NCBI GenBank assembly: GCA_949317995.1
Contig: OX439050.1
Location: 52,205,777 to 52,269,776 of the forward strand
Source of the DNA: Acholoe squamosa
Lineage: Eukaryota; Annelida; Polychaeta; Phyllodocida; Polynoidae
Length of the DNA stretch: 64,000 bases
Reading direction: 5' to 3'
In this document: piece after piece, positions 1-64,000 of the stretch
How the letters are laid out: every line of letters begins with the position of its first letter
How positions within the stretch are numbered: position 1 is the stretch's first letter
Translations under genes and position numbers: made by a program
Notes under the pieces: model-generated
Database searches by the model: none
The model's input: the letters and a program-made list of their open reading frames with translations, nothing else
Told to the model about the DNA's origin: nothing

Positions 1-2466
1 AGAATCTGGGTATTCTCTTCTAGACATAGCATCTGGTGGTATGTTATCATCACCTTTCACATGTTGGATGGTGAATGAAAATTGCTGTATGTCTAGAGCC
101 CATCTGGCCCATCTATGTGTGAGTCCTGTATTGGTTAATAGTGGGATTAGGGCTGCATGGTCTGTGTATAATTGGAAGTGTCTAGTCTCTAGATAGTGTC
201 TGAAGTGTAATACTCCATACACTACTCCCAGTAGTTCTCTCTCTGTGGTATTGTAATTTCTCTCATGTTTGGAGAGGGTTCTACCTGCAAAGGCTACTGG
301 TCTGAGCACTCCTTCATTATCTCTCTGTGAGAGTACAGCTCCTAAACTCACATTGGAAGCATCAGTTGCCAAACTGAACTCTTTCTCATAGTTTGGATAT
401 CTGAGAAGAGCATTGGTACAGAGGGCATGCTTTAATGTCTTGAAAGCATTATCTGCATCCTCTGTCCAGACAAATGCTTTGAGATGTGTCTGTAGATCAT
501 ACAATGGTCTAGCAATTTGGGCATAACCTTTGATAAACTTTTTGAAGTATTGGCATAGGCCTGTGAAGGATCTGACATTTTTGACTGATTTTGGTGTTGG
601 GAAGGTTTTGATTGATTCCACCTTTGTGGGAGATGGTTGCAGTCCCATGGGTGTGACTCTCATTCCCAAGAAGTCTATTCTGTCTATGAAGTATTCACAT
701 TTTGATTTCTTCAGTTTGAGTTTACCAACTCTTAGGCTGTTGAACACATCTTCCAGGTCATGGAAGTGTTGTTCGATTGATGGTGATAATACCAATATGT
801 CATCTAGGTATGGTAGGGCACATTTGTATTTGAGTTTGTTCAGAATTAATGTGACTAGATGGCAGAATCCCGCAGGTGCGGTCGCTAAACCCATCGGCAT
901 CCTTTCGTAGACATATTTTTTGTCATTTGCTATGAATGCGGTTTTATGCTGGTCTTCCTGTCTTATAGGAATTTGAAAAAATCCCTGTTGGGCATCTAGC
1001 TTACTGAATACTCTTGGTCTGAGTGACCCTATCATGTCTAGAGTGTCATCGGCCCGGGGTGTAGATAAGGCTTGATTTATCGTGTTCTGGTTCAAATAAC
1101 GAAAATCTGTGACGAGCCTATGGCCTCCCGATGATTTTTGTACTAAGAAGGATCTGGAAGCCCAGGGACCCTCAGCACATTCTCTCAGAATGCCCTGTTG
1201 TACTAGCCTTTCACACTCTTCCCCTATTGCGGCCTGTTTTTCTGGTGTTTGTCTATATGGTAGGAAATGACATGGTACTGCCTCAGGTTTTACATGTATT
1301 GAGTGTGTATACAGGTGTGTGGCACCAATGTCTCCATCTTTTCCTACAAATATATCATCATACTTGGTCAGCAGTGATTCTAATCTATCATGCTGATCTT
1401 TGGATGTGAGCACAGATTTTGGTGGAACATTCTCTTCCAATTCTGGCTCGAGGTCATGTGCCTCACTATGTATAGCAGCTATTTCAGAGAGTCTGATTGA
1501 GTTGGGTTCAGGGTCAGCATATGTGGACTCACAGTCTGAGTCTGTGTCACTGAATTGAGTTACATCCTCAGGCCGTATGGCTGAGATGGATTGATCAGTG
1601 TGTGGGGTAGTGTCTGACACCTGTTGAGGTTTTTCTAAATCAGATTCCTTGACTTCCTGAAATAGAGCTATGATGGCACCCTTTTTGATTTTATGTGGGC
1701 GCCTGCTGGTGTTGAGTAACACTAGGGGATGTTTGTTATTTTCCCTGGGGGTTACTGCTGCCCTTTGAACTAGATATGGGGCATTGTTATTTCTTTGGAG
1801 GTTATCTACTACTCCAGTTTTGCCTTGCAGTGATTGAGTAGAAGTAATTTTACCCAATACTGCAAGTTCAGAGAATGGAGGGATGGTAAAATCCCTCACT
1901 GCCCTAATGGGTTTGAGAATTTGTTCAGGATCAACATTAAATTCAATTTGAGATTTTGTAGTGCTTAAGAAATCCGTGCCGAGAACAACGGGCTGTGTGA
2001 GGTTGGGTATTACAGCAAATTGGTATTGGAATCTGACACCTTGGATTCTAAAGTTCAGCATAGCTGAATGTCTAACATGACACACCGATCCATCTGCCAA
2101 ATGGATGTTGATTTTAGATTTCCTCAGTTGGATATGGAATCTCTTTTGGAGATCCATGAGGAATGATTGTCTGACACAGGTGATAGTAGCACCTGTATCA
2201 ACCAAACATTGTACATCTGAAACATCATATAGATTTGCATTGATACAGCCATTTTGAAGAAGTACAATAGAAAGCTTGGTACTCTCACCTGTATCCTTTG
2301 ATGATGAATCTGGTGGGGTGATGTGTATCACTGATGGACGTCTCTGTCTGTTAGATGGTAGATTGGCACTAGCAATTGTCTCTGGTTGGATCCTTGTTGA
2401 TCCTGATTGATTGTTTGTTTTTGGAGTGTCACAGTGCACTGGCCCATCGGCACTGTGACATCCTAG
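1..2466 (-). CDS. pol: Ty3/gypsy pol: protease, reverse transcriptase, RNase H (partial)
   Basis: The frame is open without a stop from base 2550 to base 1, over 840 codons, and continues off the window. In order it shows an aspartic protease with a LVDTGA active site (DTG at 2191-2199), a long linker, and a reverse transcriptase with the catalytic box YLDD (799-810) preceded by the family-typical LDAQQGFFQIPI and GLATAPAGFCHL blocks. It then shows an RNase H domain starting FSLATDASNVSLGAVLSQ (about 330-390) and the HFQLYTDHAAL segment near 150-190. The frame is -1 relative to gag and has no good early ATG, so it is probably expressed as a Gag-Pol fusion through the heptamer at 2466-2472. 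The product makes cDNA and processes the polyprotein in cytoplasmic particles. Integrase should follow beyond the left edge. Confidence 0.92.
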
Positions 2467-4115
2467 TTTTCCTGGTTCTGTGGGGTGGTTGAAATGGTTG
2501 CGACCAGGAGCTTGGAGAGTTGATCCATCACTTGAGGTATTGTTTGGGGGTTACTGTGTTGGTTCCCCTGGTAGCCTCTTGTGCTAGGTTTGTGATCCTC
2601 CTGATGTGGGTTGAAACCCTGGTTATAATGACCAGAGTTGCTGTATTGTCCAGAGTTATTAGAACTCTGGTTGCTGTAGGATCCGGAGTTGTTGGATCCC
2701 TGATTGTTGTAGGCACCGTTGTTGTTGTAGGATCCACTGTTGTAGTCCCTATGTGGACTGTGGCTCCTACTGTTGGATCCTTGATTATAGGATCCAGAGT
2801 TGTTTGAACCCTGGCTGTTGTTGTAGGAACCATTGTTGTTGTAGGATCCAGAGTTGTAGTTCCTATGTGGACTATGGCTCCTACTGTTGGATCCCTGATT
2901 ATTATAGGATCTGCCATTACTTGGGGTTCTGTCTCTCCTATCACTGTATGAAGAGTCACCATTGTTGGAGTTGGAAGAGCTGTTGTCTTTCCTACTGTTG
3001 TGACCCCCCCGGTTGTTGCTGTTGCCCCCCCTACCTCTACCTCTATTGGATTGGTAGTTGGGGTCATAGTTATTTCCTCTATATCTACCGGTAGGGTCTT
3101 TTGATATAGCCTTAGCTTCTTGTTGCCTTACATGGGCACTAGACATTAGGTTAACATCTTCATTTGAACTAGTGGTGATTTCCTGGACATTTTTCTTAGT
3201 AGGCTGTCGGTTAGACTCTGCATCCCTTGTTTTCCTAGATCTTTCTTGGGTCTCAACCTCTAAGGCTAGGTCTAGGGCTTGGTTAAAAGAGTCTATTTTC
3301 TTGTTTTCAAGAGCTACAGAGATCCAGGGCCTCATGCCTTGGATGAATGTTTTAAATAAGGTGTCGTCCTTTAGGCATTGGGCATTACACGCTTTTCTGA
3401 GATACATTGCATAATCAGATACAGGTTCATCTATCTCTTGTGCACGGAGTGCAGTCCTGGAGATAATATTGTCTTGAGTAGCAAAATACTCCTTTAGTTC
3501 ATGTACTACATTGGACCATGTCAACTTATCAGGTGTGGCACTTTCCTTGAAGGTTTCAAACCAAGCCAATGCTTGTCCTTCAAGGTACTTGGGTAAATAT
3601 GTTACCATGGTGTCACTGTCTGTTAATTTGTACCTGTCCTTCAGATACTCTGGGAATTTGTGATCAATAAATAGTGCTGTTGACATGAGTGGTGATGGGT
3701 GAGAAAAAGTTTTGGGTTTGGTTACCTCGTGTTGCCTGATCTTCCTGTCGTCGTGTTGTTGTCTGTCTAGGATCCTGGTCATGTTGGACATCATGGAGAT
3801 CATGACATCCTCCTTGGATCCAGGGGCAGATGGTGTGACGACAGGTGTGGTTGTGGGTGTGGGAGGCTGTGAGGTTTGGGATGATACCATCCTCATGAGA
3901 TCTGATATCTGTTGTTGTGCCTGTTCTAGGGCCTTCCGATGGTCAGCTAATTGTTGACTGAGGATCCTCTCCCTTTCCTTTGAGGCAAGGGCATGAGCAT
4001 CATGTTGGGCTTTGTTTGCTTCTAGGGCAGTAACTGCATCTTGGATGGTCTTTTCGTAGGCCCTTATCTTTTCAGCTGCCTGATTGGGTTGAGGACCTTC
4101 TTCAGTGTCGGCCAT
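2463..4115 (-). CDS. gag: Ty3/gypsy gag capsid protein
   Basis: 550 aa, starting at ATG 4113-4115. Residues about 12-80 are Lys/Glu/Gln-rich and probably coiled coil. Residues about 140-290 match the retrotransposon gag family (YLEGQALAWFETF, LRAQEIDEPVSDYAMYLR, FIQGMRPWI), which forms the particle shell. The C-terminal third, from about residue 345, is low complexity, rich in Asn, Ser, Gly, Tyr and Arg, with RGRGRGG, SRSHSPHR and repeated YNSGSYNNNG units that are themselves tandemly duplicated. I see no CCHC zinc knuckle, so the basic and RGG-like tail probably takes over RNA binding. The stop codon follows directly after a candidate slippery heptamer. Plus-strand open frames over this region are shadows of the low-complexity DNA. 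Confidence 0.93.
   Translation of the reverse strand: MADTEEGPQPNQAAEKIRAYEKTIQDAVTALEANKAQHDAHALASKERERILSQQLADHRKALEQAQQQISDLMRMVSSQTSQPPTPTTTPVVTPSAPGSKEDVMISMMSNMTRILDRQQHDDRKIRQHEVTKPKTFSHPSPLMSTALFIDHKFPEYLKDRYKLTDSDTMVTYLPKYLEGQALAWFETFKESATPDKLTWSNVVHELKEYFATQDNIISRTALRAQEIDEPVSDYAMYLRKACNAQCLKDDTLFKTFIQGMRPWISVALENKKIDSFNQALDLALEVETQERSRKTRDAESNRQPTKKNVQEITTSSNEDVNLMSSAHVRQQEAKAISKDPTGRYRGNNYDPNYQSNRGRGRGGNSNNRGGHNSRKDNSSSNSNNGDSSYSDRRDRTPSNGRSYNNQGSNSRSHSPHRNYNSGSYNNNGSYNNSQGSNNSGSYNQGSNSRSHSPHRDYNSGSYNNNGAYNNQGSNNSGSYSNQSSNNSGQYSNSGHYNQGFNPHQEDHKPSTRGYQGNQHSNPQTIPQVMDQLSKLLVATISTTPQNQEN
2466..2472 (-). promoter_or_regulatory. Candidate -1 ribosomal frameshift site between gag and pol
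   Basis: On the minus strand the last gag codons read CAG GAA AAC TAG. The heptamer G GAA AAC, directly before the stop, lets two tRNAs slip back one base to GGA AAA, entering the pol frame, which is open across this point. The first triplet is not a perfect XXX, so the site is weaker than the retroviral GGGAAAC or AAAAAAC sites. Assignment is by position and frame, not by test. Confidence 0.5.
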
Positions 4116-4189
4116 GGTGGAAGGTGTGGGATCACTGGTGTGTTGTAGGTATCACTGACATGTTGGAGATCAAACTGAGAATGTCATTG

Positions 4190-5330
4190 GGGAGACCTCA
4201 CTGATGTTTGGGAGACCTTAATGATGTGTGGGAGACCTCACTGATGTGTGGGAGACCTCACTGAAGTGTGGGAGACCTCACTGACGTGTGGGAGACCTCA
4301 CTGACGTGTGGGAGACCTCACTGACGTGTGGGAGACCTCACTGACGTGTGGGAGACCTCACTGACGTGTGGGAGACCTCACTGACGTGTGGGAGACCTCA
4401 CTGACGTGAGGGAGACCTCTCTGACGTGTGGGAGACCTCACTGACATGTGGGAGATCTCACTGGTATGTGGGAGATCTCACTGATATGTGGGAGATCTCA
4501 CTGTCGTGTGGGAGATCTCATTGATGTGTGGGAGATCTCACTGGTATGTGGGAGTTCTCACTGATGTGTGGGAAATCTCACTGTCGTGTGGGAAATCTCA
4601 TTGATGTGTGGGGGATCTCATTGATGTGTGGGAGATCTCACTGATATGTGGGGAGATCTCACTGTCGTGTGGGAGATCTCGTTGATATGTGGGAGATCTC
4701 ACTGATATGTGGGAGATCTCACTGTCGTGTGGGAGATCTCATTGATGTGTGGGAGATCTCACTGATGTGTGGGAGATCTCATTGATGTGTGAGAGATCTC
4801 ATTGATGTGTGGGAGATCTCACTGATGTGTGGGAGATCTCGCTGATGTGTGGGAGATCTCATTGATGTGTGGGAGATCTCACTGATGTGTGGGAGATCCC
4901 ACTGACGTGTGGGAGACCTCACTGACGTGTGGGAGACCTCACTGACGTTTGGGAGACCTCACTGACGTTTGGGAAACCTCACTGACGTTTGGGAGACCTC
5001 TCTGACGTGTGGGAGACCTCTCTGACGTGTGGGAGACCTCACTGACGTGTGGGAGACCTCACTGACGTGTGGGAGACCTCACTGATGTTTGGGAGACCTC
5101 ACTGACGTTTTTGGGAGACCTCACTGATATATGGGAGATCTTACTGCTGTGTGAGAGATCTCATTGATGTGTGGGAGATCTCATTGATGTGTGTGGGATC
5201 TCACTGATGTGTGGGAGATCTCATTGATGTGTGGGAGATCTCACTGATGTGTGGGAGATCTCACTGATGTGTGGGAGATCTCACTGATGTGTGGGAGATC
5301 TCACTGGTATGTGGGAGCTCTCACTGGTGA
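4190..5330. repeat. 20-bp minisatellite in gypsy 5' leader (about 57 copies)
   Basis: Unit close to ctgacgtgtgggagacctca, repeated almost without gaps. Two variants alternate in blocks: gacctc copies at about 4195-4440 and 4905-5110, and gatctc copies at about 4445-4900 and 5130-5330. The array lies between the gag start and the presumed 5' LTR, so it would be transcribed as leader RNA. No reading frame is maintained. Confidence 0.95.
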
Positions 5331-6896
5331 CCTTGGTGGGCATGGTGTCAAGGTCAAGGTCACTGGATGGGTGGAGTGGGTTTTACTGTGTGTATGATTG
5401 TTCTTAGTTGTGTTACCAGCTTTAATTTTTATGAGCCTGTGAGAGATGGGATCTTAGTAGGATGTTCTCCACCACTTTGTCATACTAGTTATTGGCATGA
5501 TCAAGTTGTCATATGAGAAATATCATAAGACTAGTGGTATATAGTGTAAATACATTAAGCTCTCATAAAATAGTGTTATTTCCAGTTGTCACTGGTTTAT
5601 TCAGCTTTAGGCAACATGTAAGAAATATCAATCATACAGTAGTCATTATGTAGGTAATTTGTACATACAGTAAATATACAATAGTTCATAGAGTATAATG
5701 TTCAGTTCCACTCCACCTGTGAGGTAACAATAATACAATGTCCAGCATAGTTCTAGGTGGGTTCCCACACCTAGCCCCTGGCCTGCTGCTTAGAGGAATA
5801 ATGTAATAATGAATAACTTTACCCTCTGGTGGATGTCTTGAGGAAGATAGCCTCTGGCCACTAATGATGGAAACCAATGCCTGTCTAGCATAGTTTCACC
5901 ATAGTGCAGTGGTATAGCAGGTAGCAGGAGATGACTGGAGATGTTACCTCTGGAGTGGTTCTTGGTGTTCTGTCCTCCTGGAGGTGCAGACAGGCTATTT
6001 GTAGCAAATCTTGGAAAAGCACCTCCAGACTGACTGGGGCCAGTAGCATCTGCCTAACTCTACAATGTTAGAGGGGAGCCTTTCATGTGTCACTGAGTGC
6101 ACAAAGGACCCCCATGGATGCCGCTGTGTCCCCCATTGTCTTGGTCGGTTCTGTAACTTCAAACCCTCATAACTCGGTCGTTTACGCAGCTACAGCCGCC
6201 ATTTTGCGCATGCGCGGAGTTGAATATGCCAAGTTTATAATGGCCGCTGGATAGGCGCGCAACTCGCGCCGGTTCGTCTGTAGTGCACTCTGAGGTCGAT
6301 TCAGTCTCCATGGCGTAACTTCCTTAATAATGGGAGTTCCGCCTTGATCTTGGGCTCATTTTGACCGTCTAATTATGGGCTTTCCATAAATGCATTTGAT
6401 ATTTGACCTAGCTTGCTCAGGAGCGACGCTAGAGCGACCGGACGGTTATGGCGTCGTGCTTATGTAACCCATTGTTCAGTCCTTAGAGTGCTCAGACACT
6501 CATGACGGCGTCTGTGGTGCCCAGGCACCCCTAACGGCCGTTTGCATTCACTTACAAGTTATTAGTTTGTGCACTGAACCATGAGGTCGCACACTGAGAC
6601 CCTCATTTTTATTATATTGTGCAGTGGACCATTAGGTCGGACCCTTTGATGTCACAAACTCTGTCTAACTGACTCTGGCTGGTGTGCAGTGGGGCATGAA
6701 CGCTCTTATACAAAGTTTGAGCGCTCTCATAGCTCTTAGAACCAACCTATGTATTAATTTCATAGATATTCTTTGATTAATACAAAATATGTTAGAATTT
6801 ATGGAATAATAAAATGGTATATGATAGTATAGCACAGGCCGACACTACCAAGCTTACGGTAAATACTTTAATCTTCACTGTAGATAAATTCACACA
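5331..6896 (-). other. Probable 5' LTR and leader of the gypsy element, ends unresolved
   Basis: No coding sequence. The stretch at 5331-5480 includes short ggtcaaggtca repeats. Minus-strand AATAAA at 5596-5601 and TATAAA at 6234-6239 fit LTR signals. I found no convincing tRNA primer-binding match. GC- and CpG-rich sequence at 6130-6300 contrasts with the AT-rich flanks. Confidence 0.45.
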
Positions 6897-7122
6897 TACC
6901 ATAAAACCCCGGTCATAAGCCGGCCCCAGTCATAAGCCGGAGGTAGACTTAAGGGAAATGCTATAAGCCGATTTTAGGGCCAAATTTTCCCTATTTGCTC
7001 TTTAATCTATTGTATTAAAACCCGGTCATAAGCCGGGGGTAGAGGTGGGGGGAAATTTAGAAGCCGGTTTTGGCCCAAAATAGGAGAAAAAAAAAACGGC
7101 TTTTGACCGGAGTTTTACGGTA
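6897..7122. mobile_element. MITE with 'cggtcataagccgg' inverted repeats
   Basis: The left end TACCATAAAACCCCGGTCAT and the reverse complement of the right end, TACCGTAAAACTCCGGTCAA, pair over about 25 bp. Internal copies of ccggtcataagccgg occur at about 6911, 6928 and 7023. The TA at each end suggests a Tc1/mariner-type target. Non-coding, 226 bp. Confidence 0.75.
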
Positions 7123-7266
7123 TATACAATAGTACATTATACATGTACATACTACTGTAAATTCATATGTATGAGGCGCGGCTTATATGCAAAGAATGGC
7201 TCAAGCTGCATCCTATGGAATATTCTTGAAGTCAGGATGAGACTTATATGCAAGGGAAATTTATAC

Positions 7267-7710
7267 TTAAAGAAAAAGACAACCCTCGTTTCATGATGCC
7301 TTATTTTGTTTTTCTCTGTATTGAATAAAAACATTCTGGCATACTCACCAGTATATATCTGCTTGTGTAAGGGCAGAGAGAACGCCTCTAAAATGCAGTC
7401 TATGACGTCACAGGAGACCAAATGTATCATGTGCTGCATTGGTCATGCAAGGAGTCTGTTGCAAAACATGTTTGTAGTTATATGAGTAGAATCAATAAAA
7501 TTAATACATCATTTAGCATCACTCAGTTGGCCTATTACTAATACTTTGTGACTTTGGTCTCTTGTGACGTCATAGGCTGCATCAGAGAAGTCTGCTGCCT
7601 GCACTTATATTAGCAGAATTACTGATGTGTATGCCAGAATATTTCTATTTCATATAAAGAATAACAAAAAAAAATAGGTATAATGAAAAGAGGGTTGTCT
7701 TTTCCTTTAA
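7267..7710. mobile_element. piggyBac-type MITE flanked by TTAA
   Basis: TTAA occurs at 7267-7270 and 7707-7710. Just inside are AGAAAAAGACAACCCTC on the left and its inverted partner ending GAGGGTTGTCTTTTCCT on the right; pairing extends about 40 bp with a few mismatches. TTAA target duplication with inverted repeats is the piggyBac hallmark. The interior has no transposase. It interrupts an older repeat in which the words gcgcggcttatatgc (left) and gcatagaagacgcac (right) recur. Confidence 0.75.
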
Positions 7711-8069
7711 GTCTCGCATAGAAGACGCACTCAAATTGAGGAAATGCTGTAAGGCACATCCAACAATTGAAGTATCTGTCATTCATTAGCAAATTAATTC
7801 ATTAGAAAAATGAATTAAAATCTCACATATGCTGCACCATCACCATGGGAAAATCATATAAGTAAAAGCAATATCTTAGATAACTTTTAGTATAAATATG
7901 GTAATTTTTATATAGCTTGTGAGATATAAAATAAATGAACTGCTCGCCGAGCATGATATGGTAATATGTGATTAGAATGTGACATTACAAGACCACTGGT
8001 AATATTGATTGAACTATTAAAACGACTCTTTTCTTCTCCCCATCCTGATGTTATTCTGTTCTTTCACAG
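7711..8069. other. Intron of the Nudix gene (upstream part)
   Basis: AT-rich sequence without an open frame, ending in a pyrimidine-rich tract and the acceptor cag at 8067-8069. I see no Nudix-box exon here or further left, so upstream exons probably lie outside the window. Confidence 0.5.
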
Positions 8070-8237
8070 GTGGATAGCGCTGAGTTAGAAGATGCTCGAT
8101 GGTTCAAGCGGCAGGAAGTTGTCGAGATGATTACCCGCTGTCACTCGGAGCGTCTCTTTGTCCCCCCGCACCACGCTATAGCACATTACCTTGTGAAGAC
8201 ATGGCTAATACGGACTGCCTTCTCACTCACAAGTTAA
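8070..8237 (+). CDS. NUDT12: Last exon of NUDT12-like NADH pyrophosphatase (partial gene)
   Basis: After the acceptor ttctttcacag, the phase-0 frame encodes 55 residues and a TAA stop at 8235-8237. The blocks ELEDARWFKRQEVVEM and FVPPHHAIAHYLVKTW match the C-terminal end of the NudC/NUDT12 family of Nudix hydrolases (usual pattern E-x-EDARWF...FxPPxxAIAHxLIxxW). These enzymes cleave NADH and NAD caps on RNA in peroxisomes or cytosol. The exon lies after the Nudix box, so the catalytic part must be in upstream exons, not found here. A tripeptide SLTS-stop end is not a standard PTS1 signal. NUDT13 is the main alternative. A poly(A) signal follows at 8347, consistent with a real gene 3' end. Confidence 0.75.
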   Translation: MDSAELEDARWFKRQEVVEMITRCHSERLFVPPHHAIAHYLVKTWLIRTAFSLTS

Positions 8238-8346
8238 CATTCAAGTCAGTTAGTGTTTATATAGGAACTACCTCAGTCATTCTGTGTTAAACAAGTCATC
8301 ATACCTCACCAAATCACATAATTTCATGCCTGCAGATCTTATTCAA

Positions 8347-8352
8347 AATAAA
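8347..8352 (+). promoter_or_regulatory. Poly(A) signal AATAAA of the Nudix gene
   Basis: AATAAA 110 bp after the Nudix stop codon gives a short 3' UTR. Confidence 0.6.
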
Positions 8353-8864
8353 AATATATTTATGAACAATTTGCGGTTCTGTATTGTTAATTTTCTTCAT
8401 TGTACATAATAGAAATTTTGGTGTTGGTCATATCGGCATTCCATAGTCTTCTAAACTGTCTGGTATATGCACGGGTGGACTTGAGAGTCTAGCGTCTGGC
8501 CCGTCCATCCCTACTCACCAAAGACTTGTTTAAGTCCCTGTATACGATCATTTTCTTTTCAAATAACACTAAGCCAGTAATTGACATTCATGGTGCCGAT
8601 GGTCTTAGTTTGAATAATGTTCATACTCCAGCAAAATTTCCAACGGGTATTTACCGTGCCCCAAGGTCCCCCAGGTGTTTGGTCCTCCCCACCTTAAAAA
8701 AAGAGACAACCCCCACCCCTTAAAAACGCATATCAAAGACGTATGTTTTTATATCTCAATCAAAGCGATGAACAAGAAGATGAATAATAGATAGGACTGC
8801 AGCTAGTCTACTCGGGGATTCACCTTCACAAGATGGGCCTGTGTCTATGGTTATGGGCGAGCAT

Positions 8865-9235
8865 TTGGTGGTTATACTCTAAACTAAATGCTGGTAATGA
8901 AAATAATATAAAACTTATCTTCGATGCTGTAAACTCTAAACTAAATGCTCGTAATGAAAATAATATAAAACTTGGTGGTTATGCTGTAAACTGAACTAAA
9001 TGCTGGTAATGAAAATAATATAAAACCACAAAAAAATTATGAGCATTTTGTTGGTTATGCTGTAAACTCTAAAGTTATGGGCGGGCATTCTGTGTTTGTG
9101 CTGTAAACTAAACGCTGGTGTTGAAATAATTTTAACACAAGAGATTGGCGCACAAGCGTCTGTAGAAATAGGCAAACATTTGGTGGTTATGCTGTAAACT
9201 CTAAAAATCTAAACACTGATAATAAAAGTATATAT
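8865..9235. repeat. Degenerate tandem repeat, about 57-bp unit
   Basis: Recurring words ggttatgctgtaaactctaa and gctggtaatgaaaataatat, with the best copies at 8880-9060 and decayed ones to about 9235. No coding potential. Confidence 0.7.
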
Positions 9236-9604
9236 TGTAAAACCACTATCCTCCTGTTCGGACTTCCTGTACACCCAAGAACACAGAAGGAGAGTAACCA
9301 AATAAACGCAGTACAGTACACATATCAGCGGGGATATCAGACACTCATAGTTCACATTATGATGGTTGAGCGTGCCACAGGGCTATAACAACGTTTGACC
9401 TGCTGCTGCCTCAGAAGAAAGGAAAATGATGGTAAGCTATTACAATGCATCGAGGGTTGCCTGAAATGATGAAAATGTGAAAACAAAACTTTAATTAATC
9501 CGTCTCTTTATCCATACAATCATCCTTAAATGGAACATGTATAAAGTATTCTGCATTTACAAATGACCTCATGTCTTTAAAGATATGCACTAAACTTCTC
9601 TGAA

Positions 9605-9607
<3 letters not shown>

Positions 9608-9669
<62 letters not shown>
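9608..9669. repeat. (TA)n microsatellite
   Basis: About 31 uninterrupted AT dinucleotides. The flanking 9236-10030 shows no exon or repeat I can support. Confidence 0.97.
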
Positions 9670-9670
<1 letters not shown>

Positions 9671-10037
9671 CGTTAACTATATTGACTGTATATAGTAGCA
9701 TTAAGGACTCTATATACTATAACTAGAATGCTGGTACAGAGACAAACAGGGAAGTCAGCGAGTATTGGAAAAATAAAGATGGACAAGGACCTATTCATAA
9801 TCATTTTACCTTTCAGCGAGAGCAGAAATTGTATGCTAGGTCTCAGACGTACCAGAAATAACAGGACGTTGAGGGGTGGACTAGAGTGCTGGTAGAGTTG
9901 AACGAAATAGCGCCAACCCCATGACAATGTATGCAGACTAGGCTCTCGTTTTTCTTGTTCCTGTTTGAATGTCCAAAAACCAGGTCACCTAAAAGGTCTG
10001 CTTGGTCAAGGCTCCACAGCACAGTCTGAGTGGTCGG

Positions 10038-10610
10038 CTAAAAAAAGGGATAGAAAAGAGGAGATATAAACCCTTTTAAGTGGGCTCGGCAGGCTTCCCT
10101 AGCCCATGTAAGTGGGCTCGGCAGGCTTCCCTAGCCCACTTAAGTGGGCTCGGCAGGCTTCCCTAGCCCTTGTTAAATGGGCTTGGCAGGCTTCCTTAGC
10201 CCACTTAAGGGTCTATATATCCTCTTTCCTATCCCCTAGGATGTGTGTGGTTGAACATATGTATGGGCACCAACCCATTCCTCTGTGAAATTGTGTAATG
10301 TAGTTCTCGCCATGAATATGGCCTTAGCTGTCAAAATGGCGTTAAACAGCTATTAGCGTAATCTCCCACGTAGAAGACGCGTTGCGCGTATAGGACGCAC
10401 CCCCTTCTTGGTACAAGCATTTTCACGTATAAGACGCACCTCTTAGGGCTCAATTTTGTTAATTTAGTACATTTCTATAGTAAAAGTACCCCTCGTATAA
10501 GACGCACCCCCAACTTGAGAATAAGCTATAAGACGCACCAGCATTTTGTTTGGCGTAGAGGACGCGTCTTATACGCGAGAGATTACGGTACTCACTCACT
10601 CACATGCCGG
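10038..10610 (-). mobile_element. SINE-like dispersed repeat, interrupted copy with internal tandem
   Basis: Minus-orientation copy of the family marked by 'tttaacgccattttgacagc' (here reversed at about 10335). At 10077-10209 a 32-33-bp unit containing ggctcggcaggcttccctag occurs four times. A forward fragment with the word gatagaaaagaggagatata precedes it, so the copy is partly inverted on itself. The 3' tail of tcactcac repeats is found only after the MITE at 10357-10590. Confidence 0.65.
10355..10590. mobile_element. Mariner-type MITE nested in the SINE-like repeat
   Basis: The left end gcgtaatctcccacg and right end cgagagattacggta are inverted copies. A TA dinucleotide occurs on both sides (ctaTTA... 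and ...ggTActcactcac), which fits TA target duplication. Several words of the type cgtataagacgcacc lie inside. Confidence 0.7.
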
Positions 10611-11014
10611 TATACATGTTACTACCTCACACCTACAAGCCTTGGCTTATACAACATAAAAACAGATGCAATTAGGATCAACCGGACCTTCCTAAAGTCT
10701 TACCGCACCTTATATGTGAAGGGAATGTATTATTTATGATAGCACTTAAACTTCAGAAATTTGTCACCTATTGTGCCTTACATACATAATGTGGGCTGCC
10801 AAGGGCCCTGCCACATCGATAATCTGCTATTAATTGTATGGAACGTGTAGTCCCTGTATGGTTGGGTGGGTAGGTGTGGAATAGATACAAGCTTTATGAA
10901 TCCAGTGTATTTTAAACATGTCAATTTATGTAAAAGTAATGTCTGAATGTAAAAGTAATGTCTGAATGGAGCAAATAATAACCATGTGCTCTTATCTCAA
11001 TTAAGGCATTACGG

Positions 11015-14000
11015 ATGCACACAATCAACGCTCTACTGCTGGTAGTATTGATACCATGTCAGTTTGTAACCTGCCCACCGGTAAGTGCATTACCATAATA
11101 TTTATAAACAGTCAAGCTTCACTTACTTAGGGACTGACCATTTTTTACAATGTGGGTTGGGGGATTCCGCGTAGATATGTAAAGAGAATTTTTTTACCCC
11201 CCCCCATCAGGATCAAATCATGCGCAAACGCGCCCTTTAGACCTATAGTAACATGAATGAAATCATTTTTACCCCCCCCCCCCAAGGGATCGAAAAAATT
11301 GTTGCCCCCTCTCAAACCCACCAGCCCCCAAACCCCTGTTGATGAAAAATGATCACTCCCTAATATTTACAAACAGTCAAGCTTGGCTCACTGTCTGTTA
11401 TAAGTCGCACATTCCTCAGTGGGTCACTGGGCCAGGTTGTGGGATAACCTATGACCTAACTCGGATACAGTTTTACATTTAACACTAGTTTGTGGTATTA
11501 GTGTCTGAACACCCGATATTTGGTTACGGAATAGAGAGCAAGGTCTATGAAAATACTATGATACCTCGCACATAAGGCGCACTTTGTGTATAAGGGCACA
11601 CCCTCAGTTATGGCTAAGCATATAAGGCGCACCTGGAGTCATAGTTTGGACATCAAAGGACTATTCCATAGTATAATATCCTCAATTATATGGCGCACCC
11701 TGACTTAAGCAGGTCCTATTAAGGGCCATCCATAAATGACGTCATGCCAAATTTGACCATTTTTTACCCCCGCCTCCAATTTTGGCTAATTTTGCAATGC
11801 TGAGCGTAGTCCTATACCGAACGTGCCAGGAGGCCTGACCCCCCTCCCCTTCCAGCATGACATCATTTGTGGATGGCCCCTTTAATAGGCTTAGGCACAG
11901 TTGGGGATTATGATTATCCGTGCATAAGCCGCGCCTTATATGCGAGGTACTACCGTAATCTCCCACGTATAAGGCGCAGCCCGCGTATAAGGCGCACCTA
12001 GAGTTTTGGAAAATTCTCAAAAAAATGAAAAATTCATAACTTTGGTTCTACTGAATGAATTTTCAAAATTCAAAAACCTATGGGTAGCTTGGGCCACCTT
12101 GGGCCCTCCTGGGCTCCATTTTGTCCTATTTTGACCAAGGGGGCATGTAAGATATCAAAAGAAAGGTCTTGGTGCCCCCCTTGTGGATCCAATGAGAACT
12201 AAAACCCCCCGTATAAGACGCGCCTTATACGTGGGAGATTACCGTAGAGTAGCTATGTACAGTAAAGTTTATATAGCAGTTTTATTATTCACCTAGACAC
12301 ATACCATGCAAAACTTAACTGGTATCAATCACACGTGCAAACTCCTCAATATTTCCAGTTTTTTAAGATTCGCCAGGATCAATCTGGTGATCCATCCAGA
12401 TCCAATGAGATTTCATTTTAAAATTTATATGGGGGAAGGGGAGGGGGGGGGGGTCTCAGTATATCATAAATCCCCAAAACCACCAGAATGCATACATTTG
12501 GCCTCTAGATTTGACAAATTTCTTGGACCCCTTGGGGAATGCTCCCCAGACCCCACTATGCTTACATTCTCCAAGCCCCTTTTCTATAGATAAAAAAGTG
12601 CTTTACGGGTTCAGTCTTTTTCTCCTCTCGAGTCTGCAGGTGTTTAGTCAAAAGGGTTTTCAGATAACTAGTTTTTACACGATTTGAGCATTTAAAGTAA
12701 ATAAATCTAATAAGAAGGATCTTATTAAGGGGCTGTTCATTTAAATTAAATCAATACAAGTTGATAAACCCTCTGCTGTAAAGGATGTAAAATCATTTGT
12801 AATTAAGGATGCTTTTCTATCTATACCTGATGTAATACACTGTTTGTATAATAAATGTTTGTCGAGATGTACCTTCCCAACAGATTGGAAGATAGGGACT
12901 ATAATACCATTACCCAAGAAAGCTAATTCTACTGATGTAAGTGACTTACGACCTATAAGCCTTTTACCCATACCAGGTAAGATCTTAGAGAAGATGGCCT
13001 GTGATAGATTGAGGGCTTACATGGAAAATAACTCACTGCTATGTCCAACACAGCACGGATACTGAAAAGGCCACTCTACAATGACTGCCATATGTGAACA
13101 CTTGTGTGACATCTTAGATAATACTATTAATGATTTACCAACAATTTGTCTGTATTTAGATTATAAAAAAGCTTTCGATACTGTTTCGCACTCAAAATTA
13201 CTAGAAAAGTTGACTGCTTTTGGACTTAGTGAAAATTCACTCAAATTTTTCTCCTCGTATTCAAAAAATAGATTTCAAAATACATTAGCTAATAACATCT
13301 TATCATCAGAAAGAGAAGTCACATATGGTGTCCCCCAAGGCCCTATCCTTTTTTCTATTTATATAAATTCCCTACCAACTGTTTATGAAAATGCTAGAGT
13401 AACCTTGTATGCTGATGATGCGATTATATCGGTTACAGACCCTGATCACATGGATGAGGCTATAAATAGTATATCTCAATGGTGCATTGATAATGTCTTA
13501 ACTGTTAATGAAAAAAGACCAAATGTATGATTTTTAATAATGTTAGAAAAATTAATCCAGTTTTTACATGAATGGATATATGTTGGAGAGGGTAGAATGT
13601 TTTCCTTATCTGGGTATTACACTGGATCCTCAATTGAATTTTGTTGAGCATAGGAGGTATGTGACAAGCAAAATAAGGGATAAATTAATTCAATTTGGTA
13701 TGATTAGAAGGTACATTGATAATGATACTGCTGTCACGATATACAAAAGCATGATTTTACCTATTTTTGATTATGTAGATTTTATATGGGATCGGGGTGT
13801 AGCAGGTGAAACTAAAGAGTTGCAATTATATCAGAATAAGGGGCTGCGAACAGCCTACAGGGTTAAGTTAGAGAAAAACCCAAAATATACTACTGACCAA
13901 CTGCATGATTTAAGTGGGTGTAAAGAGTTATATATTAGGAGAGATATCCATTTGCTAACATATGCCTATCATTTATTCAAAAGTGGTAATTATACTGATG

Positions 14001-16961
14001 TACGAGGCATTAATACCAGGTTTCATGATGGTAATAGACTGAAAGTCCCAGCCACAGTCAAGAGTGTGATAATGCATAGTGCCTTTTATAGGGCGATTGT
14101 TACCTGGAATAGGCTTAAACCAGAACTTACAAGAATAGAGAATATTAATGTGTTTAAAAGAAAAATCAAAACAGAGTACTCAAAGATTTTTATGTAGTTT
14201 TTAACTAGGCATCTTTACTACCTCATCTCATAACATCTCATCATTTCATCCCAGTTTGTTATACAGATGTATCATACATTCAGAAGCAGTAGAAAGATAC
14301 TCATACTCTATAGTAATGTCCTTAGAAATTGGTGCCGCCATACTGGGATTTATGTGTGATAATTGGTTAATAACTGCATGTAAGGGGGGCTAGCGGAAGG
14401 ACTGCAACGTGCAGATGCTAGCATAATTAATACATATACTTGTTATATTGTATTGAGGACCCAATAAAATACATTTAAAAAAAAAATTATATTCAAATGT
14501 ATAAATTAATATTGATTAACGTGGGAGGGGGTGGTGGGTGTGGATCGAGGGACAGAAATCTGCCCACCCCACACGTTGTTTCAAAATGAACACTCCCTTA
14601 TTAGCTGAATTTTTTATCTTTCCAGATCCCCATAATCCCGCCTGGATGTCACGACCTATGTGTGAAGCTTGGAGGCACATTCTTGGAATGCATAAAGGAT
14701 TGCCCTCCCATAGAAAGTATGTGATATTTTCTGTATTGTGGCTTTGTCATCAACGAAGCTGGCCAAATGGTCTCTGACTAATTGCTAGCCAGCTCCTTTT
14801 TGAAACTCTTGATGGCGTCATCAAAAGTTATATATCCACTGCATCTTGTTTCAAAGCTCTTCAAATATAAATGGCACTATCCATGTTCACTAATGCAAAA
14901 CTAATATAGCAGACAGCAAAAACTGCTTCTTGTTTCTTAACTTGAGTTCTTTTCTCCTGCTCTATTAGCTAGAGTTGGATGGGACAACTTTAGAAACACT
15001 CATGTAATGGTGACATCCAGTTCTTGCAGACCCCTTACTGGTGTACCCATAGGGCCTAACAACTATTCACTTGGACAACCTCTCAAACTGAGCTGTTTTG
15101 GATAGAGCAATTTAAGAAACACTAATGCAAATGGTGCCATCCAAGCCCACTATTGGCCACTCGCTGGTCTGGAGCTGGTTCCGGCAACACATACTGATAA
15201 AAACTGATAAGATGGGACATGTCATTATAACTATTGGTAGGTGATGGGTGCCATTCTTGGGTGGACACCAGAAACCAGATAGAGAGAAAAAAGATAGATA
15301 AAGAGAAAAAAATGAGGAAACTGCATTCACTGTGTAGACGTCTGGTTTTAGGGAGTATATTGTCGAGAAACACTCTCTTTAACATTAAAATTTTATACTT
15401 TACTCTTACATCTCTTCCAGAATGTGTAAAAGCTATGACTATGGTTAACCTAACAGAGGTTTACATGAACAACAATGGACCAGTTAAAAGACCACAGCTG
15501 TGCAAGTACCACTGTTGGGAGAGCAACATGTACACAGAACGACGATGCATGCTGGATTGCCCATGTTAGTTTTTTTTTTTTAATATTTATATGTCCTGAA
15601 CCATTGAAGCCTTCAGCTAGGCCCCTATGTTTCATCCTGAACCATTGAAGCCTTCAGCTAGGCCCCTATGTTTCATCCTGAACCATTGAAGCCTTCAGCT
15701 AGGCCCCTATGTTTCATCCTGAACCATTGAAGCCTTCAGCTAGGCCCCTGTGTTTCATCCTGAACCATTGAAGCCTTCAGCTAGGCCCCTATGTTTCATC
15801 TCGTACCCAGAAGTGGAGCCAGGGGTGGTCTGAGGGGCAACCCCCCTCCCCTGTAGACCCTGAAAATGGCCCTTGGCCAAATAGAAGAAAATAATGTTCA
15901 AAATCTTAGTCAGATATTAGTCAAAATGTCTTACTTTCTAACAAAAGCTAGTCAAAAGCACATGCCTAAGTGCATGTAAGTTTTTCTTAGTCAAATACCA
16001 CTAAACCTTAGTCAAATGCCCAACTTGCCTTGGCTTGCCTGATTTTGGCCACTATTTGTTGGTGGTTTTGACTAAGTAGACAATCTAATACATTCAGTTT
16101 AATTTAAATGGTGAGTGTGAGCTCTACATGAGGTTCACACCCCACAAATCAAGAGTCTCATCAATTAGGAAACATATGAAATGTCTGATAGGATTTTCGC
16201 TTTTGTCCCCATTTGTTATGTTTAGTGACTTGGTGCCGCCAATATGGGAAGGTGCCTTCCGTGACAACAACAACACCAGTGATGACTGCCAAAACAACCG
16301 CATTAACTCAGGATCCAACTTTAGGTAATTGGAGATGGAACATGATTAGGCCTACTCATAACATCTTTATGTTGAACTAAATGAGGACCTGTACCCATGT
16401 ATTTCTTTTATTCCTGACGATACACTAACATTGAATTTGAATAGTTATGTCTCTTAAATCTGACCTTTGCTTTTCTTAACCATTCAATCTGTATAATACA
16501 TTTTCGATACATTAACATTGCATTTGAATGGTTATATCTCATCAATCTGACTATTTCTTAACCATTCATTTTTATAATGATAAGAAGACTGCACAAAAAA
16601 AAATCATCAAAATGTATTTATCTGTATCTCTAGAACGACGCTCGGCAGATGCAGATATGTCCCCTGTCCAGGATGGAGCGATAATTGATGGCACTGGTCC
16701 CACTGGTTGGACACTAGTGGGTATTGTACTTGGGACTCTAGCATCTGTAATGCTCCTGGTCGTTATCACCTATATGACAGCGCGCTGGTGCTACAAGAAA
16801 TACCTCGCTGGCAAATCACGCAAGCTTCCTAAAGAAAGTAAGCCAAACAGCTGCGATTATAAGTTTTATGATTAATTTGCGTATTTCAATCTTTTCAGAT
16901 AAACATCTACTATACTGTCTAATCTATCTATCTGTCTGTCTGTCTGTCTCTCCCTCTCTCT

Positions 16962-17007
<46 letters not shown>

Positions 17008-17511
17008 AGTATATATGGTCACACGTGAAGCGTTTTGAGTAGATCGCAGATAAGAGATAAGATAGACCGATTGGTCCCCCTACTACTGACCCCTAAGTTA
17101 CTTATGCCCATTAATCTTATATAGAGATGATTTCTTTATTAAAATAATATTTTTTCCTAGATTAAAAAATTACTGATTTATTTATCATTTACCAATCATT
17201 CTTTTCTTATAAGTTTTTCAAGAATTTTGTAATTCCTAGATATTCTCCACACACTTTTCATTGCCCAACGTCCCCTGAGGGAATAGCTCTCCACATGTGT
17301 GACCTCGGGGGTGTATCTATCTGTCTCTGTCTCTCTTTCTGTCTATCTGTCTGTCTGTCGCTGTCTGTCTGTCTGTCTGTCTCTTTGTCTGTCTCTCTCT
17401 CCGCCTAAAGTACTAAATCCCTTTTCATTTCATATAATTTCAGGCCATATCCCAATGAGTTCACTCCCTGCAACAAACCGTGATGAGGAAGAGACCTACC
17501 TTCGATCCTGA
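11015..17511 (+). CDS. Gene A: cysteine-module type I membrane protein, 223 aa, six exons
   Basis: Exons 11015-11080, 14626-14716, 15421-15564, 16226-16324, 16634-16837 and 17444-17511 join in phase (0,1,1,1,1) to a 672-nt frame ending TGA. All introns start gt and end ag. Residues 1-20 are a signal peptide. Cysteines 30, 34, 44, 48, 54 and 80, 84, 95, 99, 104 form two modules of pattern C-x3-C-x9/10-C-x3-C-x4/5-C. One N-glycosylation sequon (NLT, 62-64) lies between them. A Thr-rich stalk (about 110-133), a transmembrane helix (159-182) and a 41-residue tail ending EEETYLRS follow. I do not recognise the family. The paralogue at 34893-37949 supports every exon. The first intron contains a LINE and several MITEs. 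A cell-surface receptor or adhesion role is inference from layout only. Confidence 0.85.
11127..11361. mobile_element. MITE with 'agggactgaccattttt' ends
   Basis: ttagggactgaccatttttt at the left and its inverted partner aaaaatgatcactccctaat at the right bound about 235 bp with C-rich runs and the words acctatagtaacatg and cgcaaacgcgcccttt. Related sequence recurs at 47333-47515. It lies in intron 1 of gene A. Confidence 0.6.
11562..11949. mobile_element. Mariner-type MITE containing a second MITE
   Basis: The ends tacctcgcacataaggcgca and gcgccttatatgcgaggta are inverted copies. Inside, 11719-11883 is a separate 165-bp inverted-repeat element (aagggccatccataaatgac ... tttgtggatggccccttt) whose insertion splits the host element. 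It abuts the next MITE at 11951. In intron 1 of gene A. Confidence 0.7.
11951..12246. mobile_element. Mariner-type MITE, complete copy
   Basis: taccgtaatctcccacgtat at the left and its inverted copy at the right, 296 bp, with cgtataaggcgc words near both ends. It serves as the uninterrupted reference for the split copy at 54136-55854, which carries it in reverse. In intron 1 of gene A. Confidence 0.8.
12745..14487 (+). mobile_element. 5'-truncated LINE with poly(A) tail
   Basis: Reverse-transcriptase sequence begins abruptly near 12754. The element ends in a 3' UTR with aataaaatacatttaaaaaa (14463-14482) and an A-rich tail, as expected of target-primed integration. Inserted in the sense orientation in intron 1 of gene A. 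Plain flanking sequence at 12247-12744 has only a G-run and no exon. Confidence 0.85.
12754..14197 (+). pseudogene. Non-LTR retrotransposon reverse transcriptase, broken
   Basis: Translation shows ordered RT blocks: DWKIGTIIPLPKK, DLRPISLLPIPGKILEK, a QHGY-stop-KGHST block, YLDYKKAFDTVSH, YGVPQGPILF, the catalytic YADD (13408-13419) and the C-terminal LGITLDPQLNF thumb. This fits the CR1/Jockey-like LINE group. An in-frame TGA at about 13063 replaces the usual Arg of the QHGFRKGHST block, and the frame shifts between about 13530 and 13568, so no full protein can be made. Endonuclease is missing through 5' truncation. Confidence 0.88.
15595..15799. repeat. 41-bp minisatellite, five copies, in gene A intron 3
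   Basis: Exactly 5 x 41 bp, unit containing ccattgaagccttcagctag, almost identical copies. It begins 30 bp after the donor of exon 3. Confidence 0.95.
16926..17003. repeat. (CT)n and (TGTC)n simple repeat in gene A last intron
   Basis: Runs of ctgt, c and ct. A second TGTC-rich tract lies at about 17312-17402 before the last exon. Confidence 0.9.
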
Positions 17512-20044
17512 TTTTACTCTCCGTCTAAATCAATTAAGTACGATGTACTGTGTTTGGTGATCCATGTTGGGGGCGGATTCAGAAGGGGTGGTCAAGGTGG
17601 GAAATATGATCCAGGGCGAGATTTCCGGAATGGGTCTACTCCAAAAATGATCAGTCTATCTTTAACTACCTCTGGGACAAATGCCCTGCTTTCTCATCTA
17701 CTGCCCATATTTTGGAAGAATCAACTGGACTAGGCATATTCAGGGTTCCGGGATAGTTAAGAGTCATTTGAAAGCGCATTTTCAGAGGTAAGAGGTGAAC
17801 ATTGTGGTCTGGGAACATACGCTATACACCATATGGGAACATGGTTCCACAATGGTCTTGATTTTTTCTCTCCATGTTACCAATATCATGACATTGTAGG
17901 GATATTCACGTCGGGCATGGTCCCACAACCGTCCATGTACAAAAATACATAAGGGCCGAACCATTTATTCCCAGCTGGGGAGGCTGGCTTAGGGAATTTT
18001 CATGGGCTAGCAATTTTTCCCCACCCTGCACCAACGTGGTAAAAGTTATCACCCCCCCCCCCCCCTCCTCAACTGATTTACCAGACGGCCTTAAAACTAC
18101 TTGCTCCCAGTTACAAATGAGATGACAGAGTCATGAGTGTCATTCTGGGTTCATTCCCATTGCCTCCCTAAATGTTGGTGGGAGAAAACATTCTTCACCC
18201 CCCCTCCCCCGCCCCTCCAACTTATAAGCTGAGGGGTCATCCATGCACACTACATATTTACTTGATTAAGTTAGATTGGGCAACTAAATGAATCATGTCT
18301 CCACTTCCTTGTTGGTTCCGTGCTGTTTTTTTTTTTTTTTTTTTTTTTTTGGGGGGGGGGGGTCTTTGGGTTCCTCTATATGTTCCATACAAAAACAGTG
18401 ACAAAGGGGTGGGTGGGTGCTGAAAAATGCCTAAATAACTGTGACTTAATTGTTGAACGTTCCCCTACACGTGTGCACTGTTAGCATTAAATCATGGAAA
18501 ACTGCTTGTCACATGGAGTACAATGTCACATGGAGTCTGCTATCTATGTCTATTATCCTCTATTGTTTGTATACTTTTTTATTCAGTACCCAGGATCTCG
18601 ACCAGTGATGTGACTGGTATCCCTACAATTTATAAGTCTTTTATCTGAAAGGTGAGAGGTCTAAATCAGGATACTGCTTAGACAGTGACATCCATTGCAC
18701 AGAAAACCTGCCGCTACTTGAAAGTCGTCAATGCAGACGACTTTAGGGTGGTCAATGTCCCATGACAAGCCAAACTCGTCATACTGACAATACAAAGTCG
18801 TCATAGTGATGGCTTATGTGGTCAGGATGAGGACGTAAAGTCGCCATTTTGACGATATAAAGCAGTAGATTTATAGGTATTGTCAATCTGATGGCCTAAA
18901 GTCGTCTGCACTGACAAGTGTCAGGCTTCTCAGGTGTTTAGTGTGCAAAAAGTGTAAATAGCCATGCTGTTAAATAGCCCTGCTGCTGTACACAGAAAAG
19001 TAAATGGAGGACACAATGTATTAAACAGAGGAATGTAATTCTAGCTACCAAGTTATTACCGCAACATTCATCATTTCCGGAAATGGAAACTCCAAATAGG
19101 CTTAGAACTAGAAGATTGACATGTATGGGCAGCCTCATGCTTGCTTATTTTTCATTGTGAGTGGTCTTCATCCTCGATCAAAAAGGTTTGATATGTATAA
19201 TTGTCAGTATACATGTATAAGTGTTATCGTGAACAGTTGTATCTGTGAAAACTTGTGAGGTAATAACCAAGATAATGGTCAAGTTGTTAAATGTTTTCCA
19301 TCTCAACAATGGAGAGATTTTAAATAAAAGACTTCAAAGTAAAAGATACATGGTTGTGTTGTTCTTGGAACGATGTTTATCATGCACTAGTACTATAAAT
19401 CTAGTGAGAAAATTCGTGTGGGAAAAGAAAGATCCACAGCAGATAATAATGCATCTTACAAAATCTAGGAAAGTGATTGACCCAATTTCCTGTGGTAAAC
19501 AGCCCATTATGAGTACATCTTTTTTTTCTTATTGCATGGGGTGCTCACGTCATCCAACATTGATTCAGATTTATTAGAGTAGGGCTAGTGACACACATTT
19601 AGTAATAATTCTTTTCATCAAAATGTACTATCTTACAGTAGATTATATAAAACATAAAAATGTTCAAGGAATAGATTCGGCCAGGAGTTGTGGAAGGATA
19701 CAATTCAGTTTGATTGGCCTAGGTAATGGGCGGTAGTAGAAAGTTATTACATTACCAGGATACTATGGAATCCATTAAGTGAAAAAAAAATTAATAAGTA
19801 CAGAAAGTGGAAGCAAAAGATCAAACATGTAGTAGTAAGTTGGGATAGACTTGCCCTATAAGCATGGGTATAGTAATAGTGCCCACGGTAAAACCATGGG
19901 TAGTAAAACAAGCACGTGCCGCAAGCTGCATCGCCGATGGCCAGGACCATCCACATGTAAACTTTGACCAAATCATGTCTTCCTTTATAGGACACATGGG
20001 ACTTAATTCCCATGTGTCACGTGACCTGTACCCACCATGTCACT
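17512..20044. other. Intergenic sequence downstream of gene A
   Basis: No supported exon. Contains a poly-T/poly-G tract (18327-18362), a copy of the 'ccatacaaaaacagtgac' repeat (18385-18472; others at 27350 and 32650) and the MITE at 18697. Open frames at 19245-19577 and 19747-20013 have no recognisable features. Confidence 0.5.
18697..18946. mobile_element. MITE family 'cagaaaacctgccg', copy 1
   Basis: Begins gcacagaaaacctgccgcta and ends ctcaggtgtttagtgtgc, short imperfect inverted ends. Internally it has many copies of aagtcgtc/gacgactt words. It is closely matched by 33106-33387. Confidence 0.65.
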
Positions 20045-20316
20045 AATTGTTCATTTATTTTAATGTAATGTAAAATAACTGATTATTATCAGAGTAATCT
20101 ATCGACCACCGACGTGGGTTGGCTTAAAGAGACAGGTCAGGTACGGTGAGCTTATCGTCATACTTTAACATGATTCGAGTTTTAATTTCGCTGGTGACTT
20201 AGTGGTGGGAAGAGTGCTTTTGGCACGAGGGTTGGGCCAACCCACGTCGGTGGTCGATAGGATAGTCTGATAATAATCACAGTTATTTTCCATTACATTA
20301 AAATAAATGAACAATT
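20045..20316. mobile_element. Long hairpin MITE, 80-bp arms
   Basis: Arms 20045-20123 and 20236-20316 are near-perfect inverted copies (for example atcgaccaccgacgtgggtt against aacccacgtcggtggtcgat) around a 112-bp loop. No open frame. A decayed fragment of the same arm (ttatcgaccatcgacc) follows at about 20335. Confidence 0.85.
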
Positions 20317-20934
20317 ATTACCAGCAGTTATCCGTTATCGACCATCGACCTTGTGGGTAGGCTACTTCAACTTGTTCATGAAATTGAAACTCAGGCGGGA
20401 GATTTGCTATCTAAATGAGTTTTATTATATGTTAGCAAAACTACAGTCATCACTATATGTAGACAAAACATATATAATAGGTCAGGAACTTTATGTTCCG
20501 AGTAAACAGGCAAAATGTTATACATTGCGTAGACCTTGTATGACATAACAGTGTTATTTCAATGACTCTAGGGGTAATGTACCCCCCCCCCCTTTTTTTC
20601 CCTAAGTGAAAAATAGTTTCCAGCTATCTTGATGGAAAAGCCTCAGCACTCATCATGCCTGTAGCTGTCTTAGAGGCTGAAAGTCACCAAACCTTTCTGC
20701 GTGTATAGGATATAAACTGATACACACCATAACTTAAGCTAATACTTGGATATAAGTGACTAAATAGACTTATGTAGATATTTTTACTCTATAATAAATT
20801 CATCTGCAGATGAATTTGTTTGCAAACAAGTGTATGAGTGTTTATGCATCATGTTTTCAAATGGGATAAAGTCTGTAGGTTGCAGAACAGGTGGTACATA
20901 TAAGGGTCTATTATAGAACCATGCAAAAGTGGTT

Positions 20935-21566
20935 TCATTTGACCACCCCTGCTGATCTGAGGATCTTATGCACCGGGACTTGTTTTCTTGCTGCAGCTAG
21001 TATTGACGCATGGCGAGCAGAGTAAGCTGTATACTGCTCATCTACTCCAGCATCTATCAGTGCTGATTTTAATTGTCTGGATATTGTCTTTCCACTGGCT
21101 CTGGAGATTGGCAGTTTTACTGTCGAAAAGACAAACAGCATAGCAGATTGTGACCTTTGATCCACAATGTATGCCCTAAGATGGGAATACACACACAACC
21201 TTTCATCTTCTCTCCTTTGAAAGTACATAATCAGTGGCTTGTCAGTTGGATTGTTCTTTTTGTGCGAATTGAATATGTAATCTTGACTGAGTGGATGGTC
21301 CACTCACAGTCTCCTCTGAGCATTAGGTGCAGTGCCTGTAGCCTTTGTCCAGTGGCTAGTAATACCAGTAACATAGTATGTCTGGTGAGCTTCTCATAGT
21401 CTAGTCCCTGTATGTATCCCCAGTTCTGAATTGTTAATAATGCTGGCTGTGGGTCCCATACAAATTCCATTGACTTTATTGGTTTTTTTTTAACCTTTGT
21501 CCCTTTGACAAACCTTGATATGGTAGGCTCTTCTCCAGCTGGTTTCCAGTTGAATGTTATAAACAT
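20935..21566 (-). pseudogene. DIRS tyrosine recombinase, frameshifted
   Basis: The N-terminal half (21566-21231) contains PIKSMEFVWDPQPALLTIQ and LTRHTMLLVLLATGQRLQAL, the usual core-binding to catalytic transition including the first catalytic Arg. The second half (21303-20935) is in another frame, with AGVDEQYTAYSARHASILAA, the R-H box equivalent, then VHKILRSAGV. The expected final Tyr region (about WSS..TF..Y) is truncated or changed: the frame stops soon after GVVK. Non-functional as it stands. Confidence 0.8.
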
Positions 21567-21827
21567 GATAGAAACGACCTGGATGTAATAGTATTGATGG
21601 CACTGTGACCTACCCCAGTATCAAGATATTCACTGAGGAACTGTATGCAATCCCTGACTAATGGTTGTGTGGGGTGCACATCCCTTAGGCTTGTGAATGT
21701 CATCCATCATTTTTCACATCCCTCATAGACCGCCGCAGTGTTAGGGCTCCATGCCATGGCCATGACATTCCATGCAGTAAACGAGTAGCCCAGCAGATCA
21801 CACCATATGGTTTTCATATAGGGATAA

Positions 21828-22692
21828 TCAGTAGGTGTGATCTGCCTGCCAATGGGAATTTCTTGGTGGGGTCTGCCAGAGCAGAGTCGAAGAGGTGATG
21901 GGCATTTGCAGGTGCTTGCTGTACCTCCTGAGCCTGATGAGGCTGGTGAACCATGGCTGTGTTGCCCAGTTGGAGACCACTAACAGCCCAGTGGTCTTGT
22001 CCTGCTTGATCTTCCTCAGCACCCTGCCAATAAGAGAGAAAGGTGGGAAGATTAATGAATTATCGTTCCATGTATAGGTGAATGCATCGGTCACCATAGC
22101 ATTAGCATCGTAATGTAGTGAAATGTACTTAGGGCAGAGCGCATTTTGGTATGAGGCAAACAAGTCAACCTGAGGTTTATGAAATGCAGAGAAGATGTAA
22201 TATTTGGGTGGTAGGGGATGGTGACCACTCTGCAGATGAGGCAAAGGCCCTTGATGCCCTGTCTGCCTCCACATTGAGTTTAGTAGGGCAGTAAGACAAC
22301 TTGAAGGTGATTCTGTGTTTCTATGCATAAGTGTATATGGCCTGTGTGACCTCATCACATGGTATGGAACCCAGAGAACCACCTTTCCTGATACAGCATA
22401 AAGCTGTTCTGTTGTTGATGAACAAATGTACACATTACCCCTTCACTCGATGTTGAAGTTTCTTCAGCGCTCTAAGAACTGCCTTCAATTTGGGAATATT
22501 GATATGCAGTTCTTGTAACTCAATGGGACATTCTTCCCCCATACTCAAAATCACCTTGTTGCCAATAGCAACCCCACCCTGTCTTCCATGAGTCTGTGTA
22601 GATTGACATCTGTGGGCGGATTTCCGCAAATAGAGCAGAGGCGATAGGGAGATGCGACAGCCACTGTTTGATGCAATCATGAACCGTGTCAT
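21828..22692 (-). pseudogene. DIRS RNase H / connection region, broken
   Basis: Blocks HKPQVDLFASYQNALCPKYI, DAFTYTWNDNSLIFPPFSLI and NWATQPWFTSLIRL match the segment conserved in DIRS elements between RNase H and recombinase. The piece at 22692-22435 carries ELQELHINIPKLKAVLRALK, typical of the RNase H fold, in a different frame. Confidence 0.75.
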
Positions 22693-23550
22693 TTAGGTAC
22701 ATAGTTACGTCATAGATACCCAATGACTTGGCGAGGGGCCAATATTTAACTCTCTGAAGGAGTTTGATATGGACCTTGGCCCTGTCATTTCCAGGTTCCG
22801 TGGCTGCCAGGTTTCCTATGACTGCTGCGAACTGTCTGATTGACAGCCTCCTGACTTTCAGGATGTCACGTGCCATTGTCATCAATTTTCTCACTTTCTT
22901 GGATGGTATGTGTAGTGTCAGTGTGGTGGAGTCAATGGTGAAACCCAGGTATTCAATGGACTGTGCCGGGGTCAAGACTGATTTTCTGAAGTTAATCGTG
23001 AAGCCTGCTTCCTGTAGGATTCTGAAAGTGTGTTTTACAGATTGTTCCACTAGTTCTGGAGTGTCTCCAAAAATGAGTGTCATCAATGTAAAACACCAAG
23101 TTTATGCTATAATGTACTCTCAGATGTGAAAGCAGTGCCTTCATGATACGTGTAAACAGTCTTGGCCCTGGTGAGTATCCATTTGGTAGGCATGTATACC
23201 TATATCGTTTACCATGGAACTGGAATTGCAAGAAATCCCTGTCCCTTTCTTTAATGGGTAGGGTGAAGTAGGCTGACGTAATATCTACAGAACTCATAAA
23301 GGAGTGTTGAGGCAAAATATGCCTGACTGACGTGAGATGATCCATTTTTCAGTCCTGAGAGGTTCAAAATAAGTCTGAAAGTGCCGTCTGTTTTAGGTCT
23401 TAAAAACAAGTGTGAGACAAATGCCCTTGCGTTATGTCCTGCAGGCTCTATGATGCCTTTACTCAACATATCCTGTATCTGTGTATCCAACTGAGCATTT
23501 TAACTGGGTTGATAGATGCAGAGTCTGGGATCTCTGACTGTACAGGGATA
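22520..23550 (-). pseudogene. DIRS reverse transcriptase, broken
   Basis: In order across three frames: MLSKGIIEPAGHNARAFVSH and FRLILNLSGLK (23490-23340), VDITSAYFTLPIKERDRDFL and FYIDD (catalytic box) at 23345-23060, then RILQEAGFTINFRKSVLTPA and IEYLGFTIDS (thumb). Frame changes near 23345 and 23080 and a switch into the RNase H piece show decay. Confidence 0.85.
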
Positions 23551-24344
23551 GTGTGTAGATCTATGGTCAAGCCTTTCACCATATCCAGCACCCATCTGTC
23601 TTTGGTGAATTTATGCCACTCATTAGCCTGTCTACCCAAACCACCCGCTGAAAAGGCCTGGGGTTTTTTGGGATGCTTTTCAGGTGTTTTGGGTAGCTTG
23701 GCTGTATCAGGTGCATCAACAACTGAAGGACTTACATTTATTTGTTGTTGTTGTCTTTGTTGTTGGATCTGTTGCTGCCTTTGTAGTGGTTCTGTTTGGT
23801 CTGCTTGCCTGGCTTGCCACCCCTGGGGGTGTTGCTGCTGGACCGGTAGTTCTGCTGGCGGTTCGATGCCCCCTGGTGGCGGCTGCGGTCCTGATTGTAG
23901 TTGAGACGACCCGCTGTGTGTTTGCGGCTGGACCCACTCTTGTTGTGGCGGCTGCGGGCCTGGCCGCCCCTGTAGTTTCCCTGGCGACGGTTCCATGACC
24001 TGGGGGCAGCCACTATATCGCGTAAGGCTTCTTCCTCTTTCTGTCTAACAACAATCTGCTCTCTGGTATCTTCTCCGAGCAGGTTGGAGGGTCTAGGGTA
24101 GGTTTTGTAGAGTGTTTTTTAGTTGATCCTTAGTGGCTGGGTTCAGGTAAATGGCGTCCACCAAGGTTTTAACCTTCTCTGGTGTTTTATTAGTTTCAGC
24201 ATCTTGTGGTTCTGTGAATGGCAGCTCTACTGCGGCTAGAGGGCAGTCAAATGACTGTGGTCCATATGCAGGTAGTGGATTTCCCTGCTGCTGATCACTC
24301 TGCAGGCCTATCAGTGCTGGGTATTCATACTGATCTAGTATCAT
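23551..24344 (-). pseudogene. DIRS gag-like nucleic-acid-binding protein
   Basis: The 24344-24093 frame (LVDAIYLNPATKDQLKNTLQ) is followed, in another frame at 24013-23738, by a highly basic Asn/Arg/Gly/Ser-rich stretch (RRQGNYRGGQARSRHNKSG), and then by a segment leading into RT (EWHKFTKDRWVLDMVKG), the usual DIRS gag-to-RT junction. The GC- and Gln-rich shadows in other frames here are not genes. Confidence 0.65.
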
Positions 24345-24543
24345 CCTCTGGTTGGCGCTGTCTGTGTTGTACCTCTATGTTTGCAACATGGGTTGCTGCA
24401 GGACGGGCGTCAACCCAAACGGCTGTCACGTCCTGCTGCGAGGGATAATGCTGAGTGGGTATGGCCAGTGGTGGTTCACCCCTGCCCCTCCTGCGTCTAG
24501 GCTGCCGATCTTTGTCTTGAGAATGTACCGCTCTAGGGTCTAA

Positions 24544-27020
24544 AGTCGGGCTGGTGAAAATGTAATCTCAGATGGGTCTTAAATCATTTCCATCAACCCA
24601 AGGTGTTTCCTCTATAAAAGGTGCGTCCTCCACATGAGGATTTACTGTAGTCCAGAGTGTATGAAGTATAGAAATAAATTTGGCTTTAGGCTTGCGAGCA
24701 AGTACTGAAAGTTGTGAAAGTTTTTCAAATAACTTTTGGAACATCCAACTTGTGTGAAGGTAATGTAAGATACAAGACCACCTGAATGTGTAAGGACTGA
24801 CATGTTATAAGGCACATCTCATGTGGGTGTACAGTCGACCCTTGCTTCATCAGATTTGAAAAATGCAAGGAAAAATGTCTGGGGAAGCAAATTAGCATTG
24901 ACTATAGTCAACACCGTGGCGGGTCTAGCGTCATCTATAGTATAGTCTCCAAACATCATTATTCCACGTAAAAATACAAAATAAATCACTTTTGTGTGTG
25001 TTATTTATTTCTGGATTATTCCTAGCCACTCTTCTCCATCTTGTTGTTGTTGTTGTTGTTGTTGTTGTTATTATTGTTGTTAAAAATGGCTTTTTATTGA
25101 ATGCCCCCCCCCCCCTCAAACCACCACAACCTCTCCAACGCCCTTGCCCCTATATGTTTGACTGGCAAGAAAGTTCTAATGAAATACACTGTACTGTATA
25201 TGGCATGCATAACTCTCCCATAGCAGAGGAAAGGGAGAATGAACGGGGGCCAGAAATTTCCAGTCTAGAAGTAGAATGGACTATCTAGAGCGGTGTTTCA
25301 CCACGGCGCGTAAACGTAAGGGAGGATATAAGCTATTATCGCTAGGATACCAAGAATCCTGTCAGGTAGTGGCGTTGGTGACGAGTCATTTTAATTTTGA
25401 ACATCTTCTTGGAGGTGGGTGGTATATTGGAAAGAAGGGGGCGGGGCACCCATGCAAGGCGGGGCAACCTGACAGTAGATGACTGGGGCGGGGCCAGGCA
25501 GGGGGCTCATGAATCCGTTTACGTTAATTGTGGTAGTGGGAAACGAATCTGCACAGAAACGTCCAAGGCCCAATGAGTATAAGTAGATAATGACTATACG
25601 TCCATCAAACGTCCACCAAACTGGGACGTCATGATGACTCTTTATGACGTGTGCCCGCCCACTCACCGTAGGCACAGGTCCATAAAGGAGAGTGGAGAAC
25701 CTGTTATGACGCAGTGCTGGGCTGTACATCGCTGGTTGTGCATTGCGAGGGCCTACCACGGTGGGCCTACAGCCAGAGGGCCTACACACTTCAGGACCAC
25801 TGGATGTACCTACTGCAGATATCTGCCATCGGCGTAGGTCTCAGCACCATATCTCACCATGGTAGGTACATGTATCTAGAAATGTGACTGCACAGTGAGA
25901 AATAGTATGTGATATTATAAGCATTACAGGGGCGTAGGAAGCAAATTTTTATTGGGGGGGGGGGCCCAGGGATCTCGGTTGGGGGGGGGGGGGGGCTGCT
26001 ATATTTTTATATAGGCTTATATAGGGAACCTCCTCATTATTGGGGGGGGGGCCCGGGCCCCCCTGCCCCCCTGCCCCCCCTTTTCCTACGCCCCTGCATT
26101 ATGCTTATTTCAGTTAATTCAGCTTAATCTATTTGGGCAGGGTCATCGATTATGGATATGTGTGGGGTGTTGGTGCCATGGGTTGATGCATAATTGGGGA
26201 AGAGGACGATGGTTAGCCTATAGGGAACAGAGCCATTCCTGTGTGGGGGTGGCCATCTTGAAATCAGTTATGTAACTGACCCCCGGCGGCCATGTTGAAT
26301 CTGGCAGAGGATTGTGGGTAATCTCTTATCTTCCCCTCCACCCACAGAAAACAATGGGAATTGATAAGACTGATAAGCTGCCCCTGCCTCTATCCTAATT
26401 ACCTTAAGTACCTATCCATTGTTTTAGGTGTGAATGGAGGGGATTAGCCTGATAGGGAGACAATGTTATGGTTTTACTCAGCCAGGATTATATGTGCCCC
26501 CTTAGAACACTTTTTAAGTTTAATTTCTCCTGTTTATGAAGTACTAATTAAGTCTAATTAAAGCTTATATTGTTTAAGTTTAATGTATTTGCTATCCAAA
26601 GGTATATATTTTTAGAATATAGCTTTGTATAGACTACTAGGAAGGGCCAACCAAAGTAAACTGTACAAAGAGGCCAATTGCTGATTTAGCCCCCGACTAC
26701 ATGAGCCACCTAGCTAATTTGTTTGGTACTAGCAATGGCTCTGCTCCCTATACCGCCAAAACACGTCCATTTTTTTTATCCCTCGATCCCTCTGACGTCT
26801 GTCTTTCCGGGCCAGTGGCGGATCCAGGATTGTCTAGAAAGGGGGGGGGGGCAAGACTTGGTGAAAACTGATGAGGCACTATATGTGGCCCCGAGCATCA
26901 CAAGCCCCTTGTTTGGGGCCCTCTCTACACTTTTCTTTTCCCTCTTTTTTCACTTTCTCCTTTTTCCCTCTCCTTTTTCTTTGTGGTGGTGGGGGGGGAG
27001 GCCTCCTGGCCACACCCTGG
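24544..27020. other. Intergenic sequence with simple repeats
   Basis: (TTG)n at 25040-25080, a MITE at 25927-26096, and a hAT-type end (agtggcggatccagga) at about 26814. No exon I can support. Confidence 0.5.
25927..26096. mobile_element. hAT-like MITE with 'caggggcgtaggaa' ends
   Basis: caggggcgtaggaa at the left and ttcctacgcccctg at the right are inverted copies. The interior is G-run then C-run, so it can fold into a long hairpin. 170 bp, non-coding. Confidence 0.75.
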
Positions 27021-27026
27021 GCCCAC

Positions 27027-27103
27027 CACTGTTCCCTCCCTCCCTCCCTCCCTCCCTCCCTCCCTCCCTCCCTCCCTCCCTCCCTCCCTCCCTCCCTCCC
27101 TCC
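27027..27103. repeat. (CCCT)n microsatellite
   Basis: About 19 tetranucleotide copies; the apparent proline/serine and glycine-rich open frames around it are artefacts of the repeat. Confidence 0.97.
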
Positions 27104-30100
27104 AATCATTGCCTTTCACCAAATCTTAACCTGCCCAATCAATCCTCCCACCCTAGCATCTATGCCGCCTGAGAAGAGTATAACCGTGTATAACTGTTTT
27201 TGTGTACCCCCCCCCCCCCACCCCAACTCCCTACCATAGCCAGCCCATTCCTTCCACCTCAATCCACCCCTCACCTCGTTTACTCCTTTCCTCCCAGATG
27301 TGGCTTTAAAACAGCCATTATATATTGTTTTTGTATGGAACATATATGTTCCATACAAAAACAGTGACACGGGGATGATGGGTGGCTCCTGAAAAATGCC
27401 TAAATGATAATGACATATTTGTTGAGCGTGCCCTTAGGTCAATATATAGCTGTTTAAATGTTTGAATTTTGAACATAAATGCAGTAGAATGGGTCAATTA
27501 ATTTTGTTGGGACACATCGACAAACACGAGCATGTGGAATGTCCATTGGGTACAGCCATTGCTGGAGCATGTTACCAGCGAGTTATCACTGAAAAGAGAT
27601 ATCAGATGGAGAATAGTTACACCCTATGAATTCCTATCACAGTGAATAGTTGGAATTGACTATTTAACTGGTTGGTAATACTGTGAACTGGTCCTCTACT
27701 TGATATGGTTTATGGAGACCATTTTACACCATGCCCATAGTCAAGCGCGGAACCTTCATGGAAGTACCATATTGGCCGGCATAAGCACCAGGTCACAGGG
27801 TGTTGAAATTTGAAAATTCACTATAATTCATGTTTTGAAAAAGCGCCATTATTGAATAAGGGCCAGGGTATAGCCCGTGGAAATCAATGAGTGCCTCAGC
27901 GCCTATACAGGCCAATAGTATAGGTCCACTCCGAGAGGATCAGTTTTATCTCGATACAAAATTATATAATATGTGACATGTACTGGGAAAAGGGATCTTA
28001 TTCCCCCTGAAATAAGGTCCCTTTTTGCAGATCCTGTCACATAATTTGGAGCCTACGTGACATATATAGTTATATGGATGTGGTTATCCAGGTACAATCT
28101 TGACCTAGTACATATGTACCGCAGGCGCAGTGATTCATACCTAGTTTTCTACCAACTCACTCTATACATGTATCTCTTGACCCAGTCGAGAAAATGGGAG
28201 ATTGTGCAGTTAATAATATTGTTGGAACATTGTGTGTTTCTTTTATATCAGGCGAAAAAACACGTTTGTTTCAGGTAACCCGACCCTACCTAGCCCTAGC
28301 ACAACAGGGCCGAACTTTTTTTTTTTTTTTTTTTGATTTTGAGGAAATTAGATCTTTTGGGTCATCCTTTTTTGGTCATCTCAGTGACCATTGAGTCGCG
28401 GCCGTCTGTGCTTTCTCGCCCCCCCCCCCACACTCTTTGTCGCATAAAAAAAAATCCGAGCCACGCCCTATCTATAATATGTTACCTGAAACACACAATT
28501 TTTGTTTTTGCCTCATCATTGTCTAAGCCAGAAAATATAAAGTCATGTGTGGATATGATAGCAATACTGGTTTCTGTGAAAAGGTATTTAGAATTTCCCT
28601 TCTTTTATTCATATTTCCTTTAATATCTATAGCGCTCCGATGAAAATCAAGACACATTGAAAGGTACAGATGCCTATATCATCCTCCCCCTGCATGGTAT
28701 ATGTCAACACGGTAGAGGGGAACGTTCACAAATCATATCAACGACCAAAGTTTGGAAAAGAATTGGTGTTTATAGGTGTTGTGAAGGACTGTTACTTAAG
28801 CTAACAAGTTGAGAAATATCGTAAATTTCTGAAATAAGCTACAAGGGCACAGAGGTGTCATTAATAAGATTTGAAAATATTTGTGATCGTTTCCTGTGGA
28901 GATCTAGATTGCTCTATTACGCACACTGTATAGATGGCATGGCTGAATGGTTTTGTAAAGCATTGTGGAAATATTGATTTGCTTATCAGTTTTATGGAAG
29001 GCTATGGTGTCTAGATGTGTGGAGAACATTCAAGTATGGTTTCATCATTAAGGCATTATTAGGCCAAAAAAGGGTATGTTTCAGCTCACATGGTCTAAAA
29101 ACTGGGGCATGCAGGTAATCAGAATTACACCCCCCCCCCTGCTTTCCTGATTTATGAACTGCAGTTTCGACTCACAACCCTTCAGTGATGAATTACGGGT
29201 TTCAGAACTACCCCTAAATGACTTAATGCATTAGTACAATGTATTCAAAACTTCACACACATAAAAAAGAGGTTAAATATTTTGCTAGTTTCTGCCCTGC
29301 TTCGGTAGACACCTGAAATGCCCTTTTCTTTGCCCTTGCCCTACAAACCATTTTCCTTGTAAGTGTGAAATCGTTTTATCACTCATTCTCCCATATCGGC
29401 ATGGCCCATACCTCTTTATAGAAATGACACCATACTTGAATGGCCTTATCTTCAGTGAGTCAGATCATGATAGATACCCCGACTCTTCTTTACAGCACGT
29501 TTGTGTCATTGGGACCATATAGTACAGCCTGACAGTGCAGACCTCTCCCAACATTGATGAAGCAGGAACACTCTGCTTCCCACCCACCGACAAGGATCTC
29601 TGTATTAGTACTGTAGTTATTGGAGTTGTTTGTAAATATAAGCCTTGAACATTTCCGACTTTAGGTCAGTGGAACAGGTTGTAGAATTGTCTAAATGGCC
29701 TTTGGCATTTTGTGGTTTGTGGTATCGGTACCAGTGTTCATTTACACTGTGGATAGCTGATATCAGATATATATCATGGTATAGATTTAGGTATTTCTTT
29801 ATTTCCTAAGATTATGTTACAACCTTAAATCATCAGGTCTAATGTTATCCATAGACAAGGACACGTTTTTATTTGTGCCTATGGGGGTTTGATGGGGTGG
29901 GGGTTAGGGTCTCGGTCTAGTCGCGCGGTACCACTAGAAAAATCAGTGATGCAATTTTAAGTTTTATTGACAAGTCTTCAAACTCCGTGGGTGACGTAGG
30001 GTTTTACGTACAATAGATTTCTCTCCTGGTATGTGGACCCAGAACTTCCGTGATTAAAGCACGAAGAAACTGACTGTGCCTTTGCCTCTGTTCATCTTAA

Positions 30101-30285
30101 AATTGAATAATTTATTAACCTAAACTCTTGTGTGTTAGCCATTCTGATGTTTAAGCTGTATTAAGAAATCATAAAAAGCATATGACCTGCGCCTGGAGTC
30201 CTCATTTAAGGTTAAATACCCGCCCATAAGCCACATCCCGACTTTAGTGAGATCTCACAAGCAGAGTTTTATGCTGAACCCATCA
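27104..30285. other. Intergenic sequence, no gene seen
   Basis: Contains a copy of the 'ccatacaaaaacagtgac' repeat (27330-27430), a MITE (28265-28499) and a stretch (about 28940-29490) faintly similar to 33800-34380. No exon supported. Confidence 0.5.
28265..28499. mobile_element. MITE family 'gtttcaggtaac', copy 1
   Basis: tttgtttcaggtaacccgac at the left and gttacctgaaacacacaa at the right are inverted. A poly-T tract lies inside. Second copy at 33998-34227. Confidence 0.65.
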
Positions 30286-31085
30286 CTGCCATTCACAAAT
30301 CCACCCAATCACTAATCCACCCATTCACTAATCTACCCATTGACTAATCCACCCATTCACTAATCCACCCATTCACTAATCCATCCATTCACTAATCAAC
30401 CCATTGACTAATCCACCCATTCACTAATCCACCCATTGACTAATCCACCCATTGACTAATCCACCCATTCACTAATCCACCCATTCACTAATCCACCCAT
30501 TCACTAATCAACCCATTCACTAATCCACCCATCACTGTCATTCACTAATCCACCCATTCACTAATCAACCCATTCACTAATCAACCCATTCACTAATCCA
30601 CCCATCACTGTCATTCACTAATCCACCCATTCACTAATCAACCCATTCACTAATCCATCCATTCACTAACCCACCCATCACTGTCATTCACTAATCCACC
30701 CATCACTGTCATTCACTAATCCACCCATCACTGTCATTCACTAATCCACCCATCACTGTCATTCACTAATCCACCCATCACTGTCATTCACTAATCCACC
30801 CATCACTGTTAGTCACTAATCCACCCATCACTGTCATTTACTAATCCACCCATCACTGTCATTCACTAACCCACCCATTCACTAATCCACCCATCACTGT
30901 CATTCACTAATCCAACCATCACTGTCATTCACTAATCCACCCATCACTGTCATTCACTAATCCTTCCATCACTGTCATTCACTAACCCACCCATCACTGT
31001 CATTAACTAACCCACCCATCACTGTCATTCACTAATCCACCCATCACTGTCATTCACTAATCCACCCATCACTGTCATTTGCTTA
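30286..31085. repeat. Compound minisatellite (about 14-bp and 24-bp units)
   Basis: 30290-30530 is mainly a short unit containing cattcactaatccaccc. From about 30530 it changes to a longer unit containing catcactgtcattcactaa. Degenerate edges reach about 31250. Confidence 0.9.
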
Positions 31086-32455
31086 TTCATGCATTGCTGC
31101 CATAGTCTAAATCCACTCATCAATACTGTTCATTCATCACTGCCATTCACTAAATTGATCGATCCTTGCTAAAACTGAATCCAACCATTACTGTCATTCA
31201 ATCAAATCTAGCAATCACTGCCATTCACTAATTAATGAGTCCATCCCTTTCGTTAAATGAAAGGGATTCATTACTGCCAACTACTAAATCCACCTATCAA
31301 TACCTTCCATTAGAGCCATTGTCCACTGCTGTTCACAAATATCGGGTATTATCACTGCCTTTCACTAAGATTTCATCCATACCTATCCCTTTCGCCCACC
31401 AAATATTTCCACCCCACTATCCCCTCCTTTCTATTGGCCCTGATAGCATAACCGTGGTTATACTTGTGCCCCTGACTATACTGCCACCCATCCAGCTTGT
31501 CCTGGATCTAGGCTACCTTACATCATGTGGATGCTCCCACCCACACACACCTGAGCACGCTAGTCATAGCAGTAGCAGTAGGCAGCACGACACTCCCTCC
31601 AAATTGTAAAACCAATCTTTCAGGATATAGTGATCCAGGAAATCAGCCAGCTCAACGACATGGGGAAGGTACATTTACGTACAATTAATTAATACTGAAT
31701 GCTGCGTTCATCTAACAAAAATGGGCCGTTATTTATAGTCGTATTGGGGTTATAGATTAAGACTTAGTCTAGTATGTATACATGCAGTACACGAGCTATC
31801 TTATTCTTCATAATTATAGGTCTGAAATGTGTGAAAGAGGTGATTGATATCAGGTCATACTGTTTGACATGTATTTGGAAATGGGGTATTATGTTATTTA
31901 TGGCATCTTTTCTTTCTCATTGTATTCCAATGTGCTTTAATAAAAAATAAACAGTAACAAACCAGGAGATTCATATCCCGAATGTGAATTCCAGCTTATT
32001 TCCGAACCAGATTGCATTTCCCCCCATAATTATTCATTTCTATTTCCTTTATCTTCTTTGAAAAAGATTCATTGCCGTTATAGTTATACTACTACGAATA
32101 TTGGTAAATCTGGTCATTCTACTAACACGGACGACAAGTCCCAAAATAAAAAGCCTGAGCTACGTGTAGTCTTCATAACTGTGGTTTTGCTGGTAAAATC
32201 TTTAGACATAGATAATCAGACATACATTGACATAGTAAACGCATCAAGTGCTAGAGTGGTGGTTCACACTTCTGCGACTTAAGCCACTATTGATATAATA
32301 CATTCAGTGAACACTCGTTGAAGAGTCATTGTGTGATTCATCATTCCAGTTAAATAGAATAATGGTCAGGCAAATATGCCTGTCTAATGCAAATGACTTA
32401 CCGCACACCCAAAGCAGATATTATGTAGTCTATATATCATATATTTATATATAAA

Positions 32456-32458
<3 letters not shown>

Positions 32459-32502
<44 letters not shown>
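32459..32502. repeat. (TA)n microsatellite
   Basis: About 22 uninterrupted AT dinucleotides. Confidence 0.97.
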
Positions 32503-32503
<1 letters not shown>

Positions 32504-32590
32504 AGTCTATTTTCCAAGTCTATGATCGGTGTAGTTACAATACATTCCTCGCCCTATCAATATTGTACGATCCAAATATGTATTTCTAAG

Positions 32591-32727
32591 TGAACGTTCA
32601 ACAATTGCGTCACTGCTTAGGGGGTGGGGGGTTCCTCTATACGTACGTTCCATACAAAAACAGTGACAAGGGGGTGGGTGGGTCCTGAAAAATGCCTAAA
32701 TAACAGTGTCATAATTGTTGAACGTTC
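32591..32727. mobile_element. MITE with 'gaacgttcaacaatt' ends
   Basis: tgaacgttcaacaattgcgt and its inverted partner ataattgttgaacgttcc bound 137 bp that include ccatacaaaaacagtgac. Partial copies lie at 18368-18472 and 27338-27430. Confidence 0.7.
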
Positions 32728-33105
32728 CCCAAGTAGGCCAATACCACTCACACGCTGATTAGGGGCCGTTCACAAATGACAACAGAGGGCGGGGTCTATG
32801 CTTCCTATACAGTTCTATAGTAAAAGCATTTATGAAAGGGGAGAGTGGGGTTGGGCAAAAAATTAATGGTAAAAGGAAACAACCCACCACGTCTTTTTAT
32901 GGATGGCCCTTGTCATTTGGGATGGGCATACGTCATTATGTCCTGTATCATTCCTCTTCCTATCAACCAATGTGTGCTAATGATATTCATTTACAGTCTA
33001 AGTTCTTTGAAGATACGGAAGAACCGCCGAGAGGTATTGGTACAATATTATACTACAGTACTCTAGATATTAAGATAGTACTGGGCATGGTTTATCCATA
33101 GAATA

Positions 33106-33387
33106 TACACAGAAAACCTGCCGCCACTAAAACTTGTCAATATAGACGAGTTTAGGGTAGTCAAGGTCAAATGACAACCTAAACTCGTCATACTGACAAT
33201 ACAAAGTCATCATACTGACAACTTAGGTGGTCAGGATGACAACCTAAAGTTGCCATTTTGACGACCTAAAGCTGTAGATTTATGTAACCTTGTCTATTTA
33301 TGATGTTTATGACTTGATTTATTGTCAACCTGAGGACTTTAAGTCGCCTGCACTGACGGGTTTTGGGCTTCTCGGGTTTTCAGTGTA
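33106..33387. mobile_element. MITE family 'cagaaaacctgccg', copy 2
   Basis: tacacagaaaacctgccgcc at the left, ctcgggttttcagtgta at the right. Collinear with 18697-18946, including tcgtcatactgacaatacaa and the gtggtcaggatga words. Confidence 0.7.
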
Positions 33388-33507
33388 TGATTATATATCG
33401 GAACGTTCACAGATAAGGTTACTGGCTTGTGGGCGGATTACTGGAGATTTTTAGGTGTATATGATCTTGTACCGAGACTAATAATTAATACACTTACCGG
33501 AAATTTA

Positions 33508-33508
33508 A

Positions 33509-33567
<59 letters not shown>

Positions 33568-33574
33568 GAGAGAC

Positions 33575-33625
<51 letters not shown>
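33508..33625. repeat. (GA)n-(GACA)n microsatellite
   Basis: GA run to about 33580, then GACA units to 33622, directly joined to the 5' end of a SINE-like repeat. Confidence 0.95.
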
Positions 33626-33742
33626 GTGAGTAATATATGTTTAACGCCATTTCGACAGCTAAGGTCGCATTCATGGCGAGAACGACATTACACAATTTCA
33701 CTGGGGAATGCGTCAGTGCCTGTGCATATGAGATGGTGACAA
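33626..33742 (+). mobile_element. SINE-like dispersed repeat
   Basis: gtgagtaatatatgtttaac, cgccatttcgacagctaagg and cattacacaatttcac are diagnostic. Forward copy, 3' end lost. Confidence 0.7.
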
Positions 33743-33997
33743 GGGGTATGTCATGTGAACGTTCTGTATATTGTGCTCTATAAATGACATGCCTATAGTT
33801 GATTGTACCATAAAGACTGTGGAAACGTGAATGTGCTTATCAGTGACTAGTTGTGGAGGGAGGACACTCGAGTATGTCTTCATCTGTCATCAGCTTCCCT
33901 CCCTCATAGCCCCCGCCGATAAAACTTGTTATCACCTTTCCCCAAAGATGTGGTACAAACGACTCATTGTTTCGACCTCTTAGGTCTAAGAAAAGTT

Positions 33998-34227
33998 GTT
34001 GTGTTCAGGTAACGGGGTCGAAAAAACTTAGGATAGGTAGGTAGGGAAGTTGTTTTTTTTTTCATTTTGGAGAATTTCCTTGAGGCCTGCTGTAAATTTT
34101 CGCGCCAACATGAAACTTCCATGTCTCGATAAGTGCCAAAATATCACATTTTCCCACAAAATGCCCAATAAAAAGTTAGGGTAGGGCCAAAGAATTATAG
34201 GGTAGGTAGCGTTACCTGAACACAACA
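33998..34227. mobile_element. MITE family 'gtgttcaggtaac', copy 2
   Basis: ttgtgttcaggtaacg and its inverted copy cgttacctgaacacaa bound 230 bp with a poly-T tract. Matches 28265-28499. Confidence 0.7.
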
Positions 34228-34892
34228 GGTTTTTTAGGCCTTACGACTGTTCTGGCACGTTGTCATGCTCATAATATTAGCCGGCCCCATGCCGCTAGTA
34301 TAGGGAAGAAGTCATACTTGAATGCTACTATCTGTAGTGCGTCAGAAATGGTGACGGCTGTGTCTGTTCAGAGTGGACCACCAATAGCGGTATTGAGCAG
34401 TGAAATGTTTGCTTACAGGTGAGGTAGGGTCTTGGCCAGATGAACTGGGCATGGGCGTGCATGTGACTGTACACGTTTATATGCTATGTTTAACTCTCTA
34501 ATTTGTACATTTCCTCGGATTTGCATGTTTCATTTGGATATAGTATTTGTGACATAGGTTCCGTGAATTATTTTGGTAAAATGAATAATAAGTAAATAAA
34601 AATAACAATTAAATGATAATATTTAACCATTCGGAGACACTGTGAGTCACCAAGCAGAGATTATCCTATGAAAGGAATGTACGATGTCAGTTCCAATTAT
34701 TAATGTCAGATATGCATTTAAAGTATTTGACATACCATCAGCCTCCTTTTAGTATTATAAGTTTGAGTAGACCAAATACAACAGTAATGCTATACTAATA
34801 CAGGGACCAGAAATATAACAAAATATATGTTATACTTTGTTCAAATACTATGGTTTTGTGTTTTCCAGAACTCGGAAACCGTCAGATGTGCC

Positions 34893-37800
34893 ATGAGAGT
34901 GTTATTGATCGCAACGTCTATATCAATCCTAGTCCAAGCCGATCCGGTAATGGCCTTAAACAGCCTTTTACAATTTTATTTTCATCATTTTGTTCTAGAG
35001 ATAAGTGGAGAGGGCGGGGGGGGGGGTTCAGGCAACTTCATCAAATAATAATACTGAGAAAAAAAAGAGAAAAATCCAAAATTAACAATATCAATCTGGG
35101 GAAAGAGAGTATAGTCTAGTGAATGAGTATTGCAATGTAGACGTTTAATGCCACTTCAACAGCTAAGATTCATGGTGAAAAAACTACATTACACAATTTC
35201 GCAGATGAGTGTGTTGGTGCCTGTGCATTATTACATATGCATCAGACACACTGAGGGGATAGGAAAGATGAGATATAGATCCTTTTAAGTGGGCTAGGGG
35301 ATCCCAGTATAATGTAGTCAAAGCAACAATTGAAATGTAAAGGAAAGTTACGACTTTTATTCTATGATCAGTGCATTCTTATTTGAGGTGGCCCGTGTTC
35401 CTCCAGGATGCCGTGAACATTGCAACGAGTATACTAAACGTGGTGGACGTTATAGTGATTGTACGCCCCAGTGTCCGTCAGAGGAAGGTAACTGTCTATA
35501 CATAATAATCCACTTTGGACCAGAATTGTTGGACACAAACAAAAACGTCTTTGTTCAGCGAAAGACACATATCTTGTTCAACTCGACACTTTTGAACCAT
35601 TCTATTTCCCCCAGTAGTTTGAATAATTAGCTGGGCAGTAGTTTGAATAATTAGCTGGGCAGTAGTTTGAATAATTAGCTGGGCAGTAGTTTGAATAATT
35701 AGCTGGGCAGTAGTTTGAATAATTAGCTGGGCAGTAGTTTGAATAATTAGCTGGGCAGTAGTTTGAATAATTAGCTGGGCAGTAGTTTGAATAATTAGCT
35801 GGGCAGTAGTTTGAATAATTAGCTGGGCAGTAGTTTGAATAATTAGCTGGGCAGTAGGAGCCAATATGAGCTAGATTAACTTTCCTTCATTTATCTGTAT
35901 TTTTGTATTGCCTATAAAGGCACCATCATGCCCTTGCTACTTTTGATTTTTCCATCACACAGTATGCCTAAGGGCACTGGCCATGACAGACCATACAGAG
36001 GAGTACATTGATATCCAGCCAGGTCTACCACAACGCCCTAAACTCTGCAAAAACCACTGCTGGCAGTCTAACGTCTACGTCATGCACTCCTGCATGGTGG
36101 ACTGTCCAGGTTAGTACTTTACTTCAACATGTTGAGTATGAACTTTACCTTTAAAATAGCATCTCCGTCTGAAACATGTTACATGTATATGTCAGTGGCG
36201 GATTCAGAGTGGGGGAATGGGCGCACCCCCTCCTTTTTGCCAGTACTTTAGAGTCTATGTATGCTTATTTTGGACCCAAAGATTTGCTCCAAAATAGAGG
36301 GTGCGCCCCCTCCTTTTAGCCCCTCCTTTTTTCAAATCCTGGATCCGCCACTGTTATGCTCAATGTCAGCCATTTCTGATTCGTCCAATTCATGATTATG
36401 AAGATGAACATGGGCCCTGGACCGGCAAGTCTGTTTTGTTGTAAAAACCTTAACGCTACCCAGTGTGGTAAATTTGACCCTCCCATGAACACATACTGCC
36501 ATTATTTTCATAATCATTTTTTTTACGCACCAATGCAGCCTCAGATACCAACTCGTCGGTGCCACATTGGAGTATCATGCCTTCCCCTTTCAGTTTCAGG
36601 TGTATCAGTCACTTCACAAATTGAGCCCGGGAGTTTAGTCGCATATATGATTTAATTCCTCTCAAAAAGTATTTAAGACTCAAGAAACAAGATGCCTAGA
36701 AGTAAAATTCATTCTCAACTGTATGCAATTTCAGAGACCTGGTGTCGTTTGTATGGGGGTATGGTCCTTCCAATGACAAAAACCACAACAACAACACCAA
36801 TAATGATAACCACACGATCAATAACCTCTACTAAATCAACAACAACTCTAGAAGCGAACACAGGTAAGTCCAGGGTAGTCTTTTTTCATTTTCTTATTCA
36901 GTTATTCTTATTTTTTCACTACTTATTTTTTTCTTAAGTTTTCTCCAAACAGCAGATAACTTATCTCGCATTTTCCAGAAAGGAATTGTGTGACGAAGAC
37001 ATATTCGAAGAAGAATATTGCATAGAGTATCGAATGCTATGTAATGAGAAGGGACATAATGGTAATAACTACAATATTAGTTTGAAATTTTGGATTCTTT
37101 TATTCTTTTCCCCCTTTTTGTGACTTTATAGGTCCAAAGGTTCATGCTGTACTTGATGGATCTGCTGATAGAAATGGAAAGGCCACCAAAGACCCCCCAA
37201 GACAGAGCAACACAAATCTAGGCTTATCAATTGGCATACCGGTGACCTTATTTGTTGTGGCTGTCATCGTGTTATCAGTCATTGCTTACAGGTACAGGCG
37301 AAGTCAGCGTAAGAAAGGTACTTTTTTTTTGTTTTTTTTTTGTTATTGTTCTTTTATTGTTGTTGCTGCTGCTGCTGCTGTTCTTTCTATGTTTTTAATG
37401 GACGTCTTCAGGGTTTTCCCTGAGTTCTGTGATTTTAAAGTCCCAATGACCTAGCCCATACATTCATAAACAACGCCTATATTTAAGATATTCTAATTGA
37501 GCATTTTTAGGGTTTATTGTGATTTGCGATGCCATTTTCATTCCTGTAGGCCTATACATTTTCTGGTGGGTTCTGCTTTCCATGGTTGTAGCAACAGTGA
37601 ATTAGTTACTAACCAGTATTGCTTCGTTTATGAAATATTTCAATGGGATATGCAAGAAATTATATCAAAGCACCAGAGGCCATGCTTTTGATAAAGGTGT
37701 TTGTTTTACTGGCATTTCTCAGCGAGCGTTTTAGTACTCCCCCATCCATACAAAACGTCGTTTTACAAGATACGTATTGGCAACTCTGAATCCATTCTTG

Positions 37801-37949
37801 GAGCCATGTTTACCCATCTCCTTATGAAATGAAAATCCATGCTTTGGTGTCTTTAGAATCTGTTTCATGTTTTAGGACATGTGGCTGTTCCTATGGGCGC
37901 CTATCCTGCCACCTCCAATGACCAGACTGTTCACCATTTAAGGAGTTAA
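34893..37949 (+). CDS. Gene B: paralogue of gene A, 229-aa type I membrane protein, six exons
   Basis: Exons 34893-34946, 35388-35487, 35963-36109, 36735-36863, 37132-37317 and 37876-37949 join in phase (0,1,1,1,1) to a 690-nt frame ending TAA, with the same intron phases as gene A. Residues 1-16 are a signal peptide. Cysteines 26, 30, 43, 47, 53 form module 1 and 80, 84, 95, 99, 104 form module 2; the second set has the same numbers as in gene A (KLCKNHCWQSN..., CMVDCPETWCRLYG). A longer Thr-rich stalk (115-143) is likely O-glycosylated. The transmembrane helix is about 173-196, then a basic stop-transfer run and a 33-residue tail ending HHLRS. Exon 2 uses the acceptor ttatttgag; an ag nearer the first cysteine would break phase. 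No known family recognised. Surface receptor role is inferred. Confidence 0.87.
35130..35300 (+). mobile_element. SINE-like dispersed repeat in gene B intron 1
   Basis: Diverged forward copy: gtttaatgccacttcaacag, cattacacaatttcgc, ggataggaaagatgagatat and ccttttaagtgggctagg in family order. Confidence 0.65.
35612..35857. repeat. 24-bp minisatellite, ten copies, in gene B intron 2
   Basis: Unit cagtagtttgaataattagc plus tggg, ten near-identical copies and a partial. The 24-bp period keeps an artefactual minus-strand frame open (repeated TAQLIIQT). Confidence 0.97.
36193..36353. mobile_element. hAT-like MITE with 'cagtggcggat' ends, gene B intron 3
   Basis: cagtggcggattcagag and the inverted aatcctggatccgccactg bound 161 bp. 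Similar ends occur at about 26814 and 48336. Confidence 0.75.
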
Positions 37950-40900
37950 CAAAGCAGGGATTAGGCTATAATTGCAGTATTCTTTGTACATGCAATGGTG
38001 ATAACTGTGTTGTGATGGGTGATAACTAGGTTGTGATAAGGTAACTGCGAAAAAGGTCTTTGAAATAACTATATTCATTGTATTGTGATATGCCTACTAC
38101 TGAATGTATGTTATGGTGGGACTTGGCTTTGAAACCTCAGCGCGAGGAGGGCTAGGATGAAGCATTACTTTTTGAAACTGTTTTTACCCAATAAGAACAC
38201 TTAGAAAAAACTAGAAAAGGAAAGTCTATAGATCCATCTGGACAATAACCTGAAAATACTTGTAGAAATAGCTGTTTACAGCAGGCAAATCTGCATGTGC
38301 CGGAAAATATCGCAGTGGGTACAATTTGATCAAGGGCTACCATAATCCAAGCAGATAGCAGATAAGACTATTCAGAAAAATAGCTTCAAAGTGAATGGTA
38401 TATTGTAAATTATACACCATATCTATACAGAAAGAAAAAAAGGCATGTGTCATAATTGATTGCTCAGTGAGAAGAAACCTTTTCTTCTTTTTAAAATATT
38501 GTATGAGCTCAGCATAGAATATTACTGAATCACCAGAATTGCAGATTCAAACTAAGCCAATGAGTGTTAGTTTAGCATGAAGAACTGTTTCTTTATGATC
38601 CCTGCTATATTTAGCAATGGCTCAATAACATTTTGCTGTACCCGGATCTGGGATATGTAAAAGCTTTCAGGAGGTATCTTTATTCAGACATAAGTACACT
38701 ATAAATGCATTTATCCCATTGTCTTCATGGTAAATACCCCCAAAGGATTGCATTACTTTTGCTTTGAAATTGTATTAAGAACTTTGCTCGGGGAGAGTGT
38801 TGAGTATACAGGTCTCTCGATTCCCTACACTGTAAAAAAATAACTGTTGAATCTACAAGAGATCCTTGTAAAACTGAACAGTGAACCACCATACTTAGAT
38901 AACAGGGGACCAGTTTAGTTTTTACAAGAAACTCCAGGTGGCAGTGCAGTGATAACAAGGGGCCAGTGTAGTTTTTACAAGAAACTCCGGGTGGCAGTGC
39001 AGTGGTACAAGGAATCTCTACGAAAATAACGACATCTCTCTGGAAATAACGAAGGATCTCTGGCAGCTTTGGGATGAAAGCTTATTTCAAATAGACAGTT
39101 GTGGTAGTTGCAACTGGTTTTATTGTTGCTGTTGAAAAATATTTTTATTGGCTTATCATATCCGTATTCCATAAGATCTCCAAAACAAGCCAATGACATT
39201 TTTTATTAACAAGAAAGCACACTGTGAGATGATCAATATGGTATATTATTATAAAGAATGTGTGTGTGGATTTTCCAACAGTTAGGTGTGAAGTTCAGAC
39301 TAGTTTGTAAGTCACATCGTTTTGAAATAGAACCACCGTATTAGTGACAGTTGTATTTATGGCATGTTTTAATGAATCATGTATATAATGTCCTTATCTT
39401 TGATGTTAAATATTATAATTAATCCAAGCTGCCATAATAATGATAGATGAGCGTAGTCAATGTTGGAATCCCTTCTATAGCTATTTTGTGTGGTATTTAG
39501 ATAGTACCATGAATGGACTACTATACTTTTAGTTAGTCTAGTGAAAAGGGACATACCGGGTACATTTGTTTTTGAAATGTTTGTGTAGATTTCCCCAAAA
39601 GTCCCGACCTTAAGCATTGATCTACTCAATGTAGTGAGATTTCTATGCAATGGTTTTATTCTCTCTACTTGTTTGTAAAATTAATGATACAGTCAGTGAA
39701 AAAATCTGCATGCCGCAAGACATATAATAGATACACTGATATATTGTCACCCCTCATGTTATTGCACTGTAATGTTTCTTTTTTATTTTTATATTTTTGA
39801 TAAAGTTTAAGATGTTTTTTGAGTATTTCACTTTTACTCTGATATGACAAGCATCCTGGCCTTACTTCCACCTTTTCATGTTAGTGTATTTAGCTATGGT
39901 AGATTGCATGCTATCAATCAACAGGAATGACTAGTAATTTTCCTTCATCAATATGAGAACCAGATATCGTCAGCTTGGAGAAAGTTCGACTGCTGTAATT
40001 AGCACCACAGATGCTCAAAGGTTGTTTTCGTGGCATCCAATCGTTTAACCCATTCAGGGCTAGCATCGACTATAGTCAACACCATCGCAGGCCTAGTTTT
40101 GACTATAGTCGACACCATGGCAGGCCTAGCGTCGACTATAGTCGAAGCCAGTTATATAGGATTAGTATAGGAATTAAAAATAGGCTCATCCTTTAGGAAC
40201 TATACTTTTTTCAAAGGCCGTCCCCATGGCCAGGGCAACCATTTTTGCTCTCCCCTTAAAGGGTTAAAGGGTGATTGTCTCGATTTTATTAAAAGGATGG
40301 ACTATTTCTGGTGTTAATCAAGGCCTACAAAGTGGGAAGATGCTTTTATTTGAATGATTGTCTATGTTAATTAAGGCCTACAAAGTGGGACGATTTATTT
40401 ATTTGAAAAAATAGTTTTTATATTTTGTTTGTTATTTGTAAATAGTTTGGGAAAGAGGCTTATAATGCAGCTTTTAGATACATAGAATCATGTCTTTGTA
40501 AGTTTGTTTAAAACAAGCAAAAGGTGCTGGAATGTTTCCCATATTCACTATGCTATCAGGAGAACGATGTCCATGTTCGTCGATCGTCATGATGTGGCAT
40601 AATGTGGTTTATCGAAATAGAAAATTCTAATATATGCGTTTAGTTAAATAGTGAATTCTTGCGAAGCTACATGTAGTATATTTCAGAGACAGATAGATGT
40701 ATTTGAGGATATTATTCTAATAAATGTAACAATATATAACACGATTCGATGTCACATTTATATTCTTGTAAGTTAAAAATTTGAAGAGTGTATCTACACT
40801 TTCCCTGAAAGGGTTTTCTGTATTACTGAAATATCCATATGGCAGAGATTAAACAGTATAGTAAGTTGCATGCTAGGCAAAGTCTTCTATGTCAGACATT

Positions 40901-40965
40901 TATGAAATGCCAGAAATCCTGGGATAGAGATCCTCCTATGATACATGTATAATTTTCCTATCTGG
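37950..40965. other. Downstream region of gene B, no gene seen
   Basis: AT-rich. Includes a partial hAT-type repeat (cactgtaaaa at 38828, then two copies of gtttttacaagaaactcc at about 38920 and 38970). No supported exon. Confidence 0.5.
40055..40148. repeat. Palindromic 'gactatagtc' tandem
   Basis: Two and a half copies of a roughly 40-bp unit containing tcgactatagtcga and ccatggcaggcctagc. A related single copy lies at about 24890-24945. Confidence 0.7.
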
Positions 40966-41157
40966 GAGCGGGCTTCCCTAACCCACTTAAAAGGGTCTAT
41001 TTCTCATCTTTCCTATCCCCTCAGGATGTGTGTGGTGCACATATGCGCGGGCACTGACACATTCTCCTCTGTGAAATTGTGTAATGTAGTTCTCACCATG
41101 AATATGACCTTAGCTGTCGAAATGGCGTTAAACATCTATCACTCACTCACTCACTCC
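40966..41157 (-). mobile_element. SINE-like dispersed repeat
   Basis: Reverse copy from ggcttccctaacccacttaa through ctttcctatcccctcagg and gtgaaattgtgtaatgtagt to a tcactcac tail. One of the most complete copies. Confidence 0.75.
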
Positions 41158-41662
41158 CTATCTGGAAGGAATGATGATGTGCTTTCAGGAATCCAACAAA
41201 TGTACATAGGATACGGAGATGTAAGTTGTCAGGGATTTCCCTGAAAATAGGGAATTCAAAAATGTCAGAATAACCTTAGGACTGCCAGTACTTTCTGTCA
41301 GGGCACAACCAAAACGTATTGATGTGGGTAGTAAAAAGGGGGTCTCAAAATATCAGTACTTTCTGGTGGTTCACTGCCAAAACGTTTTATGTGTAATGGA
41401 TTTTTCAATTTTTTGGCTACCATACAGTAATAATGTGTATTCAAGGATGGATTTCTCTCTATTTTCAATATAATTTCCGGTTAGTAATACACACTATCCA
41501 ACACTGGTAGTTGCACTCACAATGGAAAAACGTTTTAAAACGTTTTGGCATCCCTGCTATGAAGAGAGGTGTCATGTAAAGCAAAACGTTTTGATGTGTA
41601 TTGTGAAGTAAAATCATACAGCTGTCTGTGTGCCAAAACGTCTTGGAGTGTTCTGTGGAGAA

Positions 41663-44600
41663 ACATGGTACCAGTACACATCACATGGTGATACATGGTA
41701 CCAGTACACATCACATGGTGATACATAGTACCAGTACACGTCATTTGGTGATACATGGTACCAGTACACATCACATGGTGATACATGGTACCAGTACACA
41801 TCACATGGTGATACATGGTACTAGTACACATCACATGGTGATACATGGTACCAGTACACATCACATGGTGACACATGGTACCAGTACACATCACATGGTG
41901 ATACATGGTACCAGTACACGTCATATGGTGATACATGGTACCAGTACACATCACATGGTGATACATGCACCAGTACACATCACATGGTGATACATGGTAC
42001 CAGTACACATCACATGGTGATACATGACACCAGTACACATCACATGGTGATACATGGTACCAGTACACATCACATGGTGATACATGGTACCAGTACACAT
42101 CACATGGTGATACATGACACAATTACACGTCACATTGTGATACATGGTACCAGTACACATCACATGGTGATACATGGTACCAGTACATGTCACATTGTGA
42201 TACATGGCACCAGTACACGTCACATTGTGATGGCTGGCACCAGTACACATCACATGGTGATTCCTGGCACCATTACACGTCAGATGGTGATACATAGTAC
42301 CAGTACACGTCTCAAGGTGAGACACGGCAGCAGTACACGTCTCATGGTGGTAACTGGCAGCAGTACACGTCTCATCGTGATACATAGCACCAGTACACGT
42401 CCCATGGCGATAACTGGGACCAGTACACGTCCCATGGCGATAACTGGGACCAGTACACGTCACATGGTGATAACTGGCACCAGTAGACATCACATGGTGA
42501 TACATGGCACCAGTACACATCACATGGTGATAACTGGCATCAGTACACATCACATGGTGATACAAGGCACCAATACACGTCATATGGTGATACATGGTAC
42601 CAGTACACGTCACATGGTGATACAGGGCACCAGAACAGGTGACATGATGATACATGGCACCAGTACACGTCACATGGTGACACAGGGCACCAGAACAGGT
42701 GACATGATGATACATGGCACCAGTACACGTCACATGGTGATACATGGCACCAGAACAGGTGACATGGTAATACATGGCACCATTACACATCACATGGTGA
42801 TACAAGGCACCAATACATGTCATATGGTGATACATGGTACCAGTACACGTCACATGGTGATACATGACACTAGTACACGTCACATTGTGATACATGGTAC
42901 CAGTACACATCACATGGTGATACATGGTACCAGTACACATCACATGGTGATACATGGTACCAGTACACGTCATTTGGTGATTCATGGTACCAGTACACAT
43001 CACATGGTGATACATGCACCAGTACACATCACATGGTGATACATGGTACCAGTACCCATCACATGGTGATACATGACACCAGTACACGTCACATTGTGAT
43101 ACATGGTACCAGTACACATCACATGGTGATACATGGTACCAGTACATGTCACATTGTGATACATGGCACCAGTACACGTCACATTGTGATGGCTGGCACC
43201 AGTACACATCACATGGTGATTCCTGGCACCATTACACGTCAGATGGTGATACATAGTACCAGTACACGTCTCAAGGTGAGACACAGCAGCAGTACACGTC
43301 TCATGGTGGTAACTGGCACCAGTACACGTCTCATGGTGATACATAGCACCAGTACACGTCCCATGGCAATAACTGGCACCAGTACACGTCACATGGTGAT
43401 AACTGGCACCAGTAGACATCACATGGTGATACATGGCACCAGTACACATCACATGGTGATAACTGGCACCAGTACACATCACATGGTGATACAAGGCACC
43501 AATACACGTCATATGGTGATACATGGTACCAGTACACATCACATGGTGATACAGGGCACTAGAACAGGTGACATGATGATACATGGCACTAGTACACGTC
43601 ACATGGTGATACAGGGCACCAGAACAGGTGACATGATGATACATGGCACCATTACACATCACATGTTGATAACTGGCAGCAATACACATCACATGGTGAC
43701 ATATGGCAACAGTACACATCATATGGTGACATATGGCAACAGGACACATCACATGGTGACATATGGCAACAGTTCACATCACATGGTGACATATGGCAAC
43801 AGTACACATCACATGGTGACATATGGCAGCAATACACATCACATGGTGATTCAGGGCAGTAGACATCATCAGTAGATACATGTTACTAGTACACATCATA
43901 TGGTGATACCTGGCACCAATACACATCACATGGTGATACATGGTACCAGTACACATCACATGGTGATACATGGCACCAGTACACGTCACATGGTGATACA
44001 GGGCACCAGAACAGGTGACATGGTGATACATGGCACCATTACACATCACATGTTGATAACTGGCAGCAATACACATCACGTGGTGACATATGGCAACAGT
44101 ACACATCATATGGTGACATATGGCAACAGTACACATCACATGGTGACATATGGCAACAGTTCACATCACATGGTGACATATGGCAACAGTACACATCACA
44201 TGGTGACATATGGCAGCAATACACATCACATGGTGACATATGGCAGCAATACACATCACATGGTGATTCAGGGCAGTAGACATCATCAGTAGATACCTGG
44301 CACCAGTACACATCACATGGTGATACATGGTACCAGTACACATCACATATTGATACATGGTACCAGTACACATCACATGGTGATACATGGTACCAGTACA
44401 GATCACATGGTGACACATGGTACCAGTACACATCACATGGTGACACATGGTACCAGTACACATCACATGGTGACACATGGTACCAGTACACATCACATGG
44501 TGACACATGGTACCAGTACACATCACATGGTGATACATGGTACCAGTACACATCACATGGTGATACATGGTACCAGTACACATCACATAGTGATACATGG

Positions 44601-44868
44601 TACCAGTACACATCACATGGTGATACATGGTACCAGTACACATCACATGGTGATGCATGGCACCAGTACACATCACATGGTAATATATGGTACCAGTACA
44701 CGTCACATTGTGATACATGGTACCAGTACATGTCACATGGTTATACATGGTACGAGTACACATCACATGGTGATACATGGTACCAATACACATCACATGG
44801 TGATACATGGTACCAGTACACATCACAAGGTGATACATATTGTGACACATGGCACCAGTACACAATTC
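41663..44868. repeat. 30-bp satellite, about 107 copies, with higher-order structure
   Basis: Unit acatggtaccagtacacatc plus acatggtgat. A 29-bp variant (atacatgcacc junction) recurs at about 41963 and 43014, showing a block of about 1.05 kb that was duplicated. A gtagacatcatcagtagata variant recurs at 43858 and 44276, marking a second block of about 0.42 kb. Because the period is a multiple of three, long frames stay open on both strands (up to 418 codons). They have no start context, composition or homology of a gene, and I treat them as artefacts. Confidence 0.95.
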
Positions 44869-45059
44869 AACATGACTGCCTAGGCTAATGATTTCTAGAT
44901 AAAGGTATGACACAGTGCAGTTGCATGTATAAGAGGACCATGCAGGCTAATGATGCAATACATGGCATAAGATAATTTCATACGATGATACATGGTATCA
45001 GGTCATAAAATTATCCTTCTAAATTTGTACTGAAGGCACAATGGTCTTATATGGAAGGA

Positions 45060-45870
45060 CATGCCTATTTATTACACATCAAAACGTTATGGCCACTGTG
45101 GTAATCTTTCTACCAATGTGTTCTAGAACGTTTTGTATTGAAGGAAATACCTGTTTATTACACATTAAAACGTCATGGCCACTGGGGTTATCTTTCTACT
45201 GATGTGTTCTAAAACGTTTTGTATTGAGGGAAATACCTGTGTATTACACATCAAAACATTATGGCCACTGTGGTAATCTGCCTGCCAAAACATTCTAAAA
45301 TGTTTTACTTTAAAGGAAATACCTGTTCAGTACACATCAAAATGCTATGGCCTCTGGACTAATCTTCCTATCACTGTGTTCTAAAACGTTTTGTATTGAG
45401 GGAAATATATGTGTATTACACATCAAAACGTCATGGCAACTGTGGTAATCTTTCTACCAATGTGTTCTAAAACCTTTTGTATTGAAGGAAATACCTGTTT
45501 ATTACACATTAAAACGTCACGGCCACTGGGTTAATCTCTCTACCAATGTGTTCTAAAACGTTTTGTATTAAGGGAAATACCTGTGTATTACACATCAAAA
45601 CATTATGGCCACTGTGGTAATCTGCCTGCCAAAGCATTCTAAAATGTTTTACTTTAAAGGAAATACCTGTTCAGTACACATCAAAATGCTATGGCCTCTG
45701 GACTAATCTTCCTATCACTGTGTTCTAAAGTGTTTTGTATTGAGGGAAATACCTGTGTATTACACATCAAAACGTCATGGCCACTGGGGTAATCTTTCTA
45801 CTAATGTGTTCTAAAACCTTTTGTAATGCAGGAAATACTTGCTTAGTACACTCTGATACGCTATGGCATT
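45060..45870. repeat. About 100-bp satellite, eight copies
   Basis: Units share acatcaaaacgt..atggccac and gttctaaaacgttttgtatt. Two unit types alternate: the type with gtggtaatctgcctgcc appears at about 45270 and 45620, so the higher-order period is about 350 bp. Confidence 0.9.
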
Positions 45871-46868
45871 CAACCATTGTAGGCATACTCCTCTTGAATT
45901 CAGCTTGATACAGAAAAGCCAAATCCTCCTAATACGTATTGCAATTGATTAGCAATTAGGTAATTAATTAAATACAAATCCTGTTATATTGGATTATTTC
46001 AAGGTTGCTTATAATATTTTAAGCATTGTTCCAATAAGTAGTCATGTCATTGGAGACCTTGACAAAATATGTCGTCATATTAATTGGTCCTGAATTCAAC
46101 ATGATTTTTCATTTTTGAAATAATTAGCTAATCATCCATTTTCAAGGTTAATTAAGGTATATATGCATGTAACTGATAGATAAAATTCCTTTCTTGGCAT
46201 AAGTCAAAAGTATGTGACATCTTAAATAGAAATGTGTTTCATCCCTGAGTTCTTCCTCCAAAGAGATATTCTACATCGAAGTTCATGAAATGTGCAAAAA
46301 TCACTGGCAGTTTGGGGCTCTCCAACCTCAAGATTACTGGCATTTTGAAGGGCCCTTTTTACTACCCACATCAATACGTTTTGGAGGTCCACTGACAGAA
46401 AGTACTGGTATTTTTGAGGGCCGATTTTACTACCCACATTAATACGTTTTGGTTGTGCTAAGGATATAATCTGAATAGGGATATCCAGGGTGTTCAGGGA
46501 CAGAATTTATTCACAGCCTTCTTTCCCTAGTCATTTTCTTCACACTGACCCAGACCTCAGTTGTCTATTCAACTAGGGACTCCACTAAGCCACCCTGGTG
46601 TACGCAGAGGGACTCACTGGTGATATCACATGCAATTCTGGGCAGGGAATCTCAGGGGCAGACCCTCACAGAGAGAAATGAAGGAAATGCTGCTCTCTGA
46701 TTGGTATAAAATCAGCATAGTAAAATTGTTTAACACCAGGGGGTGACATGATGCTGTCTGCCCTGAATGCTCCTTATACCAGGGGGCCTGCCAACTCTCC
46801 CAGTGTCGCGATAACAGCTTCTCAGGGATTTTCCCAGTACCTGACTTACATCTCTGAGGATATTATTT

Positions 46869-47332
46869 TACTAACCATAGTTAACCATTACTAACTTGTT
46901 ACAAGAGCAACTTTTGATTAGTGAATGACAAGTGACTGCATATAAATGGATGAATATAAACTGGCGTATGTAGCCATACATCAAGCGTACATATCAATAT
47001 CATAATAATATTTTTGACAGCATCGAGTTACATTAGTGTTTCAGAAATAAAACTTTAAGAAATGTTGAGTTTGGTTTAAGAGTTGATTTGTCCCATACTC
47101 CGCCACAAATGCCCGGCAAAAATGGGACAATTGAACACTCCTTGTAATAAGGGATACAAAGTATGACACGAGACTGGATGCATATAAAATCATGAATTAG
47201 GCAGTTGGACTGGATGGGCTTTATGTCCGAATTGAGTAAGAACATCAATGAAAAAAAGAAGAAAAATACTGTGGATACCATGAGGACAAATTGTTTTTGT
47301 AGATAGAGATCTTGCAGTTTGAGACCAGGAGG
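46869..47332. other. Unique sequence, nothing recognised
   Basis: AT-rich, no exon or repeat I can support. Confidence 0.4.
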
Positions 47333-47515
47333 TTAGGGAGTGATCATTTTAACAACATGGGGGGTTGGTGAATTTTTGTGCAGTTTTTGACCCCCCTGTA
47401 AAGGACGAAAATCGCGCATGAACGTAGCCTTTTAACCTATAGTAACACACAGGATTTTCACTGAAAACAGGTGAAATTATTTTGACCCGCCCCTCAGAGG
47501 GGTTGAAAGAATTCA
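47333..47515. mobile_element. MITE fragment related to 11127-11361
   Basis: ttagggagtgatcatttt, then cgcgcatgaacgtagccttt and acctatagtaacac match the 11127 element in order; the far end has been lost. Confidence 0.55.
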
Positions 47516-47526
47516 GAAAGACTCCG

Positions 47527-47849
47527 AATGCAATGCTCATACATTTGTACAACAAGGTGAGAACTGTCCCAATGCAATGCTCGTACATTTGTACAACAAG
47601 GTGAGAACTGTCCCAATGCAATGCTCGTACATTTGTACAACAAGGTGAGAACTGTCCCAATGCAATGCTCGTACATTTGTACAACAAGGTGAGAACTGTC
47701 CCAATGCAATGCTCGTACATTTGTACAACAAGGTGAGAACTGTCCCAATGCAATGCTCGTACATTTGTACAACAAGGTGAGAACTGTCCCAATGTAATGC
47801 TCGTACATTTGTACAACAAGGTGAGAACTGTCCCAATGCAATGCTCATG
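47527..47849. repeat. 44-bp minisatellite, seven copies
   Basis: Unit contains acatttgtacaacaaggtga and actgtcccaatgcaatgctc; seven near-identical copies plus a partial. Minus-strand frames across it are artefacts. Confidence 0.97.
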
Positions 47850-47856
47850 AATACAT

Positions 47857-48038
47857 GTGAGTGAGTGAGTAATAGATGTTTAACGCCATTTCGACAGCTG
47901 AGGTCATATTCATGGCGAGAACTACATTACACAATTTCACAGAGGAATGTGTCAGTGCCCGCGCATATGTGCACCACACACATCCTGAGGGGATAGAAAA
48001 GAGGAGAAATAGACCCTTTTATGTGGGCTAGGGAGGCC
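47857..48038 (+). mobile_element. SINE-like dispersed repeat, near-complete copy
   Basis: gtgagtgagtgagtaataga, cgccatttcgacagctgagg, cattacacaatttcacagag, catcctgaggggatagaaaa and gacccttttatgtgggctag in order. About 180 bp; I see no A/B box certain enough to assign a polymerase III promoter, so 'SINE-like' is provisional. A fragment follows at 48222-48330. Confidence 0.75.
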
Positions 48039-48074
48039 CGGATGAATACATGTAATACCTGATGTATTTGTCAT

Positions 48075-48175
48075 AATATGGATGGTAAATATCCAGTCTT
48101 CGACATCGAAATCATCAATACAATTAACAATTAACACATCATCATCCTCATCTTTAAAGCTCAAAATTATTAATG
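48075..48175 (-). pseudogene. Decayed copy of a zinc-finger gene segment
   Basis: The minus-strand translation FKDEDDDVLIVN..IDDFDVEDWIF aligns with FNEEEEEDVLMVDD...DAFNTDDWTY of the frame at 50286-51864, with a few residues deleted. The similarity is lost on both sides, and stops appear just upstream. A fragment left by an old duplication is the simplest reading. Confidence 0.5.
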
Positions 48176-48584
48176 ACTATCATGTTGGTACTTAAGAATA
48201 CTCGAATACTTGAAAATATACTATGGCGAGAAAACTACATGGGACAATTTCACGAAATTATGTTAAATTGTGTCTCAGTGCTCTCACCAGATACACAGAG
48301 GAGAAAAGAGGAGTTAGGGACCCTTTTAAGATGGATCCGCCACTGAAAAAAAGATACAAAAGAAGGGACTGGGTCAGAGAATGCAGTGGACAGGAAGGTG
48401 AGGAGGAAGCTAGTGATTGATGTCATAGCGGTCCAAGGATGTTGCAGGTATATGCAGTAGATAGTAATAAGGTACTTTTTACATGGCTTCAACATTGGGT
48501 GGGTGCTAGTATCATGTCTAAATGGTCATATACTCGCAAATTGCACATAGAGGAAGATGTACATTGAACCTAGTACACTGCAAA

Positions 48585-48740
48585 AAAGGTGTTTAAAAAT
48601 ACTCACCAAATTTAAACACCTAAACACTTGAAGTGTTTAGGTGTTTAGCTTTTAAACACTTATTTTCAAACACCTAAACACTGAAGTGTTTAAGTGTTTA
48701 GCATTTAAACACTTGGTTAAACACTTCCTGGTTAAACGTG
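48585..48740. repeat. Self-complementary 'gtgtttaggtgttta' repeat
   Basis: aaacacctaaacacttgaag followed by tgtttaggtgtttagctttt forms a hairpin, repeated twice; the left edge cactgcaaaaaagg resembles a hAT-type MITE end. A related word series continues to about 48980. Confidence 0.7.
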
Positions 48741-48989
48741 TTTAAAACTGAACATGTTTCAGTGATGCCACTTTTCCTGGTTTACCAGGAATTCCTGGTA
48801 TTGTTTTGTCCATGTACTAGACTATATTTATTTCCTGTGAAAGAGTGTCAAAAATTCAATTTTCCTGGATTTTATCAGCCAGAAAGTGGCATCTCTGATG
48901 TTTAGCACTTAAGAAACATTGAGAAAAGTGGAACAAATAAGTGTTTAACCAAGTGTTTAAGTTCTAAACACTAGGGTTTAATCAGAAGA

Positions 48990-49854
48990 GGCCTGGATTG
49001 CCTTCCCAAATAAAATAGTCCAGATAGTAGAGCACTTGAAAATGGAATAGGATAAAAGGACATGGCCATGGAAAACTGCCCCGTACATCCAATATACATG
49101 TACACACCAACAGCTCTTTTCCCCTGAATGCCAGCATGACCCTTCAAGCTGCCAAAGTGATGGGGAAATGAGAAGCTGCTTACAAATATGACTTTCAATA
49201 AACCATTCAAATTCTTTCTGAGAGATTTCTAGTCCATCATTGACTGGAGAAGAGGAAGAAGAGGAGCAAGTTAGCAGACCATTGTCTTGATTGCTAAAGC
49301 CATTTAAACGACTTTGTATAATGTATCAAAATGAGGGGAAACAAGACTGAAGTGAGACAGAAATAACACTGTCTCATTTTCCCAAGAATATGGCCAATGG
49401 ATTAAAACTGGCTCATTTCATGTGCTTGGAGACCTCTAGTTTATCATTGTCTACATGTATGGAGGAATGACAAGGAGTGTGCCAATCCCCAAAAAGAAGT
49501 ATTGACATTGAAAAGCACATAGAGTCGGGACATGAAAGTTCCTGTAGTTAACACCATAGGGCAGAGGAAGAATCTTAGGAAGAGAAAGATGATTTCAAGG
49601 AGTGTATGACATCCCCCCCTGAAATAAAATTGAAGAGTAAATTGACATAATTATGTCCCTTAACTGTGCTGATCTTGCCATCAGGCTATGGACATGTCCA
49701 ATAGCTGACTCCCTGCTTCCCTGGTGACCCACAGCATGATATTGGTTTTATAGAATGGAGACGAGGAAGAGAAAGATGAAAAAAAAACATTAAGAAGATT
49801 AAGGATGAAGGGCAATGTGTGTGTGGTTAGCTATTACTATTAGAGACTGAGACC

Positions 49855-49856
<2 letters not shown>
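48990..49856. other. Unique sequence, no gene seen
   Basis: No frame or splice-site pair that I can support. Confidence 0.4.

Positions 49857-49911
<55 letters not shown>
49857..49911. repeat. (GA)n microsatellite
   Basis: About 27 GA dinucleotides joined to a SINE-like copy, the same association as at 33508-33625. Confidence 0.95.
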
Positions 49912-49913
<2 letters not shown>

Positions 49914-50073
49914 CTCCCCTATTCCTCTCAAAAGGGTATTTAACTCCTCTTTCCTATCCCCTCTGTGTGTCTGGTGAACACTCAATGTGTCATTGATGCA
50001 TTCATCTGTGAAATTGTGTAATGTAGTTTTCTCACCAAAATATGACCTTAGCTGACAAAATGGCGTTCAACAT
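49912..50073 (-). mobile_element. SINE-like dispersed repeat
   Basis: Reverse copy: ctcctctttcctatcccctc, gtgaaattgtgtaatgtagt and gacaaaatggcgttcaacat in order. Confidence 0.65.
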
Positions 50074-50285
50074 GGATTCACTTCTAGAAAGAGGGTGTCC
50101 CATCACAGATTTTTGGTGCAATGAATTTTACCTAATTTGAACATGATTATGATTTATTAACCCTATTAAACGATTTAAAAAAGATTCCTTATGAATTTTG
50201 AATATATTATTGAGTCACATTCATTTTGAAGAATACCATAGTGTTTCCAGTCGAATGTCAAATCCCAAATTGTTCATAAATTATT

Positions 50286-51864
50286 TTACATGTTTACATC
50301 CCTTAGCATTTCCATGTGTGCTTTGATGTGCATAACAAATGAAAACGAACCCATTATATCCTCTTTGCATCTTGGGCAGCTGTAGGTCCAGTCGTCAGTA
50401 TTGAAGGCATCGTTGTAGTTACTGCCGTCGTCAACCATTAGCACATCCTCCTCCTCCTCCTCATTAAAATCGTCAGTAATAGTCACCACAGTGTCATCTT
50501 CATCTCTTGATTTCTGCAGAAACTGGATCTGACTAGGGCTAAGATCATTCATGTTAGAAATATGCACAAGGCTTCTGCTTTTTGAGCTGTTATTGCCAAA
50601 GAGATTGACAAGTTCCTGGTGGGTCTTCAGGCAGTTGCCTTGAGAAGAATAAGTCAATAAAGAATTGTCACATCTGTCAATTTAGGCTTGAGTAAGAGGT
50701 GATGTGAAAGAGGGATCAGACTGTTGATTATCGTTAAAGTAATGTTCGTCAATAGTTTGTGCAGTAGATAAGTCAACATACCTGAGCTTAGGCGTAGTTT
50801 TAACAAAAGCAATTTTCTTTCTGTGAATGCTATTGATATTACATAATGAGTGGCTCTTAACTTCAGAAGTACAGATCTCTGTTGAGGATTTCTCACTGAT
50901 GCATTTTCTCCCTTTAAATCCATTGCCGTCAGGCACATTCTGGGTAGATGCTGGAAGACTGTTTCTATACACACAGACCCTTTTGACACGATGAACCAGC
51001 AAACATTTGAGGGAAAATGGTCTTTTGCAGAAATGACATCTGAACCCAGACTGTCTTTTTATTCGTTTGTGTCGGTAGTCTTTCTGCCTTCTTTGATTCT
51101 TGAATAATCGGTGAATAGTTCCTTGTTCTGGGGGCCCCACTGGACTGCTTTTAACTCCTTGGTATTGTGCTGTGTTATTTCTATCCAACTTATCTATAAG
51201 TTCACCTCTTTCTTTATCCTCTTGCAGGTTACTCTGGATATGTACAATTGTGTTTTCCTCTGAATGAACCACTGGAAGATGTCTTAGCACAGTCATTATA
51301 CCTGTAGCTCTTTGTTCCTGGATCTTCTCGGTTCTTTTCTTTTCTTGTCTGGTCAATGGGAGTACCTCTATGTGAGGGCCCAGTTTTATCACACATTTGC
51401 ATAGAGTTCTGAGGACGGTTCTTGATGCTATGTCTCTGTTCCGCCACTTCACTTGAACTCTCGATGTTTCTTATAGTCTTATCTCCTTTTTCAACACTTG
51501 GTTCTATTTGTCCTATTAGTTTGTCTACAGAAGCCTCATCAAGCAATACTGCATTGCAATCAGTGGATTTGTACATTTCTTTGGTATCCTTGCTTTTTGG
51601 TAATGGACTTTCCTTCAGTGGGTTTTTTGTTATTGAATATTCTGCAAACACATTTTCTTTCAATGACCTTTCTTTCGGTGGGCTCTTTGTTGAGGGACTT
51701 TCTGTCAATGGACTTTCTTTTGATGAACTTTCTAATGGCTGTTCTGTGAAAAGACCTTCCTTCACTAGACTTTCTGTCAATGGAATTTTTCTTGATAGAC
51801 TTCCTTGTGATGGACATATGACTAAGTCACTTCCAGTTAATGAAGTCAGGGTCTCTTGTGCAGT
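50286..51864 (-). pseudogene. Zinc-finger protein coding sequence with stop and frame change
   Basis: From 51864 to about 51320 one frame encodes a Ser/Lys/Glu/Pro-rich region with repeated ESPLTESPSTKSPPKE-like units. A neighbouring frame then continues convincingly, with FRCHFCKRPFSLKCLLVHRV (C-x2-C-x12-H, last ligand probably Cys), to a TAA at 50682-50684. The same frame resumes directly after that stop and runs to 50286, with an acidic EEEEED stretch and a classical C2H2 finger, CPRCKEDIMGSFSFVMHIKA (C-x2-C-x12-H-x3-H). One indel near 51300-51400 and one stop therefore break about 520 codons. Decayed gene or processed copy is likeliest; introns hiding both lesions, or assembly error, remain possible. 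Zinc fingers suggest DNA or RNA binding. Confidence 0.6.
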
Positions 51865-53006
51865 TTATGTGATATTTTGTTGATTGGGCCTGAACCTTTT
51901 CTTCAGTTTTCTTTGTGTTCCCTTATTACTATGAACAGTCCGAACATGCTGCTCACAGTTTTGTTCTCGTGAAAATTGTAAATTCTCTATAAATGGATCA
52001 TTTTCAGTAAAAATGGAATAATTCTGAGCAAACCACTGAATTCCCCATCAAAAATTGACCTCAGCCATTTTTTTGGTATATTTTTCAGCATTTTCCTCAT
52101 ACACTGCCCCCTGGTGGCCAAATACAGAACTAGAAATCGCCAACTCAATTCACCAGGACCAATACTTAATTAATGTTGGTTAATAGTGTATTTCAAAGAA
52201 TGCATCTCCAGATCTAACATACATCGCAAGAAAATATAAATCATTAGATAAATCTTAGAGGTTAGGAGTGATTGACGTGGGGTGCAGGGGCGTGCACCCC
52301 CCCCCCTTTTGTCAGTAGCTAAGAGTTTGATTCCCTCTTTTAACCCCCAAAATGTAACCAAAGAGGTTCTTAAACAAGAGAATCTTGGACCCGCCACTGT
52401 AATTACATACCTTGATGCATTCTCTGTAACTCACTACAGTTTCAACAAATCTCTTACTACTGTAAAGGTAATCAATATCAGATTGATATCCTAGAATCCT
52501 GCTTCCCATTCTATCTATAATAAAGATCACGTCCAAAAACATATACATACCTTGTCATATTGTGCTGTCGTTACTGATGCATGCAGTGTGTCTAATGATT
52601 GCTGGCTGTTCACTCACTGCCACATCACCCCCCCCCCCCCCTGCCCCTCCTTTATAATAGTCCCTTCACTACTCCAGGTGTTACGCCAAACCTTTAACCC
52701 TATAAGTGCAGAATGGTGTATTAAACTAGTGCCCATTGGTTGGCTAGATGCATAAAAAATGCTCTCCTAAAATCATTTTATGAGAGCATTTCTTATTAAC
52801 TTTTGTATTTATTCTTTAGGCACATAACGCTGATGTGTATCTGATTGACATCCTTTGAAAAACTCCAAGTGATATGGTAATTTCATGTCAATACAAATTC
52901 TATTCAATTCATTTATTGGAACAGCACTGATGAGTAGACTCAGAGTGAGTAGGCTGTATCCATGTATCGTGCTGACCTTAGAGAGTTGAAACCCTCCTAT
53001 TTGTAT
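51865..53006. other. Unique and repeat-derived sequence, no gene seen
   Basis: A C-run and hAT-like end (ttggacccgccactgta near 52387) and a second C-run at 52627. No supported exon. Confidence 0.4.
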
Positions 53007-53277
53007 GAATGCATCACTGGTGAGTTGACTCACCAAATGAGGATACAGAATTAACACACTACAGAATCAAATTTGAATGCATCACTGGTGAGTTGACTCA
53101 CCAAATGAGGATACAGAATTAACACACTACCGAATCAAATTTGAATGCATCACTGGTGAGTAGACTCATAACAAATGAGGATACAGAATTAGCACACTAC
53201 AGAATCAAATTTGAATGCATCACTGGTGAGTTGACTCACCAAATGAGGATACAGAATTAACACACTACCGAATCAAA
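53007..53277. repeat. 68-bp tandem repeat, four copies
   Basis: Unit contains gcatcactggtgagttgact and ggatacagaattaacacact; starts at 53007, 53075, 53143 and 53213. A half-unit relative lies at about 52925. Confidence 0.95.
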
Positions 53278-54135
53278 GACTGTATAGGGCTATAACATGT
53301 AGATCTAATACCCATTTTACTTGTCATGATACATGCATACAGCCCTGGTGCGTAACTCGCCAGCATTGCAGTCATGCACCATGCCCATTGGAGCATCATT
53401 CCAACTCTCTTAAACCATGGGGTCGCCATGATGCATGATGCAGTAATGCATCAGCTGCCCTTAAAGGGGTTTAACCATGCAGTTCCTTATAGGCTACACC
53501 TTGTAGGTAACCATTTCCTACATTGCTGGTTGTACTCCCCATTATTTTAGACTACTCGCACTTTTAACAATATGGACGTAAATAAGTGAAAATGCCTTAT
53601 CTACAGACAAGTAAATGGATTAATTACATTACAGATTACTACTCAGATTACACCACTCTATTCTTTGCATTCTACTTCAGGCTTTGTCGAGAAATAAGGG
53701 AATCGTGGGATTGAGATATTGAGACAGGTTGATCATTAGGGTGCTAGGGTGCCCTCTTGTGAGTAAGGGTTAAAACAGGTGGTGATTAACTGGCAACTTC
53801 TTAGACATGGCCTGCCTGTATGATGTCATCAAACATACAGGCAGGTCGCCAGCCAATGAATGCTTAGGCCTACACTATATTCTCACTCTGATGCCCATCG
53901 ATTTTGCTGCACATCTCATTTTGATATAGATATCAAAACTTCAAGTCACCTGCTGACGCATATTGATGTTGTTCCCAATATAGACAATTCGTGTTGATTA
54001 ATTAGCGAAATGCTACATTACACAGCATGATTTTTATACCATGATTGGCAGCTGGCAGGCTCCAGTCCTGGGAATGCCACGATCTATGTACATTTTAAAG
54101 TATCATGACTCACCCTCTACAGATGAAACCATGAC

Positions 54136-55854
54136 TACCGTAATTTCTCGCGTACAAGGCGCGTCTTATACGCGAGGTTTTAGTTCTCCCTGGATCCAGA
54201 AGGGGGACACCAAGACCTTCATTTTGATATGTTACACTCCCACTAAGTCATACTATGACATAGAGGGGTTCAGGAGGTTCCAGTGTACAATGGTGTAAGA
54301 GAAATCCATAATGGATAATAATGTGTGACCAGCAGTGCCGACAATGATAGGATATGTAAAGTAATTTAATAGAGAGGCGAAGAAAAAGGCAGTAAGGCAA
54401 GACAAAGTGATTAATGTTTATTGACAAACGAAATGAGTTGATGGCGTGTTCCACAGGAATTAGGGTATAAATTGTGATGTTCAAGTCTATAATGAGATTT
54501 GAGACGGAAGGCTTGATGGCTCCAGTCGAGAGATGAAGGAGATAAACTTCCGAAATCCCATCTGAAAATGAAAGAGATAATTAGTTTAGGACCAGTAGAA
54601 CTGGAGGGATTAATGATGAATAATGGGAAGAAGAATATTAGATTAAGACATAACTACTTTATAAAGTTGAGCAATAAAAGGGAAATAAAAATGAGATAGT
54701 AATGTCATGAGACAAATACATGTCTCTGCGCAGGCGCGCCGAGATGACAATAATCCTCAAATAATATATTTGTGGAATTCAGAGTAGGAGACGAGGAGTT
54801 CATTCAGAGGGAGCATGGAGACAACATTGAAAGTTGGGCACTCATATCTAAGCTAACTGTTAACAGCTAGATACCATTAGATCACAACAGAAAGCAGCCT
54901 ACACATGTTAAGGAAAGGAGCATTATAGTAGTGGAGATTCAACATGCACATTTAGTGATAACATCCTCACCTTTCACAGCGGAGTAGATCTAGAAGTTAC
55001 TCAGACATAAGCAGTTGGGACTTAGAACAACAATGCCTGGGAATGATAGGGTTTCAACTTATGAACTTAATACAAAATGGAGATAGAAATTAATAGCAGT
55101 AATTAACATTGACGGACTCCAGGCCTGAGAAGGGCCTCTCCCTCCCCATGCAGGGATCATCCCTGTGTGGACTTAGGATCCACATTAAAGTTGGACTATC
55201 ATAACAACTAATAAGACTCTCCATGTGAGTACACTGCATTGCTTAATTAGAAGTTGAATTGGACCAAACTTGCCTGCTGCCTTGCCTGCTGTGTGATAAT
55301 ATGTGATTTTAGGAAGTGGGAGTTATTGCTAATGAGCTTTACTAGGAAGAGGAAATAAAGATTATTATGATCAGACTGTATTAACCAAAGGATATGATGG
55401 AGTGTTTATCGTCGGAAGAGTGCCGAAGCCTTTAATGAACCTTTGTACCTTTGTACTGCTTGATGTGTGAGTGGCCGAGGAGAGGAATCAATAAAAGTCT
55501 TCAGTCAGGAGGTATCTCTCACTAGTTTTATTTGAGTAGGATCAGTGCACAGCTTGATATGTGTACTGGGCTGAGGTAGTGACACACTCTACCCATTATA
55601 AGGAGCTAGCTCAAACCCACAAACATACTTTGATACATCTATATGCAGTGATTAGAAAACAAAGCAAAACAACATCAGATTAATAGAGTAAACACACAGT
55701 ACACCAGGATGTTTTAGCTACACATAGCTTTTTGAATTTTGAAAATCCATTAAGTTGAACAAAAGTTATGAATTTTTAATTTTTTTGACCATATTCTGAA
55801 ACTCTGGGTGCGCCTTATACGCGGGATGCGCCTTATACGCGGGAGATTACGGTA
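54136..55854. mobile_element. Mariner-type MITE split by an LTR insertion
   Basis: The left end taccgtaatttctcgcgtac and right end acgcgggagattacggta are inverted. The left 145 bp and right 150 bp match, in reverse, the complete 296-bp copy at 11951-12246. The extra 1.4 kb between them is the element at 54284-55703. Confidence 0.8.
54284..55703. mobile_element. Probable solo LTR (1420 bp) nested in a MITE
   Basis: Starts TGTACAATGG and ends CACAGTACA, with the short inverted TGTAC/GTACA ends typical of LTRs. The host MITE sequence CCAG is present on both sides (54280-54283 and 55704-55707), fitting a 4-bp target duplication. A plus-strand AATAAA at 55490-55495 lies about 200 bp before the end, as in an R/U5 region. 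No gag or pol is present. Orientation is probably plus. Confidence 0.7.
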
Positions 55855-56205
55855 CTGCTAATAACTATTGTGTGCTAGGCAGTGTAAGTGAGGGATTACG
55901 GTATGTCAAATAACTTCCTTCTAAGCCCGTGTTCACTCTCCAGAGGGCAAAGATAGGTTACCTGAAGTGGCATGCTAAGTATGTAAGATACGTTTCCCAA
56001 CATCACCTGTGATAGTTTTTTTTTTCAAACCAGTTCGAGAGGGGCCGCACATTTTCTTTAATGTGATGAGGTCGGTTAGATTTTCGTATATATAATTACA
56101 TTCCCTTTGTTTTGCCCCCCCATAACACCATGTCTCGGGGGTCTAAAAGGGGTGGTCTATGGGTCAGGCAGGAAACTTTGCTCTATTGTCCACAATTCCC
56201 CATCC
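55855..56205. other. Unique sequence upstream of gene C
   Basis: Contains a short fragment resembling MITE ends (gagggattacggta). Nothing else recognised. Confidence 0.4.
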
Positions 56206-56414
56206 ATTGTAAAAAAAAATAACTATTCCACCAGGGATACTTGTAAAACAGCGAACCACTGTGATTGTATGGTAGGGAACCAGTGTTTTTTTTGTTGTTG
56301 TTGTTTGTTGTTGTTGTTGTTGTTGTTTTTGTTTGTTTTTCATAAAAAGCCCCAGGTGGCAGTACAGTGGTACACAAATGTACAAGGAGTCGCTGTGTAA
56401 ATGGTTTTACAGTG
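56206..56414. mobile_element. hAT-like MITE with 'cactgtaaaa' ends
   Basis: attgtaaaaaaaaataacta at the left and ggttttacagtgta at the right are imperfect inverted ends. Internal (TTG)n tract and ggtggcagtacagtggtaca; a relative is at about 38828-39010. Confidence 0.6.
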
Positions 56415-56802
56415 TACATTTTGCAACATCCTCCTTGGCTACAGAGGTCACATTTCCAATTATAAAGAGTCATGCTAACGTCCATTTTCAGGGGGTCTAG
56501 AGGGGCACACGCCCCCCCCCCTTACAGGAGAGCCCCCTAGATCTGTTCCTGCAAAGCACCCCTTTAATGGGAGAAATTGAACTCCCTACATAATGTGTAT
56601 GGCACAACATCGTGACCTGTCTGCTACGGTCCAAGGAAGATGAATGTCGGATAGATAGTTCTACTACTTCCCTCTAGGCCAGAATTATTAAACGATTCTG
56701 TGACACATATTATTACCTGTATACCAAACATAGACTACGTACCAAACAGTACAACGTCACTATTTGCAAAACAAACACCAATAGCAATAGAAACCTAGAG
56801 AA

Positions 56803-59430
56803 ATGGACCCAAAGGAGACTGAGTACAGTTATATTGATGATGGATACAGCAATGTTATGAACGAGCCTCATCATTATGAACATCTCAGGAAAGGCAGAGG
56901 AGAGAGTGCTAAACAAGCACATGATAGCAAAACGCATATTCGATCCAAGACAGTGGGGAATTCTACGACAAAGACCGACCGGGGTAAATGCAAATGCCCC
57001 CGTTGGTGGGCGTGGCTGTTGATTGTTCTCTGTCTTGTAATCATTGCTGGGTTGGCTGCTGTCTTGGCTCTCCTAGGTAAGTGTACCTGTATGCTAAATA
57101 TCTTTGGAAAGTCCCACGTGAGGAAGGCCATGTAGATCTATAGATTATATAGACAGAGGTTGATGAGGTTATCGTGTAGTTCCAAACTGAAGCATATATT
57201 TCTTGAGACAGAGCCGAGTGAAACAACTCTCAGTTATAGGAACCATCTGAGTGCACCTCCTCTTTTATCTCTTGTAAATGTGGTCAGATATATTATTCAA
57301 AACGCCATTTGATCTGCGTAAAGAAAAGATTACAGCAGGATTTTAGGACCACTTGGGGTTCAGTTTTCGGCCATGGAATATAGGACAGGATTATTGTTCA
57401 GACCCGAAGAATACAGAACCTGTAGGATTCCTGTGTTACATTCCATTTACCATACAATACAAAAAGGATATTATCATGAGATAGGTATGATCCAACAAAA
57501 ATGGACCATTTAAATCCACACTCTCTTAACGTTATGGGGGATATGACCTGCTGGTTTTGCCCCCTTTTATATACTGCCATCTATAGGTATAGATAATACA
57601 ATTTATGATATCATAGCACACACTTCCATGATAACAAAGATGATTAATTTTGGGTATCTTTGGCAGTTTTCCCAAAGCAGAACAGTCAAATGGACCCCAC
57701 ACCCACAGCAAGAAGTTCTACTATCTCTGGTATCTACACAACATCCCCCAGACCACCTCAGGGTACCCTAACTACATCATCAGTGCCCACACTCACTGAC
57801 TGCCAAGCTCTGCACAATGCGGGTTATACAACATCAGGTGTATACACTATATCACCAGATGGTACGAGGACAATGACTGTGTACTGTGAACAGGATGAGG
57901 ATGGAGGAGGATGGACGGTCTGTACTTTTCCTTTTCTTTTGGTCCTTTAAGGGCCGTTGATGCATTAATGCATCATGCCCATGATGCACCAATGAAGTGC
58001 TGGTGAGACTGCTCAACAGATCGTCATTAGAGCATCATGCCAACCCCTGGGTGTGCATGTATTGACCCTGTAGGGTCGGTATGATGCTCCAATAAAATGC
58101 TGGCAAGCAGTCTCGTCCACACTTCATTGGTGCATCATGACGACCAATGGGCATGATGCACTCCTGCATCAGGGGATTTAAAGGGTTAGTGTATAGGCCT
58201 ACATGTTGTACATCATTATATTAAAGCTTAACTAAAATTTATAAGACATTTTCTTCCCCCATGCATAGGCTGTTGAACGCTTAGCTGGGTATGTTTTCCC
58301 TAATAGACTAGAATCAAAATGAGCTTTTGAGGCATTTCAGAGTAAGGTTTGATAACATATGCCAAAGAAGCTAAAAGTTTCGCAAGGGATGTTTTCTCTC
58401 ATTATTGTCATGCTACATGGATGCAGACTTGGTCATTGTATTCAATAGTACCACGATGTCCATGCACCATGGTGATCAAATTAGGCGTGATTCTCTGATG
58501 CAGTACCGATCAGAAGATGGCCAAAGCTGCATCGGTGCATCATGGTCTATGGTACTGGAGGCATCACCCTGTTCTTAAAGGGCCAATAAATCTAATCTGG
58601 TGAACTCTTCTCTAAGGTTTTCCAACAAAGACAGAATGGCAATGAGGATTTCTTCAGAAATTGGAATGACTACAAAATTGGTTTTGGTGATCCCAATGTT
58701 GAGTTTTGGCTTGGTAATGATAATATCCATGTCCTGACTGCTGGCCGAGGGCAGAAACTAAAGATTATTATGACACATCCTAACACAACTCAGTTCCATG
58801 TGAGTTCCTCTTCATTTTGGATTGAGGATGAAAGCAAGAAATATATACTTCGCGTCTCAGGATTTCAGTCTCCATATCCATTGAGTAAGTAAATGATTAG
58901 TTATCACTACATAAATTCAAAAGAAACATATCAGGGATAAATTTGATTACTGTATTGGGCCATTGGGCAAAGTAAAGTAGCCATTCCTTGTAGTCAAATG
59001 GTAAACGCATGTTCAGAATCTGAAGTAGCTTTACAAAAATTCATAGCGGCATAATATCGATCCATCTATGTCTTAAAGTGACACAGAACATATTTCCTTT
59101 CAGTAAAAACATTCAATGAAACAAGAATCTACACAATGTACTAAAATCTATCCCAAATCACGATAACCGATGTTATACATTACAGATGATTGCATGGATT
59201 TTCACGCCAATCAACATTTTTCTACGAATGATAGGGACACTGAGATACAGGGTGTGAGGACCTGTGCAAAGACATTCTCTGGTGGTTGGTGGTATCAGTC
59301 TCCTTATTGTTACTGTGCTAACCTAAACGGACTCTACAGGGGCACGGCATGGACAGGGATCATCTGGTATGGTTTCACAGGGGCTGATACTTCACTCACA
59401 TCTGTGAGAATGATGGTGAAAACAGTGTAA
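56803..59430 (+). CDS. Gene C: type II membrane fibrinogen-like receptor, 345 aa, four exons
   Basis: Exons 56803-57076, 57667-57917, 58617-58884 and 59186-59430 join in phase (1,0,1) to 1038 nt ending TAA, all with gt/ag introns. Residues 1-69 are cytoplasmic and hold Y8SYI, DDGY15SNV and Y25EHL; CKCPRWW then leads into a transmembrane helix (about 70-91). A short Thr/Ser/Pro stalk (93-135) follows. Residues 136-345 are a full fibrinogen-related domain: DCQALHNAGY, GGGWTVFQQRQNGNEDFFRN, FWLGNDNIHVLT, the Ca-site region FSTNDRDTE, CAKTFSGGWWY and the terminal VRMMVK. Overall layout matches FIBCD1-type membrane lectins that bind acetylated sugars on microbes; true ligand unknown. The start is the first ATG of the open frame. 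The tail motif resembles the hemITAM of CLEC-2 and Dectin-1. Confidence 0.92.
57957..58190. repeat. Inverted 'gatgcattaatgcatcatg' repeat in gene C intron 2
   Basis: The left arm with gatgcattaatgcatcatgc and the right arm with atgcactcctgcatcagggg are inverted relatives; similar words occur at 53360-53470 and 58490-58580. It probably is a MITE family. Confidence 0.5.
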
Positions 59431-59523
59431 AATAGGTTAAGAACATCAGGAGGTTTTGTCTCAATGGTATCAAACCTTAGCAGCAGCGTACCTTATTATA
59501 TTACATCCCAATGCCGATTTTAG

Positions 59524-59584
<61 letters not shown>

Positions 59585-60371
59585 CAATCATTGTTGAGAA
59601 ATGGCTTTCAGGCTTGAAAGCCAATCTACTGGACTGAAAAAAAATACCCCAACTGGCAGGGATTGCTACTGAAAGTATTGCATATAAAATCACGATGGAT
59701 GATGAGATTTTGTGTAGAATTTTTTTTTAGAATCATGTGAGAATCATGTGAGGCATTAAAAATTATCCGATCTCTTTGAACTTTGGTAACGTGCGGGCAG
59801 TATTTGCCAAGAAGGCGCTAAATTTGTTTTTGAACTTCCATCAAGAGGATTCAACACATTTCGCAATTTTCACCCTCAGAAGGCGTCGAAATCGTCTATG
59901 CTTCCCTCCCTCAAATCTCAAGCCAAAAACACCCTGTTGGTAATATACTGATATAAGTACATATAATCATGTTCAAAACAAACAAATCCTTAAGCAGACA
60001 ACTCTTTGAATGTGGCTTTCATGTAGTTTATACCAGGGTAGCCCTTATTTTCTCTCTAAACAGATAATCTCTACCCCTTGGATCGGGCCTTATATATGTA
60101 GGCATGTAATAGCTAAAAGTGGCTAGCCTACTCATCATAAAGATTGAGGTGCTGAGATCGGCATAAGAAAAATTATACTTATGTAAGAACATATTCTACA
60201 CGGATAAGGAAAAGTTTTGGCCCTGTGACAAATTTAATTAGAAAGAAACAAAATACACAATGCTAATTAAACATGAATACAAGGTAAGTTTTACATCACC
60301 GTGGCTGGTCTCAGACTGTAATGAGTTTGGTACTTGTGAGTGTCAATACATCAAAAGCGTTAAATCCACTA
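59431..60371. other. Gene C 3' flank
   Basis: (TA)n microsatellite at 59527-59582, about 100 bp after the gene C stop. The rest is unique AT-rich sequence without a supported exon. Confidence 0.5.
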
Positions 60372-60600
60372 TGACGCACGGCTAATGCGTCAGCTATGCG
60401 TCTGTTTTGGGGGCATTCGCATGCGTCTCGGCCGTGCGTCTGGTCGTGCGTCTTCGAAAAATACTCAGCTTCATGGGTCTGCGTCTACAGACGCAGACGC
60501 ATGAGTCGCTTCCACTGGCCGTGAGTGTGCGTCTACAGCAGACGCATGGGAGACGCAGGCCTGAAACTACTTCCACTGCGCATGCGTCTGTCTGTGCGCG
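60372..60600. promoter_or_regulatory. Cluster of 'gcgtc' words: probable subterminal transposase-binding sites
   Basis: Eight gcgtc and five gacgc occurrences in about 230 bp, often as tgcgtct or agacgca, compared with very few elsewhere in the window. Position just upstream of the transposase fits the subterminal repeats bound by Harbinger proteins, and the element's promoter. Confidence 0.6.
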
Positions 60601-60679
60601 TGGTCATGTGACCTCTGTTTGGGTCTTTGTCAGAGAGGAAAGTCTGTGGTGTTTGGAAATCTTTCCTTCTCGAAACATC

Positions 60680-62755
60680 ATGTCACGCAAAAGAAAACAG
60701 GTTGAGATGGAGGCACACGCGCAGTCTATAGAAGAGGAACGTCTGCAGAATCTGAGGAACCTGGCAGCCTATGTCATCATGGATGATGACTTGGATGATG
60801 ACTACATTTTGCGTAACCACAAGGTGCAGAGGTCACACATGTTTTGGATGCACCCATATCTGCGTTCAAGGAAGGAGGAAAGGATGAAAAGATCCCTTGC
60901 CAGGCTGGAAGAGGATTTCCTGAGGGTGAGAAATTTTTATGCTGTTTTACCCGTACATTTATATTCATTCCCATGTCACAGGTCAATGTCTACATAAGGC
61001 CTAGTCTCATGCCTCTATTATTTTTTATTTTCATGGAATTAAAACATATCAATAAAAATAATTGGCTATGTGCTGAAAAACAATTTCAGAAGCACACTCA
61101 TGAGATGGAGTGTATATGGACCCCTATGTAAAAAAGAGTCATCTCTTTATAAACCAGATACCTAAAAAAATACATTTTCTGGCTTTAATATATTTTTTGC
61201 CTTATTTCCAGCTTGGTTGCATTTCTGAGTTCAAGAAGACCACACGCATGTCACCAGAGGTGTACAAGGACCTGCTAGAGATGGTGCGACCGTACATCAC
61301 ATACCAGGACACATCTTTCCGTGATGCAGTCACAGCTGAGGAGAGGTTGAGCTTGACTATCAGGTATCTGACACGAGGTAAGAAGTTTGAGTCTGTACAG
61401 ACACAAAAGTGTGAAATTTTTCCTTCTCGTTTATATCTTGTTCAAAAACAGAAGAATACATTTTGTTTTATTTATGGCCAAAAAGTTGCTAAACATAAAA
61501 ATAATTTAATTAACTTTACACAATATTTCAGTCAATAGTTTTTAATTATGTGTTTTCCTCTCCAGGAGACAGTGTTACGACTCTTCACCAGGGTTACCTG
61601 GTAGGTGAGTCAACGGTGCTACCCGTGGTGAGAGACACTTGCAAAGCCATCTTCAGAGCCTTGCATGAAACATACTTGAAGGTATGTGTCTTTAGACTAA
61701 CTTTATGATCCCCCCCCAAAATAAAAAAAAAAAATTAAAGGAACCACTTTAACACTGTCTGTGACATGATAATAGACCTTTCATTCCATATAGAAATCTT
61801 CTATAAAAAAAAAATTCCTGAAGTATGAGTGTGCGAGTAAAAGAATTACCCTTCTGCAGAAGCACAAGTCAAAGCCTGCTTCTATCTGACTGTAATTTTG
61901 TTTTTTATGTTTCAGCCGCCTACCACGAGGGATGACTGGTTAGCCATAGCCAAAGGGTACCATGACAAGTGGAACATGCCACATGTACTGGGTTCTTTGG
62001 ATGGGAAGCATATCCGCATAAAGAAGCCAAAGAAGTCTGGTTTGAACTATTACAATTACAAAGGATATTACAGCATAATTCTGTTTGCCTTAGTAGATGC
62101 AGACTATAAGTTCACATATGTGGATGTCGGAGCGGAAGGTAAAGCATCAGATAGCACTATTTGGAAGTACTCCTCTTTTGCTCAGGATATTGATGCCCCA
62201 GGTAACCCCCTTAATGTGCCAGAACCCTCAACTTTTCCAGGCTTCAACGGGGAGTTGCCCTATCATTTTCTTGCTGATGACGCATTCGAGATGAGTGAGA
62301 GACTTATGAAGCCATATCCCTCCACCAAACTCACCCCCCAGCAGAGGATATTCAACTACCGCCTGAGCAGGTCTAGACGGTGTGTGGAGAACGCCTTTGG
62401 GATCCTGGCCACTCGTTTCAGGATTTTCCGCCGAGAAATAGAAATGGCTCCAGAAAATGTGGACATTATAGTACTGGCATGTGTGGCTCTGCATAATTAC
62501 CTTAGAACAGTGGCCCCAGGAGCATACCTTCCGAAGGAAGCTTGCGACTGGGAGGGGAAAGACTACAAACAGCACAAAGGTCTGTGGCGTGCAGAGAAGG
62601 TCCTCCCAGGCGGAAAGCCTACTACTGTACGCAACCGATCAGACAGGGTCAAGATAATGAGGAACAATCTCGCGGGATGGTGTCTGACCAAGGAGGGAGA
62701 ACTTCCAAAACAGTGGGACGTTATTATGCAACATGACTTCTACTTTGAGCGCTAA
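60680..62755 (+). CDS. PIF/Harbinger (HARBI1-like) DDE transposase, 455 aa, four exons
   Basis: Exons 60680-60925, 61212-61377, 61566-61681 and 61916-62755 join in phase (0,1,0) to 1368 nt. The start is ATG at 60680 (MSRKRKQVEME); the frame is open further upstream through the 'gcgtc' cluster, but that part looks non-coding. Residues about 95-140 (FKKTTRMSPEVYKDLLEMV, EERLSLTIRYLTRG) match the HARBI1 N-terminal helical region. The nuclease core carries the triad D205 (VLGSLDGKHIRIKKP), D297 (FLADDAFEMSE) and E334 (RCVENAFGILATRFRIFRR). The protein cuts and joins the transposon ends; family members need a Myb-like partner for nuclear import and DNA binding, supplied by the neighbouring minus-strand gene. 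No disabling mutation seen. Confidence 0.93.
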
Positions 62756-63070
62756 GTGTGAACCCCGGAGTCTATGAACTTTAGTGTGTGGCCAGTAATG
62801 ACAATGTCAGAGACATTTTCTTTTCAGCTAAGTAAGTCATGTACACTGTGGTTCATGATATAAACTTATGTATGTATATCAGTCAGATAGAAAAAAAGAA
62901 ATACTATGATTAACAACAAAAACATTAACCTTTATTAAAGAAATTAACAAAAGTTCTTGAACTGGAATATACTTTGGCTTAAGACACTTTTCTGATACGT
63001 GTGTAGGCTTCTCCCTTCTTTGAGGCAGGATATATCGAACTCTAGCCCTGGTAAGTGAACAAACATGAAC

Positions 63071-63110
<40 letters not shown>

Positions 63111-63646
63111 TATTTATCTGTCTTTCTGTAAGCATAGAATAAATTATTTATCTTGTTCTTCAGAACCCGTATGTGTTTAAATTAGTCATGAGATCTTGAT
63201 CCTTGATGGAAAGTCTTAAGAAAGGCACCTGTGTTCGGGAAGCCCTATATGTCATACGTGTACACTTTTAGTTTGTAGACGCTGATTGTACTGTCATTTA
63301 ATATATAGACGCTCAACTTTATAAGTTAACTCCTACAGCATCGCAAGAACAAAAAATAAAATATCATAAGTTAGAATCATGCATCATTCATCTAAAACAA
63401 ATTGTTCTTGAGCACGAACTGTAAAAACTTGGATAAATACTAGTCATAGTATCATAGAAACATAAGACATGAACATGTAATTTTCCATATTAAGCACCAC
63501 GCCAGGCTTTCTTGCACAATTATATAAATAAAAAGTTCTTTTCCTTTTTCATACAAAATGTTCAAACAAATTTCTCTTGTTGTGTGTTATTTGAGAACTT
63601 CCGTCTTTTATATATAATCATCGTGGACGACAAACATGAATTAAGT
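62756..63646. other. Spacer between the two Harbinger genes
   Basis: Convergent 3' ends; AT-rich, with (TA)n at 63077-63110. No further gene seen. Confidence 0.6.
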
Positions 63647-64000
63647 TCACTTAGAAGGCCAGTCCCCGTCTAAAGCATCATACGCCATGTTAGTGACATG
63701 ACGCATGAACTTCCTTTGCAGTTTTGGTGACATCTGCTCTACCTGTCTGACCAAAGAGTCGGCCCACAGTTGGGCATCTGATGAAACAGGGTCTGAGGTA
63801 AGAGGCTGACTTATGAGTTTGGGTTTAGACAAGACTTCGACCATTTTTTCTAGGTTTTCGGATTTTTTTTCCATCATCCTCAACACCGGGTCGTTCTTGG
63901 CCTTCTCAGCTTTTTTTTTTTCCAGCTCAGCCTCACGGACCCGACGATGTTCAGGTCCTTGCTTTGTGTACCAATTTGCAGACGGGTTTTCCACACCATA
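63647..64000 (-). CDS. C-terminal part of Harbinger partner (Myb/SANT- or MADF-like) protein
   Basis: The minus-strand frame is open from the window edge to the stop at 63647, about 117 residues, with no certain start inside. It shows a basic, charged helix (REAELEKKKAEKAKNDPVLR, coiled coil likely) and a C-terminal helix WADSLVRQVEQMSPKLQRKF whose pattern resembles the BESS-type protein-interaction tail found after MADF/Myb-like DNA-binding domains. The DNA-binding domain itself should lie beyond the right edge. Convergent placement with the transposase supports the role as second Harbinger protein; the domain naming is inference. Confidence 0.65.
   Translation of the reverse strand, partial: YGVENPSANWYTKQGPEHRRVREAELEKKKAEKAKNDPVLRMMEKKSENLEKMVEVLSKPKLISQPLTSDPVSSDAQLWADSLVRQVEQMSPKLQRKFMRHVTNMAYDALDGDWPSK

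Follow-up and report, generated by a model that had tools for sequence, protein, structure and literature searches.

We analysed a window of 64,000 nucleotides from the genome of the polynoid annelid Acholoe squamosa (positions 52205777-52269776 of contig OX439050.1, here C16, in assembly GCA_949317995.1). An earlier note on this DNA had described two six-exon plus-strand genes, at 11015-17511 and 34893-37949, with identical intron phases and with products in which an ectodomain with ten cysteines is followed by a Thr-rich stalk, one transmembrane (TM) helix and a short tail. All 12 exons of these genes, g1 and g2, were located letter for letter and span exactly those intervals (Table 1). The intron phases are 0,1,1,1,1 in both genes, and the order of protein segments is as described in both. 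All ten donors are GT and all ten acceptors AG; the acceptor of g2 exon 2, TTTGAG, is weak, yet it is this site that preserves the PPGC frame. The predicted proteins have 223 (g1) and 229 (g2) residues, and the cysteines reported at residues 80, 84, 95, 99 and 104 are found at these positions in both.

Table 1. Exons of g1 and g2 (window coordinates), and further family copies and one neighbouring gene elsewhere in the genome
Feature	Position	Strand	Content
g1 exon 1	11015..11080	+	Start codon, predicted signal peptide; hydrophobic residues 1-20
g1 exon 2	14626..14716	+	Module 1, CX3CX9CX3C; alpha-hairpin model, mean pLDDT 73
g1 exon 3	15421..15564	+	Module 1 fifth Cys, linker, module 2 CX3CX10CX3C; also two-sequence profile match
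g1 exon 4	16226..16324	+	TWCR including module 2 fifth Cys; Thr-rich stalk
g1 exon 5	16634..16837	+	Juxtamembrane segment, TM helix, start of tail; hydropathy
g1 exon 6	17444..17511	+	End of tail, stop; also two-sequence profile match
g2 exon 1	34893..34946	+	Start codon, predicted signal peptide; hydrophobic residues 2-15 (11-residue window; missed by 19-residue window)
g2 exon 2	35388..35487	+	Module 1, CX3CX12CX3C; weak TTTGAG acceptor
g2 exon 3	35963..36109	+	Module 1 fifth Cys, linker, module 2 CX3CX10CX3C; also two-sequence profile match
g2 exon 4	36735..36863	+	TWCR, Thr-rich stalk
g2 exon 5	37132..37317	+	Juxtamembrane segment, TM helix, start of tail; hydropathy
g2 exon 6	37876..37949	+	End of tail, stop; also two-sequence profile match
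g3	C15:44598659-44601059	+	Intact; six exons, phases 0,1,1,1,1, 229 aa
g4	C15 ~44606570-44608030	+	Decayed neighbour of g3
g5	C16 ~44018960-44024939	-	Intact; same modules, TM helix, 510-aa tail
g6	C16 ~43999550-44004560	-	Neighbour of g5; exon 3 frame-broken as assembled
NACHT gene beside g5	L021 8237-10000; C16:44026750-44027268	+	Divergent from g5

The two genes had also been called paralogous, which is borne out by 31% identity over the whole protein in BLASTP (E 7e-33). A profile of the two sequences, run against six frames of the window, matched the 12 exons, and it gave no other window match above the inclusion threshold. Synonymous sites of the ectodomain are saturated (pS 0.875) whereas replacement sites are constrained (pN 0.33), third codon positions being the most changed; constraint is looser outside the ectodomain, with pN of 0.56 in the stalk and TM segment and 0.60 in the tail. 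Such substitution patterns are those of protein-coding genes under long constraint. The exons are known from sequence alone and g2 has one weak acceptor, which could be taken to indicate a gene-model artefact or a chance assembly of exons. This is very unlikely, however, because saturation is accompanied by constraint at the codon level, the paralogy is highly significant, and the same architecture recurs in two further intact genes at other chromosomal loci.

Intron 1 measures 3545 bp in g1 versus 441 bp in g2. Part of the former is accounted for by a broken reverse transcriptase at 13066-14197 (+; RVT_1, E 2.7e-22 for the first ORF), presumably of the non-LTR type. Near-perfect tandem arrays lie in introns near exon 3 of both genes (15594-15800, 41 bp x 5, in g1; 35612-35857, 24 bp x 10, in g2). 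A direct repeat of about 250 bp, in two pieces 79-85% identical, occurs near both ends of the g1-g2 intergenic region (18698-18944 and 33108-33386) and is probably a dispersed element.

The ORFs scanned around g1 and g2 were either transposable elements or unmatched. A Ty3/gypsy-like gag ORF (2463-4151; Ty3_capsid, E 1.7e-10) adjoins a tandem array (4190-5326) whose 20-bp unit is repeated about 57 times. At 20935-24118 (-), weak matches to a reverse transcriptase (E 8e-5) and to a tyrosine recombinase (E 0.0099) lie next to each other, a pairing that we take to be that of DIRS-type elements. A transposase at 60386-62755 (+; DDE_Tnp_4, E 3.7e-34), with relatives up to 73% identical, is presumably of the Harbinger/PIF type. 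The interval 41656-44838 is a minisatellite with a 30-bp unit and about 106 copies, and it contains long open frames, of up to 426 aa, in several frames; as 30 is a multiple of three, these frames are probably meaningless. Overlapping ORFs at 50286-51864 (-) show C2H2-like Cys/His spacing by eye and possibly represent a zinc-finger gene; two of them were scanned and had no Pfam match at E <= 0.01.

Cysteine framework and predicted folds

The ten ectodomain cysteines of g1 and of g2 are arranged as two CX3C-Xn-CX3C modules, each with a fifth cysteine. Additional cysteines are present in g1 at residues 15 and 20, in or just after the signal peptide, and at 186, just past the TM helix. The spacing of module 2, CX3CX10CX3CX4C, is constant in all four intact family members (g1, g2 and the genes g3 and g5 described below). 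Module 1 reads CX3CX9CX3CX5C in g1 and g3, CX3CX12CX3CX5C in g2, and CX3CX6CX10CX6CX3CX5C, a symmetrical pattern, in g5; read by eye, module 1 of g6 likewise contains two additional cysteines. The arrival of extra cysteines in pairs in g5 and g6, together with the mirror-image spacing in g5, would fit antiparallel pairing within the module. Beyond their cysteines, modules 1 and 2 have no detectable paralogy to each other (P 0.095, 0.069 and 0.31).

Hydropathy windows of 11 residues revealed a hydrophobic N terminus and one TM stretch, and no other such segment, in g1, g2, g3 and g5. Basic residues follow the TM helix in each, so that all four have the features of type I single-pass proteins by this heuristic, which misses the N terminus of g2 when the window is 19 residues. 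Over their last 20 tail residues g1 and g2 agree at nine, including PM, PAT, D and the final LRS. The tails of g1 to g3 are short, and no catalytic domain and no strict ITIM or ITAM was seen in the family. The long g5 tail carries four YxxL/V motifs, none of which is a strict ITIM under what we take to be the definition of that motif; they could be sorting signals or chance occurrences.

AlphaFold2, run on module 1 from the window exons with two sequences, gave two helices (8-15 and 19-25; mean pLDDT 73, pTM 0.30). Module 2 was modelled as strands (mean pLDDT 55.7, pTM 0.26). Module 1 is predicted to be an alpha-hairpin. The modelled strands of module 2 are unreliable and give no support for a hairpin. 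The helical moment peaked at 92-106 degrees in five of seven module 1 segments, but near 100 degrees in only one of six module 2 segments. Of the 15 PDB matches that Foldseek gave for the module 1 model at E <= 10, none is credible; the best has E 4.5.

Other copies in the genome and their history

The earlier note had called g1 and g2 a tandem pair and had proposed a search of the genome with a family profile. We queried the 1,481,437,319 bases of the assembly (63 contigs) exon by exon with g2, g5, g3 and g1 and found two more loci. Thus, although g1 and g2 are indeed adjacent paralogues, they are not merely a pair: the family has at least six copies at three loci, in three same-strand pairs (g1/g2, g3/g4 and g5/g6), and four copies are intact. 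Six is a lower bound, since only the best candidates of the genome search were scored. The g5 gene, on the same chromosome as the window and 8.2 Mb from it, has one extra upstream exon (phase 0) followed by the 0,1,1,1,1 plan. In g4, the cysteines of both modules are missing in the readable frames, the frame of exon 3 is broken and a stop falls inside a match. The broken frame of g6 could reflect decay or an assembly error. When the four intact genes are compared pairwise (six pairs), pN/pS ranges from 0.32 to 0.67. A candidate near C4:19802472 was judged on reading to be a chance match, despite a family-profile E of 8.7e-6. Other weak matches fell on C1, C2, C8, C9, C11, C13 and C14.

Ectodomain identity is 60% between g1 and g3, 45% between g1 and g2, and 44% between g2 and g3; it is 75% for g3/g4 (40 columns compared) and 57% for g5/g6 (69 columns). 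In a tree, g1 grouped with g3/g4 rather than with g2, with weak support (54% standard and 40% ultrafast bootstrap). Because g1 is closer to g3, on another chromosome, than to its neighbour, the g1/g2 split looks old. The simplest reading of these sequence relationships would be that g1 and g2 split long ago, that a g1-like copy later moved to C15, and that separate local duplications took place there and at g5/g6. The proposal that the pair was formed by tandem duplication is right as to the kind of event, but the duplication was probably not private to g1 and g2.

An ORF that encodes a NACHT domain (E 4.9e-17) is divergently oriented to g5 and starts about 1.3 kb from the modelled g5 start. 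The N terminus of this gene looks CARD-like by eye, and Pfam gave no CARD. NACHT matches in the genome number at least 94 (99 of 216 candidates scored), and no listed one is close to g1/g2 or g3/g4. The position of g5 next to a NACHT (NLR-type) gene is suggestive of a link with immunity, one that was noticed after the fact.

The mitochondrial contig, C63, carries on one strand nad3, trnS, nad2, cox1, trnN, cox2, trnD, atp8, trnY and cox3, the protein genes being assigned by eye. The tRNA calls included no trnG, and under one ARAGORN mode a second trnN appeared on the opposite strand. In COX1, AAA occurs in two conserved Lys motifs, ATA accounts for 19 codons, at positions that we take to be Met, and TGA is used 15 times versus once for TGG, which fits the invertebrate mitochondrial code but neither that of echinoderms nor that of hemichordates; an origin in these groups was considered first and dropped on this ground. 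The gene order agrees with an excerpt of PMC2639372, which places nad3 between nad1 and nad2 in annelids and gives the order cox1, trnN, cox2, trnD, atp8, trnY for Sipunculus nudus.

Relatives and possible function

In a search of 5.8 billion proteins, a method that depends on 5-residue words in common, g2 yielded 868 candidates, none at E <= 1, and the g1/g2 profile 3335, none at E <= 10. At E <= 10, neither g1 nor g5 matched any Pfam family, and the matches of the other two were all sub-threshold: Psg1, AJAP1/PANP and TMEM154 in the stalk and TM segment of g2, along with DUF6078 at residues 33-70 (E 0.21), and TMEM154 and DUF508 for g3. The Psg1 match (PF14610; 24.6 bits, E 2.4e-5) covers stalk and TM residues 128-200 of g2 only and falls below the gathering cut-off of 30.1; g1, g3 and g5 had no listed match to this family. 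TMEM154 (PF15102) scored 13.7 bits in g2 and 14.4 in g3, in the stalk and TM segment only, against a cut-off of 30.3. In the PDB, g2 alone matched CMRF35-like molecule 1 (96-205, E 0.018) and ribonuclease A (28-116, E 0.33), and the g1/g2 profile gave E values of 0.028 and 0.42; all of these chains are unrelated.

The absence of a recognised family, noted earlier from the sequence, was thus upheld, with nothing credible in Pfam, the PDB or the 5.8 billion proteins. A literature search found no description of such a family either, and within the databases and literature searched the family is undescribed. To our knowledge, the cysteine framework of g1 and g2 fits no known family. As a control of the protein database, the Harbinger-type transposase of the window retrieved 4806 proteins at E <= 1e-10; of the 120 matches listed, the few with a named source came from beetles, a moth, fishes and the hemichordate Ptychodera. 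No annelid was named there, and the family's absence is therefore weak evidence for restriction. That the family is confined to annelids, or even to this worm, which the earlier note expressed as "lineage-specific", is plausible.

We considered which known systems the proteins resemble. Small Tim chaperones (zf-Tim10_DDP) have a twin CX3C motif, and the idea of a helical hairpin bounded by such motifs is common to both. Unlike these chaperones, the g1/g2 family consists of secretory-type membrane proteins, and the small Tim family was unlisted in our Pfam scans at E <= 10 with HMMER filters on. The architecture of signal peptide, Cys-rich ectodomain, Thr-rich stalk, single TM helix and short tail is that of lineage-specific, single-pass Cys-rich surface proteins of invertebrates in general, which also form small clusters that include decayed copies. 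In contrast to such families, the combination of this cysteine framework with the 0,1,1,1,1 exon plan matched none in the libraries searched. There is also a formal likeness to plant alpha-hairpinins, short free peptides of 22-51 residues defined by the motif XnC1X3C2XnC3X3C4Xn, which also occurs in scorpion kappa-hefutoxins and some cone-snail peptides, according to an excerpt of PMC7191063. In alpha-hairpinins a loop connects two antiparallel helices, and the disulfides are Cys1-Cys4 and Cys2-Cys3. The motif is present in both modules of g1, g2 and g3 and in module 2 of g5, whereas module 1 of g5 has the outer motif plus an inner cysteine pair, which breaks the rule that X is not Cys. Like alpha-hairpinins, module 1 is predicted to adopt a helix-turn-helix; unlike them, module 2 is not predicted as helical. 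The modules of g1 and g2 are moreover in tandem, with a fifth cysteine each, in stalked proteins anchored by a TM helix and ending in a tail. Membership is not claimed.

Our main reading, to which we assign a probability of about 0.55, is that g1 and g2 are intact members of a small, old and dispersed family of type I single-pass membrane proteins in this annelid, which would be hairpin-headed, stalked and ligand-binding, with a signalling or sorting tail. The products are most likely single-pass surface receptors or adhesion proteins, a role that we infer, as we do ligand and signalling, from the architecture alone. Each ectodomain would fold as two disulfide-stapled helical hairpins, one per CX3C-Xn-CX3C module, each closed by C1-C4 and C2-C3 bonds. 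The remaining cysteine of module 1, its fifth, is encoded by exon 3 and may pair with that of module 2, in the TWCR sequence of exon 4, and thereby lock the modules together. The Thr-rich stalk, probably O-glycosylated, would keep the head at a distance from the membrane, where it would bind a protein ligand; the tail would transmit a signal or sort the receptor. We count against this reading that two of the six copies are decayed or frame-broken, and a common signalling route is doubtful because the tails differ greatly among members. A fuller version of this proposal is unlikely: an undescribed annelid receptor family with paired disulfide-stapled alpha-hairpins as its head, divided into a short-tailed branch (g1 to g3 and the decayed g4) and a long-tailed one (g5/g6), for which the NACHT neighbour would suggest innate immune sensing.

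Alternatively, the proteins could serve without signalling, in adhesion, in anchoring to the matrix or as decoys, the tail only sorting or anchoring them. The shortness of the g1 to g3 tails and the lack of a catalytic domain or a strict ITIM or ITAM speak for such a role, which we nevertheless regard as rather doubtful; the tail ends of g1 and g2 have nine residues in common, although the tail as a whole diverges. Somewhat unlikely, too, is that the genes belong to a known animal receptor or adhesion family from which they have diverged so far that current profiles fail to detect them. Short, fast-evolving Cys-rich domains do elude sequence searches, the homologue search relied on short common words, and there is no good model of the whole ectodomain; against this stand the empty or sub-threshold Pfam results at E <= 10, the weakness of even the best PDB matches and a cysteine framework that fits no family known to us.

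The likeness to alpha-hairpinins raises another possibility, that the genes encode membrane-tethered precursors whose Cys head is cleaved from the stalk and secreted as a defence, toxin-like or signalling peptide, in the manner of alpha-hairpinins or kappa-KTx. The C-X3-C-Xn-C-X3-C motif (as given in the PMC7191063 excerpt) and the helical hairpin predicted for module 1 are what such peptides would lead one to expect. The TM helix, however, is kept in all four intact members, tail residues are partly common to g1 and g2, and a shed peptide would have no need of the g5 tail; nor did Pfam or the PDB reveal any sequence relationship to such peptides. We therefore consider shedding improbable and retain the membrane-anchored receptor or adhesion protein as the preferred reading.

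Orphan, lineage-restricted surface families are common in animal genomes, which limits the surprise of this one and makes its interest moderate at most. What the present analysis adds is a small orphan family of surface proteins whose cysteine grammar is clear and whose exon plan is conserved; the exact exon models and the six copies provide a basis for building a profile. If the hairpin head is true, a fold of plant defence and venom peptides would be used in animal membrane proteins.
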